A stretch of DNA of 64,000 nt. Source: Saccharothrix sp. ALI-22-I (lineage in GTDB: Bacteria; Actinomycetota; Actinomycetes; Mycobacteriales; Pseudonocardiaceae). This document shows positions 1 through 64,000 of the stretch, one piece after another. The notes under the pieces were generated by a model. The model saw only the letters and a program-made list of their open reading frames with translations, was not told the DNA's origin and ran no database searches. The DNA lies in NCBI RefSeq assembly GCF_001984175.1, contig NZ_MTQP01000054.1, forward strand, positions 1 through 64,000, given 5' to 3'. The stretch's first letter is position 1, and each line of letters starts with the position of its first letter. The position numbers were made by a program, and so were the translations under genes.

Positions 1-1
1 C

Positions 2-322
2 AACGCCGGCGGCGACGTCGAGAACGCGGTGGTCGGCGACGGCAACAAGACCACGCAGAACAGCGGTGACAACTCGGCGGTCGGCGGGTTCGGCTCGGGA
101 GACGCCACCAACATCCCGGGCAGCTTGGACGACGGCCCGACGATCATGGCCGGTGGCTGCTACACCGGCGGCACCGACGTCGCGGACAACGACACCGCGG
201 TCGACACCCGCCTGGACGTCAGCGGGCTGGACGACGACTACACGCCGTGCGACAAGCGCGCCGGCTTCGAGGACAACGACGCGATTGTCGGCAGCGGCGA
301 CGCCACCTTCGCCGTTCAGTAG
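2..322 (+). CDS. C-terminal part of a hypothetical protein (cut by window edge)
   Basis: The reading frame is open from base 2 to a TAG at 320-322, so the start lies outside the window. The 106 visible residues are rich in Gly, Asp and Asn with repeated turns such as GDGNKTTQNSGDNSAVGG, and they contain two cysteines (GGCYTGG and YTPCDKR). This composition fits an extracellular Asp/Gly-rich protein, possibly one using glycine-rich turns or bound calcium, but no domain can be named. It lies about 100 bases upstream of a small broken ORF and is not obviously in an operon with it. Confidence 0.6.
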   Translation, partial: NAGGDVENAVVGDGNKTTQNSGDNSAVGGFGSGDATNIPGSLDDGPTIMAGGCYTGGTDVADNDTAVDTRLDVSGLDDDYTPCDKRAGFEDNDAIVGSGDATFAVQ

Positions 323-422
323 TCGCGAGTAGCGAGGCGGGTCGATCGGTGTGGACCGATCGGCCCGCCGCCGTATTCCTCTCCCCGCCGCCCCCGCCCG
401 CGCTGTGCACACAGGAGCGATC

Positions 423-660
423 ATGACCAAGGCAGGCACCGCCCCGGCCGCGACCCGCGCGGTGGACGTCGTCGACCTGGCGGAGCTCGGTGCGGCGCGC
501 GAGGTACACGAGGACGGCGCGGTCGTGCTGACCCTGGCCGCCGCGGACGCGCTGTACTCCGGATCGCCGCCGAACCCGGCCCGTCCACTCGCCGTTCTTC
601 TCCGCTCCCGACGAGTTGTCCGCGTTGATCGCCGCGGAGGCCGCGTCCGCGATGCGCTGA
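423..660 (+). pseudogene. Small hypothetical ORF with an apparent frameshift
   Basis: An ATG at 423 follows a good ribosome site (ACAGGAGCGATC). The first ~50 codons read MTKAGTAPAATRAVDVVDLA and on to AADALYSG. Staying in frame yields an Arg-rich tail ending at 761. Shifting frame near 575-583 gives a natural ending, PVHSPFFSAPDELSALIAAE then AASAMR and a TGA at 658-660. I read this as one ~79-residue protein broken by an indel. The family is not recognised. Confidence 0.45.
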
Positions 661-807
661 CCGCGCGCACCCTCCGGAACGCCGTCCAAGCGCGCCGCCC
701 TCGGGTGGCGCTTTCGGCGTTCGACAGGCACGTCACCGGCCCTCCCGGTCGGCCGGAATAAGCACGGATCGCATTCCTCGCGGCCTGGAATCGAATCACC
801 GGAATGC

Positions 808-851
808 CACATATGTGAACCGGGACGATAAATGGAATGGCCACATATGTG
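808..851. promoter_or_regulatory. Pair of identical palindromic operators upstream of the pectate lyases
   Basis: The 10-bp perfect palindrome CACATATGTG occurs at 808-817 and again at 842-851, each within a longer direct repeat (GGAATG, optional G, CCACATATGTGAAC). Centre-to-centre spacing is 34 bp, about three helical turns. The pair lies just upstream of a TTGACA promoter that would drive the pectate lyase genes, so it probably binds a dimeric regulator of pectin use. The regulator is not in this window. Confidence 0.6.
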
Positions 852-879
852 AACATCGGACCCGCGCCGGCACCGGCCG

Positions 880-907
880 TTGACACGCCGGAAACATGCG
901 CTACGGT
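880..907 (+). promoter_or_regulatory. Likely promoter of the pectate lyase operon
   Basis: TTGACA at 880-885 is followed after 16 bases by TACGGT at 902-907, a reasonable match to actinobacterial housekeeping promoters. It begins 28 bases after the second CACATATGTG palindrome and about 65 bases before the first pectate lyase ATG. Confidence 0.5.
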
Positions 908-971
908 GCGATAAGAAGGCGCTTTCCCGATAACCCCTGCACTCACCCCTCATACGGGAGAGGAAATACCC

Positions 972-2003
972 ATGTCCACACCTGTCGGGAACAGGCGCGC
1001 CCTGTTGAAGGTCGTCGCGGCCGCCGCCGCGCTCGCCACGACCGTGGTCGTATTACCGGGTGCCGCACCGGCACTGGCGGCGACCACCGCGGACGGGTTC
1101 GCCTCGGTCAACGCACTCGGTCAGAACGGCACCACCGGCGGCGCGGGCGGCGCCGTGGTCACCGCCACCACGACCGCCCAGTTCCTGGACTACATCGCCC
1201 GCCCGGAACCACTGGTCGTGCAGGTCCGGGGCACGATCACGCTCCCGACCGGCACCAGCGACGGCATGCACAACGTGGCGTCGGACAAGACCGTCATCGG
1301 CCTGGGCACCGACGCCCGACTGGTCGGCGGCGGCCTGAACATCGGCGTGCCGGTGAACGACAACGTCACCACTCCCCCGGCGAACGCCGTGCACAACATC
1401 ATCATCCGGAATCTGGCGCTCACCGGCGCCACCGACGATCTGATCAACGTGCAGATGTTCAGCCACCACATCTGGATCGACCACAACGACTTCTCCAACG
1501 GCGACGACGGCGCGGTCGACATCAAACGCGGTTCCGATTTCGTCACCGTCTCTTGGAACAGGTTCCACGACCACGACAAGACACTGCTGCTCGGTCACGA
1601 CGACGACAACGGCGCGCAGGACATCGGCCGGTTGCGGGTCACCTACCACCACAACTACTTCGACGGCTCCGACCAGCGCAATCCCCGCGTCCGGTTCGGC
1701 GAGTCGGTGCACGTCTACAACAACTACTACCGCGACAACAGCTACGGCGTCGCCTCCGCGATGAACGCGGGCGTGGTGCTGGAGGGCAACTACTTCTTCA
1801 GCGTGAACAACCCGGGCCGGGTCGACTTCAGCGGCGACCTGGGCCGGATGGTCTCGCGCGACAACATCCTCGTGGACTGCAACCACGAGATCGAGGTCCG
1901 CGGCTCGGTCGTCGAGCCGCGCACGTACTACCCCTACTCCCTCGACCGGGCCACCGACGTCCCCGCGATCGTGCCCGCCGGTGCGGGCACCGGTCGCATC
2001 TAG
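972..2003 (+). CDS. Secreted pectate lyase, PL1 family (copy 1)
   Basis: A 343-residue enzyme that cleaves polygalacturonate by beta-elimination outside the cell. The N-terminus NRRALLKVVAAAAALATT is a twin-arginine-type signal ending near ALAA. The body is a PL1 parallel beta-helix: DGFASVNALGQNGTTGG at the start, FSHHIWIDHNDFSNGDDG with Ca-binding aspartates, VSWNRFHDHDKTLLLGH, and the catalytic-arginine region RNPRVRFGE. A ribosome site (GGGAGAGGAAATACCC) precedes the ATG. It is the first of three tandem paralogues and is preceded by a promoter and paired operators. The family call is firm; substrate preference (pectate or pectin) is not. Confidence 0.93.
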   Translation: MSTPVGNRRALLKVVAAAAALATTVVVLPGAAPALAATTADGFASVNALGQNGTTGGAGGAVVTATTTAQFLDYIARPEPLVVQVRGTITLPTGTSDGMHNVASDKTVIGLGTDARLVGGGLNIGVPVNDNVTTPPANAVHNIIIRNLALTGATDDLINVQMFSHHIWIDHNDFSNGDDGAVDIKRGSDFVTVSWNRFHDHDKTLLLGHDDDNGAQDIGRLRVTYHHNYFDGSDQRNPRVRFGESVHVYNNYYRDNSYGVASAMNAGVVLEGNYFFSVNNPGRVDFSGDLGRMVSRDNILVDCNHEIEVRGSVVEPRTYYPYSLDRATDVPAIVPAGAGTGRI

Positions 2004-2016
2004 AGGAGATTCCACG

Positions 2017-3009
2017 ATGAGCGACATCAGCAGGCGCAGCCTCCTCTCGGGCGCCGCCGCCACAGCCCTCACCGCCGCCGTCACGGCACGTCCGGCCGGC
2101 GCGAGCCCGGCCCGGACCAACCCCGTGTGGGCCGAGCCGTTCGCGACCGCCGACGGATTCGCCGGCACCAACACCCTGGGCCAGAACGGCACCACCGGCG
2201 GCGTAGGCGGACCCGTGGTCACCGTGCGCGACACGGAGACGTTCCTGGACTACTGCGACCGCAACGAGCCCTACGTCATCCAGGTCGACGGGGTGATGCA
2301 GTTCAGCAGCAAGCAGGGCCTGCGTTCGAACAAGACCGTCATCGGCCTGCCCGGCGCGGAGATCCGCGGCGGAGGCCTGGACATGTACCGCAGGCAGAAC
2401 GTGATCATCCGCAACCTGAAGTTCAGCGGCGCGGACGACGACGCGATCAGCGTCCAGCAGTCGTCGCACCACATCTGGATCGACCACTGCGACTTCAGCG
2501 GCGGTCAGGACGGGCTGATCGACATCGTCCGGGCCGCGGACTTCATCACCGTCTCGTGGAACAACTTCCACAGCCACAGCAAGACCGCGCTGCTCGGCCA
2601 CTCCGACTCCAACGCGAGCCAGGACACCGGCAAGCTGCGCGTCACGTTCCACCACAACTACTTCAACGGCACCGAACAGCGGCACCCGCGCGTCCGCTTC
2701 GGCGAGCCGATCCACGTCTACAACAACTACTTCCGCAACAACCGCCTCTACGGCGTCGCCTCGACGATGAACGCGGGCGTCCTGGTCGAGGCGAACTACT
2801 TCGAAAACGTCCCGTTCCCCATCTACTCCGGCTACGACCAGAGCGGGCCCGGTCGGGTGGTGCAGCGCAACAACATCTACGTCAACTCCGGTACCCCGCA
2901 GACCCTCGGGACGGTCGTCGAACCGCGCACCTACTACGCCTACACCCCCGACAACCCCTCGACCCTGCCGAGCACCGTGCCGGCCGGTGTCGGCGTCGGC
3001 CGGATCTGA
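2017..3009 (+). CDS. Secreted pectate lyase, PL1 family (copy 2)
   Basis: A 330-residue tandem paralogue of the upstream lyase, starting 13 bases after its stop with the ribosome site AGAGGAGATTCCACG. I chose ATG 2017 over the longer frame because this site and the Tat signal SRRSLLSGAAATALTAAV both fit. PL1 landmarks are HHIWIDHCDFSGGQDG, VSWNNFHSHSKTALLGH, RVTFHHNYFNG and RHPRVRFGEPIHVYNNYF. The conserved HPRVRFGE carries the catalytic arginine. It is probably co-transcribed with copies 1 and 3. Short spacing and similarity point to local gene duplication. Confidence 0.93.
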   Translation: MSDISRRSLLSGAAATALTAAVTARPAGASPARTNPVWAEPFATADGFAGTNTLGQNGTTGGVGGPVVTVRDTETFLDYCDRNEPYVIQVDGVMQFSSKQGLRSNKTVIGLPGAEIRGGGLDMYRRQNVIIRNLKFSGADDDAISVQQSSHHIWIDHCDFSGGQDGLIDIVRAADFITVSWNNFHSHSKTALLGHSDSNASQDTGKLRVTFHHNYFNGTEQRHPRVRFGEPIHVYNNYFRNNRLYGVASTMNAGVLVEANYFENVPFPIYSGYDQSGPGRVVQRNNIYVNSGTPQTLGTVVEPRTYYAYTPDNPSTLPSTVPAGVGVGRI

Positions 3010-3020
3010 GGAGGACAGGC

Positions 3021-3101
3021 ATGAGCGAGCTTGTGAGCCAATCATTCAACACAGCGCGCTGCGCTCTTGCCACGCCGAGCGCTAGCGAGGTGTGTGCATG
3101 A
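3021..3101 (+). CDS. 26-codon ORF coupled to pectate lyase copy 3
   Basis: ATG 3021 has a strong ribosome site (GGAGGACAGGC), and the frame encodes MSELVSQSFNTARCALATPS then ASEVCA. Its TGA overlaps the ATG of the next lyase (ATGA at 3098-3101). It may be a leader peptide for translational coupling, or a short intergenic repeat inserted between copies 2 and 3 that restores reading into the downstream start. No such ORF lies between copies 1 and 2. Confidence 0.4.
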   Translation: MSELVSQSFNTARCALATPSASEVCA

Positions 3102-4075
3102 GCGCCATCAATCGCCGTCGCCTGCTCGCCGGCACGGCACTCGCCGCGGTCGCCGCCGCTGTTCCGCGCACGGCGTCGGCGGACGTCGCGCCGACCAACG
3201 TCGCCGACGGCTTCGCCGGGGTCGACGCGCTGGGCCAGAACGGCACCACCGGCGGCGCGGGCGGCCAGGCCGTCACCGTGACCACGGCCGCCGCACTCGC
3301 CGACTACGTGGGCCGCAAGGAGCCGTACGTCATCTCGGTGTCCGGCCGGATCTCGGTCGGCAGCATGGTCACCGTGGTCGCGAACAAGACCATCATCGGG
3401 GTCGGCTCCACCGCCGAGATCACCGGCGGCGGGCTGCAACTCGGCTCGACCACCCGCCCCGGCAACAACGTGATCATCCGCAACCTGCGGTTCACCGGCG
3501 CCTCGGACGACTCGATCAGCGTCACCAACTCGGCCCACCACGTGTGGATCGACCACTGCGACCTGTCGCACGGCTACGACGGCCTGCTCGACATCAAGCG
3601 CAACTCCGACTACGTCACGGTGTCCTGGAACCACTTCCACGACCACAGCAAGTCGGCCCTGCTCGGCCACTCCGACACCTACACCACCGACCGCGGCAAG
3701 CTGCGCGTCACCTACCACCACAACTTCTTCGACGGCACCGACCAGCGCCACCCGCGCGTCCGGTTCGGCGAGCCAGTGCACGTCTACAACAACTACTACC
3801 GGGGCAATTCGCTCTACGGCGTGGCGTCCACCATGGACGCCGGTGTCGTGGTCGAGGGCAACTACTTCGAGAACGTCGCGTACCCGATCCTGTCCGGCTA
3901 CGACAAGAGCGGACCGGGCCGCGTGGTGGAGCGCAACAACATCTACGTCGGCTCCGGCACCCCGGAGACGCTCGGGACCGTCGTGGAACCGCGCACCTAT
4001 TACCAGTACACCCTCGACCCGCCGGCCAACGTGAAGACGCAGGTCGTGCAGGGCGCCGGCACCGGCAAGATCTGA
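3098..4075 (+). CDS. Secreted pectate lyase, PL1 family (copy 3)
   Basis: A 325-residue third PL1 paralogue. The N-terminus MSAINRRRLLAGTALAAVAA is a Tat signal (RRRLLAG), with cleavage near TASA. Landmarks: DGFAGVDALGQNGTTGG, HHVWIDHCDLSHGYDG, VSWNHFHDHSKSALLGH, RVTYHHNFFDG and RHPRVRFGEPVHVYNNYY. ATG 3098 overlaps the stop of the 26-codon ORF; a GTG six bases upstream is the alternative start. A perfect hairpin follows the stop, so the lyase operon ends here. The three copies differ mostly in the loop before the first HH motif, which may tune substrate binding. Confidence 0.93.
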   Translation: MSAINRRRLLAGTALAAVAAAVPRTASADVAPTNVADGFAGVDALGQNGTTGGAGGQAVTVTTAAALADYVGRKEPYVISVSGRISVGSMVTVVANKTIIGVGSTAEITGGGLQLGSTTRPGNNVIIRNLRFTGASDDSISVTNSAHHVWIDHCDLSHGYDGLLDIKRNSDYVTVSWNHFHDHSKSALLGHSDTYTTDRGKLRVTYHHNFFDGTDQRHPRVRFGEPVHVYNNYYRGNSLYGVASTMDAGVVVEGNYFENVAYPILSGYDKSGPGRVVERNNIYVGSGTPETLGTVVEPRTYYQYTLDPPANVKTQVVQGAGTGKI

Positions 4076-4091
4076 CCGCACGCCGTGAACA

Positions 4092-4133
4092 GCGTTGTCC
4101 CGGCTCCCGGACGCCCGAGAGCCGGGACAACGC
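4092..4133. terminator. Bidirectional hairpin terminator between the lyases and the LPMO gene
   Basis: GCGTTGTCCCGGCTC (4092-4106) pairs perfectly with GAGCCGGGACAACGC (4119-4133) around a 12-base loop. It lies between convergent genes, so it can end both transcripts. There is no U-tract, as is usual in this GC range. Confidence 0.8.
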
Positions 4134-4142
4134 GTCGCCGGC

Positions 4143-4814
4143 TTACTGGAAGATCACGTCGCTGCAGAAGTAGAACGACTGGTCCAGGTGGCTGGCCTGC
4201 CAGATCACGTAGACCACGTGGCGGCCGGTGCGGCTACCCGCGTTCACCGAGACCTGGTAGTTGTCCGCCGGCGCGTAACGGCCGGTGGACGTGACCAGGT
4301 CCAGGTGGTTCCAGCCCAACGCCGTCGCCGTCGCGTCGTAGCCCTGCTTGGTCACGTACACCCGGAGGTAGTCCGCGCCGTGCCGGGCCTGGTCCCACAC
4401 GTTGAGGGTGAACTGCCGCGGCTTGGTCGCGGCCTTCCACGCGCCGGGGTTGTCCAGCGCCGCGTACCGCATGCCGCCGGTCCGCCCGCCGCTGCACAGC
4501 TGGCCGTTGGGGATGGCACCCTGGTGGTTGCCCGCGACGCCTTCGCGGTACAGGCCGTTCCAGTTCCACATCGCGGTGGTGTCGGCCTGCCAGGCCTGCC
4601 AGCACATGGGGTCCTGCTGGGCCATCGTGGGGTTCTGGAAATCGTTGCCCCACCGCTGCCAGCAGCCGTAGTTGCGCGACGGCGGGTCGTTGGTCGACCC
4701 GTGCGCGTCGGCGACACCGGTCAGCACGCTCGCCATGAGTCCGCCGACGACGACAAGCGTCGCCAGGACCCTGGTGAGCAGACTCTTGTTCGCAGGGTTG
4801 GATATGAGCGCCAC
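4143..4814 (-). CDS. Secreted lytic polysaccharide monooxygenase, AA10 family
   Basis: A 223-residue copper oxygenase precursor that oxidatively cleaves crystalline polysaccharide (chitin or cellulose). GTG 4814 has the ribosome site GAGGAGGAGAGA; longer frames start inside the regulatory region. The signal peptide ends ...GVADA and the mature protein begins with His38 (HGSTNDPPSR), the N-terminal histidine of the copper histidine brace. The partner histidine is probably His145 (DQARHGADYLRVYV). Cysteines near residues 51, 71 and 107 suit disulfides. The length is typical of a single-domain AA10 with no binding module. A perfect CebR-type operator 50 bases upstream favours a cellulose-related role, although AA10 substrate cannot be settled by sequence alone. 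Confidence 0.92.
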   Translation of the reverse strand: MALISNPANKSLLTRVLATLVVVGGLMASVLTGVADAHGSTNDPPSRNYGCWQRWGNDFQNPTMAQQDPMCWQAWQADTTAMWNWNGLYREGVAGNHQGAIPNGQLCSGGRTGGMRYAALDNPGAWKAATKPRQFTLNVWDQARHGADYLRVYVTKQGYDATATALGWNHLDLVTSTGRYAPADNYQVSVNAGSRTGRHVVYVIWQASHLDQSFYFCSDVIFQ

Positions 4815-4864
4815 TCTCTCCTCCTCGTTGAGGATGACCATGTTGAAGATGACCATGGGTGGGC

Positions 4865-4878
4865 TGGGAGCGCTCCCA
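4865..4878. promoter_or_regulatory. CebR-type operator upstream of the LPMO gene
   Basis: TGGGAGCGCTCCCA is a perfect 14-bp palindrome and matches the well-known consensus for CebR, the LacI-family cellobiose/cellotriose-responsive repressor of Streptomyces. It lies 51 bases upstream of the LPMO start. A CebR homologue is not in the window, so regulation by one is inferred. Confidence 0.8.
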
Positions 4879-4965
4879 AATCGCACTGTAACCACCCGTG
4901 CACGCAATTGGGAAGTACCGGCGGACAACCGCCGCCATTCGACGCGCATTCGACCGCGATTCGAC

Positions 4966-5001
4966 GAAACGCCCTCCCGGCCGAGGTCGGGAGGGCGTTT
5001 C
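4966..5001. terminator. Hairpin terminator downstream of the SGNH hydrolase gene
   Basis: GAAACGCCCTCCCG (4966-4979) pairs perfectly with CGGGAGGGCGTTTC (4988-5001) around an 8-base loop, 25 bases beyond the hydrolase stop on the minus strand. Confidence 0.75.
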
Positions 5002-5025
5002 ACGAACGGAACCACAAGCCCCCCG

Positions 5026-6249
5026 CTACAGCACGGACAGGTCCACGGCCTCGGCCATCGCCCGGTACCCCGCGTCGCTCGGGTGCAGCCGGTCACCGCT
5101 GTCGTACGCCGGCAGCAACACGTCCGGATCGGCCGGGTCGGCCAGCGCGCGGTCGAAGTCGACCACCGCGTCGAACTCGCCCGACGTGCGGATCCAGGCG
5201 TTCACCTCGTCCCGCACCGCCTCACCCGCGTCGCTGTAGTACCCGGCGCCCTTGAACGGCAGCAGCGTGCCGCCCACGATCCGCACGCCCTTGGCGTGCG
5301 CCTTGCCGATCAGCTCCCGGTACCCGGCGATCAGCTCGGCCGAGGTGACCTCCGGGTTCGGGGTGGTGCAGTCGATCGAGAACCGGTGGAACCCGATGTC
5401 GTTGATGCCCTCCAGCAGGATGACCGTGCGCACGTCCGGCTGCGCCAGCGCGTCGCGCTCGAACCGCGACGTCGCCTTCTCGCCGAAGCACGACGAGTCG
5501 TTGAGCACCCGGTTTCCACCGATGCCCGCGTTCACCACACCGCGCCGTCCGCCCAGCCGTTCGGCCAGCTCGTCCGGGTAGCGGTTGTCGCCGTCCACAG
5601 TGGACGCCGCGCCGTCGGTGATGGAATCGCCGAACGCCACCACGACCTCGCGCCGGGGCGTGAAGTCGACCACCTCCACCGCGCTGAGGTAGTGCCACGA
5701 CGTGGACGTCTCGGTGAACGCCTCCGCCGCCGCGTCGGCCCGGTGGTCACCGGACGCCCGCCAGCTCGTCGCGGTGGCGAACGCGTGCCCGGTGGCGGGC
5801 CCGGTCTTCCCGGCCAGGTACAGCGTCACGGTCACCTGGCTCAACGGCGCGACCGGCAACGGCGCGACGTCTCCGACCGCCTCGCCGCCGACCGGGACGG
5901 TCACCGAACGGTGACCCCGGAACGTCAAGTGCCGCACCGTGTTCGGCCGCACCGCCGCCCCCTGCGCCGTGTGCGCGACCGTCGCCCCGGTCACCACCAG
6001 CGGTGACGTGCCGTAGGCGTTGGACAGTCGGATGCGCACCGCCGCACCGCCCTCACTGATCCGCACGACCTGCCGCACGGTGTGGTTGTCGAACCCGGCC
6101 GGCCCCCAACTCGGCCCGAAGACATCGGTCGGCGCGTGCGGCGAGGCGGCCCACGTGGCACCCCACCCGAGACCCGATTGCGCCGACGCCGTGCCCGGGA
6201 CCAGTGCGATCCCCAGCACGGCGACGAGCAGTGTCGCCAGTTTCCTCAT
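5026..6249 (-). CDS. Secreted SGNH/GDSL-type esterase
   Basis: A 407-residue secreted serine hydrolase. ATG 6249 follows GGGGGTCACGT and starts a clear Sec signal, MRKLATLLVAVLGIALVPGT, cut near ASA. Residues ~25-195 form a beta-rich N-terminal domain common in this subfamily. The catalytic domain has block I AFGDSITDG (Ser209), block II AGIGGNRVL, block III EGINDIG, and block V DRLHPSDAGY with the Asp/His pair. Such enzymes often deacetylate xylan or pectin, and it is divergently placed from a GH10 xylanase, so accessory esterase activity on plant polysaccharide is likely. Substrate remains an inference. Confidence 0.88.
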   Translation of the reverse strand: MRKLATLLVAVLGIALVPGTASAQSGLGWGATWAASPHAPTDVFGPSWGPAGFDNHTVRQVVRISEGGAAVRIRLSNAYGTSPLVVTGATVAHTAQGAAVRPNTVRHLTFRGHRSVTVPVGGEAVGDVAPLPVAPLSQVTVTLYLAGKTGPATGHAFATATSWRASGDHRADAAAEAFTETSTSWHYLSAVEVVDFTPRREVVVAFGDSITDGAASTVDGDNRYPDELAERLGGRRGVVNAGIGGNRVLNDSSCFGEKATSRFERDALAQPDVRTVILLEGINDIGFHRFSIDCTTPNPEVTSAELIAGYRELIGKAHAKGVRIVGGTLLPFKGAGYYSDAGEAVRDEVNAWIRTSGEFDAVVDFDRALADPADPDVLLPAYDSGDRLHPSDAGYRAMAEAVDLSVL

Positions 6250-6377
6250 ACGTGACCCCCAGTCACAGTTGATCCACTCGCCCACCACCGTAGTCGAACA
6301 GGTGTTCGGCGTCAGCAGCGATCAGCACACCTCCCTCCACCAGCACAGACGCGGTGTCGGCGGGTATTCGGCGGGTC

Positions 6378-6407
6378 TTGACGATCACACGGCGGGCGTC
6401 TTAGGGT
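6378..6407 (+). promoter_or_regulatory. Candidate promoter of the xylanase gene
   Basis: TTGACG (6378-6383) and TAGGGT (6402-6407) are separated by 18 bases and point toward the xylanase. The spacing is plausible for a sigma-70-type actinobacterial promoter. Confidence 0.4.
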
Positions 6408-6438
6408 CCGGCGACTCGAAAATTGCCGGACCGTTAAC

Positions 6439-6447
6439 GAAAGTTTC
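6439..6447. promoter_or_regulatory. Short palindrome GAAAGTTTC before the xylanase
   Basis: GAAAGTTTC at 6439-6447 is a perfect 9-base palindrome lying 45 bases before the start codon and just downstream of the candidate promoter. It resembles CGAAA-N-TTTCG type boxes found before actinobacterial xylanase genes, so a sugar-responsive repressor may bind it. Confidence 0.4.
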
Positions 6448-6491
6448 TAAAGCCGCCGTCGTAGTCGTCGTCCCAGAAAGCGAAGACCTCC

Positions 6492-7661
6492 ATGAAGTCG
6501 ATTCGCCTCGTCACCGCCACGCTGGCCGCGATGGCGTTGTCATCGCCGTTGGCACTGGTGGCCGCCGCCGCACCCGACACGACGGGTGACGTGTCCGCCA
6601 GCCACGCCAAGAGGGACACCCTCCGCGGGGTCGCACCCAAGGGCTTCTACATCGGCACCGCCGCAGCCGGCGGCGGCCACCACGAGGAGCAGCCCTACCC
6701 CGACCCGTTCACCAAGGACCTTGAGTACCGCAAGGTCCTGGCCGCGGAGTTCGGCTCGGTGTCCGCCGAGAACCAGATGAAGTGGGAGTACATCCACCCG
6801 GAGCAGGGCCGCTACAACTTCGGCATGGCCGACGCGATCGCGAAGTTCGCCCAGCGCAACGGCCAGGCGGTGCGCGGGCACACCCTGTTGTGGCACAGCC
6901 AGAACCCGGAGTGGCTCGAACAGGGCGACTTCACCCCCGACCAGCTCCGCGCGATCCTGCGCGAGCACATCACCACCGTCGTGGGCCGCTACAAGGGCCG
7001 AATCCAGCAGTGGGACGTCGCCAACGAGATCATCGACGACTCCGGCAACCTGCGCACCACCGACAACATCTGGATTCGCGAACTCGGCCCGGGCATCATC
7101 GCCGACGCGTTCCGCTGGGCGCACAAGGCCGACCCCAAGGCGAAGCTGTTCTTCAACGACTACAACGTGGAGAGCGTCAACGCCAAGAGCAACGCCTACT
7201 ACGCGTTGATCAAGGACCTGCTCGCCCAGCGCGTCCCGGTGCACGGGTTCTCCGCCCAGTCGCACCTCAGCACCCGGTACGGCTTCCCCGGTGACCTGGA
7301 GACGAACCTGAAGCGGTTCGCCGACCTCGGCCTCGGCACCGCCATCACCGAACTGGACGTGCGGATGGACCTGCCGGCCGACGGCGTGCCGACCGCGGAG
7401 ATGCTGGCCAAGCAGGCCGACTACTACCGCCAGACGCTCACCGCGTGCCTCAACGTCAAGGGCTGCAACTCCTTCACCATCTGGGGCTTCACCGACAAGT
7501 ACTCCTGGGTGCCGGTGTTCTTCACCGGCCAGGGCGCGGCGACCGTGATGTGGGAGGACTTCACCCGCAAGCCCGCCTACCACGCCCTCCAGTGCACTCT
7601 CGCCAAGGCGTCCGCCGACCGCGGCCAGCGCGTCCCGCACCTGCCGGCCTGCGCGAAGTAG
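6492..7661 (+). CDS. Secreted endo-1,4-beta-xylanase, GH10 family
   Basis: A 389-residue precursor that hydrolyses internal xylosidic bonds of xylan. The signal peptide MKSIRLVTATLAAMALSSPL is followed by a short linker and one GH10 TIM barrel (residues ~45-380). Markers: SAENQMKWEYIHPEQGRYNF, GHTLLWHSQNPEW, the acid/base Glu179 in WDVANEI, LFFNDYN, GFSAQSHLS, and the nucleophile Glu287 in AITELDVRM. WGFTDKYSWVPVFF closes the barrel. There is no carbohydrate-binding module. The gene is monocistronic with its own promoter region and a strong terminator. Confidence 0.95.
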   Translation: MKSIRLVTATLAAMALSSPLALVAAAAPDTTGDVSASHAKRDTLRGVAPKGFYIGTAAAGGGHHEEQPYPDPFTKDLEYRKVLAAEFGSVSAENQMKWEYIHPEQGRYNFGMADAIAKFAQRNGQAVRGHTLLWHSQNPEWLEQGDFTPDQLRAILREHITTVVGRYKGRIQQWDVANEIIDDSGNLRTTDNIWIRELGPGIIADAFRWAHKADPKAKLFFNDYNVESVNAKSNAYYALIKDLLAQRVPVHGFSAQSHLSTRYGFPGDLETNLKRFADLGLGTAITELDVRMDLPADGVPTAEMLAKQADYYRQTLTACLNVKGCNSFTIWGFTDKYSWVPVFFTGQGAATVMWEDFTRKPAYHALQCTLAKASADRGQRVPHLPACAK

Positions 7662-7677
7662 GCCCACCGCAAGCCAT

Positions 7678-7715
7678 CGGCCCCCGCCCGGACCACCGAG
7701 TCCGGGCGGGGGCCG
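7678..7715. terminator. Strong hairpin terminator after the xylanase
   Basis: CGGCCCCCGCCCGGA (7678-7692) pairs perfectly over 15 bp with TCCGGGCGGGGGCCG (7701-7715), with an 8-base loop, 16 bases after the stop codon. Confidence 0.85.
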
Positions 7716-8028
7716 AACCTGTTCTGGGTCGTCTTCGGCTTGGTTGGTGGCCGAGGCGCAGGTGAACGGTGGCATGCCGCAAGCGTTGTTTTTAAGCAAC
7801 ACTGAAGCGATAGTGCCGTGTACACCGTCATCCGCGCTGCCGTACGGGGCGCCCGATCGAGTGAGACGCAGACCACGGCTCGGCGGGAACACCGGGCACC
7901 GCCGAGTCGTTGGAACCACTGGTCGGTGCGGTCCGTGTCCCCGGGCCTCACCTAGCGCCTTCGCGGAATACCGTCAGGCTGGAGCCGCGTCGAGCCACTC
8001 GCCGAGAGGCGACCGCCGCGCCGACCCC
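7716..8028. other. Intergenic stretch with no gene seen
   Basis: Between the xylanase terminator and the broken oxidoreductase I see no convincing ORF, RNA gene or repeat. A short AT-richer patch (GTTTTTAAGCAACACTGAAG, about 7787-7806) stands out but has no clear role. Confidence 0.4.
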
Positions 8029-8465
8029 TTATCCGTCACGAGAGACATCGGCGTCCACCAGGCCGGTGACGTCGTCGAGCAACGCCCGGACGTGGTCCTC
8101 GCCGGCCAGCGTGCCGTAGAGCAGGTCAGCGACGCGTCGGTGATCCCGCAGAAGTTCGAGAGCCCGACCCGCAGCTGCCGGTCCATCAGCTCCTCCATGC
8201 CCGCCACGAACGTCTCCCGCGACTCCCCCGCCAGCCCGATCCACCGCATCCGCTTGCCCGCCAGTCGCGGCCGGCTGCGGCCGTAGGCGAAGCCGTGGTT
8301 CCAGACCCGGTCGATCCAGCCCTTGAGGATCGCGGGCGGCGCGAACCACCACACCGGGAACACCACCACGTGCAGGTCGGCCGCCGAGATCCGGTCCATG
8401 TGCGACCTCACCTCGGCCGAGTACACCTTGTCCCGGTCGCCCCAGCCCGGTTCGTCCTCGGGTAT
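8029..8465 (-). pseudogene. NAD(P)H oxidoreductase (flavodoxin-like fold), truncated and frameshifted
   Basis: The minus strand encodes PEDEPGWGDRDKVYS, then ADLHVVVFPVWWFAPPAILK and GWIDRVWNHGFAYG, typical of NQO1/KefF-like NAD(P)H-quinone oxidoreductases. The flavin-binding N-terminus (~50 residues) is missing upstream of 8465. Near 8127 the frame changes: GITDASLT continues in another frame as LLYGTLAGEDHVRALLDDVT and ends VDADVSRDG at 8029. An N-terminal deletion plus a frameshift make this a remnant. Confidence 0.75.
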
Positions 8466-8587
8466 CCAACACGCAGACGTGGGATTCACCCCACCACATC
8501 CGACAGCACGGCAGACCCCCCGACACGCGTCGCGACCGGGGCCGCAAGCAACTCCCCCGTGGGACACCACCCCCGAGGAGGGTCACC

Positions 8588-9223
8588 ATGGGTAACCGGA
8601 TCGTCCCCAGCCTCGTACTCGGCGGCCACCCCGAACCGGCGGCTCCCCCACCGGACCCGCATCCCCCGGGACCGGATCCCGACACCGGCGGCCTCGACGG
8701 CGACGATCGATTCCTGCCGCGGCGGGAACTGGATCTGCGACGGACCGAGGTGCCGGGTCCCGGTGCCCTGCCGGTCCTGCGCGCGCCGCAGTCGCGCCGC
8801 CACGCCATCCGCACGTTCGACGAGAAGGGCCGGATCGGCGATCGACTCCTGTTCGGTGTCCTGGAGTGGCACAGCCGGATGCCGGTGTCGATCCGGGTGC
8901 ACGCCGGCGGCGCCCTGGTGGTCTGCCGTGATCCGCGCGGCGGGTCCGCGTTGACCGAACGGACCATGGTCGCGGTGCCGGCGCCGATCCTGCGCTGGTG
9001 CGGGTTCGCCAGGCGGGAGCAGGTGCTGCTGGTGGCGGTGCCGTCGCTGTCGGCGCTGGTGATCCACGGCCAGGAGACGCTGGACCGTCTGCTGCCGGAC
9101 CCGGAACGGATGGTGACCGAGGCCCGTCCGGCCGGGGAAGGGTCGCCGGTGTCCCGGACGCTGCCGTCGGGGACACCGGGCGTTGTCGGAGCCGACCGCG
9201 GCGCGGAGGTGGCCGGTGGTTGA
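8588..9223 (+). CDS. AbrB/SpoVT-like domain protein
   Basis: A 211-residue protein with the ribosome site GAGGAGGGTCACC. Residues 1-60 are Pro/Asp-rich and probably disordered. Residues ~70-110 (RTFDEKGRIGDRLLFGVLEW followed by SIRVHAGGALVVCRD) resemble a swapped-hairpin AbrB/SpoVT fold, with a second half-similar stretch at MVAVPAPILRWCGFARREQV. Such proteins usually accompany integrase genes in actinomycetes. The stop overlaps the start of an integrase-like gene by 8 bases, which supports that pairing. The fold call rests on pattern likeness only. Confidence 0.6.
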   Translation: MGNRIVPSLVLGGHPEPAAPPPDPHPPGPDPDTGGLDGDDRFLPRRELDLRRTEVPGPGALPVLRAPQSRRHAIRTFDEKGRIGDRLLFGVLEWHSRMPVSIRVHAGGALVVCRDPRGGSALTERTMVAVPAPILRWCGFARREQVLLVAVPSLSALVIHGQETLDRLLPDPERMVTEARPAGEGSPVSRTLPSGTPGVVGADRGAEVAGG

Positions 9224-9569
9224 CGTGGATGCGACCGGGGGTGCCGTCGCCGGTGACCGTCCCGATCCCGGTGACGTGATGGTGGCTCTGCACCTGCTGG
9301 AGCGGATGAGACTGACCCCGGACGATCTGGTCGGCGCAGTGGCGGCGCGGAGGATTCCGACGTTCGCGGAGTTGGTGCCGAAGGCGCTCGAGGCGATGTC
9401 CGTGGGGACTCGGCGGACCTACAGCACCTATGTGAACAAGGTGATGGAGGCGTGGGGACCACGTCGACTGGACGAGGTCGACGCCGGCGAGGCGAGAGCA
9501 GTGACCCATCGACGCGGAATACCGCGCCGTTCGGCCACCCACGGGACTTGCGGAGCGTCCGGTGCCTGA
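9216..9569 (+). pseudogene. Tyrosine integrase, N-terminal fragment
   Basis: GTG 9216 overlaps the upstream stop and has GGAGGTGGCC as ribosome site. The fragment has an N-terminal helix (PGDVMVALHLLERMRLTPDD) and a core-binding-domain motif, PTFAELVPKALEAMSVGTRR then TYSTYVNKVMEAWGPRRLDE, as in SAM-like integrase N-domains. After AGEARAVTHR the sequence degenerates and stops at 9569. The catalytic domain with R-H-R-Y is absent, so it cannot recombine DNA. Confidence 0.65.
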
Positions 9570-10481
9570 AGACGAGCACGTCGTGTGCGGGAAGCGACTC
9601 GGGGAACGGACCGGTCGACAAGACCACAACCGCGCCCCGAGCCGGCTTCACCGTCGACTGCGCCGTCACGCTCAAGCGGGTCAGCAGGTGGCGTGACCAC
9701 CTACACATCGGCGGCGCCGGCCCTGCACTGTCGGCGACCGCGCTGCGGCGCCATGTCCCTGACAGGGCCATGACGCCGATGGATGGGGTGAGCCCACCGT
9801 CGACGCCTCCAACCTGGCGAGGGACGGCATTAGCGTCTTCAGGGTCGGCTGTCGATTCGCGAGGAGGTCGCCGGATGCGGGTTCACCACCGCCGTGTCGT
9901 CCATCCTGTTCGTGACGGCCCGGGTCGCAGCCCGCCCGTGCACGCGGCGTCGACCGACCTCACCGAGATGTTCCTCCGTTCCCCGCGCCGGCGGCCTGGC
10001 CCTGCACCGTTCACTCCATCCCGCCGAGCCTCCAGGCACCCAGCCGAGTCCTGCGACTACCACCTCCTAACCGCGTCACCAAGGACTTCGACGTGGCCCC
10101 TGGCCCTATCGCGTCGGTGGTTCCACAACCCGGCGGCGGCACCCGGCACCAACTGCGAAGCGCCTCGTTCCGGACGCGCCGGACAGAGCGGCGACTCGAC
10201 CCGCCCGACGTCTCCCGCTGGGTACCGCGCACCTGTCACTGACGCGCGATTCGGAGCAGTGCCGAGCGCCCCGACCCGGCCTGCCCACATCCACCTCGAT
10301 GTCGGCATCAGTCCCGGCCCGATCGCATTGCGTGCCGCCCCCGACGACTCGGTGTCTTGCCCCGGAGCGCCAAGCGACCTCGCCACCGAACCGACCGCGC
10401 CACCGGGATCTTTCGGCTGCCAGACGTAGCCGTTTCCACGACAAAGACATTATTTCGTCCCGCATGGAAGGAATGTGCGAC
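9570..10481. other. About 900 bases without a recognisable gene
   Basis: Several long open frames exist on both strands, as expected at this GC content, but none has a ribosome site, natural composition or family motif. It probably represents the eroded remainder of the integrase region. AT-richer sequence at about 10437-10460 may hold the promoter of the Excalibur/sortase pair. Confidence 0.4.
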
Positions 10482-10883
10482 ATGCTGCTTTCCAGGTTTG
10501 CCGGCGCCGCTGTTCTCACGGCAAGTGCCACGCTGTCCATCGTCGGAGTCGCGAACGCACAAGACCGCGACTGCGCCGACTTCAGCAACCAAGCCGAAGC
10601 GCAGCGGTTCTTCGATTCCGCCGCGGTCAACTTCCACCGGCTCGACGCGGACAACGACGGCATCGCCTGCGAACACCTTCCGGCACCCAGTCATGTTCCG
10701 ACATCCCGTCGGACCCAGGTCCCCGAGCCGCCGGTCGGCGCGATCGACACGGGTGACGGCTCCACCGTTGACGACTCGACCGCTGACGACTCGGGCACCC
10801 TGCCACTCCTCCTCGGGCTGGCCGGGCTAGGTGCCGCCTCCGTCACCGCTGTCGCGGCACGGCGTGCACGCAGGAGCAGCTAG
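10482..10883 (+). CDS. Secreted Excalibur calcium-binding protein, likely sortase F substrate
   Basis: A 133-residue cell-surface protein. ATG 10482 is preceded by GGAAGGA; earlier in-frame ATGs at 10464 and 10473 lack one. The signal peptide (LLSRFAGAAVLTASATLSIV, cut after NAQ) is followed by an Excalibur domain: DCADFSNQAEAQRFF and the calcium loop DADNDGIACE. A linker then carries PVGAIDTGDGS, followed by a hydrophobic helix (LPLLLGLAGLGAASVTAVAA) and an RRARRSS tail, the layout of a sorting signal without classical LPXTG. The class F sortase gene starts 4 bases later, so it is the probable anchoring enzyme. Confidence 0.8.
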   Translation: MLLSRFAGAAVLTASATLSIVGVANAQDRDCADFSNQAEAQRFFDSAAVNFHRLDADNDGIACEHLPAPSHVPTSRRTQVPEPPVGAIDTGDGSTVDDSTADDSGTLPLLLGLAGLGAASVTAVAARRARRSS

Positions 10884-10886
10884 CGC

Positions 10887-11579
10887 ATGCGCGACCGCTC
10901 GCGCCGCCATCCCAGCCGGAGCTCGAAACCTCGACTGGCGGGGATGGCAGCGGCATTGGGCCTGGCGGTTCTGACGGGCATCGACAACGTCCACCCAGCC
11001 GACGACGTCCACCCGGTCGACACCGCACTCGCCGCGTCGGCACACAAACCGACCGGAACGGTCTTCCCACCCGCACCGAGCACACCGCCGACAGTGGTGC
11101 TCGACGCAGCTCGCCCGACGCGGCTGACCATCCCGGCGATCGGCGTCGACGCCGCCGGCATCATCGATCTCGGGCTGCGCGCCGACCGCGCCATGGAAGT
11201 CCCGGCCGACGCCGAAACCGTTGGCTGGTACACCAACTCGCCGACTCCAGGAGAGAGCGGGCCCGCCCTGCTCGCCGCACACGTCGATTGGCAGGGCCGG
11301 CTGGGAGTTTTCCACGACCTGCGCAAGGTGAAACCCGGCGACCAGGTGACAGTGGAACGGGCCGACGGCTCGGCCGCGTCGTTCACGGTCCAGCGGGTCG
11401 AGCAGCACCCGAAAGACCGTTTCCCCACCCAAGCGGTATACGGCCACGTCGAGGGACCCGAACTGCGGCTCGTCACCTGCGGCGGGCAATTCGACCGGAA
11501 AGCGGGCAGCTACCGGGACAACATCGTGGTCTACGCGCAAATGACGGGAAGCCGGCATCGCGACGGATCTTCCGGGTGA
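10887..11579 (+). CDS. Class F sortase
   Basis: A 230-residue membrane-anchored transpeptidase. It has a short basic N-terminus, one membrane segment (residues ~16-31), a Pro-rich linker and a sortase barrel. Catalytic residues are visible: His132 (LLAAHVDWQG), Cys198 (ELRLVTCGGQFD) and Arg210 (GSYRDNIVVYA). The start has AGGAG ten bases upstream and follows the Excalibur gene by 4 bases, so the pair is one operon. Class F enzymes in actinobacteria commonly sit beside a small secreted partner. Which sorting motif it cuts is not known. Confidence 0.9.
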   Translation: MRDRSRRHPSRSSKPRLAGMAAALGLAVLTGIDNVHPADDVHPVDTALAASAHKPTGTVFPPAPSTPPTVVLDAARPTRLTIPAIGVDAAGIIDLGLRADRAMEVPADAETVGWYTNSPTPGESGPALLAAHVDWQGRLGVFHDLRKVKPGDQVTVERADGSAASFTVQRVEQHPKDRFPTQAVYGHVEGPELRLVTCGGQFDRKAGSYRDNIVVYAQMTGSRHRDGSSG

Positions 11580-11821
11580 GGTTCCCCCACTAGCCAGAAG
11601 TACCCGACGAGTCGAGGGCCCGTGCGGTCCGCTTGTACCGGGAGTCAGATCCCGGTGATCCGGCGCCGCGGTGCCGCTTGAGCGCAACTCGAGTGACCGG
11701 GATCTGCGAACGTGCGTCGACTTCTGCTCACCCGAAGACGGTAGACCTTGCGGGCGAGGCCATCGGTTGGCTCGCGCCTGCCCCCGTCACTGGGCGCCTT
11801 GGAGGAGAGGTTCCCCTGGAC

Positions 11822-12022
11822 ATGCAGCCCACCGAGTTGGCCTCCCGCGCCGGCCACACCATCCCCGTGAGCCAGGCTCGTGAAGTACTCAACGACATGG
11901 GAATTCCCGTCCCTTCCCAGGTGGTCGGGAAGCAGCAGCTGGACGCCTGGCTGCACCAGCGAACTCCCATGACGGAAGCCCGGATCGCCGAATTCGTCCG
12001 TCGCGCCACAGGAAGCTATTGA
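11822..12022 (+). CDS. Small hypothetical protein whose stop codon is altered by an IS630 insertion
   Basis: A 66-residue protein beginning MQPTELASRAGHTIPVSQAR and ending RRATGSY. GGAGGAGAGG lies upstream, but at 13 bases its spacing from ATG 11822 is long, so the CTG six bases earlier is an alternative start. It is helical with no recognised domain; the tail TEARIAEFVRRATGS looks amphipathic. An IS630 element begins at its very end. Before insertion the sequence would read AGC TAG; now it reads AGC TAT TGA, adding a Tyr. Confidence 0.55.
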   Translation: MQPTELASRAGHTIPVSQAREVLNDMGIPVPSQVVGKQQLDAWLHQRTPMTEARIAEFVRRATGSY

Positions 12023-13127
12023 GCCGAAAGTGTTCGGTTACCTACATGATGGCGTAGCGGACGTGCGGGGCCCCGAAGTAGCCGCGGACGATGTGCGACT
12101 GGCGCTGGCGACGGCGCAGGAAGCGGCGGGTCTCGTGGGCGAGCCGGTCGACGTTGCGGGCGCGTGAGGCGTTGACGTTGCGCTTGAGATCGGCGTTGAG
12201 CAACTCATCGGGGTTCAACTCGGGGCTGTAGCCGGGCATCAGGTGCAGCTCGACCCGCTCGGTGTTGTCCTGCAGCCAGGCGCGGACGGCCTTGCTGCGG
12301 TGCACCGGGTGCCGGTCGGCGATCACGTGCACTTTCCGGCCCGCCTGACGGGCGACACGGTCGAGAAACGCCGTGAACACCGGCGCGGTGAACCGCTCGG
12401 TGAACACGGTGAACCACAACGCGCCCCGCGAGGCGACCGCGGACATGACGTTGACCCGCAGCCGTTTCCCGGTCACCCGCACGATCGGCGTACGGCCCTT
12501 CGGCGCCCAGGACCGACCGGGCGGGGCGGTGTCGGAGCGCAGTCCGCACTGGTCGACCCACGCGATCACCGCACCCTCGGACCTCGCCCGGGCCTCGATC
12601 GCCGGATAGTCCTCGTCCAGCCAGGCCCGCACCGCGGCGGGCTGCTGCTCGTAGGCCCGCCGCGCGGGGCGCTGCGGGGTGAAACCGTGCCGACGCAGCC
12701 ACAACCCGACGCCCTGCTCGGTCATGACGACCCCGACGACCAGCCGGATCAGCTGGACCACCGCCTGACGGGTCCACAACGGGCCGCCGATCAGCAACTC
12801 CTCCGGGGTGTAGTCGGCCATCGCCGCGAACAGCGTGCCCCGGTCCTCCGGAGTGATCAGTTCGGCAGGGCCGGGGCGTCCCGTGCGGGTCGCCAGGCCG
12901 TCGCGACCGTCCCGTCGGTAGGCACGCCACCAGGTGCCCACCGAGCGTTCGGAGACCCCGAACACCTCCGCGGCCTGCCGGTAGCCCTCGACCCGCCCGG
13001 CCTCCAACGCCGCCACCACCCGCAACCGCAGCACCTCGCGCTCCGCGGGAGACAACCGGTGAGCACCCTCGACCTCGATCACGAGTGATCAACCTACAGG
13101 AAGACGATCACTTTCGACTCAATAGCT
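12015..13127. mobile_element. Complete IS630-family insertion sequence
   Basis: The terminal inverted repeats are CTATTGAGCCGAAAGTGTTC at 12016 onward and, read inward from the other end, CTATTGAGTCGAAAGTGATC (complement, ending at 13126). They match at 18 of 20 positions. The TA dinucleotides at each end are the expected IS630 target duplication. The element holds one intact transposase gene on the minus strand and looks recently mobile. Confidence 0.85.
12042..13082 (-). CDS. IS630-family transposase
   Basis: A 346-residue DDE transposase. The N-terminal HTH domain (residues ~10-80) shows EREVLRLRVVAALEAGRVEG and FGVSERSVGTWWRAYRRDGR. A second winged-helix region follows (GVVMTEQGVGLWLRRHGF). 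Catalytic acidic residues are Asp in VIAWVDQCGLR, Asp in VHVIADRHPVHRSKAV, and Glu in YSPELNPDELLNADLK. The frame is intact from end to end within matching inverted repeats, so it is probably functional. A degenerate copy of its 5' end recurs at about 35.4 kb. Confidence 0.95.
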   Translation of the reverse strand: MIEVEGAHRLSPAEREVLRLRVVAALEAGRVEGYRQAAEVFGVSERSVGTWWRAYRRDGRDGLATRTGRPGPAELITPEDRGTLFAAMADYTPEELLIGGPLWTRQAVVQLIRLVVGVVMTEQGVGLWLRRHGFTPQRPARRAYEQQPAAVRAWLDEDYPAIEARARSEGAVIAWVDQCGLRSDTAPPGRSWAPKGRTPIVRVTGKRLRVNVMSAVASRGALWFTVFTERFTAPVFTAFLDRVARQAGRKVHVIADRHPVHRSKAVRAWLQDNTERVELHLMPGYSPELNPDELLNADLKRNVNASRARNVDRLAHETRRFLRRRQRQSHIVRGYFGAPHVRYAIM

Positions 13128-13410
13128 GCGCCACATAGCCTTCGCCGAACTCCGCGGCGACACGGTCCCGACGCCCACCGGCGTCCGCATGGCCGGCCGC
13201 TGCCACAGCGGCCCCATCGCCGTCTGCGACACCTTCACCGCAGTCGTGGCGGGCGAGTCTCCGTGCCCCGCCACCCTGCGCGTGGAATCCCTGCTGTTCT
13301 ACGGCCGGCCCGTACCTCGACTGGACGAGGGCGACACCGCCGAACTGCACCTGACCGGTAACGCCGCCCACGTCGCCCCCGGCGTCCTGCTCATCGGCGA
13401 CGTCCCCTGA
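13128..13410 (+). pseudogene. C-terminal fragment of a hypothetical beta-rich protein
   Basis: Directly beyond the IS630 element the frame reads LRHIAFAELRGDTVPTPTGV, RMAGRCHSGPIAVCDTFTAV and on to AHVAPGVLLIGDVP. The pattern (a small beta-barrel with SGPIAVCDTFTAVV and LDEGDTAELHLTG) resembles small OB-like hypothetical proteins of actinomycetes. There is no ribosome site before ATG 13189, and the frame continues upstream into the element boundary, so the 5' end is lost. Confidence 0.45.
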
Positions 13411-13491
13411 CGCTCGCACCGCGGCAGCGGAACGTCGGCAGCGGCTGTGGGGTTGCGCCTGACGACGCGTCCTCGCGCGGACTGACCGTGT

Positions 13492-14110
13492 TCAAGCGCT
13501 GGGGACCCGGCTCAAGGCGGTTTCCGTGAGCGTCTGCGTGGCGGGGCACGGGTCGATGGACTTGTCGGTGAGGCGCAGGCCCACAGTGAGTACCACCTTG
13601 TCGGTCGGGGCGTCCGGACGGCGCGGTCCGACCTTGAGGGTGCAGGGTCCGTCCCCGACTCGCCTGCGGGTCGGGGACCCGCCGACGACGCCTTGTTCCT
13701 CGCCGAGCCACCCGCCCGGCAGCGCGGAGGTCAGCGTCAGTGTCTCGGTGGGAGTTCCGCGGTCGTCCACCGCGTCGCCGAGCTGCCACAGGCACAACGT
13801 GCCCGGCACGGGCCTGCCGGTTCTCGCGAAGGGCGCGCCCGCGGCGGCCGTGATCTCCTGCTCGGTGAGCAACGCGCACACGTCGGCGTCCGCGGCGATC
13901 CGCTTCGGCCGGTCGGTGGCCAGCTCGTCGGTCGGACCGTCTCCGCCTGCTGGGTGACCGACACCCACGGGGCCGGGTCCGAGGACGACAGCGTGGCAGG
14001 CGACGCGGGCGGCGACGTCGTGCACGCCGACACCCACAGCAGCGGCAGGCAAAGCAGAGCAGCCGACCGGCAGAAAGGAGCACGACGCGGACTCCTGAGC
14101 CGGCCGCCAT
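13492..14110 (-). pseudogene. DUF3558-like lipoprotein gene, frameshifted
   Basis: The main frame encodes PKRIAADADVCALLTEQEIT, then LCLWQLGD and LKVGPRRPDAPTDKVVLTVG, ending ALSRVPSA. This matches the pattern of DUF3558 lipoproteins, which show CALLT near the N-terminus. The expected lipobox sits in another frame just upstream: AALLCLPLLWVSACTTSPPA. An ATG at 14110 begins a third frame (MAAGSGVRVVLLSAG). So two shifts, near 14060 and 13930, separate start, lipobox and body. It is either a decayed gene or sequence error. Confidence 0.6.
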
Positions 14111-14218
14111 GACGACGTCGCCGACCGCCTCGTCCTCGCCGGCGAACGCGTCCTCGTCGCGAACCGTGCCTGCCGATAACCTCATCCGCGCAGGTAGTGG
14201 GTGTCGCCCCGCGGGCGG

Positions 14219-14317
14219 GCGTTGACCGACCGCGAGCCCTACCTCCCGAAGTCCTGGACCGAGGACCGGGAACGCCGCACCGAGGCCGGAAGCGGCGACG
14301 AGGTGGAGTTCGTGCCG
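14219..14317 (+). mobile_element. Relic of an IS701-family transposase
   Basis: A 33-codon island reads LTDREPYLPKSWTEDRERRT then EAGSGDEVEFV. It is closely parallel to the VDRELYVVPRSWTSDPDRC region of the complete IS701 transposase at 53-54.3 kb. Nothing else of the transposase is preserved on either side. Confidence 0.6.
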
Positions 14318-14443
14318 CTGGCCTCTACTCCGACGACGAGGCCGACCGGATCCAGGAGGCGGCTGAGCACCTACTCCCACCTGACCAGTCCACGATCGGC
14401 CTCCACGGGGAATGTCCTCCTGATGCGCTGTCGGGCCGCCCGA

Positions 14444-15814
14444 TCACGGCACCAACTGCCGCAGGTATGACGTCAACACCTCGTCGACGCGGCTCACCAG
14501 CCGGGTCACGGCGGTCGGTTCGTGCCGAACTCCGTCAAGGAACCAGGACATCGACAGCACGCCGTCGTCACGCACCAGCCGGATGTAGACCTGTGGCCGC
14601 GGTTGCAGGACGTCCGGCTCGTGCTTCATGGGATCGCCCGCCATCGTGAGCACCCGACCCCCCTGGTTCGGTTGTCCCAAGCCGCCCATGTTGTTGAAGA
14701 TCAGGCCGAGCCTGTCGGACACCGCCGCCAGTGCCTCGGCGTGCGGACCGTTGGGCGCGCACCAGCGCAGCAGGTGGGCGCCTACGCCGTTGTTCGGCAT
14801 CGCCGTGAGGCTGTCCGCCGTCCGACGCAGGTGCTCGACCACGTCCCCGCCTTCCCTCGGCGGCAGCGCGACGAAGCCACCGAAGGAGAACCAGCCCATG
14901 GTGTGCCTCACCCCGTTGGGGAACACAGGTGTGCCGTCGGCTTTCGTCAGGTCGCGACCGTGGTGCACCACCGCGACCCCGACCTCACCGCCCAACCACT
15001 CGCCCGCGGCCTCGCCGATCGCCGCGAGCACGGTCGTGTGCAGGTCGACGCCCGTCGCGGCGGGCAGTTTCCGCAGGAGCGCCTCGGACCTGCCCCGGTC
15101 GAACCCGAGGTTCACCGACTCCGTCCCGCCGACGGTCTCCGACGTGTAGCGGGTGCGGTCGGTGGGCAGTTCGCTGACCCGTGCCCACCGCGGACCGAGC
15201 CAGTGCGGGATCTCCGCGGTCACCTCGGCCGACGCGGCGTAGTCCCGCAGCGCCCTGACGCACTCGTCGTACGGCGCGCCCTGCGAGAGACGCGGCGCGC
15301 GCCCTTCGGCGAGCGCCCACAGGACGTTCTCCAGATCTCCGACCACCGTCGACAACGACAGGGCGTCGGCCACGAGGTGGTGCACGACCACGAAGAGGCG
15401 CGGCGGTTGCCCCACCCCGAGGTCGAAGTACACGAACCCGGCCAGCGGCCCCTGGTGGACGTGCAGCGTCCTTTGGATCTCGGCGCAGATCCGTCCCACC
15501 GTGGCGGGCTGGTCGTCTTCGGGGCACCGCGACAGGTCGATGCGCCGGAACGGCGGAGGCTCGCTCCGACCGCGGATCTCCTGCCACCACTCCCCCTCGG
15601 TGAGCCGGAATCGCACACGGAGGGCTTGGTGGTGCTCCCAGACCTGGGCCACCGCCGCACGCACCAACCACGTGTCGAAACGCTGGGACAGGCGGAAGAT
15701 GCCGCACAGGTTCCAGTAGTGGGGGTTGATCATGGCGGGGAAGAACTCATGCAGGAAGGCCGCCTGGCTGGGCAGCACCGGCAGCACCGTGCTCGGGTGA
15801 TCCGCTAGCGGCAA
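14444..15814 (-). CDS. Free-standing NRPS-type condensation domain protein
   Basis: A 456-residue protein covering one complete condensation domain and nothing else. The active-site motif HHLVADA is at residues 145-151 (VVVHHLVADALSLSTVV). Other core motifs: VLPSQAAFLHEFFP at the start, HHQALRVRF, and a C-terminal GLIFNNMGGLGQ. It would join an acyl-ACP to an amine or alcohol. With an ACP, an acyl-AMP ligase and an aromatic ammonia-lyase in the cluster, amide formation from an aryl-acryloyl-ACP is the likely reaction. I start at TTG 15814 (SD AGAGGTGG); a start further upstream would overlap the previous gene even more than the present 68 bases. It is last in the minus-strand operon. Confidence 0.85.
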   Translation of the reverse strand: MPLADHPSTVLPVLPSQAAFLHEFFPAMINPHYWNLCGIFRLSQRFDTWLVRAAVAQVWEHHQALRVRFRLTEGEWWQEIRGRSEPPPFRRIDLSRCPEDDQPATVGRICAEIQRTLHVHQGPLAGFVYFDLGVGQPPRLFVVVHHLVADALSLSTVVGDLENVLWALAEGRAPRLSQGAPYDECVRALRDYAASAEVTAEIPHWLGPRWARVSELPTDRTRYTSETVGGTESVNLGFDRGRSEALLRKLPAATGVDLHTTVLAAIGEAAGEWLGGEVGVAVVHHGRDLTKADGTPVFPNGVRHTMGWFSFGGFVALPPREGGDVVEHLRRTADSLTAMPNNGVGAHLLRWCAPNGPHAEALAAVSDRLGLIFNNMGGLGQPNQGGRVLTMAGDPMKHEPDVLQPRPQVYIRLVRDDGVLSMSWFLDGVRHEPTAVTRLVSRVDEVLTSYLRQLVP

Positions 15815-16145
15815 CGCAATCCACCTCTTCGATCGGTTGGGCGGTGCGACGACGCACCTGGTCCTGCGCCGCGCGGCGAAGTCGCTCGTCCACCGACCAC
15901 AGCAGGTAGCTCGTGGTGACGACCCCGGCGCGCATGAGGTGCAGGGCTTCGCGCACGTCCTCCAGGCAGGCCGCGTCCGCTCGCCGGTCGACGGGCCGTT
16001 CGGCGACCGCGACCAGCCGGAGCAGGCTCTCCACCGCCACGACGATGGACTCACCCAGCGGGTCGGCGCGGTCGCACGTGTCCCGCAGGTCGCTCAACAC
16101 CGCTTCGAGGACTTCGGACCGGCGGCGCTCGTCCGCTCGCACCAT
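15747..16145 (-). CDS. Small helical protein of the biosynthetic cluster
   Basis: A 132-residue protein starting MVRADERRRSEVLEAVLSDL with the ribosome site GGAGGTGGAG. The first ~105 residues look all-helical (CLEDVREALHLMRAGVVTTS then YLLWSVDERLRR), and the tail is low complexity. No family is recognised. Its ATG overlaps the aminotransferase stop (TGATG), and its own 3' end overlaps the C-domain gene by 68 bases. It may be a docking or partner subunit of the condensation protein, or the two may once have been fused. Confidence 0.55.
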   Translation of the reverse strand: MVRADERRRSEVLEAVLSDLRDTCDRADPLGESIVVAVESLLRLVAVAERPVDRRADAACLEDVREALHLMRAGVVTTSYLLWSVDERLRRAAQDQVRRRTAQPIEEVDCVAASGSPEHGAAGAAQPGGLPA

Positions 16146-17254
16146 CACTCCACCTCCAGGGCGTTGCGCAGCGACGCCGCGACGACGGGCACGTGCGGCA
16201 GCACGCCCGGGCGGCACGGCAGGGCCAACGACGTCCGCGCCAGGTTCGTGGCGACGGGTAGGTCGAGCGCCGCGAACTCGCGGTACGCGGCGGTCCGGTG
16301 GGGCGGCACCGGGTAGTAGACCTGGGTTCCGATCCCGTCCTGACCCAGCCGTGCCCGGAGGTGGTCACGCCGGTCCGACCGGAGGTTGAAGATGTGCCAC
16401 GACGGCCGGGCCTCGTCCGGCGGCGGCGCCGGGGGCAGCCGCACCCCGCCGGCGCGCAACAGGTCCAGGTAGGCCGACGCGACTCGGTGCCGTTCGGCGT
16501 TGGCGGCGTCCAGGTGGCGGAGCTTGACGCGCAGGACCGCTGCCTGGATCTCGTCGAGCCTGGAGTTCGTGGCGGTCTCGTCGTGGCGGTACCGGGTGGT
16601 CGACCCGTAGTTGCGCAGGCTGCGCACGCGGTCGGCGACGGTCGCGGAGTCGGTGTTGACCACACCGCCGTCACCCAGCGCACCCAGGTTCTTGGTGGGG
16701 TAGAAGCTGAACGCCGCCGCGTCGGCGAGCGACCCGCACTTCCGGCCGCGGTACACGGCGCCGTGCGCCTGCGCGGCGTCCTCGACGAGCAGCAGCGAAC
16801 GGCGGTCGGCGATGCGCCGCAGCCGCGTCATCGGCGCGGGAGTGCCGAACAGGTGCACCGCGATGATCGCGACCGTCCTGGGGCCGATCACCCGTTCGAC
16901 CGCGGCGGGGTCGATGTTGCCCGCTTCGGGGTCCACGTCGACGGGCACCGGCACCGCGCCGACCGCCGACACCGCCAACCACGTGGCGATGAAGGTATAG
17001 GCGGGCACGACGACCTCGTCACCGGGTCCGACGTCGTGTGCGCGCAGGATCAGCTCGATCGCCGACAACCCCGACCCGACGCCCACGGCGTGCGAGGTGC
17101 CGCAGTAGTCCGCCCACTCGCGCTCGAACGCCTCCAACTCGGGCCCCAGGACGAACGCCCCCGCGTCCACCACCCGCGTGACCGCCGCCACGACCTCGTC
17201 GCGGATCGTGGCGTGCTCGGCGACGAGGTCGCGGAACGCGACCGCCTCGCTCAT
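16145..17254 (-). CDS. DegT/DnrJ/EryC1/StrS-family sugar aminotransferase
   Basis: A 369-residue PLP enzyme that aminates keto-sugars bound to a nucleotide. The Schiff-base lysine is Lys188 in FSFYPTKNLGALGDGG; VEDAAQAHGA supplies the PLP-binding Asp, and RLDEIQAAVL and YYPVPPH are further family marks. The start ATG overlaps the upstream isomerase stop (ATGA). Coming right after a 3,4-ketoisomerase, it most likely installs a 3-amino group to give a 3-amino-3,6-dideoxyhexose nucleotide. Position on the sugar is inferred from this context. Confidence 0.9.
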   Translation of the reverse strand: MSEAVAFRDLVAEHATIRDEVVAAVTRVVDAGAFVLGPELEAFEREWADYCGTSHAVGVGSGLSAIELILRAHDVGPGDEVVVPAYTFIATWLAVSAVGAVPVPVDVDPEAGNIDPAAVERVIGPRTVAIIAVHLFGTPAPMTRLRRIADRRSLLLVEDAAQAHGAVYRGRKCGSLADAAAFSFYPTKNLGALGDGGVVNTDSATVADRVRSLRNYGSTTRYRHDETATNSRLDEIQAAVLRVKLRHLDAANAERHRVASAYLDLLRAGGVRLPPAPPPDEARPSWHIFNLRSDRRDHLRARLGQDGIGTQVYYPVPPHRTAAYREFAALDLPVATNLARTSLALPCRPGVLPHVPVVAASLRNALEVE

Positions 17255-17937
17255 CGGGCCGCCACCTCGGTGCGGAAGGTGCCGTAGTCCGTGATGTAGT
17301 CGGACGGGTCGTACTCCGCCGACGACAGCACGACCAGCACCGCGTCGGGTGAGTGCCCGAACTGCGCGGTCCAGACGTAGGGCGGGATCAGCACACCGAC
17401 GCCGGGGCGGTTCAGCACCACCACTTCGCGCCGGCCGCGGCCGTCGTCGACCAGCACCATGCAGCTCCCGGCGGCGCACACGACGATCTCCTCCAGCGTC
17501 CGGTGGGCGTGGTCGCCCCGGTGGCCACCGGGCGGCACGCCGTGGACCAGCAGGCAACGGCGAGCCGTGAAGGGGAGTCCGACGCCGTGTTCGAGGATGA
17601 CCACGCAGCCGCGTTCCTCGTTGACCTCCGGGAGCAGGCGCACGAGCTCCGAGCCGGTGTCGGTCGCGTCCGCCGACTCGGGCACGTCGACCACGGCGGT
17701 GTTGACGTAGGACACCACCCGCGCCGGGTCACCACCGACCACCGCCAGCGCCGGGACGTCCTCGACCACGACCGCGCCCGCGCGCACGACCGCGTCGACA
17801 CCGATCCGCACCCCCGCGCCGAGGGTCGCGCCGTCGCCGATCACGGCTCCGGCCTCCACGCGCACCCCTTCGCCGAGACGGACGTCGCGCCCGATGCGAT
17901 GCGGCGTCACGGCCGCCTGCGCGTCCTCGGTGGTCAT
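17251..17937 (-). CDS. Fusion of a hexapeptide-repeat acyltransferase-like segment and a sugar 3,4-ketoisomerase (FdtA/WxcM-like)
   Basis: 228 residues. Residues ~10-85 are left-handed beta-helix hexapeptide repeats (IGRDVRLGEGVRVEAGAVIG, then AVVRAGAVVVEDVPALAVVG). Residues ~95-228 are a cupin of the WxcM/FdtA type: GVPPGGHRGDHAHRTLEEIV, SCMVLVDDGRGRREVVVLNR and YDPSDYITDYGTF. FdtA-type enzymes convert dTDP-4-keto-6-deoxyglucose to the 3-keto isomer ahead of a DegT transaminase, the very next gene here. The helix part is shorter than in full WxcM/FdtD acetyltransferases, so it may be structural rather than catalytic. ATGA overlaps occur at both ends. Confidence 0.82.
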   Translation of the reverse strand: MTTEDAQAAVTPHRIGRDVRLGEGVRVEAGAVIGDGATLGAGVRIGVDAVVRAGAVVVEDVPALAVVGGDPARVVSYVNTAVVDVPESADATDTGSELVRLLPEVNEERGCVVILEHGVGLPFTARRCLLVHGVPPGGHRGDHAHRTLEEIVVCAAGSCMVLVDDGRGRREVVVLNRPGVGVLIPPYVWTAQFGHSPDAVLVVLSSAEYDPSDYITDYGTFRTEVAAR

Positions 17938-19400
17938 CGGGCGGCGACCGGCTGCTCGGCGAGCCCCGCGGCGCGCAGGTACCTGAGCAGGACCGTCAGC
18001 GCGGCCGGGTCCCGCGCGCCGGTGAGGCAGGCCAGGACGTCGGGGCCCATGCCCACCTCGATGCCCGTCCGGCGGTACAGCGAGCGGGCCTCCTCGCGGT
18101 AGTTGTCGGTCAGGGCGCCGCTGCTGATCTGGCTCGGGACACGGCCGCCCAGTTCGAACCACAGCGACGTCATGTGCAGGGCGTACTCCTCCACCGACTC
18201 CTCGACGCCCCACGAGCGGATCGGTGTTCGCCCCGGGGCGAACACCGGACCGAACAGGCCGGGCGACCCCGCCAGCTCCGCCGCGGCGTGGGCGGCCAGG
18301 GCCGGCGCGGCGTGGAAGCCGTCGCGGTAGGTCCCGCTGAGCACGTACAGCCCCGGCACGGAGGTCCACCCGACGAGCGGGAACCCGTCTAGGCTCACCG
18401 GCCGGTTGCCGACGCGCCACTGCACGATGGTGTGCGCGGAGGCCGTCTCGTCCAACTGGCGGGCCACCTGGTCGAGGATGGCGCTCGCCGTGCCGATCGT
18501 CCCCAGCGTCTGCGGTCGTGGTGACAGCAGGTTGGTGGCGCCGATGTACTCCCGGCCCTCCCCCAGCGGCACCAGGTGCAGACCGCACGCACCGCCCCGG
18601 TTCGGCGTGCGGACCACGGTCTCGAACGACGGCCCGTGCGTGCGCTGGGTGACCAGTGCGACGCCGACGCCGGACAGCATCGGCTGGACCTCGCCCGGGT
18701 CGAGCGCGGTGCGCAGCAGTTCCACCGTCCTCGAGCCCGCCGCCACCACGACCTGCTCCGCTTCCAGGACTTCACCACCGCGCAGCCGGACGCCCGCGAC
18801 GGCGCCCGCGCGCACCACGACTTCCTCCACCGACTCGTCGTGGATCCGGACCCCGGAGCGGCGCAGTCGCTCCTCCAGGAGCCCGATCACCTGGTTGCCG
18901 TCGACGGCTCCCTCACCGCTCATGTGCAGCGCGCGCAGCGCACGGCCGTCCGGCCTGGGGTGGTAACCGGGGATCCGGTCGACCCCCACCTCGCGCCAAG
19001 GCCGCCGGTACTTCCCCAACGCGTCCACGACGGCGTCGTAGTTGAGCGAGTCCAGCGGACCGCCGCAGCCGTTGAGCACGACGTGGGTCGACGGGACGTG
19101 GTGCAACCGCTGTCCCTCGTCCGCCGCGGTCTCGGCCAGTTCGTCGAGGACAGCGGGCCAGCGCTCGTCGGCCAGCAGGCCGATCTCGAACTTGGCCCGC
19201 CCGGCCTCGGTGGCGAACGTGTCCTTGGTGACCTCACCGAAGCAGCCGAGCATCGCGCCGGCCGCCGCGCTGGCGCCGCCGGGGCGTTGCGCTGGTCCGA
19301 CCAGGCTCACCCGGGCGCCGGCGGTGGCGGCGAGGGCTCGGGCGGTGAACAGGCCCAGCGCGCCGTTGCCGACGACGATCACATCAGGCCGATCCGGCAT
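17934..19400 (-). CDS. FAD-dependent amine/amino-acid oxidoreductase (DAO/ThiO-like)
   Basis: A 488-residue flavoenzyme. The dinucleotide-binding motif is VIVVGNGALGLFTARALAAT, followed by the DAO-type GGASAAAGAMLGCFGE. The second nucleotide-contact region is EAEQVVVAAGSRTVELLRTA, and the C-terminal FAD motif is GLYVLSGTYRDGFHAAPALA. The ~90-residue tail beyond residue 400 exceeds the usual family length. Such enzymes oxidise C-N bonds of amino acids or amino sugars; which bond is targeted here is unknown. ATG 19400 has an AAGGGGG site and overlaps the upstream deacetylase gene by 17 bases. Confidence 0.8.
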   Translation of the reverse strand: MPDRPDVIVVGNGALGLFTARALAATAGARVSLVGPAQRPGGASAAAGAMLGCFGEVTKDTFATEAGRAKFEIGLLADERWPAVLDELAETAADEGQRLHHVPSTHVVLNGCGGPLDSLNYDAVVDALGKYRRPWREVGVDRIPGYHPRPDGRALRALHMSGEGAVDGNQVIGLLEERLRRSGVRIHDESVEEVVVRAGAVAGVRLRGGEVLEAEQVVVAAGSRTVELLRTALDPGEVQPMLSGVGVALVTQRTHGPSFETVVRTPNRGGACGLHLVPLGEGREYIGATNLLSPRPQTLGTIGTASAILDQVARQLDETASAHTIVQWRVGNRPVSLDGFPLVGWTSVPGLYVLSGTYRDGFHAAPALAAHAAAELAGSPGLFGPVFAPGRTPIRSWGVEESVEEYALHMTSLWFELGGRVPSQISSGALTDNYREEARSLYRRTGIEVGMGPDVLACLTGARDPAALTVLLRYLRAAGLAEQPVAAR

Positions 19401-20108
19401 TGTCGCCCCCTTCTGGGTTCGGACGCACACCGGCTCGGACCAGGTGCGGGGAGAAGGTCGCTCGGACGAGTTGGAACGCCTCGCCGTAGGCCACGCCGGC
19501 CTGGCTGCCGCGGAACACCGCCAGCGCGTGCACCGCCTCCGCGGAACGGGGTCCGGGGAACGGGCTCACCTGGCTCTCGTACCGGCGGTAGGCGGTGACC
19601 TTGCGGTCGACGGTCGAGGTGATGTCGACCGTCCAGTTGGGACAGAACTGCGGCTCCGCGCCCGGCGCGTTCCAGAACGTCTCCGACAGCGTCTCGTACA
19701 TGGCCACCGCGGCGATGCCCCGGCCACCGCGCACCGGGCGGGTGGCGACCATGCACGCCTCGAACACCCTGCGGTGGTCGACGTGCCGGTCGGGGAAGGG
19801 CATGAACACCAGCTCGGGTGCGACCGCGTCGACCACCCGCTGGACCGCGCTGTTCACCTCGAACGCGGGCGCGTCGGCCAGCAGCACGGCGGGGTGGTCC
19901 AGGAACACGGATTCGCCGACACCGAGCAGTTCATGGGCGCGCGCGGCTTCCCGCAGCGTGCGCTCGTGCACCTGCTCCGGGTAGAGCGGTGGGAGGTGCG
20001 CGGCGACGGTGAGGACGGTCACCGACGCCCCCTGGTCGGCCAGCAACGCGATCGTGCCCCCGACGCCGAGGCACTCGTCGTCCGGGTGTGGTGCTACGAC
20101 CAGCACGT

Positions 20109-20112
<4 letters not shown>
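19384..20112 (-). CDS. PIG-L (LmbE-like) family deacetylase
   Basis: A 242-residue zinc hydrolase. Metal-binding motifs are PHPDDE at residues 8-13 and the HVDHRRV block (DRHVDHRRVFEA). Family members remove N-acetyl groups from GlcNAc conjugates, as in mycothiol, teicoplanin and butirosin pathways. Here it probably unmasks an amino group on a GlcNAc-derived intermediate made by the GT4 enzyme, freeing it for acylation or carbamoylation. GTG start overlaps the carbamoyltransferase stop (GTGA). Confidence 0.88.
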
Positions 20113-21904
<1,792 letters not shown>

Positions 21905-21908
<4 letters not shown>

Positions 21909-22201
21909 GACCCGTCGGCGAGGCGCTGCCGGAGGTACTCCGCCGTCTCCCCGACGGTCCGGTCGGCGAGACCGAGGATCTCCTCGTCGGAGAACTGGGT
22001 CTGGAACCGCTGCTCGACGCGGATGCCGAACTCGATGATCATGACGGAATCGAGGTTGAGGCCGTCCTGCCCGAGCTTCGTGGCCGACGTCAGCTCACCC
22101 TGCGACACCGGCCACCGCAGGTCGACCTCGATGATCTTTCGGATTTCGTGCTCGATGTCCGGATCCGTGGACACTGTCGCCACCCTTCGGTTCTGGGTCA
22201 T
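21905..22201 (-). CDS. Acyl carrier protein
   Basis: A 98-residue discrete carrier protein. The phosphopantetheine site is Ser52 in DGLNLDSVMIIEFGIRVEQR, on the usual four-helix scaffold. ATG 22201 is coupled to the upstream ligase (ATGA); a GTG further in (SD GAAGGGTGG) would give a more typical ~87-residue ACP. Directly after an acyl-AMP ligase gene, it most likely carries the acyl group activated by that enzyme to the free-standing condensation domain. Confidence 0.9.
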
Positions 22202-23694
22202 GCGATCCCCTGGGACAGGGACCGCCTCAGCGGCTTGCCCGTGGCGTTCCTGGGCACCTGGTCGAGCGCGGTGAGCACGCGCGGCACCTTGAACGAGGCG
22301 AGCCGCGCCGCGCAGAAGGCCCGCAGCTGCTCGTGGGGCGGCGAGGCGCCCGGGCGGACGACGACGCCGGCGCAGACCACGTCCCCGACCACCTCGTGCC
22401 GCCGGCCGTACACCACGGCGTCGACGATGTCGGGGTGCTCCAGCAGCACCCGTTCCACCTCGCCGGGGTAGACGTTGTGACCGTCCACGATGAGCAGGTC
22501 GTTGAGCCGGTCGACCAGGAAGACGTACCCTTCGTCGTCGACGAAGCCCAGGTCACCGGTGTGGAACCAGCCGTCGGTCAGCACCGCGGCGGTGGCCCGC
22601 GGGTCGTTCCAGTAGCCGGCCATCACGTTGGGACCGCGCACGACCAGCTCGCCGGTCGCGTTCGCGGGTCGCGGCTCGCCGCTGACCGGGTCGACCGCCC
22701 TGATCTCGACGTCCTCGATGGGCGATCCGACCGAGCCGACCTTGTGCCGGCGCTCGTGGTTGTAGCAGGCGAACGGCGAGGTCTCGGTCAGCCCGTACGC
22801 CTCGTTGATCACCAGTCCGAAGCGGTCCCGCCACGCCTGCTGGGTGGTGATCGGCAAGGGCGCGCCCGCCGACATGAAGTACCGGACGCCCGCCAGGTCC
22901 TCTGGCGCGACCAGCGCGTCCAGCAGCACGCGGTACACCGAGGGCACCGCGAACACGGCGGTCACCCGCTCGTCCTTGATCGCCCCGAGGCAGCGCCCAC
23001 GGTCGAACCCCGGCAGCAGCACCACCGTCGCGTGGGCGGCGAACGACGCGTTGAGCACCGCGTTCAGGCCGTAGCAGTGGTAGAGCGGGAGGAACAGCAG
23101 GACGCGGTCGGCACCGGTCAGCCCCGTGCAGCGGACCTTGGCCCGGGTGTTGGACACGACGTTGTGGTGGGTGAGCACGGCTCCCTTGGGCCGCCCGGTC
23201 GTGCCCGAGGTGTAGACGAGCATCGCGGGGTCGTCCGGGGCGCGGTCGGCCGCGGTGATCGCGGTGCGGTTCTCCACCAGGGCCGCGAAGTCCGCCCGGT
23301 CGCCCCGCTCCGGCAGCAGGACCCTGCGGCACCCGGGCCGCTCTCCGGCACCCGGCACCGGTCCGGCGGTGAGCGAAGCGGTGGTGAGCAACAAGACGGG
23401 GGTGCTGTCGCCCAGGATGTGCTCGACCTCGTCGACCGCGATCCGCGTGCTCAGGGGCACCGCGACGGCGCCTGCTTTGAGGACGGCGAGGAACGCCAGG
23501 ACGAAGGAGGGTGTGTTCGGGAGCCGCAGGGCGACCCGGTCGCCTTCGGTGACCCCTTCGGAGCGCAACCAGGCCCCGAGCCGACCCGCGGTGTCGTCCA
23601 AGTCGGCGTAGGTCCAGGTCGTGTCGCCCGCGCGCAGGGCGACCCGCTCCGGGCACAGCCGCGCGCCGCGCTCGACGTGTTCGACGATGTTCAC
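22198..23694 (-). CDS. Acyl-CoA/acyl-ACP ligase, ANL superfamily
   Basis: A 498-residue adenylate-forming enzyme. Core motifs are YTSGTTGRPKGAVLTHHNVV (P-loop), NEAYGLTETSP, GWFHTGDLGFVDDEGYVFLV with DRLNDLLI, and the catalytic lysine in VPRNATGKPLRRSL. GTG 23694 has GAGGAGGTCGGG upstream. Overall it resembles 4-coumarate/fatty acid:CoA ligases. Since an ACP gene follows with a 4-base overlap and an aromatic ammonia-lyase lies in the facing arm, loading of an aryl-acrylate onto the ACP is the simplest role. Confidence 0.9.
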   Translation of the reverse strand: MNIVEHVERGARLCPERVALRAGDTTWTYADLDDTAGRLGAWLRSEGVTEGDRVALRLPNTPSFVLAFLAVLKAGAVAVPLSTRIAVDEVEHILGDSTPVLLLTTASLTAGPVPGAGERPGCRRVLLPERGDRADFAALVENRTAITAADRAPDDPAMLVYTSGTTGRPKGAVLTHHNVVSNTRAKVRCTGLTGADRVLLFLPLYHCYGLNAVLNASFAAHATVVLLPGFDRGRCLGAIKDERVTAVFAVPSVYRVLLDALVAPEDLAGVRYFMSAGAPLPITTQQAWRDRFGLVINEAYGLTETSPFACYNHERRHKVGSVGSPIEDVEIRAVDPVSGEPRPANATGELVVRGPNVMAGYWNDPRATAAVLTDGWFHTGDLGFVDDEGYVFLVDRLNDLLIVDGHNVYPGEVERVLLEHPDIVDAVVYGRRHEVVGDVVCAGVVVRPGASPPHEQLRAFCAARLASFKVPRVLTALDQVPRNATGKPLRRSLSQGIA

Positions 23695-23719
23695 CCCGAC
23701 CTCCTCGGGCGGTGGTTGG

Positions 23720-25096
23720 TCACGCGATGTCCGTGCACACGATTGGCCGGTCCGCCGCCAGCAGTTGCCGCAGCTGCGACCGGGACCGGGAGGGTCGGTA
23801 CCGCTCCGCTTCGCGACGACCGCCCTCGGCCAGCTCGCGGGCGAGGGCCGGGTCGCGGTACAGGCGTTCGACGGCGTGCTCGATGGCCGCCACGCTGCCC
23901 TTCTCCACGACGACGCAGTTGACCTCCGGCGCCGCGAACTCCGCGGAACCGCCGCTCTCGGTCACCACGACGGGCACCCCCGCCGCCATCGCCTCCACCG
24001 GCGGCAGGCCGAGGCCGTCGACCAGGGGCGGGTACACCAGGGCGTGACAGCTCCGGAGAACCTCGAACAAGCGCGCACGCGGCGGGTCGACGTGCAGCTC
24101 GCACGCCAAGTCGACGAACACCTCCGGGGCGTGCGGGGTGATCCACACGATCTCGATGTCGAGCCCCCGGCGGCGCAGGTTCTCCAAGGCGGGCACCGCG
24201 AAGGACAGCCCCTTGTCACCGACGCCGTCCCAAGCCATCAGCAGCACGCGGAACGGCCGGTCGGCGGGGCGCGGCCCGGTGTGGAAGGCCCGGTCGTCGA
24301 CCGCCGCGGGGACGTAGTGCGACACCCGGCCGAAAACGTCGCGATAGATGTCCTGGATGAACCGCGAGCACGTCATCAGGCCGACCGGCAGCCGATGCGC
24401 GTCGAACCGGTAGGCGAGGAAGTCCTCGTCGAACCCGTCGCTCTCGTTGAGGGTCGGCTCGCCACCGGAGAAGCCCACCACGGCGCTGTTCCCGGCGCGG
24501 AGGGCCGGCAGGTAGTCGACCCAGCAGCCGACCACGGTCAACGCCGCCGGCGAGGCGCGCAACCGGTCGGTCAGCTCCGGGTGGCCCGACACCGCGACCA
24601 CGTCGCGGAAGGCGTCCGCGCCGGGCACCTCCCGGGCGTCGTCGCCCCGCACCTGCACCACGGTCACCTCGTAGCCGAACTCCACCAGCGCACGGGCCAG
24701 GTCGACCTGCACCCGCATGCCCCCGGTGGTGACCGGGAAGGGCAGCACGAGGTTCGCTTCACGGGTCGTCCGGCGTGCCGCCAGGGCCGCGAGCCGATCT
24801 CCGTCGGCGGCGCGGGCCGCGTCGAACGCCTTGCCAGCGGCGCTGCCGTCACCGAGGTGCTCGTAGGCGGTCGCGAGGTTGAACAGGTCGCGGAACGCCT
24901 GCGGCGCACGTCCGGCGAGCAGGTCGACGGCTCCCCGCGCATCACCGTCGAGCAGCAGGCGCGCGGCGTCCAGGCCGATCCGGTCCGCCGGGCTCAGCGC
25001 CGAGGTGACCTGCCCGAACGCGTGGCGGGCCCGGCGGAAGTCGATCGCCCACCGGACGGGGAAGCCGAACCGGTCCAGCGCCCTGGTCCCGGTCAC
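23720..25096 (-). CDS. Glycosyltransferase, GT4-like (GT-B fold)
   Basis: 458 residues. Residues ~1-115 are a helical extension with a TPR-like feel (RDLFNLATAYEHLGDGSAAG). The GT-B fold follows, with an N-domain opening NLVLPFPVTTGGMRVQVDLA and a C-domain with the donor-binding signature VDGLGLPPVEAMAAGVPVVV then TESGGSAEF. It transfers a sugar from a nucleotide donor, retaining configuration. As the only glycosyltransferase in the cluster it should attach the amino-deoxysugar or a GlcNAc unit. GTGA overlap with the dehydratase gene. The helical extension is unusual for GT4 and may hold a protein partner. Confidence 0.82.
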   Translation of the reverse strand: MTGTRALDRFGFPVRWAIDFRRARHAFGQVTSALSPADRIGLDAARLLLDGDARGAVDLLAGRAPQAFRDLFNLATAYEHLGDGSAAGKAFDAARAADGDRLAALAARRTTREANLVLPFPVTTGGMRVQVDLARALVEFGYEVTVVQVRGDDAREVPGADAFRDVVAVSGHPELTDRLRASPAALTVVGCWVDYLPALRAGNSAVVGFSGGEPTLNESDGFDEDFLAYRFDAHRLPVGLMTCSRFIQDIYRDVFGRVSHYVPAAVDDRAFHTGPRPADRPFRVLLMAWDGVGDKGLSFAVPALENLRRRGLDIEIVWITPHAPEVFVDLACELHVDPPRARLFEVLRSCHALVYPPLVDGLGLPPVEAMAAGVPVVVTESGGSAEFAAPEVNCVVVEKGSVAAIEHAVERLYRDPALARELAEGGRREAERYRPSRSRSQLRQLLAADRPIVCTDIA

Positions 25097-26166
25097 CGGG
25101 CGCTCCCCGCCTCGACGACCACCGCGGGGTCGGCCAGCCGCTCGGCCAATCCGTCCTCGACCAGGAGCTCGCTCAGCCCACCGGGGTTCAACGCCTCGAC
25201 CCGAACGCGCAGGACCGTGGGGTCCTCGGGGTGCGGCTCGGCCCGCTCGTAGGGGGCCACCAGCACCTCGTGCAGCTTCTCGCCGGGGCGCAGTCCGGTC
25301 TGCACCACCTCCACCGGTGTGCCGACCCGAGCCCGGATGCGGTCGACGAACTGGCCCATGCTGACCGGACGGTCCAGCAGCGGCACGAGGGTGTCACCAC
25401 CGGCGCCGATGACGCACGCGTTGCACAGCAGCGCCACGGCCTCGTCAGTGGTCATGAAGTACCGGGTCGCCTGGGTGTCGGTGACCGGCAGCGGCGCACC
25501 GGCGGCGAGCTTGGCCCGGAAGACGTCGAGCACCGAACCGCGGCTGCCCAGCACGTTCCCCAGGCGCACGTTGACGTAGCACGTCGTCGACACGCGCTCC
25601 GCGTACCAGGTGGTGATGCGCTCGGCGATGTGCTTCGTGCGCCCGAGCACGCTGGTGGGGGCCGCCGCCTTGTCGGTGGACAGGTTGACCACGGTGCCCA
25701 CGCCGTTGGCCGCCGCCGAGGTGAGCACGTTGAGCGTGCCCAGGACGTTGGTCATGAACGCCTCGCCGACGTGCCGCTCCAGCAGGGGCACGTGCTTGAG
25801 CGCCGCCGCGTGGAAGATCACGTCCGGCCGGCTGTCCCGCACCACCCGGCCGATCCTGGCCGCGTCACGGATGTCGGCGAGGACCATCTCCACCGGTGAG
25901 CCCGCGTCCTGAGGGGACAGTGGCAGGAGCACCGCCTCCAGAGCCGACTCGTCGCGGTCCACCATGACGACCGAGGCGGGCGCGAACTCCAGCAGCGTTC
26001 GGCAGATCTGGGAGCCGATCGATCCACCGGCGCCGGTGATCAGGGTGCGCTTGCCGGCGATGAACCGGGCGAACGCGGTCAGGTCGGACCTGCGCTCCCG
26101 CCGGTCCAACAGGTCCTCGACCGGTGGGAGCGTCGGCGGGCGTACGACTTCGACGTGGTCCGGCAC
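25093..26166 (-). CDS. NDP-sugar 4,6-dehydratase, CapD/FlaA1-like extended SDR
   Basis: 357 residues. The Rossmann motif is TLITGAGGSIGSQICRTLLE. Further marks are the family block AAALKHVPLLERH, the catalytic-region STDKAAAPTSVLGRTKHIAE and LRPGEKLHEVLV. CapD/FlaA1-like short dehydratases convert UDP-GlcNAc (or dTDP-Glc in some members) to 4-keto-6-deoxy sugars. I start at GTG 26166 because AGGGGGGCC lies just ahead, rather than at the frame's upstream limit 26232. As first gene of the minus arm it opens the deoxyaminosugar pathway that the isomerase and aminotransferase continue. Confidence 0.85.
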   Translation of the reverse strand: MPDHVEVVRPPTLPPVEDLLDRRERRSDLTAFARFIAGKRTLITGAGGSIGSQICRTLLEFAPASVVMVDRDESALEAVLLPLSPQDAGSPVEMVLADIRDAARIGRVVRDSRPDVIFHAAALKHVPLLERHVGEAFMTNVLGTLNVLTSAAANGVGTVVNLSTDKAAAPTSVLGRTKHIAERITTWYAERVSTTCYVNVRLGNVLGSRGSVLDVFRAKLAAGAPLPVTDTQATRYFMTTDEAVALLCNACVIGAGGDTLVPLLDRPVSMGQFVDRIRARVGTPVEVVQTGLRPGEKLHEVLVAPYERAEPHPEDPTVLRVRVEALNPGGLSELLVEDGLAERLADPAVVVEAGSAR

Positions 26167-26394
26167 TGGCCCCCCTGCTGTCGCGAGAATGCGTGCTCGC
26201 CGAGAACGATCAACCAGCGGCGGTGCGCGCACACGTCACCTAAAGAGGCGACTGGAGAATCCCGACCAGCGGGCCTAGTCGTGCCCAGGCGCGACCGCCG
26301 TGCGTGTCCCCGTAACGGGGGACAGGCACGGCGGCCGAAGACCGGCAAGAGTCGTCACCGTGATCAAGGCTGATCGGGAACGGGGCGACTTGAC
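26167..26394. promoter_or_regulatory. Divergent promoter region of the biosynthetic cluster
   Basis: These 228 bases separate the two divergent arms and should hold both promoters. No consensus pair is obvious. A very strong hairpin occupies 26295-26334 (listed separately), 60 bases ahead of the ammonia-lyase start. Confidence 0.5.
26295..26334. repeat. Large hairpin in the divergent promoter region
   Basis: The arms at 26295-26311 and 26318-26334 are inverted repeats, pairing at 16 of 17 positions around a six-base loop (GTAACG). It could act as a terminator or attenuator in the leader of the ammonia-lyase mRNA, or insulate the two arms from each other. Confidence 0.6.
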
Positions 26395-27885
26395 ATGACG
26401 GGAAGTTCTGCGTGGGCTATCGTCGAATCGGTCGGGAGCAGCCGGCTCGCGCTGTCGGACACCGACGCGGCGCGGATGAACGCCAGTGCCGACCGGCTCG
26501 CCGAGGCGCTGGCCGCGGACGCCCCCGTCTACGGGCTCACCAGCGGCTTCGGGCCGCTGGTGCGGTTTCCCGCGGGTGTGGACGACAACGCGCAAGGGCT
26601 GAACCTGGTCCACCACCTCGCCGCGGGGCAGGGACCGCCGCTCGACCTCGCGACCACCCGCCTGACGCTGGGGTTGCGGCTGGCCGGCATGAAGCGCGGG
26701 TACTCCGGCATCACCCCTTCCTCGTGGTCGGCGTTGGCGGAGGTGTTCAACGCGGGCTTCACCCCGGTCGTGCCGGCGAAGGGCAGCGTCAGCGCCAGCG
26801 GCGACCTGCTGCCGCTGGCGCACGCCGCCCTGGGGTTCGCGGGCCACGGCCACGCCTGGCGCGTCACCGACGGCGAACCGGTGGTGGTGCCGGCCGCCGA
26901 GGAGTTGACCCGGCTCGGCCTGCGTCCGGTCCGCTGGGGCGCCCGCGACGCGCTCGCCTTCGTCAACGGCAGCAGTGCCAGCCTCGCCGCCGCCCTGCGC
27001 AACCACGTCGCCCTGCTCCGGTCGTCGTGGGCGGCGGCCGTGCTCACCGGGCGGCTGGTCGACGTGTTCGGCGCCTCGACCGAGCCGTACGCCGACGACG
27101 TCGTGGACGCGCGGGGCGGTTTCCCCGGCCACGCGCGGGCGGTCGAGTGGATCCGCACCCAGTTGTCCGACGAGACACCGGCGGCGAAAGCCCGCTCCCT
27201 CCAGGAGCCGTACTCGCTCAGGTGCGCGCCCCAGGTCATCGGGTCGGTGCTGGACCAGCTGTGGTCGAGTGAAGAGCTGCTGGTCCGGGAAGCCGAGGCC
27301 TGCTCCGACAACCCCGTGATCTCGGCGACGGCGGTGCTGCACGCGGGCAACTTCCACGCCGTCAACACCGGGCTGGTCTCCGACCTGCACGCCGTGCTGG
27401 CCCATCAGCTGGCTTTCCTGGCCGAGCGGCAGCTGGCCCTGGTGGTCGACCCGGCGTCCAACGGGGGTCTGCCCGCGTTGCTCGCCTCGACCCCCGGCGC
27501 GACGAGCGGGTTGGCCGGGGTGCAGATCGCGGCCAGCGCGATGGTCTCGGAGGTGCGCCAGAAGGCACTGCCGGCGACCACGACCGCTCTGCCGACGAAC
27601 TTGTCCAACCAGGACATCGTGCCCATGTCACTCGTCGGCGCGCTGCGGACGGCGGAACAGGTGGAGCTGGTCGAGCTGGTCGTCGCCTCGCTCGGCCTGG
27701 CCGCCGCCCAAGCGCAGCACGCCCTGGGGCTCCGGCCGGTGACCGGGTTGTGGGCGGAGGTCTTGGCGGCCAGCCCGCGGTTGGCCGCCGACCGGCCGCT
27801 GTCGACGGAGGTCCACCGGGTCCGGGACCTGCTGGCCCGCCACGCCACCGACGCCCTCACGGGCACCGGGGGCCACGCCCGATGA
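26395..27885 (+). CDS. Aromatic amino acid ammonia-lyase (MIO family), tyrosine-type
   Basis: 496 residues. The MIO prosthetic group forms from Ala134-Ser135-Gly136 in AKGSVSASGDLLPLAH. The catalytic Tyr46 loop reads VYGLTSGFGPLV. The selectivity pair in GLNLVHHLAAGQG is His74-Leu75, the His-Leu combination of tyrosine ammonia-lyases (Phe-Leu in PAL, Ser-His in HAL). Expected product is therefore 4-coumarate, unless it acts as an aminomutase giving beta-tyrosine. It opens the plus arm and its TGA overlaps the next ATG. In context it should supply the acid activated by the ligase in the minus arm. Confidence 0.88.
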   Translation: MTGSSAWAIVESVGSSRLALSDTDAARMNASADRLAEALAADAPVYGLTSGFGPLVRFPAGVDDNAQGLNLVHHLAAGQGPPLDLATTRLTLGLRLAGMKRGYSGITPSSWSALAEVFNAGFTPVVPAKGSVSASGDLLPLAHAALGFAGHGHAWRVTDGEPVVVPAAEELTRLGLRPVRWGARDALAFVNGSSASLAAALRNHVALLRSSWAAAVLTGRLVDVFGASTEPYADDVVDARGGFPGHARAVEWIRTQLSDETPAAKARSLQEPYSLRCAPQVIGSVLDQLWSSEELLVREAEACSDNPVISATAVLHAGNFHAVNTGLVSDLHAVLAHQLAFLAERQLALVVDPASNGGLPALLASTPGATSGLAGVQIAASAMVSEVRQKALPATTTALPTNLSNQDIVPMSLVGALRTAEQVELVELVVASLGLAAAQAQHALGLRPVTGLWAEVLAASPRLAADRPLSTEVHRVRDLLARHATDALTGTGGHAR

Positions 27886-29513
27886 ACGTCCTGGGGATCG
27901 GCGGTTCCGTCCACGACTTCTCCTGCTGCCTGGTGGTGGATGGAACCGTGGTCGTCGCGATCGAGGAGGAACGGCTTTCCAGGGTCAAGTACCACCCCCT
28001 GGGGCGCATCTCCACCGACCAGTTCCGGTTGCGGGGCATCCAGTACTGCCTGGACGCGGCGGGCCTGACCCTCGACGACGTCGACCAGGTGGTCGGCAAC
28101 GACCTGATATTCCCGGCGGTGCTGCGCGGTCTTCCCGACGTGCGGTTGATCAACCACCACCTCGCCCACGCGGCGTCGTCGTTCTACCTGTCCCCGCACT
28201 CCGAGGCGGCCGTCCTGGTGATGGACGGGTTCGGTTCGATGACCGACGGCCGGGCCGAGACCACGAGCCACTTCCTCGCCGGGGACGACGGCATCCGGCT
28301 GCTGCACTGGGACACCGGCGCCGTCGTGCGCAAAGATGAGCGGCTGCCGTTCAGCTGGGCCAACTTCGACTTCGTGGAAGACTCCGCCGGTGTCCTCTAC
28401 AGCCACGTCACCGACCTCATCGGCTTCGGGGAGTACGAAGAGGGCAAGACGATGGGGTTGGCCGCGTACGGCAAGGCCGACGATGCGGCCGAACTCGGCC
28501 GCATCGTCGCGGTGGACGACGAGGGGCGCATCCGGTTCGGCCGTGCCGAACGCGACGCGCTCGACGCGGTGCACCACTCGATGATGGCGGTGGCGCGCAC
28601 GGACGCCGACGTGTTCGCGGTCCGGGCCGCCTTCGCCGCGGCGGTCCAGTCGTTGCTGGAGGAGGTCGTGCTGCGTCAGGCACGGTCCATCCACGAGCGC
28701 ACGGGCGCCGACGTGCTGTGCGTGTCAGGTGGCGTGTTCATGAACTGCCCGGCCAACTACCGGCTGGTGACCGAAGGGCCGTTCCGGGAGGTGTTCCTGC
28801 ACGGCGCGTGCGGTGACAACGGCACCAGCATCGGCGCCGCGCTGCACGGCTACCACGCCGGTTCGGGCCTTCATCGGACGCCGATGACCCGACCTGTCAC
28901 CTACACCGGTCGCACTTACGGCGAGGACGACCACGTCCGCGCGCTGGAAGAACATCGGGACCGGCTCGTGTTCCGGCGCTCGCCCGACATCGCCGCGGAG
29001 ACCGCCGAGGTCTTGGCCGCGGGCGGTGTCGTGGGGTGGTTCCAGGGCGGTTCGGAGTTCGGCGCACGGGCTCTCGGGAACCGCAGCATCCTGGCCGATC
29101 CGCGCGACCCCGGCATCAAGGACAGGCTGAACCTGGTGGTCAAAGGACGTGAGGCGTTCCGGCCGTTCGCCCCGTCGGTGCTCTTCGAGCGGCAGGGCGA
29201 GTACTACGACATCACGGTGGAATCCACGCACATGTGCCTCAACGCGATGAGCCGCGACGACGGCCCGGCGTTGCCCGGTGTCACCCATGTCGACGGCAGC
29301 GCCCGCATCCAGTCGGTGCGCGCCGACGTCAACCCCCTCTACCACCGGTTGATCTCCCGCTTCGCCGAGCTCACCGGTGTCGGCGTCGTCCTCAACACCT
29401 CGTTCAACGAGCGGGAACCGATCGTGGAGACACCGGAACAGGCCGTGGACTGCTTCCTGCGAACCGATATCGACCGGCTCGCGCTCGGCCCGTTCATGGT
29501 CTCGAAGGCATGA
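27882..29513 (+). CDS. Carbamoyltransferase, NodU/CmcH family (2)
   Basis: 543 residues. N-domain: VLGIGGSVHDFSCCLVVDGT, the histidine cluster LINHHLAHAASSFYLSPH, VMDGFGSMTDGRAETT and LCVSGGVFMNCPANYRL. C-domain: SEFGARALGNRSILADPRDP and LNTSFNEREPIVETPEQAVD. It belongs to the NodU/CmcH-like branch and is distinct in sequence from copy 1, implying a different acceptor. ATGA overlaps link it to the ammonia-lyase before it and the ABC transporter after it. Confidence 0.9.
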   Translation: MNVLGIGGSVHDFSCCLVVDGTVVVAIEEERLSRVKYHPLGRISTDQFRLRGIQYCLDAAGLTLDDVDQVVGNDLIFPAVLRGLPDVRLINHHLAHAASSFYLSPHSEAAVLVMDGFGSMTDGRAETTSHFLAGDDGIRLLHWDTGAVVRKDERLPFSWANFDFVEDSAGVLYSHVTDLIGFGEYEEGKTMGLAAYGKADDAAELGRIVAVDDEGRIRFGRAERDALDAVHHSMMAVARTDADVFAVRAAFAAAVQSLLEEVVLRQARSIHERTGADVLCVSGGVFMNCPANYRLVTEGPFREVFLHGACGDNGTSIGAALHGYHAGSGLHRTPMTRPVTYTGRTYGEDDHVRALEEHRDRLVFRRSPDIAAETAEVLAAGGVVGWFQGGSEFGARALGNRSILADPRDPGIKDRLNLVVKGREAFRPFAPSVLFERQGEYYDITVESTHMCLNAMSRDDGPALPGVTHVDGSARIQSVRADVNPLYHRLISRFAELTGVGVVLNTSFNEREPIVETPEQAVDCFLRTDIDRLALGPFMVSKA

Positions 29514-31327
29514 CCGCGGTGGGGCCCGGTCGGGTGGCACGTGTGGTCGGTCGTCTGCGCCGCCGCGGCGAGGTGCGCTTCTTCGAGGTGTTGGGACGCG
29601 CGGCACCGGGGCTCGCCGGGGTCTGGTTCGGGCTGCTCGTGGTCCGGGCGGTGCTCCCGGTGGCGTTCGTGCTGTCGATGAGCGGCGTCGTGGCCGCCGT
29701 GATCGGGGGCGAGGGCGTCGCCGGGCGGCTGGTCGTGCTGGGTGTGGTGTTCATCGCGATGCACGTGACGCCACCGCTGTACGCCGAGGTGGGGCTGAAC
29801 CTCGGCGACCGGACGGCCGACTGGCTGAACCAGCGGCTGATGGCCATCACGATCCGGCCGGAGGGCATCGCCCACCTGGAACGGTCGGATCACGCGTCGC
29901 AGTTGGTCCGGGCCAGGGACTTCGACCTCGCCCTGTCCGGGCCGCCGATGTCGGTGGCGATGGGGTTCATCGCGTCCGGCCTGGTGCAGTTGGCGAGCGG
30001 CATCGGCATGTGCGCGTTGCTGTTCGGCTACCACTGGTGGGTGCCGCCGCTGCTGGGCGGGGCGTGGGGCGCGACCCACTGGCTGTTGCGGGACAGCGCG
30101 GTGTGGCGCGGCAGGCTGTCCGACGAGGCGACCTCCGCGCAGCGCGAGGCCGAGTACCGCTACCGGGTCGCGGTCGACGCGCCCGCCGCGAAGGAGATCA
30201 GGATCTTCGGGCTGGCGGACTGGCTGGTCGAGTCGTTCGCCACGCAGCGCCGCCTGCTCATGCGCCTCAGGCTGGAGGCGACCCGCCTGGACCGGCGTGG
30301 GCTGGGGTGGTCGCTGCTCGTGCTGACCGTCGCCCACGTGCCGGTCTTCGTCGCGCTCGCCGGTGACATCACCGGCAACCGGGTCGGCTTGGCGCAGGCC
30401 ATGGTGTTCGTGCTGGCCACCATCGGCGCGAGCGGCATCGCCTTCGGCGGGCTGAACTCCGCGCTGTCGATGTGCGGCCAGGTCGTGGACAGCGTGTTCA
30501 CCCTCGAACGGGACATGGCGCCCGACGGCGACCTGTCCTCCGGCACCCGGTCGGCCGACGGCCTGCCGGCGCACGAGATCCGGTTCCGCGACGTCCACTT
30601 CGGCTACGGTCCCGACGGGCAGGACGTGCTGCGCGGTCTGGACCTGGTCATCCCCGCGGGCAAGGCCGTGGCCGTGGTGGGGCTCAACGGTGCGGGGAAG
30701 ACGACGATCGCCAAGCTGCTGGCCCGGCTCTACGACCCCGACCGGGGTGCGGTGGAGGTCGACGGTGTCGACCTCCGCGAGTTCGACATCGCCGACTGGC
30801 GGCGCCGCCTCAGCGTCATCTACCAGGACTTCGTCCGGTTCGAAGCGTCCCTGCGCGACAACGTCAGCCCGGCCGGCGCCCCTGAGGAGTTCATCACCGA
30901 GGCGTTGGCCACCGCCGGCGCGGCCGGGGTCGCCGACCTCGACGCGGTGCTCGGCCGGGGGTACGACAACAGCACGGAGCTGTCGGGCGGGCAGTGGCAG
31001 CGGGTGGCCATCGCCCGGGCCCTGTGCGCGGTGCGCATGGGCGCGGGCGTCGTCGTGCTCGACGAGCCGACCGCCCAGATCGACGTGCGCGCGGAGCTGG
31101 AGCTGTTCAACCGCCTGCTCGCCGCGACCGAGTCGTGCACCCGGATCCTGGTGTCCCACCGCTTCGCCACCGTGCGCAAAGCGGACCTCATCCACGTGGT
31201 GGAGCACGGGCGCGTGGTCGAATCCGGCACCCACGACGAGTTGATGGCGGCCGGTGGCCGCTACCGGACGATGTTCGACCTCCAAGCCGCCCGGTTCGAC
31301 GAGGAGCAGGATGTCCCGACACAGTGA
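29510..31327 (+). CDS. ABC exporter, fused membrane and ATPase domains (1)
   Basis: 605 residues, a half-transporter of the type I exporter fold. Residues ~20-330 hold about six membrane segments. The ATPase domain follows: Walker A GLNGAGKTTIAK, signature LSGGQWQRVAIARAL, Walker B VVVLDEPTAQID, and the H-loop VSHRF. ATG 29510 overlaps the carbamoyltransferase stop. With the next gene it probably forms a heterodimeric exporter for the cluster product and so may confer self-resistance. Confidence 0.88.
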   Translation: MTAVGPGRVARVVGRLRRRGEVRFFEVLGRAAPGLAGVWFGLLVVRAVLPVAFVLSMSGVVAAVIGGEGVAGRLVVLGVVFIAMHVTPPLYAEVGLNLGDRTADWLNQRLMAITIRPEGIAHLERSDHASQLVRARDFDLALSGPPMSVAMGFIASGLVQLASGIGMCALLFGYHWWVPPLLGGAWGATHWLLRDSAVWRGRLSDEATSAQREAEYRYRVAVDAPAAKEIRIFGLADWLVESFATQRRLLMRLRLEATRLDRRGLGWSLLVLTVAHVPVFVALAGDITGNRVGLAQAMVFVLATIGASGIAFGGLNSALSMCGQVVDSVFTLERDMAPDGDLSSGTRSADGLPAHEIRFRDVHFGYGPDGQDVLRGLDLVIPAGKAVAVVGLNGAGKTTIAKLLARLYDPDRGAVEVDGVDLREFDIADWRRRLSVIYQDFVRFEASLRDNVSPAGAPEEFITEALATAGAAGVADLDAVLGRGYDNSTELSGGQWQRVAIARALCAVRMGAGVVVLDEPTAQIDVRAELELFNRLLAATESCTRILVSHRFATVRKADLIHVVEHGRVVESGTHDELMAAGGRYRTMFDLQAARFDEEQDVPTQ

Positions 31328-33113
31328 CGAGCTACCACCCGCGCTGCGCTCCCTGTGGCGTTCGCTCAAGTTCGGCTACCGGGTAGAGCCGAAGTTCCTC
31401 GTGCTGTCGTGCGGGTTGACCATCTGCGGCGTGATCCCCGACGTGGCCGTGGTCTTCGCCCTCAAGCTGCTCGCCGACGGCGTGGCCAGGGGCGATCGCA
31501 CGCTGGCGTACACCGCCTGCCTCGTGGTGGGTGCGCTGACGGTGGCCATCTGGCTGTTGTCGGTGGGCTCCGGACGGGCGGTGCAGGGGTTCGCCGACCG
31601 GATCACGGTGGCCTTGGAGTCGCACGTCGCGCACCTCCAGGCCGCGGCGCCCGGACTGGCCCACCACGAACGCCCCGAGTACCTGGACCGGCTCGCGGTC
31701 CTGCGCAACCAGGTGTTCGCGCTCAACCACCTCTACGGCTCCTTGTTCTCGACCGCCGCCTCCGTCGTCCGCGTGGCGCTGACCCTGGCGCTGTTGGTCT
31801 CGGTCCACCCGGCGCTGGCGCTGCTCGGCTTGGCGGCGCTGCCGGGCGTGGCGGTGTCCGGGTGGCGTGCGGAGAAGATCAGGACGGCCCAGGAACGAGC
31901 CGCCCAGCACGGCCGGCGCGCCCGCCACCTGTTCGTCCTGGCGACCACCGCCGGACCGGCCAAGGAACTGCGCGTGGCCGGGCTCGGCGACGTGGTGCGG
32001 GCCCGGCAGCGCGAGGCCCGCGAGCGCTGGTACCGGGCGGTGTCGGCGATGCGGTGGCGCGGCGCCGCCTGGCAGTCGGCGACGTGGCTGCTGTTCGGCC
32101 TCACCTACGGTGCGGCGCTGTGGTACGTCGCCGTCGCGCTGAACGCCCCCGCCGGGGACGTGGTGATCGTGCTCGTCGCGGGCAGCCGGGTGTCCCAGTA
32201 CGTGGCGGACCTGGTCGCGGAGGCGAACTTCCTGCGAGGTGACTGGCTGGGCGCGTCCCGCCGGTTGGCCTGGCTGGAGGACTACGCGGCCGACCAGCAA
32301 CGCGACCAGGGCAGCGGGACGCCACCCGAGCGCCTGCGCACCGGCATCCGCTTCGAAGGTGTGTCGTTCACCTACCCCGGCACCGACCGGCAGGTCCTGC
32401 GCGACGTCGACCTGACCCTGCCCGCCGGGACGACCGTGGCGGTGGTCGGCGAGAACGGTGCGGGCAAGACGACGTTGATCAAGCTCCTGTGCCGGTTCTA
32501 CGAGCCGACCAGCGGCCGGATCACGATCGACGGCGACGACCTCGCCGGCTACCACGCCCGGGCCTGGCGGGAGCGGATCACCGGCACCTTCCAGGACTTC
32601 TTCCGGTTCGAGTTCACCGCCAAGCGCTCGGTGGGCGTGGGCAACCTGCCGGTGGCGGACGACGCCGCCGCAGTGTGGCCCGCCATCGACCGCGCGGGGG
32701 CGCGCGGCGTCGTGGACGGTCTGCCGGCCGGCCTGGACACCCGCTTGGGCGCCACCTGGGACGGCGGTGTGGACCTGTCGTTCGGCCAGTGGCAGAAGAT
32801 CGGTGTCGCCCGCGGTTCCATGCGCACCGATGCCTTGGTGCGCGTGCTGGACGAACCCACCTCCGCCTTGGACGCGGAGACCGAGCACGAGCTGTTCGAG
32901 CGCTACGCGGAGGAAGCCGCCTCGGACTCGAGGCACCGGACAGGTGCGATCACCGTCCTGGTGTCCCACCGGTTCTCGACAGTGCGGATGGCCGACCTGA
33001 TCGTCGTGCTCAACGGCGCGGAAGTGCTCGAGGTCGGCAGCCACGAAGAGCTCATGGCGCGTGGAGGCACGTATGCGGAGCTCTACAGCCTGCAAGCCCG
33101 TTCATACCACTGA
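31311..33113 (+). CDS. ABC exporter, fused membrane and ATPase domains (2)
   Basis: 600 residues, partner half-transporter. It has an N-terminal membrane domain, then Walker A GENGAGKTTLIK, Walker B VRVLDEPTSALDAE and H-loop VSHRF. Its signature motif is LSFGQWQK rather than the LSGGQ form of gene 1, so the two ATP sites are unequal, as in heterodimeric exporters with one degenerate site. ATG 31311 (SD GAGGAGCAGG) lies inside the end of the first gene, overlapping by 17 bases, which favours balanced synthesis. Confidence 0.88.
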   Translation: MSRHSDELPPALRSLWRSLKFGYRVEPKFLVLSCGLTICGVIPDVAVVFALKLLADGVARGDRTLAYTACLVVGALTVAIWLLSVGSGRAVQGFADRITVALESHVAHLQAAAPGLAHHERPEYLDRLAVLRNQVFALNHLYGSLFSTAASVVRVALTLALLVSVHPALALLGLAALPGVAVSGWRAEKIRTAQERAAQHGRRARHLFVLATTAGPAKELRVAGLGDVVRARQREARERWYRAVSAMRWRGAAWQSATWLLFGLTYGAALWYVAVALNAPAGDVVIVLVAGSRVSQYVADLVAEANFLRGDWLGASRRLAWLEDYAADQQRDQGSGTPPERLRTGIRFEGVSFTYPGTDRQVLRDVDLTLPAGTTVAVVGENGAGKTTLIKLLCRFYEPTSGRITIDGDDLAGYHARAWRERITGTFQDFFRFEFTAKRSVGVGNLPVADDAAAVWPAIDRAGARGVVDGLPAGLDTRLGATWDGGVDLSFGQWQKIGVARGSMRTDALVRVLDEPTSALDAETEHELFERYAEEAASDSRHRTGAITVLVSHRFSTVRMADLIVVLNGAEVLEVGSHEELMARGGTYAELYSLQARSYH

Positions 33114-33167
33114 GACGCCGCCGATCACGGCCGGCAGGTGCCACCGCACCGGTTGAGGAGCTTCAAG

Positions 33168-35207
33168 ATGGACGCGCACTTCCCCGCCGAACCTCCCGCT
33201 GTCGTAGAGCACTTCCTGTCCGTCTACATGGAGGCGCCGGACATCACCGCGCTCACGGTGCAGCGCCACGACCACTGCGCCGCGCTGTGGCGGCGCGAGG
33301 GCGACGTGATCACGCTCCAGCGGTACTGGGAGTTCGAGCGCGTCACCGGCTTGAAGCACCACCGCCTGCCGCTGCGCGAAGCGGAGGACGCGCGCGCGTT
33401 CCTCGACGTGCTGCTCGCCGAGGAAGGCCTGTCGCTCGACGACATGTCCGAGGTGTGGGGCACGCCCCACCTGGAAACCGACCGGGGGTTCGCCGGTCGC
33501 CAGGTGGGCAAGGGGCAGTCCGTCCACAGCACGTCGCACCTGTTCTCCGCGATCGGGCTGGACTGGCGGTTGCTGCGGGAGGGCCGGATCCTCGGCTTGG
33601 CCCTGGACGCCGGTCCGGACCTCCAACTGGACGAGGACCTGCCCGAGTCGATCTACTCGGGCTGCATCGTCGACCGGGGCACGATCACGACCTTCCCGGT
33701 CGAGTCGCCCGCGCCGCTGTGGATGCTCGCCCGCGGCCGGTTCAAGCAGGAGGAGGGCACCCTCATGGCGCTGTCCTCCGCCACCACGTGCACGGTCGAC
33801 TTCGACGTCGAATCCCTGGTCGACACGTTGCCGTTCTGGACGCAGGCCGAGGTCTTCCACAGCTCGGACGTGCTGCTGGACCGACTCGTGGACGTGGTGA
33901 CCGCCGCACTGGCCACCCCTGGAGGTCGTGTCCTGGCCCGGTACGACGAACGGTTCGACCACGGGGAGAACCTGCGCGGTGCGGTGATGAAGCTGGTGGA
34001 TCGGGCTTCCTGGGTGGTGGTGGACCGCAACATCGAGCACATCAGGGAGGAGCACGGCCTCGACCTGACCGAGATGCACTTGGCGATCTGCGGCGGCTTC
34101 GCCCTCAACTGCCCGAACAACACGCGGCTGATGAACAAGTACGGGTTCGCCTCCCTGTCGGCGCCACCGTGCGCCAACGACGGCGGGCAGGCGTTGGGGC
34201 TGGGCATCATGGCCCTGCACGACCGCGGATTGACCGGCCGGTCCGACTTCCGCCTGGCCGACGCGTTCCACGGCCGCGAGATCCGTGACCTGGACCGGGC
34301 GCTGGAGGAGTTCGGGGCGGTCGTCGACGACGTGTCGCCGCTCGACCTGGAGCAGGTGTGCGCGGACCTGGTCGACCACCCGATCGCCTGGGTGCAGGGT
34401 CGGGCCGAGATCGGGCCGCGTGCGCTGGGGCACCGCAGCCTGCTCGGCGACCCCCGTTCCGCACGGACCAAGGACATCCTCAACGAGGTGAAGTTGCGCC
34501 AGTGGTGGCGTCCCGTGGCGCCGATCGTGCTGGAGGAGCACGTCGGCGAGTGGTTCCGGGAGAACCGCAGCTCGCCGTACATGCTGGAGGTGTTCGCCAG
34601 TCGCGACGAGGTGCGAGGTGCGATACCCGCGGTGCTGCACTTGGACGGAACGGCGCGGATCCAGACGGTGGGACCCGACGACGACCCGGTGCTGCGGCGG
34701 CTGCTCACCACGTTCCACCACCGCACCGGCGTGCCGATCCTGGCCAACACCTCGTTGAACGACAAGGGTGAGCCGCTGGTGGACACAGCGGCCCAGGTGC
34801 TCAACTTCTGCGTCCGGAAGGGCGTGCCCGTCGCCTACGTCGGTGACGTGCGCATCCGTCTGCGTCCCGACGCCGATCAGGTGCTGCGTCTCGACGGCCC
34901 GCACCCCCGTGCCGCCGAACGCTTCGAACACGACGCCGAGCGCTGGCAACAACTGTGGTCGGAGTGGACCGCCCTCGGGTTGAGCCCGGAGGCGTTGTTC
35001 GTCTACTCGTGGAACCCGCGGCTGCGCAACACGGTCGACCCGTTCACCTCCGCCGGTCAGCGGGTGCTGCGCATCGCGTCGTCCACGTTCATCGACCGGG
35101 TCAGCAGTCGTGAACGCCGATTCGTGCACCACCTGACCCACTTCTACGGCCCCGAGGCGAATCCCCTGCTCTCCGACTCGGCGGAGAGCCTCATCGGCGG
35201 CGGCTGA
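33168..35207 (+). CDS. Divergent carbamoyltransferase-like protein (3)
   Basis: 679 residues, the longest and most divergent of the three. The Kae1-like part keeps HSTSHLFSAIGLDWRLLREG as histidine cluster and ICGGFALNCPNNTRLM. The YrdC-like part keeps EIGPRALGHRSLLGDPR and ANTSLNDKGEPLVDTAAQVL. The N-terminus lacks the usual GxxxxHD start motif, having LTVQRHDHCAALWRREGD instead. A ~100-residue C-terminal extension follows residue ~580 (EHDAERWQQLWSEWTALGLS). ATG 33168 has TTGAGGAGC upstream. It may act on an unusual acceptor or have lost one half-reaction. Confidence 0.78.
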   Translation: MDAHFPAEPPAVVEHFLSVYMEAPDITALTVQRHDHCAALWRREGDVITLQRYWEFERVTGLKHHRLPLREAEDARAFLDVLLAEEGLSLDDMSEVWGTPHLETDRGFAGRQVGKGQSVHSTSHLFSAIGLDWRLLREGRILGLALDAGPDLQLDEDLPESIYSGCIVDRGTITTFPVESPAPLWMLARGRFKQEEGTLMALSSATTCTVDFDVESLVDTLPFWTQAEVFHSSDVLLDRLVDVVTAALATPGGRVLARYDERFDHGENLRGAVMKLVDRASWVVVDRNIEHIREEHGLDLTEMHLAICGGFALNCPNNTRLMNKYGFASLSAPPCANDGGQALGLGIMALHDRGLTGRSDFRLADAFHGREIRDLDRALEEFGAVVDDVSPLDLEQVCADLVDHPIAWVQGRAEIGPRALGHRSLLGDPRSARTKDILNEVKLRQWWRPVAPIVLEEHVGEWFRENRSSPYMLEVFASRDEVRGAIPAVLHLDGTARIQTVGPDDDPVLRRLLTTFHHRTGVPILANTSLNDKGEPLVDTAAQVLNFCVRKGVPVAYVGDVRIRLRPDADQVLRLDGPHPRAAERFEHDAERWQQLWSEWTALGLSPEALFVYSWNPRLRNTVDPFTSAGQRVLRIASSTFIDRVSSRERRFVHHLTHFYGPEANPLLSDSAESLIGGG

Positions 35208-35707
35208 GCCAATCGCCTGACGCCACCGTTGCCATCACCGGTCCGACAAGATGATCATCCGCAGCGGCTACACATTCCTCATGGGCAGCACGACAAATTT
35301 CGCGCAGGCAGTCGATGTGGCACCCGCATTGGCGCAGACGCCGGGCATGGTGATCGAGGGCTGATCTGCCCGCCGGCGGGATAGGCAGCCGCGGCCGATC
35401 GGTAGCCCTCGACCCGCCCGACTCCGGTGCCGCCACCACCCGCAGTCGCAGCACTTCCCACACGGCTGGCAACGGACCGATCACCGCCGCCCGCCTCATC
35501 GACCGCACCGACACACCCAGCCGATTCGAGCGGTGAGAGGGGTGTTCGTCGACCTGATCTGCCTGCCCCGCGGGGCGCTGCGACGTCCCGTTCGCCATGC
35601 TCCGCAACAAGACCTGCGCAGGATCTGCTGTCACCTGCCTGGCGACCCACCACTGGAGACCGCCGTCACCACAACGCTCGACCGTTGACGCTGCCCGCAC
35701 GCCTGCG
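35208..35707. other. Spacer downstream of the cluster, mostly eroded mobile DNA
   Basis: No intact gene is visible. A degenerate IS630 5' fragment lies at 35398-35465 (listed separately). The rest has no recognisable product on either strand. Confidence 0.5.
35398..35465 (-). mobile_element. Relic of an IS630 transposase 5' end
   Basis: The minus strand reads WEVLRLRVVAAPESGGSRAT, parallel to REVLRLRVVAALEAGRVEGY in the intact IS630 transposase at 12-13 kb. At DNA level GGTAGCCCTCGACCCGCCCG is shared by both. Only this short segment survives. Confidence 0.7.
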
Positions 35708-35716
35708 TACGGTCGG

Positions 35717-35746
35717 TATATATCGGGGGGCAGTACGAAACTTTCG
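35717..35746 (+). promoter_or_regulatory. Promoter and palindromic operator upstream of the LuxR gene
   Basis: GGTATATATC at 35715-35724 gives a convincing -10 element (TATATA). CGAAACTTTCG at 35736-35746 is a perfect 11-base palindrome downstream of it, positioned to block or activate transcription. It resembles the GAAAGTTTC palindrome before the xylanase gene. Confidence 0.45.
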
Positions 35747-35757
35747 AACGGGGATCA

Positions 35758-35897
35758 TGAAACACGACCGCCCTGACGAACACCGACTTCTTCGGCACCC
35801 CTTCATTGAGGGTTCGTCGAGGTCGATGCCGCGCTCTGCGGCTTTCGGAAACAGAGTTCGCGACACACGGTCGGAGTCGATTGATGGTCAACGTTGA
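35758..35897 (+). CDS. 46-codon ORF leading into the LuxR gene
   Basis: ATG 35758 (upstream GAACGGGGATC) opens MKHDRPDEHRLLRHPFIEGS and ends at TGA 35895-35897, 12 bases inside the LuxR gene. It lies between promoter and regulator, so it may be a coupled leader or simply a chance frame. No family likeness. Confidence 0.3.
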
Positions 35898-36459
35898 TCT
35901 GTTCGCCAGCATGCCCGTCTACCTCTACGGATTGACCAGTGCGTTGAGTCGTCGCGGGCTTCGGGTGATCGGCGCGAAAGAATCAGCTGCGGAAGGTTTG
36001 TCCCCGCATTCCGATGTCGTTGTGGTAGACGTCAACGTGCTTCAGGGCTGCGATCCCGCCGACTTCATCACCGCTGCGGCCACCGTGGCACCGGTCGTGC
36101 TGATGGTCGACGAATTGGAGGTCGATTCGTCAGACGTCTACACAGGCGCAGGTGTGCGCGTCGTGACCAGCCTGAGGACCGGTATCGACGACCTGGTCCA
36201 ATTGATCACCGACACCGCCGGGACCGGGTGCCACGAACACGCACCCGAAGACCCCAAATTTCCCACTCTGTCACAACGCGAAGAACAAGTCCTGCGCCAC
36301 GTCGCACGGGGACTCACCCACGGCCAGATCGCCAGGATTCTCGGCATCAGCCAGCACACGGTGGACACCTACATCAAGCGCATCAGAACAAAGATGACGT
36401 TGGGCAACAAGGCCGAACTGACCCGAGCGGCCTTGGAGTACGAGGCAGCCCTCACCTGA
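35884..36459 (+). CDS. LuxR-family transcriptional regulator
   Basis: 191 residues. The N-domain (VNVDLFASMPVYLYGLTSAL, HSDVVVVDVNVL, VVLMVDELE) is receiver-like but lacks a clear acidic pocket, so it is probably an atypical receiver that is not phosphorylated. The C-terminal LuxR HTH is clear: TLSQREEQVLRHVARGLTHG then QIARILGISQHTVDTYIKRI. ATG 35884 is chosen over upstream frames by domain start. Located 680 bases past the last cluster gene in the same direction, it is a candidate pathway regulator. Confidence 0.8.
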   Translation: MVNVDLFASMPVYLYGLTSALSRRGLRVIGAKESAAEGLSPHSDVVVVDVNVLQGCDPADFITAAATVAPVVLMVDELEVDSSDVYTGAGVRVVTSLRTGIDDLVQLITDTAGTGCHEHAPEDPKFPTLSQREEQVLRHVARGLTHGQIARILGISQHTVDTYIKRIRTKMTLGNKAELTRAALEYEAALT

Positions 36460-36477
36460 AGCCGCTTGCGAAACACC

Positions 36478-36606
36478 TCCGCGTGGCGCAACAAGATCGG
36501 GCCGGCCGGGGGGGTCGACCTCGTAGTTGCGCACCTCCAACAGCTCCGAGACCCATACCCCGGTGGAGATCCAGAAGGCCACCAGTGCCCGATCCCGGTT
36601 CGACGA
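36478..36606 (-). pseudogene. Fragment of a tyrosine recombinase catalytic domain
   Basis: The minus strand reads SSNRDRALVAFWISTGVWVS then ELLEVRNYEVDPPGRPDLV. This is the first catalytic block of tyrosine recombinases, usually NRDRAL..STG.RASELL. The catalytic arginine position reads Trp (GVWVSELL), and nothing else of the enzyme remains. It joins an unrelated transposase fragment at about 36602. Confidence 0.55.
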
Positions 36607-36871
36607 CAGGCGTCGGCAACTCGCGGGTCCTGTCCCCGACAAGCCCGCGGATCGGCTCTGGTTCGCCGCCCTCCCCGGGCTGGTGGATCGTCGGCGTTGG
36701 CCAGAGGTCTTCCCCGTCACGCCGAGCACCGTGCTCGCCTGGCACCACAAGCTCGTGGCCCGCAAGTGGAATCACACCGCGCGGCGACGCACCGGGCGTC
36801 CACCGACACGAGCGGTGATCAAGTCGCGGTCAAGTCCTGGGGCGTGGTGTAACGAGGGCGGTCACCGGTGA
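36602..36871 (+). mobile_element. Fragment of an IS3-like (rve integrase) transposase
   Basis: Reads DDRRRQLAGPVPDKPADRLW, FAALPGLVDRRRWPEVFPVT and PSTVLAWHHKLVARKWNHTA followed by RRRTGRPPT. This is the N-terminal helix-turn-helix region of rve-type transposases. The catalytic core is missing. A related but different copy lies at 57.9 kb. Confidence 0.65.
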
Positions 36872-36883
36872 TCCGGTTATCGG

Positions 36884-37782
36884 TCAGGCGGTGAGTGCGG
36901 CGGGTGTGGTGTCCTCCTGTTCGGTGGAATCGGTGGTGGTGGTCGTGCGGGAGCGGGCGAGGACGTCCAGGCCGAGGTAGCGGCGGCCTTCGATCCATTC
37001 GTCGTGTTGCTCGGCGAGCACGGCGCCGACCAGGCGGACGATCGCGGCGCGGTCGGGGAAGATGCCGACCACGTCGGTGCGGCGGCGGATCTCCTTGTTG
37101 AGTCGTTCCTGGGGTTGTTCGACCAGATCTGGCGCCAGATCTGTTTCGGGAACGCGGTGAACGCCGGCAGATCCGCCCGCGCGGCGTCGAGGTGATCGGC
37201 TACCTTCGGCAGCTTCTCCGCCAGGGTGTCGAGCATGCGATCGTATTGCGCGGCAACGGATTCGGCGTCGGCCTGGTCGAAGACCGAGTGCAGCAGGGTG
37301 CGCACCCAGGGCCAGGAGGACTTCGGGCAGACCGACATCAGGTTGACCGTGTAATGGGTGCGGCACCGTTGCCGGCTCGCGCCCGGCAGGGTGGCGCCGA
37401 TCGCCGCGACCAGGCCGGCGTGGGCGTCGGAGGTGACCAGCTTGACGCCGGTCAGGCCGCGGGCCAGCAGGTCGCGGAAGAACGCCGGCCAACCGGCGCC
37501 GTCCTCGCCGGAGGTCACCTGGACGCCGAGGATCTCGCGGTAGCCCTCGGCGTTGACACCGGTGGCGATCAGGCAGTGCACGTTGACCACACGACCGTTC
37601 TCCCGCACCTTGAGCACGAGCGCGTCGGCGGCGACGAACGTGTACGGGCCCTGGTCGAGAGGGCGGGTGCGGAACGCCTCGACCTGGGCGTCCAGGTCAC
37701 GGGCCATCATCGACACCTGCGACTTGGACAGGCCGGCAATGCCGAGGGACTCGACGAGCTTCTCCACCCGCCGGGTCGACAC
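36884..37782 (-). pseudogene. IS256-family (Mutator) transposase, truncated and frameshifted
   Basis: Family marks are VSTRRVEKLVESLGIAGLSK, YTFVAADALVLKVRENGRVV, VTSDAHAGLVAAIGATLPGA and QRCRTHYTVNLMS. The first ~100 residues expected of IS256 transposases are missing. Near 37130 the frame shifts: after KQIWRQIW the protein continues in another frame as ERLNKEIRRRTDVVGIFPDR to the end at 36884. No inverted repeats were found around it. It is inactive. Confidence 0.8.
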
Positions 37783-37790
37783 GCCGAACT

Positions 37791-37946
37791 AGCCTGGTGA
37801 AGGGCATGGAGTTCGACAACGTCGTGGTGGTTGAGCCGTCCCACGTCGCCGCGATGGACAAGCGCCTGCTGTACGTGGCCCTGACCCGCCCGATCTCCCA
37901 CCTGACCCTGATCCACACCACCCCGCTGCCCGCCGCACTCGGGTGA
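37791..37946 (+). pseudogene. C-terminal scrap of a UvrD/HelD-like helicase
   Basis: Reads LVKGMEFDNVVVVEPSHVAA then MDKRLLYVALTRPISHLTLI and ends TTPLPAALG. VKGMEFD and LYVALTR are helicase motifs V and VI of UvrD-like enzymes. About 10 residues seem deleted between them, and everything upstream is lost where the IS256 relic begins. Confidence 0.7.
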
Positions 37947-38535
37947 GCGCCGGCCGGCGAGCCTCGTTTCGGCCGGTCGTGGGCATGTGGGTAGGTGCCT
38001 TCGGCCGGATGTGGTCCAGCGGGAGGAGCGCGTGCCCGACAACCGCCGGAAGTGCCCGCCGTTCCTCCGGGCAGTGTGGGATCAGCAGGCCGTGATCGCG
38101 AAAAGGGCGGCTCGTCAGCTCCTGGTTCCGGGCGGTGACCGGGAGCTGCGTGAGAACGAGCGCGGCTGGTGGTGTCGAATCGGCACGGCGAGTGGCCTGC
38201 CGTTCGCAATAGTTCGTCCGGACCGAATGGCCCGTTGACAGCGGCGCTGGACGACACCCAGGACAACGGTGCACGGGCGCGGTGGTCCGGTAGCCGCGAG
38301 CTGCCGAAACCCGAGTTGGTCACCGCCTTGTTCCGCGGCGCTGTCGGCTTCCGGGAATCCGGCGAACAGAGCAATCCGCAGCTTCCCCGGATATAATAAT
38401 TCGGCCATGCCGGCCTTGCGCGTGGTGCGTCGTGCCGAACGATCAACGACCTTTCGGCGGTACCGCGACCTCGGGTCGTCGAGTTCTATAGAGCCGTCCG
38501 ACCAGATCGACGACTTCTCTCTGCCGGGAGGAATA
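37947..38535. other. Intergenic stretch without a recognised gene
   Basis: No supported gene on either strand. A TATAAT-like element (38392-38398) and an AT-richer leader lie ahead of the secreted-protein gene that follows, so its promoter is probably in the last 150 bases. Confidence 0.4.
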
Positions 38536-38916
38536 ATGATCACGGCGACACTTCGACGCATCGGCACGACGGTGGCCATGACTGCTGTCATTGCCGCATT
38601 GGTCGTAATGGGCAGACCGGCCGCCGAGGCGCGCCCGGTCGACTCGATCGCCATAGCTGACCAGGGCCCTGGCATCAGCAGCCTGCACAGGTCGTGGGCG
38701 TGCGACGTGCCGGCCGGGTACACTTATTCGACCGTGCGGATCAATACTCGGTGCGCATGGCGTTATGAGTACTACCTGCTCGATGCGGTGAACTACGACC
38801 TCACCGGTACGTACGCCTGCTGGATTCCGTCCGGCTATACGTACACGGCCTCACGTCTGTGGAGCAACTGTTCCACCAATGGTTCCAGCTACGAATACCG
38901 ACTCGCCAAGCTCTGA
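38536..38916 (+). CDS. Small secreted protein with two repeated cysteine-containing units
   Basis: 126 residues with the ribosome site GGGAGGAATA. The signal peptide MITATLRRIGTTVAMTAVIA...AAEA leads to a ~85-residue mature protein. Two copies of one unit are visible: WACDVPAGYTYSTVRINTRC...YEYYL and YACWIPSGYTYTASRLWSNC...YEYRL, each with two cysteines and a P-GYTY core. The arrangement suggests a two-lobed, disulfide-bonded extracellular domain, perhaps binding a ligand or acting on other microbes. No family is recognised. Confidence 0.7.
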   Translation: MITATLRRIGTTVAMTAVIAALVVMGRPAAEARPVDSIAIADQGPGISSLHRSWACDVPAGYTYSTVRINTRCAWRYEYYLLDAVNYDLTGTYACWIPSGYTYTASRLWSNCSTNGSSYEYRLAKL

Positions 38917-39003
38917 CCTCATTCGACTTCCCGTCAATGGCTTTGGCCGGCGCACGCTTTGTCGTACACCACTTGCGGTGACCACGAACGTTTGCCGGGT
39001 TGG

Positions 39004-40115
39004 TCAGGCCGCTCGTGGTCGGCCCCAGCGTTGGTGGCGTTCGCTGCGGATGCGTGCTCGTTCGCGGCGTTGGGCGGCGAGGACGTCGGGGTGGCGGGCG
39101 TTGGCGTTGCGCCGGCGCAGGTGCGCTTGGAGTTCGCGGGCGAGGGCCGTGTGGTTGGGGTGGTTCGAGCCCGCGATGACGAACGTCCGCAGCGGCCCGA
39201 ACCGGGGCTCGATCGGGTTGGCCCAGGAGGCGTAGGTCGGCGTCAGGCAGATCTCGACGTTGTTGGCGGTGGCCCACGTGAGGATCTTGGGAATCTTGTT
39301 CGCGGACAGGTTGTCCATGATCACGTAGATCGGTGCGCCGTCGGGTCTGGCCGCTCTGATCGACTTGAGGGCGGCCAGGCTGTGGTCGCCGCCTTTGCGC
39401 CGTCGGGTGACGCCCCAGAGTTTGTCGTCGCCGATGGAGAAGCAGCCGTGGAAGTAGCGGATGCCGTGTGTGCGGCGGTAGGTCGCCGGCAGCCGGCCGG
39501 GCCTGGTTCTCGGTGCCCAGCCGGAGCCGTGGTGCGGGCGGATCGACAGAGGTCCGAACTGGTCGAAGGCGAAACAGCGCTTCGGGAACCTGGTGAGTAC
39601 CTCGTCGATGCGGTCGAGTTTGGCGTCGAAGTCCGGATCGTTGGAGGTCTTCCAGGTCCGGGTGCGCTGGAAGCTGATGCCGTGTCGGTGCAGGATCTGC
39701 CGGAGTCGTTCCCTGCCGATGTGGACCCGGCGTTGGGGTTGCGGTGCAGATGGGCGGCGAGTTTGCGTAGGCTCCAGCGGGTGAAGGGCAGGCCCACCCT
39801 CACGGGGCGGGCCTTGGCCGTCGCCACGACGAACGCTTCGTCGTCTTGGCTGATCAGGCGGGGACGGCCTCCCGCCCATCTAGGGTCCAGAGCCGCCAGG
39901 CCACGGGCGTTGAAGTCGTGGATCACGTCCCGCACCGTGTCGGCGTCCGCGGCGACCAGCCGGGCGATCGGCGGCGCGGGGGTCCCGGACGACGAGGCCA
40001 GGATGATCATCGCCCGCCGCATCCGGATCGTGCCCTGCTTACCCCGACGAACGTACTGAAGCAGGCGACGGCCCTCGTCCTCGGTTAATCGACGTGCTCT
40101 GACCGGCTCGGACAT
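39004..40115 (-). pseudogene. Second IS630-family transposase, frameshifted
   Basis: The 5' part starts MSEPVRARRLTEDEGRRLLQ, with HTH region PPIARLVAADADTVRDVIHD. Near 39745 the frame changes from KLAAHLHRNPN to RRVHIGRERLRQILHRHGIS. The second part carries the DDE residues: CFAFDQFGPLSIRP, YVIMDNLSANKIPK and TYASWANPIEPRFG. Restoring one frame gives a full-length protein of ~370 residues. Programmed frameshifting is known in some IS elements, but I see no slippery heptamer. Inverted repeats were not found. It is unlike the IS630 at 12 kb. Confidence 0.8.
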
Positions 40116-40447
40116 GACCCACTTCCATGCTCGGCGGCAACTACCTCACCACCGAGCATGAGATCACCACGAGCCGGAGTCGGGGAGCTTGTCCGGCGTG
40201 TCCGCGACCCGGTGAACGTATGTGGTCACCGCACTCCGTGCGCGTGTCCACCGAACTGGTCGCCTCGTCCGGGGTCAGCAGCGACGGGTTTGTGCCAAGC
40301 ACGCCCCCGAAGCAGACAGCGGCCATTGACGTGACACCGTAGAGCGGTCCAGCCGCCGGCCCCTCCCCCGCCTCTCCGGAAGAGAGCTGTGGCTGCTGAA
40401 ATCGTCATGGCGCGCTGCCACGGCGGGCCACGGATCGACCGATGCGT
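40116..40447. other. Intergenic stretch; short inverted repeat only
   Basis: ATGCTCGG (40127-40134) and CCGAGCAT (40152-40159) form a short stem just upstream of the IS630-like gene. No gene is seen. Confidence 0.35.
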
Positions 40448-40960
40448 CTACGCCGGTGGGGCCAGGTGCCCGGTCAGAGCCGTGGTGATGGCGACGGCAC
40501 CCAGCCAGCCGTCCTGCTCGATGGCATCGGCCGGCAGGTCGATCACCAGCAGAGGGTCGTTGCCGGTGAGGTCGATGGCGCCCGCTTCGGGATAGGCACG
40601 CAGTTGTCGTGCCCCTGGGCGGATCGGCACCACGGCACGTTTCCCGTCCAGGACGACCAGCAGGCCGAGCACCTGTTCGTCGCTCTCGGCGGGGTCGACG
40701 TGGACGTGGCCGATCTCGGAGGCGACGCCGCGTTGGGCCAGCAACGCCACGACAGCTCGGGCCAGGGTGTCGCTGACCGCGATGATCCGCGACCGGCGGG
40801 TGATCTCGACCAAGCGCTCGCCGGGCGTGATCGCACCAGGCCGCCCATTCTCGTCCCGGCCGGTTACGGGGGCGGGTGTGAGCTGCCGGAACGCCTCCCG
40901 CGCTTCCTGATCCAACCGGTCCGGTTCGACCGCAACGGCCTTCGCCACAGGGCACTCCAC
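40448..40960 (-). CDS. Hypothetical protein
   Basis: 170 residues beginning MECPVAKAVAVEPDRLDQEA (GTG start) and ending ALTGHLAPPA. A second GTG twelve bases in has a better ribosome site. The composition and alternating pattern (RIIAVSDTLARAVVALLAQR, LGLLVVLDGKRAVVPIR, AGAIDLTGNDPLLVIDLPAD) are those of a real soluble alpha/beta protein. I recognise no family. It stands alone, with no close co-directional neighbour. Confidence 0.55.
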   Translation of the reverse strand: MECPVAKAVAVEPDRLDQEAREAFRQLTPAPVTGRDENGRPGAITPGERLVEITRRSRIIAVSDTLARAVVALLAQRGVASEIGHVHVDPAESDEQVLGLLVVLDGKRAVVPIRPGARQLRAYPEAGAIDLTGNDPLLVIDLPADAIEQDGWLGAVAITTALTGHLAPPA

Positions 40961-41326
40961 TCACCTGAATTCGAGCAATGCTCACATAGCTTACGAGCAG
41001 CGGGCCCAACTCTGATCCAGCGATCGCGGTGCCGCGACGTCATCTCCCCACACCGTCGAGGCCGGACGGCCCTGGAGGCACTCGACGCAGAGCCGCACGC
41101 GCCCCGGGCAGCACGGCACCGAGTCGTTGATCCGGTGTCCTCGGCGTCGCCGAACGCGACCACCAGGGCGGCGCGACGGAGACAGGTGTCCGGAAAGTGC
41201 TCTGCCCCGGGTTCCGTGGAGTCGGGTTACCGGACCGAAGCGATCGGGCCATGATCGGCGCAGGGTTGTCGTGGAGTCGGTGATCGCCCGCTCGTGTCCG
41301 GTGACCTGCCGATACCGTGCCCGGTC

Positions 41327-41533
41327 ATGACCTCTCCGGCAGCGTCACCGGCACGCACCGCGGTGGAGTCGGTCGCCGAGACGGCCGCACGGGTGCGCGC
41401 TACCGGTCCCGGCGACACTGCCTCGGCGCTCCCGGCCGCCTCGGACACCGTCACGCCAGGACGACGAGGCCGGCCCCCGGCCGGAAACGGCGGTCACGGG
41501 AACAACAGGACCCGCCCGCGCGACGGTGCCTGA
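41327..41533 (+). CDS. Small Ala/Pro-rich hypothetical ORF ahead of the NYN gene
   Basis: 68 codons starting MTSPAASPARTAVESVAETA, overlapping the next gene by 8 bases. There is no clear ribosome site and composition is low complexity, so coding status is doubtful. Translational coupling to the NYN gene is the main support. Confidence 0.3.
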   Translation: MTSPAASPARTAVESVAETAARVRATGPGDTASALPAASDTVTPGRRGRPPAGNGGHGNNRTRPRDGA

Positions 41534-42422
41534 CGAGCGGGTGGTGCTCATCGACCTGGAGAACATGGTCGGCACCAACCCCGGACCCCCGGTGCCGCGG
41601 TCCCGGGTGACCGCTCTGCTGGACGCGGTCGGGCCCCGCCATCACACCGTGGTCTCCTACGCCGCATCCGACGCCGACAGCGACACGGCCGCTTCCGTCC
41701 CGGCCGCACTCGGCGTGGCGCCACCGCGGGTGGAACCCGACCCCGACACCGCCGAGAACGCTCCGATCAAACACGCCACCCGCATGCAGGCCAGCGGGCG
41801 CACCCCGTGCACCGTCCGCTCCGGCGACCGGGCGTTCGCCACCCCCGCCGACGTCGGGAACACCCGCCCGGACATCCCTGCCCGGCAAGGACAACCGGTC
41901 GCGACCCGACCGGCCGACGTCGCACACGGCATCCGCGAACCGCCCCGACCGGACCGGACCGGACCAGACCAGACCACCACGGCAGGCACAGCTCCGCCGA
42001 CCCCGGCCGTGAACGGTAACGACCTCCCACGCGCACCAGCCACTCCCTCCAGCCGGTTGACGCCGCACCTGTCGCTGTCGGTCGGGGCAATACCGGTCGG
42101 CATCGGCGTCGCGCTCGGGCAACGCCCGGCCGATCCGGTACTTCCACGCCGTCAGCAGCACACCGACCGAGGTGGCGCACACGTCCGGATCGCGGGTGCG
42201 AAGGTGGAGTCGATGAGGGTGTTCACGACGAAGACCGGATACCTGACGCGGCAGGACCGGGCTACGGATCGCATCGAGGTGGCAGCCCCCGATCCCCCGG
42301 CACCCGCTCATCCGCGCCGCCACCACCGATTCGCCGTCGGCGGCCAGGACGTGGCCCGGGCCTCACCCCACCGGGACACCGCTCGCCCGGATGACTGGAT
42401 TCGGTCTGCACTGAAGCGATGA
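41526..42422 (+). CDS. NYN-domain (PIN-like) protein
   Basis: 298 residues with a GTG start. The N-domain opens VVLIDLENMVGTNPGPPVPR, where DLEN supplies the first metal-binding Asp of NYN/PIN-like nucleases, and continues to SGDRAFATPADVGN with a second acidic site. A proline-rich linker then leads to a hydrophobic segment, SVGAIPVGIGVALGQR. Beyond ~42180 the composition becomes irregular and may follow a frameshift. The family is thought to act on RNA; some loss of acidic residues (ENAPIKHATR where EIA..EH is usual) hints at decay. Confidence 0.55.
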   Translation: MPDERVVLIDLENMVGTNPGPPVPRSRVTALLDAVGPRHHTVVSYAASDADSDTAASVPAALGVAPPRVEPDPDTAENAPIKHATRMQASGRTPCTVRSGDRAFATPADVGNTRPDIPARQGQPVATRPADVAHGIREPPRPDRTGPDQTTTAGTAPPTPAVNGNDLPRAPATPSSRLTPHLSLSVGAIPVGIGVALGQRPADPVLPRRQQHTDRGGAHVRIAGAKVESMRVFTTKTGYLTRQDRATDRIEVAAPDPPAPAHPRRHHRFAVGGQDVARASPHRDTARPDDWIRSALKR

Positions 42423-42589
42423 TGATCGTTACACCGAGCCTGGACGAGGACTGCCCGCCGTCACCCCGGAGGCGACCCAACGAGCGTCTATTCCAGACGA
42501 TCGGCTTCTGCTGCACAGGATGCCGCAACCGACCAGAACGGGATACGGCCGATGTCCCGCGGAAGCGATCGAGATGCAGCGCGCGTCGG

Positions 42590-43217
42590 TCATACGAACC
42601 GCGCGCCGGCGGTGATCAATTCCGCGGCCTCGGTCCGGGCGGCTTCCTCGGTCCGTCGTCGGTCGGTCCGACAATTCGGGCATGGACGGCGTAGACCGCT
42701 GCTACCGGGGTTCCGGTCGTGGCCCTTGAGATGGCAACGGGGGCACGGCACGAGCGTGCCGGAGCCGTCGTCGACATAGCGTTCCTGTGGCGTGGGGCCG
42801 TCGCAGCGCCCGCACCACGCGGGCCAGTCGACAGGGTCGGGACGGTGACCCGGTCGCGGCGTCGGACCGCGACGAGAGGCAGGAAGTGTTGTTCGGCGGT
42901 CGGCCGGCGCACTGGGGTGGTCCTGTGGGTGTGGTGCCTGCGGTGATGCGGGGCGCGGCGGCCATGGGGATGGTGTACCGGTTTCGGCGCCGTCCGCCGC
43001 CGGGCTCAATGGTGATGTGGCCCTGGCTGTGCAGCCGCTTGAGGCGGCGCTGGACCGTGCGTTCGTCCAGCCGTGTCTTGCGGGACAGGTCCGCCACCGA
43101 GGGCCAGGCGTTGCGTCCCTGATCGTCGGCGGCGTCGGCGATCGCCAGCAACAGCAGCAGATCCGTGCCCGCGACCTCGGCGTGCTCCCACACCCAGGTC
43201 ATCACGCGGATACTCAT
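42590..43217 (-). pseudogene. Helix-turn-helix protein of an integrative-element type, frameshifted
   Basis: Starts MSIRVMTWVWEHAEVAGTDL, with AWPSVADLSRKTRLDERTVQ then RRLKRLHSQGHITIEPGGGR, a winged HTH typical of small regulators found beside integrases in actinomycete mobile elements. Around 42900 the frame changes; the second part carries paired CxxC motifs, PAWCGRCDGPTPQERYVDDG and LVPCPRCHLKGHD, a probable zinc ribbon. One indel splits the gene. Confidence 0.65.
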
Positions 43218-44098
43218 CCGGGCTCACCGGGAAGGCGCACCGCCTGTGGCGGCGAATTCACCGCTATTCTCCGACACACCCTCCGGCATCGTCGCCGAAC
43301 CCATTCCCCCGCGCACCGACCGCAGTCCGACAGCCCTCGCTTCGGAATGCCGCTGCCTTGTTGCCGCCACCCGACTTCACGTCCCCGGTTTGCTTCGTCC
43401 GGGCATCGTCACACAGGTCGCACCGGAAGTCAAAGTTTCCAATGAACGAAAGCCGCCCGAACGCCTGGATTCACGCCGGTATTTCAATGAGTGAAATGGG
43501 TTCGACCGGAATGCGCCGCTGCGGTGCGAGCCGGCGTCGGGAGCGTCGATCGCCGAGTTGTCCACACCCCCGGCAGATTGCCACAGCTGTGCCGCCCGTT
43601 ACGTCCAATCCCGTCCTATCCCTTGTGCTGGCCGGCACCGGATACCGTTCGTGGACGCACCTCCGGCGGTGCCTGTCGCACGCCCGGCGACCCGGATATC
43701 GGTCAGCGTTGCTCCGAGCAGCCGGACGCCGTACGCGGCCACGCGTCGTCGACCTGTGGCGGCACGAAGTCCCGACCGACGATCACGTCACCGGCGATCA
43801 GGTGGACGGTGCCCGCACGGCAGTCGTCAAGGGTGCGCACGGCGACGGCTCGGTTCAAGACGATCAGAACCCTCGGCGTCGCCGGGTCGGCCGAGGCGCG
43901 TTCGTGACTACAAGCAGATCAACCGGCTCCAAGTCGGCTACCCCGGCAGCTTCACCCACATCCCAAGGAAACGCCCAACGCCCGCCCGAACGACCCCACG
44001 GCATTACCGCACGGTAGGTATAGTGCGGTCGGAGCTGAACGTTCGTTTCGGAGTGCAGGCGACATTTCGCCTCTGGCAATCGGATGGGAAACCCCAAG
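43218..44098. other. About 880 bases without a supported gene
   Basis: No convincing ORF. A ~54-codon minus-strand frame (43710-43880, VLIVLNRAVAVRTLDDCRAG) has natural composition but no start. A promoter-like GGTATAGTGC (44017-44026) near the right end probably serves lsr2. Confidence 0.35.
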
Positions 44099-44440
44099 AT
44101 GGTTCAGAAGACCATCGTCGAGCTGATCGACGACCTGGACGGCGGCGCGGCCGACGAGAGCATCACGTTCGGTCTTGACGGAGTCGAGTACACCATCGAC
44201 CTCTCGGAAGGCAACGCCCGGAAGCTGCGCGAGGTGCTCGAGCCGTTCGTCGGGCACGCGCGCCGGGCCGGTGGACGCAAGCAGCGGCCGACTGCCCGCA
44301 CCGCGGTCAAGGCCGGTGGTGACCGGGAACAGAACCAGGCCATCCGCGAGTGGGCCCGGCAGGAGGGGCACGACGTGTCCGAACGCGGCCGCATCCCGCA
44401 GGGCCTGATCGTCAGGTTCCAGGAAGCGCACACCTCCTGA
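44099..44440 (+). CDS. lsr2: Lsr2-family nucleoid protein
   Basis: 113 residues: MVQKTIVELIDDLDGGAADE, a dimerisation domain (GLDGVEYTIDLSEGNARKLR), a basic linker, and the C-terminal DNA-binding domain NQAIREWARQEGHDVSERGR with the AT-hook-like core GRIP (SERGRIPQGLIVRFQEAH). Lsr2 silences AT-rich and horizontally acquired DNA in actinobacteria. I chose ATG 44099 over 44084 because family members start this way. This is probably an accessory paralogue, placed among mobile-element debris; a dedicated terminator follows. Confidence 0.92.
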   Translation: MVQKTIVELIDDLDGGAADESITFGLDGVEYTIDLSEGNARKLREVLEPFVGHARRAGGRKQRPTARTAVKAGGDREQNQAIREWARQEGHDVSERGRIPQGLIVRFQEAHTS

Positions 44441-44450
44441 GCCACCCCGC

Positions 44451-44490
44451 GGTTCCGCTGCGCACGGAGACCCCGGTGCGCAGCAGAACC
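44451..44490. terminator. Hairpin terminator after lsr2
   Basis: GGTTCCGCTGCGCAC (44451-44465) pairs with GTGCGCAGCAGAACC (44476-44490) at 14 of 15 positions around a 10-base loop, 10 bases after the stop. Confidence 0.75.
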
Positions 44491-44637
44491 ACGGCACCGG
44501 TTTCCGCGGACCCGCCCGCCGGGTTCTCACCCCACCGGCGGAATGTCGGACCCGTGGCCGTTCGGCACGGTGGTAAGCGTGCCCGATCAACGCCTCGAAG
44601 CCCTCCTCTCATCGATCTCACCAACCGTGTTGCCGCC

Positions 44638-44996
44638 ATGGTGGGCGATCGGACCGGCAGCGTTGCACCAGGCGTTGGTGACCTTCGACGGACAGCGGAG
44701 CCGGTTGAGATCCGCGACGAGTACGACAACCTCACAACCCGGCTCGACTACAGCCCGACCGCCCCACGCCGCCGGATCGCCGCACTCGTCCAACCCCACG
44801 CCGGCACCGCCCAGGCCGAGCCCGGCCGCCAAGCCGTCACCGCCGAGTGGTGGGCGTTCACGTATGAGCCGATCCGGGCGCGCGAGCGCGTCGAGCACGA
44901 CGGCCGCACCTTCGCCGTGGACGGCGAACCCGAACGCTGGGAACCCCGGGCCCGGCCGGGTGCACTACGAGACCGACCTGACCCACGTGGAGGCTG
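44638..44996 (+). pseudogene. Phage head-tail adaptor-like gene, frameshifted
   Basis: Reads VEIRDEYDNLTTRLDYSPTA, RRIAALVQPHAGTAQAEPGR and RVEHDGRTFAVDGEPERWEP. This is the layout of small phage head-tail adaptor proteins, which end with a DGxxYxVDG..W motif. At about 44950 the frame shifts to PGRVHYETDLTHVEA. Fragments of neighbouring phage head genes occur 15 kb away at 60.1-60.9 kb. Confidence 0.5.
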
Positions 44997-45008
44997 GCCG
45001 ACTGCGTC

Positions 45009-45764
45009 GTGCGGGACGACACTTTCCTGCGGCGATGGAGGGAGGCGGACTCTTCCAGCGGCGACCTCGCCGTGCTGCACGCGCTGTCGTTGGTTTTCCG
45101 GGCGTGGGAGGTGCGGGGTGGGGCACGCGCCGCGCAGACCGGTCAGTCCCAGTTCGACGGGTTCCGCCGCCTGCTGACCCAGGCAGAGGTCGCAGCCCGC
45201 CAGGCGGCGCAGGCCCTGCCCGCAGACCCCACCCCGTGGATGACGCTGGCGATGCTGGCCCGCGGCCTTTCCTACGACCACGACCGGTTCGGCGCGGTGT
45301 GGGACCAGTTGGTCGCACGCGACCCACACCACCGGTCCGGACACGTGCAGGCCTTGCAGTACTGGTGCCGCAAGTGGCGCGGCTCGCACGAGCTGATGTG
45401 CGACTTCGCGACCCGCGCCGCAGCCACCTCCCCCGCGCTGGCCGCGCTGCCGCTGATGGCCGCCCTCGAAGGAGTCGGTGACGAACCGAAGGTGTGGCGC
45501 TCACCGATGGTCCGCGACGCCCTGGACATCCTGCTGCCGCGGTTGGCCGGCGAAGGAGCCGCAACGCAGGCCCAGCGTGACGACCGCGGGCTGGCGATCA
45601 CCGCCCTGATCGCCTGCAAACGCCACGACGAGGCGGTCGACCAGTTCCGTGTGCTCGGGCCGCACGCTGACGGCGAGCCGTGGCGCAGCTACTTCGCCAG
45701 CGCCCGCCGCGGCTTCCTCCAAGGCCGCATCGAGGCGTGCAAGGGCGCCCGCAAACCCTCCTGA
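45009..45764 (+). CDS. Hypothetical helical-repeat protein (DUF4034-like)
   Basis: 251 residues starting MRDDTFLRRWREADSSSGDL. Helical pairs repeat through the chain (AEVAARQAAQALPADPTPWM, TLAMLARGLSYDHDRFGAVW, RRGFLQGRIEACKGARK), suggesting a TPR-like solenoid. HVQALQYWCRKWRGSHELMC is its most conserved-looking block and recalls actinomycete proteins with a DUF4034-like region. Cellular role unknown. The frame is intact although the gene just before it is broken, and a hairpin overlaps its 3' end. Confidence 0.6.
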   Translation: MRDDTFLRRWREADSSSGDLAVLHALSLVFRAWEVRGGARAAQTGQSQFDGFRRLLTQAEVAARQAAQALPADPTPWMTLAMLARGLSYDHDRFGAVWDQLVARDPHHRSGHVQALQYWCRKWRGSHELMCDFATRAAATSPALAALPLMAALEGVGDEPKVWRSPMVRDALDILLPRLAGEGAATQAQRDDRGLAITALIACKRHDEAVDQFRVLGPHADGEPWRSYFASARRGFLQGRIEACKGARKPS

Positions 45765-45781
45765 CCCCAGCGGGCGCCCTT
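45741..45781. terminator. Hairpin overlapping the 3' end of the helical-repeat gene
   Basis: AAGGGCGCCCGC (45741-45752) pairs perfectly with GCGGGCGCCCTT (45770-45781). The left arm lies within the last codons of the gene. Confidence 0.65.
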
Positions 45782-45935
45782 CCCGAGTCGATCCGTCGCG
45801 GCTGCCACACGGAACCGTGCCGGCGTGCACCGGGGCCGACGTCCCGGCGTGCGGCGGTGCGCCGTCCGCGCAGGGCCTACTGCGCTACACGCCCGTACCG
45901 GGCATCACGATGTCCACGCTGCAACAGCCGCAAGG

Positions 45936-46230
45936 TCAGTCCAGAATGGACTTGTCCGCCAGTCCCGTGATCGCGTCCTCGACCTGGTGGCTCGGCGGCG
46001 TGTTCCCGGCGCACACGTACAGTGCTGCTTCCCAGTCCCTCGGGCCAGGGAACACGCTCAAGCGTGCCCACAGCATCTGCTCGACCTCGGTGCACCGCTC
46101 GTAGCTCCAGATCAGCAGGGTGGTCGGGGTGTCGTGGTTGGTCTGGCCGTTGCGGTTCCGCAGGGGCGGCGTGACATCGGTGGACCTGGCGGCGATCGCC
46201 GGAGCGGTGTTGTCGCCGATGGGGCGTTCC
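45936..46230 (-). pseudogene. Fragment of a LuxR/SARP-type ATPase regulator
   Basis: The minus strand reads LIWSYERCTEVEQMLWARLS, then VFPGPRDWEAALYVCAG and HQVEDAITGLADKSILD before a TGA at 45936. This is the winged-helix region following the NB-ARC/AAA domain of large LuxR regulators (usual form: LIEWSYDLCSPAEQLLWARL). Nothing recognisable remains of the ATPase or HTH parts. Confidence 0.6.
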
Positions 46231-46600
46231 CGGTTCCGATCACGCCCGCCGCTCGCGGTCTATCGGGGCGGCGTGTACGGCGCCCGCTACGTGTGGCTCA
46301 ACGGTCGCTTCTTCGAGGACACCGTCACAACGGTGCCGCTGACCGGTTGCTTCCACATCAGCGTCCTCGGTGCCCACACCGACGAGGACACCCGCCTGAT
46401 GGACCTGCTTACGGCGTCGCCAAGATCGCAGCGGTGGGCGGACTCGACACTGTCATGGCGGGAACGGTCGCCGCTGGTCGCTGAGAGCGTCTACGCGGTC
46501 GTGTCCCCGAAAGCGGGGCACTCACTCGAACGGGTGGTTCTGACGCGTGCGCGGCCGGGTCGTGGTATTCCCGCGTGCCGCGCACAGCACCATGGGCGCC
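46231..46600. other. Stretch without a supported gene
   Basis: A plus-strand frame at about 46250-46400 (VYRGGVYGARYVWLNGRFFE) has natural composition but no clear start, and it degenerates after 46410. It may be another decayed gene. Confidence 0.3.
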
Positions 46601-47428
46601 ATGGGCAAGGGGAAGCGCATCAAGTTGCAGCGGCGCCTGCGTCAGGCTGCCGAGCGAACGCCGGACGGCGGCTCGGGTCATGGGCCGGCGGCGAGTCCGT
46701 GGGACACCTGGCTCGATGCCAGGGCGCAAGGACGGGACGCCGACGCGCTGGCCGGGTTGGCGCTCACGCCGTTTCGGGTGACGGAGACGGGACCGGGTGC
46801 ACTGCGGCGCGAACCCTGGGAAGCCCGGCTCGGCACGCTCGCGCGGGAGCGTCGCATGACTGTCGCCGACCTCGCCGAGTTCCTGAGGTCGGAGGTGGCG
46901 GCTGGCCGACTGCGGTGGGACGCGGACGCGCTACTGGCCACCGTCGAGGTGAAGCCCGAACTCAACCTGGTGCTGATCGACGACGTTCTGCGGGTGTATC
47001 CACACCGCTACGTGTTCGACGCGCGTTGTGTGGCCAAGACCAGCGCCGGAAAGCGCTGCCGCAACACACTCGCCCACAGTCAGCCGGGGCCGTGGAGCGT
47101 CTGGGAGTTGCCCGGCGAAAAAGCCGCGTACGTGCAGGGGTTCGATCTCGACGGCCCGGACCTGTTTGTCGGTAGAGACGGAACCGCCGAAGCACTGAAG
47201 GCGCGTTTCCTGAAGCAGCGGTGCTTCCTGCATCGTGATTCGACCGAGGTCGCGGCCGCCCCGGAATGGGAGATGTTCGACCTCGATGTGCGCCGACCGC
47301 GACTGTGGCTGCTCGATCACCGGCGGTTGGCGGGCGCGAACATCCTTCCGCTGCCGTGGCTGGCCGATGTCGCGCAGGCCTTTCACAACCGCCGAAGCAG
47401 TGTGTCGACAATGGAATGCACGGTCTAG
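46601..47428 (+). CDS. Hypothetical protein ending at an IS701 insertion site
   Basis: 275 residues starting MGKGKRIKLQRRLRQAAERT; ATG 46592 is an alternative. After a basic N-terminus the protein looks globular: VKPELNLVLIDDVLRVYPHR, RCVAKTSAGKRCRNTLAHSQ, and RQRCFLH-like LKQRCFLHRDSTEVAAAPEW near the C-terminus. The spaced cysteines (CVAKTSAGKRC ... CFLH) could bind zinc. No family assigned. Its TAG stop is part of the CTAG at which an IS701 element is inserted, so the last residues may have changed. Confidence 0.6.
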   Translation: MGKGKRIKLQRRLRQAAERTPDGGSGHGPAASPWDTWLDARAQGRDADALAGLALTPFRVTETGPGALRREPWEARLGTLARERRMTVADLAEFLRSEVAAGRLRWDADALLATVEVKPELNLVLIDDVLRVYPHRYVFDARCVAKTSAGKRCRNTLAHSQPGPWSVWELPGEKAAYVQGFDLDGPDLFVGRDGTAEALKARFLKQRCFLHRDSTEVAAAPEWEMFDLDVRRPRLWLLDHRRLAGANILPLPWLADVAQAFHNRRSSVSTMECTV

Positions 47429-48840
47429 TACTCCAGTGAGAGTTCAGGGTTTGAGCTGGGGGGATGCCGGGGGAAGGTGTGAGACGGCCGCCGTGATCAT
47501 TGTCGTTGTGAGGCAACAGAAGAGCACGAGGGCCGTCGAGGCGAGTGTAGCGGCGGGTCGTTGGAAGTCCGGCCTGGAGTCGCTGCTCGCCAGGACCGCT
47601 AGAGCGTTCCGGCGCGTCGAGTCCCGCAGGAACGCGAGACTCCTGGTAACCGCGATGATGGCGCACTTGGATCGGCGCAACTGCCGGACGCTCGCCGAGG
47701 CCGCCGGCGAGGCCGGCCCATGGCGGTTCCAGCACCTGCTCTCGCGCGCGACGTGGGACGACGCACAGGTCCGGTCCGAGATTCGAGCGTGGGTGTCCGA
47801 ACACCTCGGCGACGGGCCGCGGGTGCTGGCGGTCGATGAGACCGGCGATGTCAAGAAAGGCGCTTCGACGGTCGGGTCCAGCGGCAGTACTCGGGGACAG
47901 CCGGGCGTATAGAGAACTGCCAGATCGCCGTCTACCTCGCCCTCGCCACCGCGGCCGGGCACGCTGCGGTCGATGTCCGCCTCTACCTGCCCCAGGTGTG
48001 GGCCGACGATCCCGAGCGGCGCGCGGCGGCCGGGATCCCGACCAGGTTGCCTTGCAGACCAAGCCCGAACTGGCTGCCGACATGATCGAGGCGGCGCTCG
48101 ATGCCGGAATCGGCGCGGACTTCGCGGTCGGCGACGAGGCCTACGGCGTCAACCCCGCCCTGCGCGAACGCCTCGAAGCGCGCGGCCTGTCCTATGTGCC
48201 GGCCGTGGCGACCACCACCCCGGTCATGCTCGGGACCGGCAAGGCCACCGCCAAGGCCGCCCTCGCCCAGGTCCCCGCATCCGCGTGGCAGACCCGCTCG
48301 GCCGGAGCGGGCGCGAAAGGGCTGCGGTTGTATGAGTGGGCCTGGGTCGACCTGGTGCCCGAGTGCAGCGGGCACGCGCATCTACTGGCCCGCCGCAACC
48401 GCCGTACCGGCGAACTCGCCTATTACCTGACCTGGACCACCGCGCCGGTCCCGCTCCAGACACTGGTCACCGTCGCCGGGATGCGCTGGAAGATCGAGGA
48501 GACCTTCCAGGGCGCCAAGGAACTCGCCGGACTCGATGAGCACCAGGTCCGCACCTGGACCTCGTGGCACCGCTGGGTCACCCTCGCGATGCTCGCCTAC
48601 GCCTTCCTCGCCGTCACCCGGACCAACGAGGCCGACCGGGCCGGGCGCGGCATGATCGCCTTGACCTGCAACGAGATCCGGCACCTGCTGGTCTGCGCGA
48701 TCGCACCCGCGATCGGTTGGGAGCACCGCCTGCGCTGGTCCATATGGCGGCGACGCCATCAGGCCACCGCGAAGCGGCTCCACTACCAGCGGCAACTCAC
48801 CCTCACAGCATGAAACCCGAACCCTCGACTGGAGCACTAG
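47425..48840. mobile_element. IS701-family element 1
   Basis: Bounded by CTAG at 47425-47428 and 48837-48840. The left end reads CTAGTACTCCAGTGAGAGTT; the right end read inward is CTAGTGCTCCAGTCGAGGGT. The repeats align with few mismatches plus single-base gaps. It carries one frameshifted transposase gene. Both CTAG sites are also stop codons of the flanking genes. Confidence 0.75.
47493..48813 (+). pseudogene. IS701-family transposase, two frameshifts
   Basis: Three frames must be joined. Frame one: RRNARLLVTAMMAHLDRRNC to [18 protein letters not shown]. Frame two, from ~47880: [20 protein letters not shown] and [20 protein letters not shown]. Frame three, from ~48045: [40 protein letters not shown] and [30 protein letters not shown] and VGDEAYG are the IS701 catalytic Asp regions, and WKIEETFQ the Glu region. 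Two indels in a region otherwise well preserved indicate recent inactivation. Confidence 0.85.
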
Positions 48841-49703
48841 CCGATCCGGCGCAGGTCCCGCACCTCGGGTTGGGGCTGGAATCCGGCAGCGCGGTAGGTG
48901 GCAACGGCTGCGGTGTTGGCGCCTTCGGCGCACACGGTCGCGCTGGACGCACCCATGTCACGCAGGGCCGCCGCGGCGGCGATCGCGATCGCCTTGCCGT
49001 AACCGTGTCCCTGATGATCGCGGTGCACGCCGAGGGGTTCGACCAGGCCGGGTTTCCCCGGGCCCGCCGACCAGACGGTCGTGGCCGCGACCGCCTCGCC
49101 CCGGTCGTTGTACCCGACCAGGCATCGGGCATCGGCGTACGGCGTCCCGGCGGACATGGCCCGCCACCGCTCCGCGCTGAACTTCGACCCGGCGAACGCC
49201 CCGCGGTGCACCGCGACCCGGTCCTCGACCCGCTCGGGTCCGACCACCTCGATCCGCACGCCGCTGTCCGCCACGGGCTCGCTCAGGTCGCGCACCATCG
49301 GGATCCACGGCTCATCCAGTTCCCAGCCGTCCTCTTGCAGCACTTCCCGGAATCGGCCCTCCCAGAGCGCTTCGACATGGGCCTTGTCCTCCGACAAGAC
49401 GCCGCGTTCGGGCCTTGTCACGTCGTCGGCCATCTGCCGGGCGAGCGCTTCGTCCTCTCGCGCTTCCGGCTCGATGGCCAGCCGCACCAGGTCGGGGCCG
49501 TCGACCAGGCCGACGCCGAGGATCCGGCCCTCACGACGCCACGTTCGCAACGCCGCGGCGGTCACCTCCGGGCCGAACTGCCAGTAGAACCCGACGTCCC
49601 CCGAATGCAGCTGCATCGGGGCTCCTTCGCGCCGCCACTCCGCTAGAGCGCGGACAACCGCGTCCAGGTCGCCAGCGCCCGGCGTGCTCAACAAGATAGA
49701 CAT
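48837..49703 (-). CDS. GNAT-family acetyltransferase
   Basis: 288 residues. The C-terminal GNAT fold shows VAATTVWSAGPGKPGLVEPL, the acetyl-CoA loop GVHRDHQGHGYGKAIAIAAA (Q/R-x-x-G-x-G/A form) and NTAAVATYRAAGFQPQPEVR. The N-terminal ~150 residues form a second, degenerate GNAT-like half (FYWQFGPEVTAAALRTWRRE). Its TAG stop is supplied by the CTAG at the end of IS701 element 1, and another IS701-type end lies 104 bases upstream of its start. The acceptor substrate is unknown. Confidence 0.8.
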   Translation of the reverse strand: MSILLSTPGAGDLDAVVRALAEWRREGAPMQLHSGDVGFYWQFGPEVTAAALRTWRREGRILGVGLVDGPDLVRLAIEPEAREDEALARQMADDVTRPERGVLSEDKAHVEALWEGRFREVLQEDGWELDEPWIPMVRDLSEPVADSGVRIEVVGPERVEDRVAVHRGAFAGSKFSAERWRAMSAGTPYADARCLVGYNDRGEAVAATTVWSAGPGKPGLVEPLGVHRDHQGHGYGKAIAIAAAAALRDMGASSATVCAEGANTAAVATYRAAGFQPQPEVRDLRRIG

Positions 49704-49803
49704 CACGTGATCAAACACGGCCGCACCTGACGCGTCCCAACGATTTTCCACCAAGCGACCGCAGAGCGGCTCAACTACCAGGGACAACACGTGCGCACCG
49801 TAT

Positions 49804-49830
49804 GAACCGAACTTACAACTGGAGTACTAG
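49804..49830. repeat. Solitary IS701-type end
   Basis: Read inward this is CTAGTACTCCAGTTGTAAGT, the same outer 13 bases as IS701 element 1, ending on CTAG at 49827-49830. No mate in opposite orientation is found next to it. Together with the end at 48840 it brackets the GNAT gene. Confidence 0.6.
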
Positions 49831-50164
49831 TCCCGTGCGCCCGACGCCCTCAGCGCGGGCGGGACTCGGGTCATGGTCCCGGTGACGCGGGGCTCGGGGC
49901 TGATGGCCGACCGTTGCGGTCGCCCGCGCTCGGCCTGTGCTCCAGGATCCCGTCGGTGACGGCGACCGCACCCGCACCACCGGTTCGCGTGGGACTCCCT
50001 GGTCGGCCACATCCCGCGCCCGGCAGGCCCGCGCCGTACCTCACGGCCGCGACGATCGACCTGATCACCCGCGGCCGCGGCCTCGCTGATGCGGTCGACC
50101 TCCGGCAACCGCCGGGCTTGGTCGGCGTGCCGTGCGCCGGTCGAGCCCGGCGGTGACACTTTCC

Positions 50165-50561
50165 TGATGTCGTCGGCGGATCCGACCGGGTCGCACGTCC
50201 TCGCGATCTCCCACCACGCGGTGTCGGCAAGGCCCTGCCGGCCCGCGCCGACCCCGCTTTCGTGCGCGACTACGCCGAACGCCCGCTGCCCCGCTTCACC
50301 CCGTACACCATCACCGACCCGGCACGTCTGCTGCGCGAACTGCGTGCGACGGCCGAACGCGGCTACGCCGTGACCAACGAGGAAATGAGCCTCGGCTCCT
50401 GCTCGGTAGCCGTGGCCATCCCCTCCGACGGCTACCCGCACGCCGGCGCCCTGGGCATCGTGGTCCGCTCCGTGCGTCCGGACCTGGCCCGCCTCGTCCC
50501 CGACCTGCGCGCGGCGGCCGAGGCGATCGCCCGGAAGCTGGACGAGGCGACCACCGTCTGA
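50165..50561 (+). pseudogene. IclR-family regulator, C-terminal fragment
   Basis: Reads GVGKALPARADPAFVRDYAE, PRFTPYTITDPARLLRELRA and ERGYAVTNEEMSLGSCSVAV, ending LRAAAEAIARKLDEATTV. This is the effector-binding domain of IclR regulators (GKALLA..., T.RT.TD...L..EL, RGYA...EE...G). The DNA-binding domain is gone, and the first part must be read in a weak, eroded frame. Confidence 0.75.
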
Positions 50562-50655
50562 ACACTCGCAGCCACCCTCGACGGGCGGAGAGGATTCGAT
50601 GCCCCTGAGGATTCGGTGCCGCTGTGGTTCGAACGGGATCCGATTGGCGGGGTGG

Positions 50656-51669
50656 TCACCACCACTTACCCCGTGTGCCGTACTCCGAGACGGCATCCAC
50701 GACAGTGGTGTCATCGTGGGTCGCGTCGGTGAAGTCCGTGTCCTCGAGGTAGACACGGGTGAGTTTCGCCCCGACGAGGTACGCCTGTGCCAGGTTGGTG
50801 CCGATGAGCTGGGCGCTGTCGAGATTGGCCCCCCTCAGTTCCGCTCGACTGAGGTTGGCCTTGCGGAGATCCGCCAGGCTGAGGTCCGCTTCGTCGAGTA
50901 CCGCACCGCTGCAATCAGCCTCGGCGAGACCTGCCCAGAAGAAGCTCGACTCGGCGCCCTGCACGTCGCGGAGGACCGCGCCCGTGAGGATCGCACGGCT
51001 GAAGTCGGCCTGGTAGAGATTCGCCCTGCTGAGATCCGCGTCCATGAGAGCGGTTTGGCCGAGGTGTGCGGAGAACAGGTTCGCGCCGGCGAAGTCGACG
51101 CCGCGGAGATCGGCACCGAACAGGCATGTTCGGTTCAGGTCGACGCGAGCGTGATTGTCGTGCGTGGTGTCACGACGCCCCAGGATGGTGAGAGCAGCCT
51201 GGACGTCTGCGGTGGGAAGCTGCGCCGGGCAGTCCTTCTGGGTACGTGGGGCGGTTGTGCGGACGAACGCGGAGACGACTTCGATGATGGTCGGCTGGTC
51301 GCGCGGCGAGTCGTGGGCCAGGCGTTCAAGGCTGTAGAGGGCACCAAGGCGAACTTGGAGGTGATCTGCGCCTGCCTTGCCGAGTTGTTCGACAGCCTTG
51401 GTGTAGCGATCGGTGAACTGACCTTGCTCGGCGATGGCCACTTGGTCGCGGGTGGCGTTGAGCGACAGTCCGGTGAACACCAGCGCGCCCAGCGCGGTCA
51501 ACGCGGTGATCACCGAGGTGATCGCAGGCCAGTTCACGCCCCGCCGGTCCCGGCGAGCGGTGCCGCGGGTCGGTGAGTTCGTCCGCAGACCACTGGGCCG
51601 CCTGCGCGGGTTCGGCGGAGGTGTGCGCGCGACGGCGGGCAGGGGCCGTCCACGACGAGTCGAAGTCAC
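50656..51669 (-). CDS. Membrane-anchored pentapeptide-repeat protein
   Basis: About 337 residues from a GTG at 51669 (start uncertain; no good ribosome site). A basic, Pro-rich N-terminus precedes one membrane segment (ITSVITALTALGALVFTGLS), a helical linker (KAVEQLGKAGADHLQVRLGA then LYSLERLAHDSP) and about twenty pentapeptide repeats of the A(D/N)LxX type (ADLRG VDFAG ANLFS onward), a right-handed square beta-helix. This layout recurs in actinobacteria. Partner and function are unknown; pentapeptide helices can mimic DNA or serve as scaffolds. Confidence 0.8.
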   Translation of the reverse strand: MTSTRRGRPLPAVARTPPPNPRRRPSGLRTNSPTRGTARRDRRGVNWPAITSVITALTALGALVFTGLSLNATRDQVAIAEQGQFTDRYTKAVEQLGKAGADHLQVRLGALYSLERLAHDSPRDQPTIIEVVSAFVRTTAPRTQKDCPAQLPTADVQAALTILGRRDTTHDNHARVDLNRTCLFGADLRGVDFAGANLFSAHLGQTALMDADLSRANLYQADFSRAILTGAVLRDVQGAESSFFWAGLAEADCSGAVLDEADLSLADLRKANLSRAELRGANLDSAQLIGTNLAQAYLVGAKLTRVYLEDTDFTDATHDDTTVVDAVSEYGTRGKWW

Positions 51670-51825
51670 GTAGACAAGATCGTCGCAACTCGCATGATCG
51701 TCACCAGGTCCGCGCCGAACGCGTGCGGCGACGGTTCGCCGGGGACCTCCGGCGGGACGGGCCACCTGTCGTGACACCGCCCCGCCGTCCGGTCAGGGCC
51801 CGGTCGGGGGTCGGGCCCTGGTCTG

Positions 51826-52110
51826 TCAGGGCATCGGGAGCTTCCGCAGTTCGGCCTTGCGGACCTTGCCCGAGCCGGTGCGCGGCAGTTGCTCCACGAC
51901 GTCGATGTGCACCGGAACCTTGTACTTCGCGAGCCGGGCGAGCAGGAACTCGCGCAGCTCCTCCCTGGTCGGCCCACCGCCCTCCGCGTACCGCACGAAC
52001 GCCCGGCCCACCTCGCCCACCGCGGGAGCCCCGTCGACCACCACCAGCCCGGAATGGCCGACTGGCGAACCGTGGGCGACCGCAACGACCAGACCGCGAA
52101 CCGGCGTCAC
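51826..52110 (-). pseudogene. C-terminal piece of an AMP-dependent acyl-CoA synthetase
   Basis: Reads VGEVGRAFVRYAEGGGPTRE, ELREFLLARLAKYKVPVHID and VVEQLPRTGSGKVRKAELRK. The catalytic lysine motif PRTGSGKVRK is intact, but the whole adenylation core (~400 residues) is missing, so it is a remnant. Confidence 0.8.
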
Positions 52111-52260
52111 CCGATCGTGGCGCTCGCCCGCCTTCCACTGTGGTGGTCCGGATGCGGAAGGCGCGCCGATGCCGGAACTGTCCGGCTCGGCCGCAACCCG
52201 CCCGCCGGAGGTGCCCCTGGACCGGGCGGACTGCGGCGCGATGCCGACGCCCGGTATGGG

Positions 52261-52731
52261 TCACACGACGCGGTGCATGCACACCAGGTCGGGACGGTCG
52301 TCCCACGAGCTGGTGACGGTGAAACCGAGCCGTTCATACAGGGCGATCGCACCTGTGCGCCAGTTCCACACGGACAGGCGGACGGTGTCCACGTCGGTGC
52401 GCGCGAGGTGCTCGAGGGCCTCGGTGATCAACGCGGTGGCGACACCGCGGCCTCGGCTCGCCGGGTCGGTCCACAGGCGCTTCACCTCGGCACCCCCGTC
52501 GACGGGGGTGGTGACGACCAAGCAGCCCACGGCGGTGTCGCCGGCACGGGCCAGCAGCACCACGTCGTCGGCGAACGCGCTGCGCGGGTCCGCGATCTCG
52601 GCCCGGTAGCGCTGCGGCAATGCGTCCGCGTCGGCCACGGCGGTGCCTTTCTCCGACTCTGTCCGCAGGTGGTACGCGGTGAGCAGCGCGGTCAGTCCGG
52701 GCTCGTTCCGCCAGTACACGACATCGATCAT
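52261..52731 (-). CDS. GNAT-family N-acetyltransferase
   Basis: A complete 156-residue single-domain GNAT. It starts MIDVVYWRNEPGLTALLTAY. Acetyl-CoA binding is marked by VKRLWTDPASRGRGVATALI (R-G-R-G-V-A) and the C-terminal RTGAIALYERLGFTVTSSW. It stands alone between two remnants. Substrate unknown. Confidence 0.85.
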   Translation of the reverse strand: MIDVVYWRNEPGLTALLTAYHLRTESEKGTAVADADALPQRYRAEIADPRSAFADDVVLLARAGDTAVGCLVVTTPVDGGAEVKRLWTDPASRGRGVATALITEALEHLARTDVDTVRLSVWNWRTGAIALYERLGFTVTSSWDDRPDLVCMHRVV

Positions 52732-52852
52732 CGCGCAAGGATCACACGGCAGATCCAGCCCGTAAAGGCAGCCAGTCCGTGCTGCCTGCGGGCCGCGATC
52801 CGACGCGGCAGGCAGAGTCAGAGGCGGCGGTGGCGGTCAAGCCCAAGCCGGG

Positions 52853-52945
52853 CAGTGCCTGCTGCGGCGACTACGCGACAACGCCGGGAAACGGGCCGCA
52901 TCGGTGTGGGCCCACGGCGGCTACACCGGCCCACCGCACCACTAG
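52853..52945 (+). mobile_element. Possible IS5-like transposase scrap ending at CTAG
   Basis: A 30-codon frame, QCLLRRLRDNAGKRAASVWA then HGGYTGPPHH, ends with TAG at the CTAG of IS701 element 2. VWAHGGYTG resembles the VWADGGYTG block of IS5-like transposases. Too short for a firm call. Confidence 0.35.
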
Positions 52946-52969
52946 TACTCCAGCCGTAGATCGTGATCT

Positions 52970-54283
52970 TCATGCCTGAGTGGCTTGTCGACGGTAGTGG
53001 CTGGCCTGGGATCGGGCCTGGTGGCGGCGCCGCCAGTCGGACCAACCGAGCCGGTGGGCGGCATCGTGGACGGGTCGGACAACGAGTGTGATGAACAGGC
53101 GCTGGATCTCGTTGCAGGTGAGCGGAATGAGGGCATCGGGTGCGGGGCGGGTGTGCTCGTCTGCGCGTACGACGGCGAGGAAGGCGTGCGCGAGCATGGC
53201 GAGGGCGACCCAGCGGGACCAGGAGGCATAGCGGCGGACCTGGTGCTCGTCGAGTGCGGCCAGGCCCTTGCCCGACTGGAAGAACTCCTCCACCCGCCAT
53301 CTTGATCCAGCGACTCTGACCAGCACGGTCAGCGGCACGGGTGCGCGCGAGTAGCAGCGGTAGTAGGCGAGTTCGCCGGTGCTGCGGTTACGGCGGATCA
53401 GCAGCTGACGACTCCCCGGTCGGGGGTCGGCGAGGTCGATGACTGCCCAGTCGTAGAAACGGTGGCCCTTGGCCCCGGCCCCTGCGGAGAGCTTCTGCCA
53501 GGCCCGCTTGGGCACCTTCTTGGCCAGGGTGTCCGCACGGAACCTCCCCGCCCCGGTGGTGACTTCGTGCGAGCAGGCCACCGCGAGGACGTAGCCGGTG
53601 CCGCGTTCCTCCAGTGCGGTTCGCAGCCTGGGGTTGCCGCCGTAGACCTCGTCGCCGGCGACCCATGCGGCCTGGTGGCCGGCGTCCAGGAACCGGGCAA
53701 CCATACGAGTGGCCAGTTCCGGCTTGGTGGCGAAGGCGGTGTCCTGGTCGAGTCCGGCATCCCGGCAGCGGTCAGGGTCGGAGGTCCATGAACGCGGGAC
53801 GACGTACAGTTCCCGGTCCACTGCCGCGTGCCCGCGCCGGTCGGCGTAGACCAGGTAGACGGCGACCTGGGCATTTTCGATCCTGCCCGCGGTGCCGGTG
53901 TACTGGCGCTGGACGCCGACCGTGCCGGTGCCCTTCTTCACGTCCCCGGTCTCGTCGACCACCAGTACCGCCTGGTCGTCGTGCAGGTGGTCCACCACGT
54001 AGTCACACACATCGTCGCGGACCCGGTCGGCGTCCCACTTGGCCCGCCCCAGCAGATGCTGCATGCCGTCCGGGGTCCTCTCCCCGGCCCATTCGGCGAT
54101 GGTCCAGCAGTTCTTGCGCGGCAGGTCCGACAGCAGTCCGAGCACCAACTTCCGGACCCGGAACCGGGGTTCGACCCGTGTGAACCGTCCCGCTATCCGG
54201 CTCATCAGGCCCTCGAACGCCTCCTGCCAGCGGGCAGGGTCTACGCTGTGACCTGCGGCCACCGCGTGATCGTTTGTCTTCAC
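52970..54283 (-). CDS. IS701-family transposase (intact)
   Basis: 437 residues from a GTG at 54283 (an upstream frame reaches 54310). Markers: RFRVRKLVLGLLSDLPRKNC, the catalytic Asp in [40 protein letters not shown], a second Asp in AWVAGDEVYGGNPRLRTALE, and the Glu region SRWRVEEFFQSGKGLAALDE. The protein is collinear with the frameshifted copy at 47.5-48.8 kb but clearly a different element. Intact frame plus near-perfect ends suggest it can still move. Confidence 0.93.
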   Translation of the reverse strand: MKTNDHAVAAGHSVDPARWQEAFEGLMSRIAGRFTRVEPRFRVRKLVLGLLSDLPRKNCWTIAEWAGERTPDGMQHLLGRAKWDADRVRDDVCDYVVDHLHDDQAVLVVDETGDVKKGTGTVGVQRQYTGTAGRIENAQVAVYLVYADRRGHAAVDRELYVVPRSWTSDPDRCRDAGLDQDTAFATKPELATRMVARFLDAGHQAAWVAGDEVYGGNPRLRTALEERGTGYVLAVACSHEVTTGAGRFRADTLAKKVPKRAWQKLSAGAGAKGHRFYDWAVIDLADPRPGSRQLLIRRNRSTGELAYYRCYSRAPVPLTVLVRVAGSRWRVEEFFQSGKGLAALDEHQVRRYASWSRWVALAMLAHAFLAVVRADEHTRPAPDALIPLTCNEIQRLFITLVVRPVHDAAHRLGWSDWRRRHQARSQASHYRRQATQA

Positions 54284-54372
54284 ACACCGATGATCAACGG
54301 GTGGCCGCACCCGTCTCCACAGCGCGTCGGGGTCGCGCAGCGTCCGCCCGCCGTCCTGTGTCAGGAGGACAT

Positions 54373-54744
54373 GTGCAACGTGGCGAAGTCTGGTGGGTGG
54401 AGTTCGACGAGCGGCGGCCGGTCGTGCTGCTGTCGGGAGACGACGCGTCCGGGATCCGGGTGATGCAGGTCGTCGCTCGGGCGGGTGTCGACATCACCGG
54501 TCTGGGCGTCGAAGTGGCAGTAGGCGCCGTGGAAGGACTGCCCTTTGAAGGCGTGCTTCGGTTCGCGTTCCCGCGTCCGGGCTTTACCCCTTGCACGTGG
54601 CTGACCACCGTGTCCCGGGACGACCTGATCGAGCGGGCGGGCGCCCTGTCCTCCGCGAAACTCAGCGAGATTGAGAACGCCCTCCGTCTCGGTGAGCAGG
54701 CGAAGGAGTGGACCCGGCGACGACCGCGAAGCTCAGCGAGATAA
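54373..54744 (+). CDS. MazF/PemK-like toxin-family protein inside IS701 element 2
   Basis: A 123-residue protein; GTG 54373 has AGGAGG at the right distance. It opens VQRGEVWWVEFDERRPVVLL, the usual start of MazF/PemK endoribonucleases (RGEVWWVDF..RRPVLVL), and continues TGLGVEVAVGAVEGLPFEGV and TPCTWLTTVSRDDLIERAGA. No antitoxin gene is seen upstream. It lies between the inverted repeats of the element and is transcribed away from the transposase. The 3' end overlaps the first copy of a 42-bp direct repeat. RNase activity is family knowledge, not shown here. Confidence 0.8.
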   Translation: MQRGEVWWVEFDERRPVVLLSGDDASGIRVMQVVARAGVDITGLGVEVAVGAVEGLPFEGVLRFAFPRPGFTPCTWLTTVSRDDLIERAGALSSAKLSEIENALRLGEQAKEWTRRRPRSSAR

Positions 54745-54765
54745 GGAACGCCCTCCGTCTCGGTG
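54653..54765. repeat. Two 42-bp direct repeats at the 3' end of the MazF-like gene
   Basis: Copies at 54653-54694 and 54724-54765 share AACGCCCTCCGTCTCGGTG and CTCAGCGAGAT, with four mismatches overall. The second copy begins inside the gene and runs past its stop (TGA at 54742-54744), so the tail of the gene appears to be a partial duplication. Confidence 0.75.
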
Positions 54766-54896
54766 GACTCGGGTAGGCGGAGAAGGAAACGAACGCCCGC
54801 GACGGCGTGGTCGGTCTCGTCCAGATGATCGACGCTGCCAGCTGCCTCCTCGGCGCCCCTCACGATCGAGATCACGAACTACGGCTGGAGTACTAG

Positions 54897-55586
54897 CAGC
54901 GGCACCGACTAGCCGATCATGCGACTTACCAGCTATACGCAGACAACTGAAGTAAGCGTGCCACTAGGCGTTTCCGGGTTTCCCGCTATGCGCCGACTCC
55001 CTGACCTGCACGTCTTCCGCCGTGCTGGCTGAAATCACACCATCATCTGCGGAACGCGGGGCTCCGCCCCCACCGCGCCCAGCAGGGGCTTCACCACTAC
55101 TACGAACCGGTCCGCCGGCATGCCCCGAATCGGTACTCAATCCCTCGTGGGGTCTCCACTTGGGACACTCCCTCTCGCCAACGACTCATCCAGGGGACGG
55201 GTCTCGCCAGCAGTACCGGGACATGCCTTCCCACGTTCCACACGGAAGCAGCAGATCGGGCTCACGTCGCCTCCACGCCGGACACCGCCTGGCCAATAAG
55301 CGGACACCCGCCAGACTTATCCCGGGCCGAAAAGTAGTGCCCGGTTCCGATGTCACCTGAATCAATAACGACGCGTCAACAGCGACCCCCGGTCCCCCTG
55401 GGGGCCGCGCTCCGTCTTCCACGATCCTCACCTGACGCATCTGGTGCGCCTTTTCCCACGTCGCTCACCACAACGGTCTTCAGCTAATGCGGCAGTGGGC
55501 GGTTTGAAATCACCCCCGCAGGGCGACTCCGAAGGGCCAACATCCTTCATCTTCCGTGCAGCACCACGATCGGCTACTCGACTACC
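54897..55586. other. About 690 bases of lower-GC, apparently non-coding sequence
   Basis: No supported gene. GC content is visibly lower than around it and short self-complementary stretches occur (for example CCCCCGGTCCCCCTGGGGG at about 55385-55403). It might be a structured RNA or the end of a group II intron-like element, but I cannot identify conserved domains. Confidence 0.3.
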
Positions 55587-56012
55587 TCAAGCAGCCTCCC
55601 GCGTTCGTGGCACACCTTTTCCCATGATGTCCAGCGCCATCCGTGTCTTCGCGAGATCGGAGGTCAGCTTCGCGTTCTGCCGGCGGAGTTTCTCCAACTC
55701 GGCCTGCTCGGGCGATGTCCTCACGCGTTTCGCCGGTGTCGGGGACCCCGTCGGGCCACCGCCCAACCGGCCCGCGTCGCGAGCCCGTGCCCACTCGATG
55801 ACGTGCGAGGAGTACAGGCCCTCCCGACGCAGGATCGCGCCTTTCTCCCCGTTCGGGGCATTCTCGTACTCGGCGACCACGGCGAGCTTGTACTCCGCGG
55901 TGAACGCCCGTCGAGACGGCCGCGGAGCCGGGTCGGCGGGTTCCCCGCCCGAAGCGCTCCGCGACTGCTTGTCAGATGGTGTGGACACGTGCACAAGGAT
56001 CTCCGATCCCAC
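55587..56012 (-). pseudogene. IS3-family OrfA, 3' truncated
   Basis: Reads SRRAFTAEYKLAVVAEYENA, ILRREGLYSSHVIEWARARD and AELEKLRRQNAKLTSDLAKT, then RMALDIMGK. This is the HTH and leucine-zipper OrfA of IS3-type elements. After DIMGK the normal ending is replaced by GVPRTREAA, and no OrfB follows. Start uncertain (GTG 55988 is possible). Confidence 0.8.
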
Positions 56013-56859
56013 CCTTGGTCAGGAACCCTCACTCACACAGGGTGTCTCACAGCAGTCTGACCAAGAGGGGGCCGCCAGTCGGCTCCGCTGCGGCCGGGTT
56101 CTCGCGCGGCACGGGCACGAGCGGACGCCACCCGCCTTCCCTACCCTCGATCGCGATGGCGTCGTCGGCCTGGGCCTATCCCAGGGGACAAGGAGGACGA
56201 ACTGTCGGTCACGTCAGCGACCACCGTCCCATCGCAGGACGGGCTGACCCCGCCGAATCTCGCCTCGTCGAACCGGGCGGCACCGCCGAACTCCGCCGCC
56301 CTCGCGCCGTTCGTTGCCGTCACCAACGGTTCTATCTGTCGTCAAACTCTGTCGTCAATCCGGAACGGCCCGCATTGGATCGGGCAGCGGTTTCCGCATG
56401 ATCTGGCCCGCCCGTTGGTTGTCCGGGGTGCCTGTCGTCAAAGGGTCATTTGACGACAGGATCGGATGGTGCCGGTCCCGTAGTCCCGTTGCCAGGCGGC
56501 ACGCTTCAGATCAGGTCGGTGCGGCCGACTTCGCTGGCGCTGGGCCGGAGCCCGGCACGGATGCCGGTGCCGAGCTGGCCGAACTGGTAGGCTCGTTGCT
56601 GCTCGAACTCGTCCAGCGCCTCGGTGGCGCGCGGGTAGCCGACCACCGGTCCGCCCGTCCAGCGGGGCAGCAAGAACGGCGCGAAGCGGTTCTCGGTTCC
56701 TGTTTCCCTACCCGAGCTGCGGGCATAATCGAGCTAGCAGGGCTCCGGTCGCCGGCGCCGTGTGCTACTGATCGACATGCAGCCGATGGCGATCCAGCTG
56801 AGACCAAGTCCGCACCCGCTCGACAGGCACAGGAACCTGGACAGAACGGAGCACGGCCG
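56013..56859. other. Stretch with a repeated decamer but no supported gene
   Basis: A minus-strand frame (56506-56653, TEALDEFEQQRAYQFGQLGT) looks like the end of a lost gene. The decamer repeats at 56336-56459 are listed separately. Nothing else is recognised. Confidence 0.35.
56336..56459. repeat. Four copies of the decamer CTGTCGTCAA, including a perfect hairpin
   Basis: Direct copies at 56336-56345, 56349-56358 and 56432-56441, and an inverted copy (TTGACGACAG) at 56450-56459. The last two form a 12-bp perfect hairpin, 56431-56442 with 56449-56460, around a 6-base loop. Confidence 0.6.
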
Positions 56860-57525
56860 GTGAGGCGCTTACTCATCCGCTTATTCATGTTAATGATCGT
56901 CGCGGGTATCGGTATGGCAGGTTTCCTGATCCACCGCTCCGTGACACGAGAATTGCCATACACGCCCTGTCCGACCAGCCTCTCCGAAAGCGCGGCGGTC
57001 ATTCCTTCCCGGGTGAGCGAGGAGGCAAGCCCTTATGCCGGCCCAGGCCCACATCCCTTGATGTTTATGAGATTTGGAGACGAGCATCCCTCCTGGGGGA
57101 GTGATATAGCGCCCGATTTACCCGATTCCTGGAGACCGCGGCACGACCCCGAACACCTCGGGTTACGCGTACTCGACGATGTGCAACTCATGGTCTGCGA
57201 GTATCAGCACTCGGTGGACGACAACAGGAAAATTGGCCAGTGCTCATACTCGACTCCGGGAGGAATGGCCCAGCATGTCCGGTCGATCGTCTACGCCAAG
57301 TACAAGTATCGGATCTACGAAGCGAAGACCGGAAAACTTATCGACGAATTCGACACCGAAGGCGTCGCCGACTGCCCCCCTGCCGTGTACATCCCTCAGC
57401 ATGCTCCGTCCGGACGCGAGGGCAGCGACATGGGCACAAGGCCGAAAGGGGATCGCGCCTTACCCGACCTCTGGAAACTACGGGAGCGCTTGAAGCCGCT
57501 TGTCGAGCGTCCTCTCGGAGGGTAA
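56860..57525 (+). CDS. Hypothetical membrane-anchored protein rich in TTA codons
   Basis: 221 residues from a GTG at 56860 (SD ACGGAG). One membrane helix near the N-terminus (LLIRLFMLMIVAGIGMAGFL) precedes an extracytoplasmic part containing LPYTPCPTSLSESAAVIPSR, VLDDVQLMVCEYQHSVDD and KIGQCSYSTPGG, with cysteines likely to pair. No family recognised. The gene has lower GC than its surroundings and six TTA codons (three in the first eleven codons). TTA codons need the bldA tRNA in streptomycete-like bacteria, so expression may be development-linked, or the gene is a recent arrival. Confidence 0.65.
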   Translation: MRRLLIRLFMLMIVAGIGMAGFLIHRSVTRELPYTPCPTSLSESAAVIPSRVSEEASPYAGPGPHPLMFMRFGDEHPSWGSDIAPDLPDSWRPRHDPEHLGLRVLDDVQLMVCEYQHSVDDNRKIGQCSYSTPGGMAQHVRSIVYAKYKYRIYEAKTGKLIDEFDTEGVADCPPAVYIPQHAPSGREGSDMGTRPKGDRALPDLWKLRERLKPLVERPLGG

Positions 57526-57902
57526 TCGAGCCAAGGCTGTCCACGCTGATCATCGTGCACCTCATGGTCCGACCGGGGTAAGTCTGCGGTCAGCACGCCC
57601 GGCTCGACCACCGGACTCTCGACCAACCCGACATTCCCCGCCGCGCACACGATCATGGTCGACGTGACCGTAGTGCAGGCGACTTCAGTACATCGCGATG
57701 GCCCGAACTCCTCTGCACGCCACGGCAAACGCCTAGGTCAGCCGTGCACATGACTTCGGACATTGACACGAGGCCACTGGCGCGGTCGAACGTCACCTCT
57801 GCCCCAAGTGCGAGGTGCCTGTAGGGTGCCAGAACTCTGCACTGGGCCGCTGAGCTGCGGTGATCGTGCACCATGGACCACAGGGGCGCATGATCGCGGA
57901 GC
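57526..57902. other. Intergenic stretch with no gene seen
   Basis: No supported gene, terminator or repeat was recognised on either strand. Confidence 0.35.
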
Positions 57903-58492
57903 GTGGCGCTACGACTGCTGTACCTGATCTTCGTCCGGCTCGCCGGCCGGCTGGTTCTGCTCGGCCGCTCGTCGGCGGCCAAGGACGTCGAGTTACCGGC
58001 GCCGCGACACGAGGTCGCCGTGCTGCGCCGGGCCAACCACCGCCCGCGGCTGGACCGGGCTGAGCGCGCGGTGCCCGCCGCACTGGCGCGGCGACTACCC
58101 AACCGGCCATGGGAACACCGGTTGGCGACACCGGCACCGTCCTGCGAGGGCACCGGCGCCTGGTGGCCAGGAAGTGGACCTACCCGGCCGACCACCGGGC
58201 GCCCACCGGTCGACGACACCGTCGTGACGTTGATCGAACCGATGGCACGGGAGAACACCGGCCGGGGCTACCGCCGGCTCCAGGGCGAACTGCTCAAGCC
58301 CGGCCACCGGGTAGCCACCTCGACCATCCGTCGCGTGCCCACGCGCCTGCGGATACCGCCCGCACCGACCCGGAACACCGACACCTCCTGGCGGCCGTTC
58401 CTCCGCCCAGGCCGCAAGCAACCTGCCGATGGACCTCGGCGAGCAGACCGACAACTCCCGCTTCCCGATCCGCGATCGAGCCAGCCGGTTCA
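57903..58492 (+). pseudogene. IS3-like (rve) transposase, degenerate
   Basis: Reads LRLLYLIFVRLAGRLVLLGR, RHEVAVLRRANHRPRLDRAE, DDTVVTLIEPMARENTGRGY and RRLQGELLKPGHRVATSTIR, then LRIPPAPTRNTDTSWRPFLR. This is the N-terminal half of an rve-type transposase with at least two internal frame changes (58105-58195 and after 58405). The DDE core is missing; the sequence stops at the inverted repeat that flanks the transporter gene. Confidence 0.75.
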
Positions 58493-58566
58493 CCTGTGGG
58501 ATTCCAGAAGTCGACCATACGGCCTGACCTGCGATTCAGGCTGCCGCGGGTTCGTACTCGTTGATC
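58486..58566. repeat. Left copy of a ~75-bp inverted repeat flanking the MFS gene
   Basis: Contains CCAGAAGTCGACCATACGG and GGGTTCGTACTCGTTG. The reverse complement recurs, with scattered mismatches, at 59832-59908. It interrupts the IS3-like relic to its left. Confidence 0.7.
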
Positions 58567-58801
58567 AAGCCACCGAGGATCGACCGACGGCGTATCGGGC
58601 CGTTCCAGCACGTCGAGGCCGAATCGTCACCGGTCAGGTCGGGCCGGCGCTGCGGGAGTTGAGCACGCCGGAACAAGTCGATATGACTGAGGACCTGGTA
58701 TGCACCGCAGCCGCCCCCAGGAGGGAGCCTCTTGCGCTACGCCTTTCATACGATGCCGCGGCACGCCGACTATTCCGCCGCAGCCCAGGCGGAGTGATAC
58801 C

Positions 58802-59857
58802 GTGGGGACGCCGAGGAAACAAGCCGAAGAAACGTCGACGAGCCTTCGGGTCATTTTCTCCGGACGGCGCGGCGCGATTCTGCTCGCACTGCTGTTCACC
58901 GAGTTCGGCGGAGCCGTCCAGAGCATCGCCTATTCGTCGGTGCTGCCGATCGCCGCCGACGACCTGAACGGCGAGAGCCTGTACGGCGCGACGCTCGCCG
59001 CCGGGTCGTTCGCCCAGATCCTGGTCCTGGCGGTGGGTTCCGCGCCGTTCGCGCGGCTGCGGCCGATCACCCTGCTGGGCACGGCGACCGGTCTGTTCGT
59101 CCTGGGGTCGGTGCTGGCGGTCGCGGCGGTCGGGATGCCGATGATCCTGATCGGCACGGTCATCCGCGGCATCGCGGGCGGGATGCTCGCCGGGTTCGGG
59201 CTGTCGATCCTCGGCGGGCTGTTCGAGGACAAGGAGCGCACCCGCGTCTACGGCCTGTTCGCGATCATGTGGCTGCTGCCCTCGATGGTCGGTCCGGCGA
59301 TCAACGCCGTGGTCACCCTCGCGTGGGGCTGGCGGGCCGCCCTGGCCTGGCCCGCGCTGCTGGTCATCGTCGGCCGGGTGCTGATCGGCAAGCAGATCGA
59401 CCTGGTGCCGTGGAAGCGCAGCACGGCGGCACGTCCGTCGCTCACCTGGGTGGTCGCGCTGCTGGGCGGGCTGTTCCTGGCGACCTCGTCCACCCTCCCC
59501 GAGAGCGCGGCCGGCATCGGCCTGCTGGCCGCGGGCTGCCTGGTGGCCATCGTCGCGAGCCTGCGCATCCTGCGCGTCCAGATCGGACCGGAACGGGCCC
59601 GGCTGGGCAAGGTCGTGCTGCTGCACGCGCTGTGCCTGTGCTACTTCGGCGGGGCGGGCATCATCTCGCTCGCCGCGATCACCGGTCTGGGCTACGGCAT
59701 CGTGGCCGGCACGGTCGCCGTCGGCGCAGGTCTCGCCGCCTGGTCCATCACGGGGTTCAAGCCGGAACTCGCCGAGCGGTGGCTGCCCAGGCCCCAGGTC
59801 GTCGGCCTCGCCCTGGTCACCCTCGGTCCCAACGAGTACGAACCCACCGCCGCCTAA
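58802..59857 (+). CDS. MFS-type transporter, apparently truncated at the C-terminus
   Basis: 351 residues from GTG 58802 (SD GGCGGAG). About ten hydrophobic segments are visible, starting ILLALLFTEFGGAVQSIAYS; a short basic loop FARLRP follows TM2, and GMPMILIGTVIRGIAGGMLA lies in the first half, as in drug-efflux MFS proteins. Normal length is ~400-450 residues. The last residues (PNEYEPTAA) are encoded by the right inverted repeat, so the last membrane segments are probably lost. Substrate unknown. Confidence 0.7.
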   Translation: MGTPRKQAEETSTSLRVIFSGRRGAILLALLFTEFGGAVQSIAYSSVLPIAADDLNGESLYGATLAAGSFAQILVLAVGSAPFARLRPITLLGTATGLFVLGSVLAVAAVGMPMILIGTVIRGIAGGMLAGFGLSILGGLFEDKERTRVYGLFAIMWLLPSMVGPAINAVVTLAWGWRAALAWPALLVIVGRVLIGKQIDLVPWKRSTAARPSLTWVVALLGGLFLATSSTLPESAAGIGLLAAGCLVAIVASLRILRVQIGPERARLGKVVLLHALCLCYFGGAGIISLAAITGLGYGIVAGTVAVGAGLAAWSITGFKPELAERWLPRPQVVGLALVTLGPNEYEPTAA

Positions 59858-59908
59858 CCCGCTGGTCAGACCATATGGCCGACTTCTGGCACCCCACAGG
59901 CTCCTGCC
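59832..59908. repeat. Right copy of the inverted repeat flanking the MFS gene
   Basis: Shares CAACGAGTACGAACCC and the complement of CCAGAAGTCG with the left copy. It supplies the stop codon of the MFS gene. Confidence 0.7.
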
Positions 59909-60119
59909 GCTCGTCGACTCCCGTCCATGATCCCAGCACCCACGGCTCCGGCAAGATCAGGGGCGCGATGCCGCGTACCTGTCGAGATGCAGCTGGGGAC
60001 GGGTCACGACACCCCCGGAACACGGTCGCGGCCCGTTCAGGGCGAGGACGGCTGCCTGGCGGCCGTCGAGCATGCGGTCGCCGATCACCAACCTGACCAC
60101 CGGTCCGACCGGCGGGGGC

Positions 60120-60347
60120 GTGAAGTTCGTCAGCCCACACCGCAAGCAGCTCGTCGTGGCCGATCTCGGCGTCGCCTTCGTGGACGGCGAGGCCGAGATC
60201 GGCAAGGACACCATCGACGCCCTGCGTGGCCTGCCCGGTGAGCTGGGTGTACGGGCTGCGGGGCGGGCGTCCGCCGAAGGACTCTGCGCCGTCCTGACAC
60301 CCGGTGGGCGCGGTGCGGATCGGGATGGGTCGCGCTGCCCGCCCTGA
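60120..60347 (+). CDS. Small phage head-module-like protein
   Basis: 75 residues from GTG 60120 (SD GGCGGGGGC). It reads VKFVSPHRKQLVVADLGVAF then VDGEAEIGKDTIDALRGLPG. This has the form of short phage proteins encoded between head-tail connector genes, with a strand-rich core VxDxGxxFxxGxA. The C-terminus is low complexity and may follow a frameshift. A connector-like gene fragment lies 180 bases downstream. Confidence 0.4.
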   Translation: MKFVSPHRKQLVVADLGVAFVDGEAEIGKDTIDALRGLPGELGVRAAGRASAEGLCAVLTPGGRGADRDGSRCPP

Positions 60348-60530
60348 CCCGCACCGCGCTGTCCAGACCGGCATGGACGCTGACTGCTTAACGCGCGTGC
60401 GGGTCTGGTCTTGGACCCCCAAAGCGGTCCCGCCGCGCCTCGCGCAAGCGCGGCGATCTTTGGCTACCCGCTGTGGCGGTGGGCACACATCTTCGACGTT
60501 CGTCGTGGTTCTGCGCCGGGGGTGGTCGAC

Positions 60531-60888
60531 GTGACGTCTCCCGTCCCGCTGGCGACCGTCGCGGACGTGCAGGACTGCACCGAGGTTCGACTGATCCCAG
60601 AGCAGCAGGCCCGCGCGGCCGTGCTGCCGGCCGATGCTTCCGCGTTGGCTCGTGCCCGCGTGCCGGACCTGCCCAACCCGCCGCCGGACACCGCGCCCGG
60701 TGTCATCTTCACGGTCGTGTTGCGGGCGTTGACCGCGCCGCCGGACGGCAACCGGTCCGAGACCGTGGGCGGTCACTCACGGGTGGCCGCGCACGAGGGT
60801 GGTGCTCTACCTCACCGACGACGAACTCGACCTGCTCCGGCCACCGACGCCGGCACCATGTGGCGCGTTTTCGATATGGACAGTGTGA
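60531..60888 (+). pseudogene. Phage head-tail connector-like gene, frameshifted
   Basis: Reads PLATVADVQDCTEVRLIPEQ, LPADASALARARVPDLPNPP and PGVIFTVVLRALTAPPDGNR then SETVGGHSRVA, a close fit to the all-helical gp6/gp15-type connector proteins of actinophages. At about 60795 the frame changes to VVLYLTDDELDLLRPPTPAP, ending at 60888. One indel breaks the gene. Confidence 0.55.
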
Positions 60889-60946
60889 CCCGCGAATCGC
60901 TACCGGGTTTGTATCGGCCAGCCCGTCACACGGCCCGGATGGAAGC

Positions 60947-61985
60947 GTGAGCTTCGTCCAGGGAGGGATGCTGCTCATCGAGCACACGCCCACCGGGGCG
61001 TGGACCGTCGCCGACCTGTCCGGCCAACCACACCAGACCCGCGCCTGGCCGGACTGGACCACCGATCGGCTGAGCCTGGACACACGCGAGAGTTGGCTGT
61101 CCGCAGGGCGACTCACCGACGAGGGCCGCCACCGGCTGCTGCACCCACGCGTCCTACTGGCCTCGCTGTACCACCCGGAGTTCTTCCCGCTGCCCCGGTT
61201 CCCGCCGGCCATCTCCGACCTGGCCCGCGCCGCCCGCTCCATCCTGCTGGGTCGCGTCGAGCTGATGGACATGCAGCTCGGCGTCACCCTGGAGGACATC
61301 CTCGAGCGCGTCGCCACGGGCGACGTGGACATCCTCGGTGTCTCGGCGAACTTCGGCCAGCACGACCTGATGATCCGGCTGCTCGACGAGGTCACCGCGA
61401 TGGACCGCCCGCCTATGCTGCTGGCCGGGGGCAGCCTGACCGTCCGCAACGAACGCCTCCTGCTGGAGCGCTACCCACACCTGGTCATCGGCCGCAGCGC
61501 GGGCGAGCCCACCATCGCCGACATCCTGGCCCACTGGCACGGCGACCTGGACCTGGAGCAGGTCCGGGGCGTGGGCTACGTCGGGGCCGCACGCGGCGAG
61601 GGCGCAACGCTGGATCGACCGCAACTTCCCGCTCGACTACACCCTCAAGTCCCTGGAGAAGATCCTCGACGGCCCCGTCTACCACGCCATCCGCGACCTG
61701 CGCAGCGTGCTGAAGAACACCGCCTACCTCGTCTTCGGCGCCATGATCCGCGCCCTGGACGCCACCGACCCGGACACCGGGGACCACCACCGGCTGGAAG
61801 ACGAGTGCACCGGGATCGTCGAGACCATGATCCGCGAGCTGCACGACGTGCTCGACCCGATCGTCACCACCGTGCAGGCCGGGCTGCCCACCGACCACCG
61901 CGACCTGCTGCACCACGAGTACGACCGCTGGACCGGGAACCGGAGCTGGCAGCTCATCAACGCCGGCGACCCCTGCGGCACCTGA
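60947..61985 (+). pseudogene. B12-binding radical SAM protein with the catalytic core deleted
   Basis: The first part (GTG 60947) carries a cobalamin-binding domain: GDVDILGVSANFGQHDLMIR, PPMLLAGGSLTVRNERLLLE and VIGRSAGEPTIADILAHWHG. Near 61605, after AARGEG, the frame shifts to AQRWIDRNFPLDYTLKSLEK and runs through a helical C-terminal part to 61985. The radical SAM core with its CxxxCxxC cluster site is absent, so about 250 residues appear deleted. It heads a three-gene set with an aldo/keto reductase and a CYTH protein. Confidence 0.65.
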
Positions 61986-61994
61986 AAGGCAACC

Positions 61995-63046
61995 ATGCAC
62001 ACGCTGCAACGCCGGGTCCTGCCCGGCCTGAACCGCGATGTCTCCGCCCTCGGCGCGGGCTGCTGGACCCTCGGCGGCCCCGCCGCCAACAACGGCGTGC
62101 CGATCGGCTGGGACGACGTCGACCCCGACACGCCTATACCGCCCTCGTCCGCGCCCACGAGCTGGGCATCACCCTGTTCGACACCGCCGACGTCTACGGC
62201 CTGGGCCGCTCCGAACGCCTCCTCGGCCGCCTGCTGCGCCACGTGGACCGCGACGGGCTGGTCGTCTCCAGCAAGGTCGGCTACTTCGCCGGCACCGGCC
62301 GCCACCCCTACCACCCGCGCCAGATGAGCCACCAACTCGCCACCACCCTGGACAACCTCGGCACCGACCACCTCGACGTGTACTTCCTGCACAGCACCGA
62401 CTTCGGCGAGCACGACCAGTACCTGACCGGGGTGGTCGACCTGCTGGGCGAGTGGCGCGACCAGGGCCTGATCCGCGCAGTCGGGATGCGCGCCCCGCAC
62501 ACCTTCGCCGAACAGTGGGCCGACCACGACGAGCCGGAGAGCACCGAGACCGGCCGGTTCCTCCGGCTGTTCCACACCGTCCGGCCTGACGTGTTCACCG
62601 CCCGCTACAACCTGCTCAGCCCGCTGTACAGCCCCGACCAGACCGACATCTTCGCCTTCGCCCGCCGCCACCGGGTCGGGGTGCTGATCAAACAGGCGCT
62701 CGGCCAGGGCCTGCTCATCGGCACACACAACGCCCGCGACCCGCGCCGGTTCAGCGACACCGACCACCGCCGCGGCGACCCCCGCTTCGCACCCGACGGC
62801 CTGCGGCGGCTGGCCGACCGCCTGGCCCCGCTGCGCGCCCGCTACGGCACCAGCACCGCGGCGCTGGCCCGCGTCGCACTCCGCTACGCCCTGCAACACG
62901 CCCCCGACTCGATCGTGCTCGTCGGGTTCCGAGACCCTGAACAGATCCACACCGACGTCACGTGCCTCGGCGACCCGCTCACCGACGACGAGATCGCCCA
63001 GATCCGCGCGACCCTCCACCCCGACACACCGGAAGGCGACCCGTAG
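61995..63046 (+). pseudogene. Aldo/keto reductase, one frameshift
   Basis: ATG 61995 opens MHTLQRRVLPGLNRDVSALG and AGCWTLGGPAANNGVPIGWD. Around 62130 the frame changes to AYTALVRAHELGITLFDTAD, after which the enzyme is complete: DVYGLGRSERLLGRLL (catalytic Asp/Tyr), VVSSKVGYF (Lys), DVYFLHSTDF (His), and the cofactor end VLVGFRDPEQIHTDV. One base change in length separates the halves. If a sequencing error, the gene is functional. Confidence 0.8.
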
Positions 63047-63598
63047 TGCAGTACATCGAGGTCGAGAAGAAGTACGCCCTGCCCGACGCGGACGCGCTCA
63101 AGGCCAAGCTCGCCGACCTGGGTGCCAAGCCCGGCGAGCCGACCCGCCAGGTCGACGCCTACTACAACCACCCCAGCCGCGACTTCCTCGCCCCCGAACC
63201 ATCTCGGAGTGGCTGCGCATCCGCACCGAGGCCCGCGGCTCCTCGTTCAACTACAAGCTGTGGCACCCCGCCGACGCCGTGATAAGACCCACGCCGACGA
63301 GTACGAGACCCCCATCGGCGACGTCGAGGCCACCCGCAAGGCGTTCGAGGCACTCGGCTTCACCCCGCTGATCACCGTGGACAAGACCCGCGAGGAATGG
63401 CGGCTACCCGAGGTCGAAGTCGTCTTCGACCACGTCGAGGGCGCCGGCGACTTCGTCGAGTTCGAGTTCAAGGGCGACGCCGAGAACGTCGCCGACGCCA
63501 CCGCCCGCCTGGAGAAGTTCATCGCCGACCTCGGCATCGAACTGGGCGAGCCGATCAACCGCGGCTACCCCCACATCCTCCTTAACCGAACTACCTAG
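63046..63598 (+). pseudogene. CYTH-domain (CyaB-like) protein, two frameshifts
   Basis: GTG 63046 overlaps the reductase stop (TAGTG). First frame VQYIEVEKKYALPDADALKA (ExExK motif); second frame from ~63200 ISEWLRIRTEARGSSFNYKL; third from ~63280 DKTHADEYETPIGDVEATRK to the end GYPHILLNRTT. Together they make a complete CYTH triphosphate-tunnel protein, of the class IV adenylate cyclase/thiamine-triphosphatase group. Its TAG stop is part of the CTAG of an IS701-type end. Confidence 0.75.
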
Positions 63599-63632
63599 TA
63601 CTCCAGCTGTAGATCGTGATCTTCGTGGTCGT
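63595..63632. repeat. IS701-type end next to the CYTH gene
   Basis: CTAGTACTCCAGCTGTAGAT followed by CGTGATCTTCGTGG is nearly identical to the left end of IS701 element 2. No transposase coding follows within the window, so it is a solitary end or the start of an element extending past the right edge. Confidence 0.65.
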
Positions 63633-63717
63633 GGAGTGGTGTGGAGGAGTCGGCGCCAGTGAGCCGGGGAGTGTCCCTGCCGAACAGTGCCGGTCAGGAC
63701 ACCCGTCTGCGAGCGGG

Positions 63718-64000
63718 TTAAGTGGCCTCAACGCCGCCTGACGGTTGCATTGCCGGGCGGAGGAAGGTCCGGTCGAAGCGGCGGATGCAGCGGGTCTCGG
63801 TGCTGAGCTGCCAGAGCTGCTGAGCTTCCGGATCCTGCCGGATGGCAGCCCGGTAGTCCTCGTAGGCAGCCAGGCTGGGGAAGGAGAACAGGGCGTAGGC
63901 GATGTCGTTGGCGCTTTCGTGCGGCAAGAAGCAGCCGTGGTGCGTGCCGCCGAAGCGGGTGACGATCGGGATCCACCCCGTCACGTACGTCTCGAACGCG
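63718..64000 (-). CDS. NIPSNAP-family protein, C-terminal part (5' end beyond window)
   Basis: The frame is open to the window edge, so the start lies to the right. Visible residues include GWIPIVTRFGGTHHGCFLPH, DIAYALFSFPSLAAYEDYRA and CIRRFDRTFLRP, the second half of a NIPSNAP ferredoxin-like domain (typical block YALFSFPSLAAYE.YR). Function in bacteria is poorly defined. It lies just inside an IS701-type end. Confidence 0.75.
   Translation of the reverse strand, partial: AFETYVTGWIPIVTRFGGTHHGCFLPHESANDIAYALFSFPSLAAYEDYRAAIRQDPEAQQLWQLSTETRCIRRFDRTFLRPAMQPSGGVEAT

Follow-up and report, generated by a model that had tools for sequence, protein, structure and literature searches.

A compact Saccharothrix gene cluster, probably of the glycocinnamoylspermidine kind, with a candidate amidine-forming FAD enzyme

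The window analysed here, a stretch of 64,000 nucleotides from Saccharothrix sp. ALI-22-I, holds 16 genes in two divergent arms (about 14.44-36.46 kb), and the presence among them of an aromatic amino acid lyase, a free-standing condensation (C) domain, aminosugar genes and three carbamoyltransferases raises the question of what kind of product they might make. The genes are as follows.

14444..15787, minus: free-standing C domain, 447 aa (Pfam Condensation, 2.9e-30; HHxxxD motif present as HHLVAD)
16145..17254, minus: DegT/DnrJ-family sugar aminotransferase (AT), probably C3 type (best PDB matches 2oga and QdtB)
17251..17937, minus: short hexapeptide segment fused to FdtA/WxcM-type sugar 3,4-ketoisomerase (RGDHAH motif)
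17934..19400, minus: FAD enzyme (DAO), N-formimidoyl/N-iminoacetyl synthase family (BD-12 Orf1, fortimicin; E 2e-80)
19384..20112, minus: PIG-L type de-N-acetylase (HPDDE and HVDH motifs)
20109..21908, minus: carbamoyltransferase 1 (CT1), TobZ/NovN/GdmN family (58% to N. iowensis CT1)
21905..22201, minus: acyl carrier protein (ACP; LNLDS in sequence)
22198..23694, minus: acyl-adenylating ligase (AMP), read as coumarate-activating (best PDB match feruloyl-CoA synthetase)
23720..25096, minus: GT4 glycosyltransferase (profile match)
25093..26232, minus: UDP-GlcNAc 4,6-dehydratase (DH), read as CapD/PglF/WlaL group (best PDB match WlaL)
26395..27885, plus: MIO aromatic amino acid lyase, read as tyrosine type (NLVHH, ASGDL)
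27882..29513, plus: carbamoyltransferase 2 (CT2; 51% to N. iowensis CT2)
29510..31327, plus: ABC exporter half 1 (ABC1; profile and N. iowensis match)
31311..33113, plus: ABC exporter half 2 (ABC2; profile and N. iowensis match)
33168..35207, plus: carbamoyltransferase 3 (CT3; N-terminal domain divergent, HSTSH kept; 41% to N. iowensis CT3)
35884..36459, plus: LuxR-type regulator (Pfam)

Layout and conservation of the cluster

The two divergent arms of tightly overlapping genes described in an earlier note are present, with eight 4-nt start/stop overlaps (AT/FdtA, FdtA/DAO, PIG-L/CT1, CT1/ACP, ACP/AMP, GT4/DH, MIO/CT2 and CT2/ABC1), and likely starts lie inside the listed open reading frames of C (15787, from P0001), AT (17254), FdtA (17937), DAO (19400), CT2 (27882), ABC1 (29510), ABC2 (31311), CT3 (33168) and LuxR (35884). 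Pfam families over curated cut-offs comprise Condensation, DegT aminotransferase, hexapeptide plus FdtA, DAO (FAD), PIG-L, ACP, AMP ligase, GT4, Polysacc_synt_2 dehydratase, aromatic lyase, two ABC ATPases and three carbamoyltransferases, with CT3 exceeding the cut-off for its C-terminal domain only (N-terminal domain 22.7 bits versus 24). Every activity named in that note is among these families, and its free-standing C domain, ACP with ligase, GT4, PIG-L and three carbamoyltransferases are thereby borne out.

All 16 genes were found in a second Saccharothrix strain (G016) at 93-99% DNA identity, in a shared block that stops at position 36484; the alignment between the two comprises 20,754 columns at 96.6% identity, and dN/dS across the 16 genes lies between 0.11 and 0.42. 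The cluster genes are under purifying selection and, given this alignment and these ratios, the cluster is more than a chance assembly.

Acyl, amide and sugar chemistry

Alignment of the lyase with PDB sequences revealed the ASG motif and the tyrosine-type histidine (phenylalanine in 2o78, histidine in 2o6y), presumably His89 of RsTAL, which we take 2o6y to be. The tyrosine-type MIO lyase of the earlier note is thus upheld, and the enzyme groups with the lyases of Nocardia iowensis and Crossiella in a clade of 34 rows with tree support of 100/97. Its reaction is not fixed by sequence alone, since the best NCBIfam models, histidine ammonia-lyases (317 and 295 bits) followed by tyrosine 2,3-aminomutase (216) and a tyrosine ammonia-lyase (195), all fall under their cut-offs; the lyase is read as a probable converter of tyrosine to p-coumarate. 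The ligase scored 294 bits against feruloyl-CoA synthetase, 279 and 274 against oxalate- and malonyl-CoA ligases, and 253 against 4-coumarate ligase, so that its substrate is likewise not settled by this comparison, in which the oxalate- and malonyl-CoA enzymes outscore the 4-coumarate ligase.

The relatives of the C domain include P0002 (47%) and one in G006 (34%). VibH, which acts on norspermidine, serves as an analogue for the amide step, and an excerpt of PMC7962358 presents VibH-type free-standing C domains as enzymes thought to form an amide between an aryl acid on a carrier and a polyamine in solution. The likeness lies in the free-standing C domain, as a comparison of how the enzymes work that claims no orthology, and VibH was absent both among the 15 PDB sequences matched by the C domain and among the best 50 of its 584 fold matches. 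The free-standing C domain of N. iowensis displays no BLAST similarity to that of the window (E 2.4), and the amide step is therefore likened to N. iowensis at family level only. The earlier observation that no polyamine gene is present holds for the cluster itself but not for the genome, in which speD and speE adjoin each other on contig C53, outside the cluster; because all 25 genomes searched in the genus carry speD, spermidine is available, yet its genes are not specific evidence.

Two other readings of the product draw on these same features. In one, the C domain would join the coumaroyl unit of an amide glycoside to a non-polyamine amine, such as taurine, an amino acid or the diaminosugar's own amine, as might be expected from a cluster that itself lacks a polyamine gene and whose C domain is not BLAST-alignable with that of N. 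iowensis. Taurine is reportedly part of the saccharomicin aglycone of Saccharothrix espanaensis. The complete-genome paper for that species names, in the excerpt available, saccharomicin, taurine and tyrosine ammonia-lyase (PMC3469384). The remainder of the cluster nevertheless matches the glycocinnamoylspermidine producer locus in content and core order, and in genome G007 (possibly S. espanaensis) the best of five lyase matches, the one whose neighbourhood was compared, had no other window genes within 20 kb; a non-polyamine amine is accordingly regarded as unlikely. The other reading takes the MIO enzyme for a tyrosine 2,3-aminomutase supplying beta-tyrosine as in enediyne pathways, so that the product would be no cinnamoyl amide, and is in our judgment very unlikely. 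It would account for the higher score of the aminomutase model over that of the flexirubin tyrosine ammonia-lyase (both under cut-offs) and for the tyrosine aminomutases among the PDB relatives of the lyase (176 bits), and the lyase motif used is not known to separate the two activities. However, 2o6y scores higher in the PDB list (200.6 bits) and has NLVHHLA in common with the lyase, the best PDB match of the ligase is a feruloyl-CoA synthetase, and the lyase clusters with that of the cinnamoylspermidine producer.

Among the sugar genes, the best NCBIfam models of the aminotransferase are C4 aminotransferases, all under cut-offs, and its PDB match 2oga is presumably DesV, while the best model of the dehydratase, an inverting PseB, reaches 169 bits, well short of the cut-off of 408. 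The amino-deoxysugar route proposed earlier stands, but in place of its plain 3-amino-6-deoxysugar a 2,3-diamino-2,3,6-trideoxyhexose derived from UDP-GlcNAc is more likely. The aminosugar pathway, glycosyltransferase and carbamoyltransferases are all present, with fewer sugar genes than in N. iowensis; for a small product to account for one glycosyltransferase and three carbamoyltransferases, carbamoylation would have to occur at two or more sites or a carbamoyltransferase would need a different role.

The FAD enzyme

The earlier note did not mention the FAD enzyme, the most telling gene of the cluster. Its top PDB match is an N-formimidoyl synthase, and it shares 39% identity over 439 aligned residues (partial chain) with BD-12 Orf1/N-formimidoyl fortimicin A synthase. 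It keeps the equivalents of C281, H284, Y294, T298, R342, R368 and E426, and thus both the glycine-oxidation residues of Orf1 (R342, R368, H284 and Y294) and its transfer residues (C281 and E426), the latter pair being required in Orf1 for product and not for glycine oxidation, according to an excerpt of PMC10156733. At the acceptor side, E312, E313 and F316 of Orf1 correspond to G, T and A. Across 121 aligned rows (the window and the best 120 of 821 matches), the E312 position holds E in 12, G in 47 and A in 49, and the F316 position holds F in 74, Y in 33 and A in nine; E312 is no family-wide feature, and the two residues, which steer decarboxylation in Orf1, bear on which amidine forms, the same excerpt reporting that E312A and F316A mutants of Orf1 gave mainly an iminoacetyl product with glycylthricin.

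The replacement of those three acceptor-side residues, together with a best NCBIfam model of glycine oxidase ThiO (107.5 bits, under the cut-off of 250.8), could instead point to a simple oxidase of glycine, amines or sugars and not to a group transferase that forms amidines. This appears quite improbable, in that the match to N-formimidoyl synthase has an E value of 2e-80 and that to a glycine oxidase one of 2.5e-12, the size of the enzyme (488 aa) fits that of Orf1 (491 aa), and the residues to which the excerpted source assigns transfer, C281 and E426, are conserved in all 121 rows (the window and the best 120 of 821 matches). Relatives of the lyase and of the FAD enzyme recur in at least three other sources on contigs of equal size (8160106, 26479 and 22863), and because the sizes agree, the two probably share a contig in each.

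Proposed pathway and comparison with known systems

The cluster is quite probably a reduced, amidine-bearing form of a glycocinnamoylspermidine-type cluster. The product it is predicted to make is a coumaroyl-spermidine glycoside of small size that carries a 2,3-diamino-2,3,6-trideoxyhexose together with carbamoyl groups and an amidine. The gene families of the cluster, its active-site motifs, its conservation and its 12-gene homology to one producer locus are direct observations. In the proposed pathway, the MIO lyase would convert tyrosine to p-coumarate, which the ligase would adenylate and load onto the ACP, and the C domain would then form the amide between coumaroyl-ACP and a soluble polyamine, for which spermidine made by the host SpeD/SpeE is the likeliest candidate. 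The dehydratase, FdtA-type 3,4-ketoisomerase and DegT aminotransferase would turn UDP-GlcNAc into UDP-2-acetamido-3-amino-2,3,6-trideoxyhexose; GT4 would attach this sugar to the phenol, and PIG-L would then free the 2-amine. The three carbamoyltransferases would carbamoylate amines (giving ureido groups) or hydroxyls (giving carbamates), the FAD enzyme would oxidise glycine and equip a free amine with an N-iminoacetyl or N-formimidoyl group, and the paired ABC proteins would export the product. The order of these steps is predicted, as are the identity of the acceptor amine, the stereochemistry of the sugar, the points of attachment and the activity.

Glycocinnamoylspermidines are old broad-spectrum antibiotics, cinodine having DNA gyrase as its target, and the open literature searched yielded no biosynthetic gene cluster for them. 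Nocardia iowensis NRRL 5646 is a published producer, of compounds that we take to be LL-BM123/cinodine. One 60-kb stretch of its genome (tblastn, E<=1e-4) matched 12 of the 16 window genes, namely those for the lyase (57% identity), ligase (39%), ACP (29%), three carbamoyltransferases (58, 51 and 41%, each best matching its own counterpart), dehydratase (44%), aminotransferase (41-42%), GT4 (37%), PIG-L (55% and 40%) and both ABC halves (43-46%), and the divergent core order GT4-DH|MIO-CT2 is common to both. With so many homologues in a documented producer's locus, the class suggested by the earlier note stands, but the likeness is not the distant one it described.

Gene content suggests that the antibiotic is made by this N. 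iowensis locus (G752:C1, about 5.134-5.171 Mb; lyase P0143, 100%). The stretch also has a free-standing C domain, SpeD and a fused SpeD-SpeE, and the locus adds nucleotide-sugar (UDP-sugar) dehydrogenase and epimerase-family genes, GT28-type and second GT4-type genes, a second PIG-L and aminotransferase, an oxidoreductase, a formyltransferase, PhyH, a YcgG family member, a pentapeptide repeat protein and an amidinotransferase-like gene; the protein encoded by the last, presumably guanidine-forming, has no match in the window, which has the FAD enzyme, FdtA and LuxR instead, and the gene is no more than a candidate marker of the class. Another Nocardia (G789) has its own counterparts of 10 of the 16 window genes in a 60-kb stretch, CT3 being scored as a miss because its matches in that stretch are confined to the counterparts of CT1 and CT2, and Crossiella equi has 11 (G040:C1, about 0.767-0.802 Mb; lyase P0148, 100%). 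The Crossiella locus is near the N. iowensis type, with amidinotransferase-like and sugar-branch genes, and its 60-kb stretch contained no match to the window's FAD enzyme, FdtA, C or LuxR; the first two of these and LuxR had no match in any of the three stretches.

Because the FAD enzyme naturally carries G and A at the E312 and F316 positions, where mutation turns Orf1 towards iminoacetylation, it may be a natural iminoacetyl synthase. A tentative extension, held with less than even confidence, is that the cluster represents a minimal glycocinnamoylspermidine line whose guanidine-type decoration has given way to a glycine-derived N-iminoacetyl amidine formed through NOS-bridge FAD chemistry, and that this cluster and the loci of Nocardia and Crossiella jointly constitute the genetic basis of the class. 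Such chemistry is described, in the excerpted PMC10156733, on streptothricins and aminoglycosides, the context of BD-12 Orf1, whereas the window's enzyme lies in a cinnamoyl cluster; if the proposal is true, N-formimidoyl/iminoacetyl synthases would extend beyond aminoglycoside-type antibiotics, and the VibH amide step would gain a coumaroyl-ACP counterpart. From the comparison itself come a candidate locus from a strain documented as a producer, a common core, and a branch point between guanidine-type and glycine-derived amidine decoration.

Layout, conservation and flanks of the cluster

The cluster comprises 16 genes between 14.44 and 36.46 kb, arranged in two divergent arms with their junction at about 26.3 kb, in a window that forms part of contig C51 of a 10.3 Mb genome. 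Features of the window are as follows:

972-7661: plant-polymer genes (two pectate lyases, GDSL esterase, LPMO_10, GH10 xylanase)
12042-13082: transposase gene, left of the cluster
14444 to about 26.3 kb (-): minus arm, with dehydratase, GT4, ligase, ACP, carbamoyltransferase 1 (CT1), PIG-L, FAD enzyme, FdtA, aminotransferase and C domain (C gene at 14444-15787)
26395-27885 (+): MIO lyase, read as tyrosine type, within the plus arm
About 26.3 kb to 36459 (+): plus arm, with the lyase, CT2, two ABC exporter halves, CT3 and LuxR
36877-37782, 47836-48813, 52970-54310: transposase genes, right of the cluster
50656-51777 (-): gene for a pentapeptide repeat protein, 14 kb beyond the right end of the cluster
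60473-63046 (+): 857-aa frame containing an aldo/keto reductase domain and, at a score under cut-off, a B12-binding-like stretch

Alignment with a second strain of the genus (G016) spans 20,754 columns at 96.6%, with some 830 more at the right end at 92.5%. Per-gene DNA identity is 93-99% and dN/dS lies between 0.11 and 0.42, so that the cluster genes look maintained as functional proteins. The common block stops at 36484, directly past LuxR. The flanking transposases are of the DDE_3 type, the Mutator type (profile positions 115-338 only) and, in two cases, the DDE_5 type; the first (12042-13082) has no counterpart in the left flank shared with G016, which suggests that the window strain acquired it afterwards. 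Pentapeptide proteins are present in the loci of Nocardia iowensis, a second Nocardia (G789) and Crossiella equi, but the one in the window shows a likeness of only 32%, across 155 residues, and nothing matching it turned up in the 60 kb compared from G016; it may be unrelated to the cluster.

Lyase, ligase and sugar enzymes

The nearest PDB relative of the lyase is 2o6y, which we take to be RsTAL, the two having in common the motif NLVHHLA (presumably that of RsTAL His89), and it is followed by histidine ammonia-lyases and tyrosine aminomutases. The NCBIfam models rank in the order histidine ammonia-lyase, tyrosine aminomutase, tyrosine ammonia-lyase, all under their cut-offs. The best PDB match of the ligase, an acyl-adenylating enzyme, is feruloyl-CoA synthetase, and oxalate- and malonyl-CoA ligases score above 4-coumarate ligases. 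In light of these rankings, the main grounds for the coumaroyl assignment are the lyase motif and the tie to the locus in N. iowensis.

The lyase tree has 66 rows, made up of the window, G789, the strain's own HutH and the 63 top database matches. In it, a clade of 34 rows with support of 100/97 unites the window, N. iowensis, G789, Crossiella, Polymorphospora lycopeni and two metagenome contigs, 26 of the 34 being rows without known gene context. A separate lyase group of FAD-enzyme-bearing contigs was considered and set aside, as these do not stand together when rows without a label are taken into account: P0140 splits off separately, and P0149 falls on the N. iowensis side. This scatter suggests that the FAD-enzyme and N. 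iowensis-type versions of the cluster may have exchanged genes, and no single origin is claimed for either. How far direction can be read from the tree is limited by its arbitrary root and by the great length of the HutH branch. Also inside the clade are the lyases of Allostreptomyces psammosilenae (P0129, 69% to that of the window) and Phytoactinopolyspora halotolerans (P0133, 59%), whose loci are possible additional members of this class of cluster.

For the sugar, the closest PDB relative of the dehydratase is WlaL, of the PglF type (178 bits, against 135 bits for 2gn4, which is presumably FlaA1); the best NCBIfam model for the dehydratase is inverting PseB, under cut-off. The aminotransferase is nearest to the C3 aminotransferases 2oga (in our assumption, DesV) and QdtB, its best NCBIfam models being C4 enzymes, under cut-offs, and the ketoisomerase retains RGDHAH. 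As read from sequence, the aminotransferase, PIG-L and the 3,4-ketoisomerase together point to a 2,3-diamino-2,3,6-trideoxyhexoside. PMC8040287 concerns a 2,4-diacetamido sugar, and no support is drawn from it.

The FAD enzyme and the free-standing C domain

The FAD enzyme matches structures of N-formimidoyl fortimicin A synthase at E 2e-80 and glycine oxidase at 2.5e-12, glycine oxidase being also its best NCBIfam model, under cut-off. In work on Orf1, the N-formimidoyl/N-iminoacetyl synthase of BD-12, residues R342, R368, H284 and Y294 are described as binding and oxidising glycine, and C281 and E426 as serving the N-O-S adduct and transfer (PMC10156733). Equivalents of all of these are present in the window enzyme, and five of them (C281, H284, R342, R368 and E426) do not vary in any of the 121 rows aligned, which comprise the window and the 120 listed of 821 matches. 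Orf1 E312 corresponds to glycine and F316 to alanine in the window enzyme; a single change of either residue to alanine in Orf1 is described as making the iminoacetyl product dominant with glycylthricin (PMC10156733). Taken together, these substitutions lead us to lean toward an N-iminoacetyl amidine; position 312 is variable across the family, and few rows (9 of 121) carry alanine at position 316.

The lyase and FAD enzyme occur together in P. lycopeni (lyase 67%, FAD enzyme 65%) and in two metagenomes, probably on one contig each, and the pairing therefore seems recurrent; in a metagenomic relative (P0011, 58%) the FAD enzyme is fused to hexapeptide and FdtA portions. Five other loci (L027-L031), in five genomes, carry FAD enzymes 46-48% identical to that of the window with two or three weak ligase or A-domain matches each (24-29%) and, in L031, one weak C match; they do not represent the window cluster and perhaps make iminoacetyl or formimidoyl peptides; at L032 and L033, with FAD enzymes at about 40%, no other window gene was matched. 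The FAD enzyme alone is thus no marker of the cluster.

A single-protein search with the C domain returned six matches among 7997 candidates scored, including the window's own, with P0002 (47%) the only close relative among them, and a contig scan found one locus, in Saccharothrix sp. NRRL B-16348. A profile search of 297 family genomes gave three standalone members (G000, G016 and G006), the other matches listed lying within long frames of at least 1018 aa. The structure model (pLDDT 56), to which NRPS C/E chains were matched at TM-scores of about 0.35, contributes little. The G006 gene, a 34% C domain, lies with a related ABC pair in a different cluster (L015 and L013, about 38-57 kb of its contig C1) that also holds an acyl-CoA dehydrogenase, PLP decarboxylase, ACP, PIG-L, DegT and a pentapeptide repeat protein; the decarboxylase was rejected as a polyamine gene, its nearest NCBIfam models being exosortase-associated and diaminopimelate decarboxylases, both under cut-offs.

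Comparison with Nocardia iowensis and the predicted product

Among 150 Nocardia genomes, two have the lyase at E 1e-120 or better: N. iowensis NRRL 5646 (G752), a reported glycocinnamoylspermidine producer whose lyase is 57% identical (among the 120 best of 312 matches), and G789. Within a 60-kb stretch of N. iowensis, 12 of the 16 window genes were matched by tblastn at E 1e-4 or better (lyase, CT1, CT2, CT3, ligase, ACP, PIG-L, dehydratase, GT4, aminotransferase and both ABC halves), the C domain, FAD enzyme, FdtA and LuxR giving no match there at that threshold; the three carbamoyltransferases find their best matches in three different N. iowensis counterparts. G789 has its own counterparts of 10 of the 16, CT3 being scored as a miss because its matches there are to the counterparts of CT1 and CT2 alone, and Crossiella equi (G040) of 11; in both, the ACP was detected with that of N. 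iowensis as query. Common to these three genomes is a divergent core, GT4-dehydratase and lyase-CT2, in which a single additional gene of GT4 type separates the dehydratase from GT4. In contrast, five lyase loci of the window's genus (L067-L071), at 20 kb each shorter than the N. iowensis stretch, matched at most two further window genes: the aminotransferase and, weakly, the dehydratase in L067, the ligase in L070 and L071, and none in L068 and L069.

The N. iowensis locus has in addition a free-standing C domain (58% conserved in Crossiella), SpeD and a pentapeptide repeat protein, with a fused SpeD-SpeE nearby. G789 has a free-standing C domain as well, at a weak 38 bits, which was not found with the N. 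iowensis C domain as query. In place of the FAD enzyme, N. iowensis has a YcgG-family protein and a protein weakly like guanidine-modifying enzymes; the latter is a putative amidinotransferase, so assigned from its sequence and from a weak match to the NCBIfam dimethylargininase model (6.9e-4), with no Pfam match. Its structure model (pLDDT 38) was set aside.

The earlier note had reported no polyamine gene, which holds for the 16 genes of the cluster but not for the genome, where contig C53 carries SpeD (122 bits) next to a spermidine synthase (60.7 bits). That enzyme shares 58% identity with the synthase portion of the fusion in N. iowensis; a PF01564 search of the genome gave three candidates, one of them adjoining speD, and PF17284 (Spermine_synt_N) was not found in it. 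All 25 genomes searched from the genus encode SpeD, so that spermidine supply would be a matter of ordinary metabolism.

From gene content, we infer that the N. iowensis locus makes the antibiotic, and the window cluster is probably of the same glycocinnamoylspermidine kind, in an amidine-bearing version. The NCBIfam ranking of tyrosine aminomutase above tyrosine ammonia-lyase slightly lowers our confidence in this reading and slightly raises the probability that the MIO enzyme produces beta-tyrosine; set beside the motif shared with 2o6y and the N. iowensis locus, that outcome is still improbable. Slightly less so, and still unlikely, is a saccharomicin-like product built on an amine other than a polyamine, as in the saccharomicin aglycone. 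Within the glycocinnamoylspermidine reading, we infer the acceptor amine, the carbamoyl and amidine sites and the role of each carbamoyltransferase.

The product kind is already known. Openly accessible papers that name the class are concerned with chemistry or announce a genome, and neither the gene cluster nor a description of the biosynthetic genes of the class was found in that literature. The N. iowensis compound is, we assume, LL-BM123 (cinodine), an antibiotic whose target is gyrase, and coumamidine is a cinodine-type antibiotic that bears an amidine.
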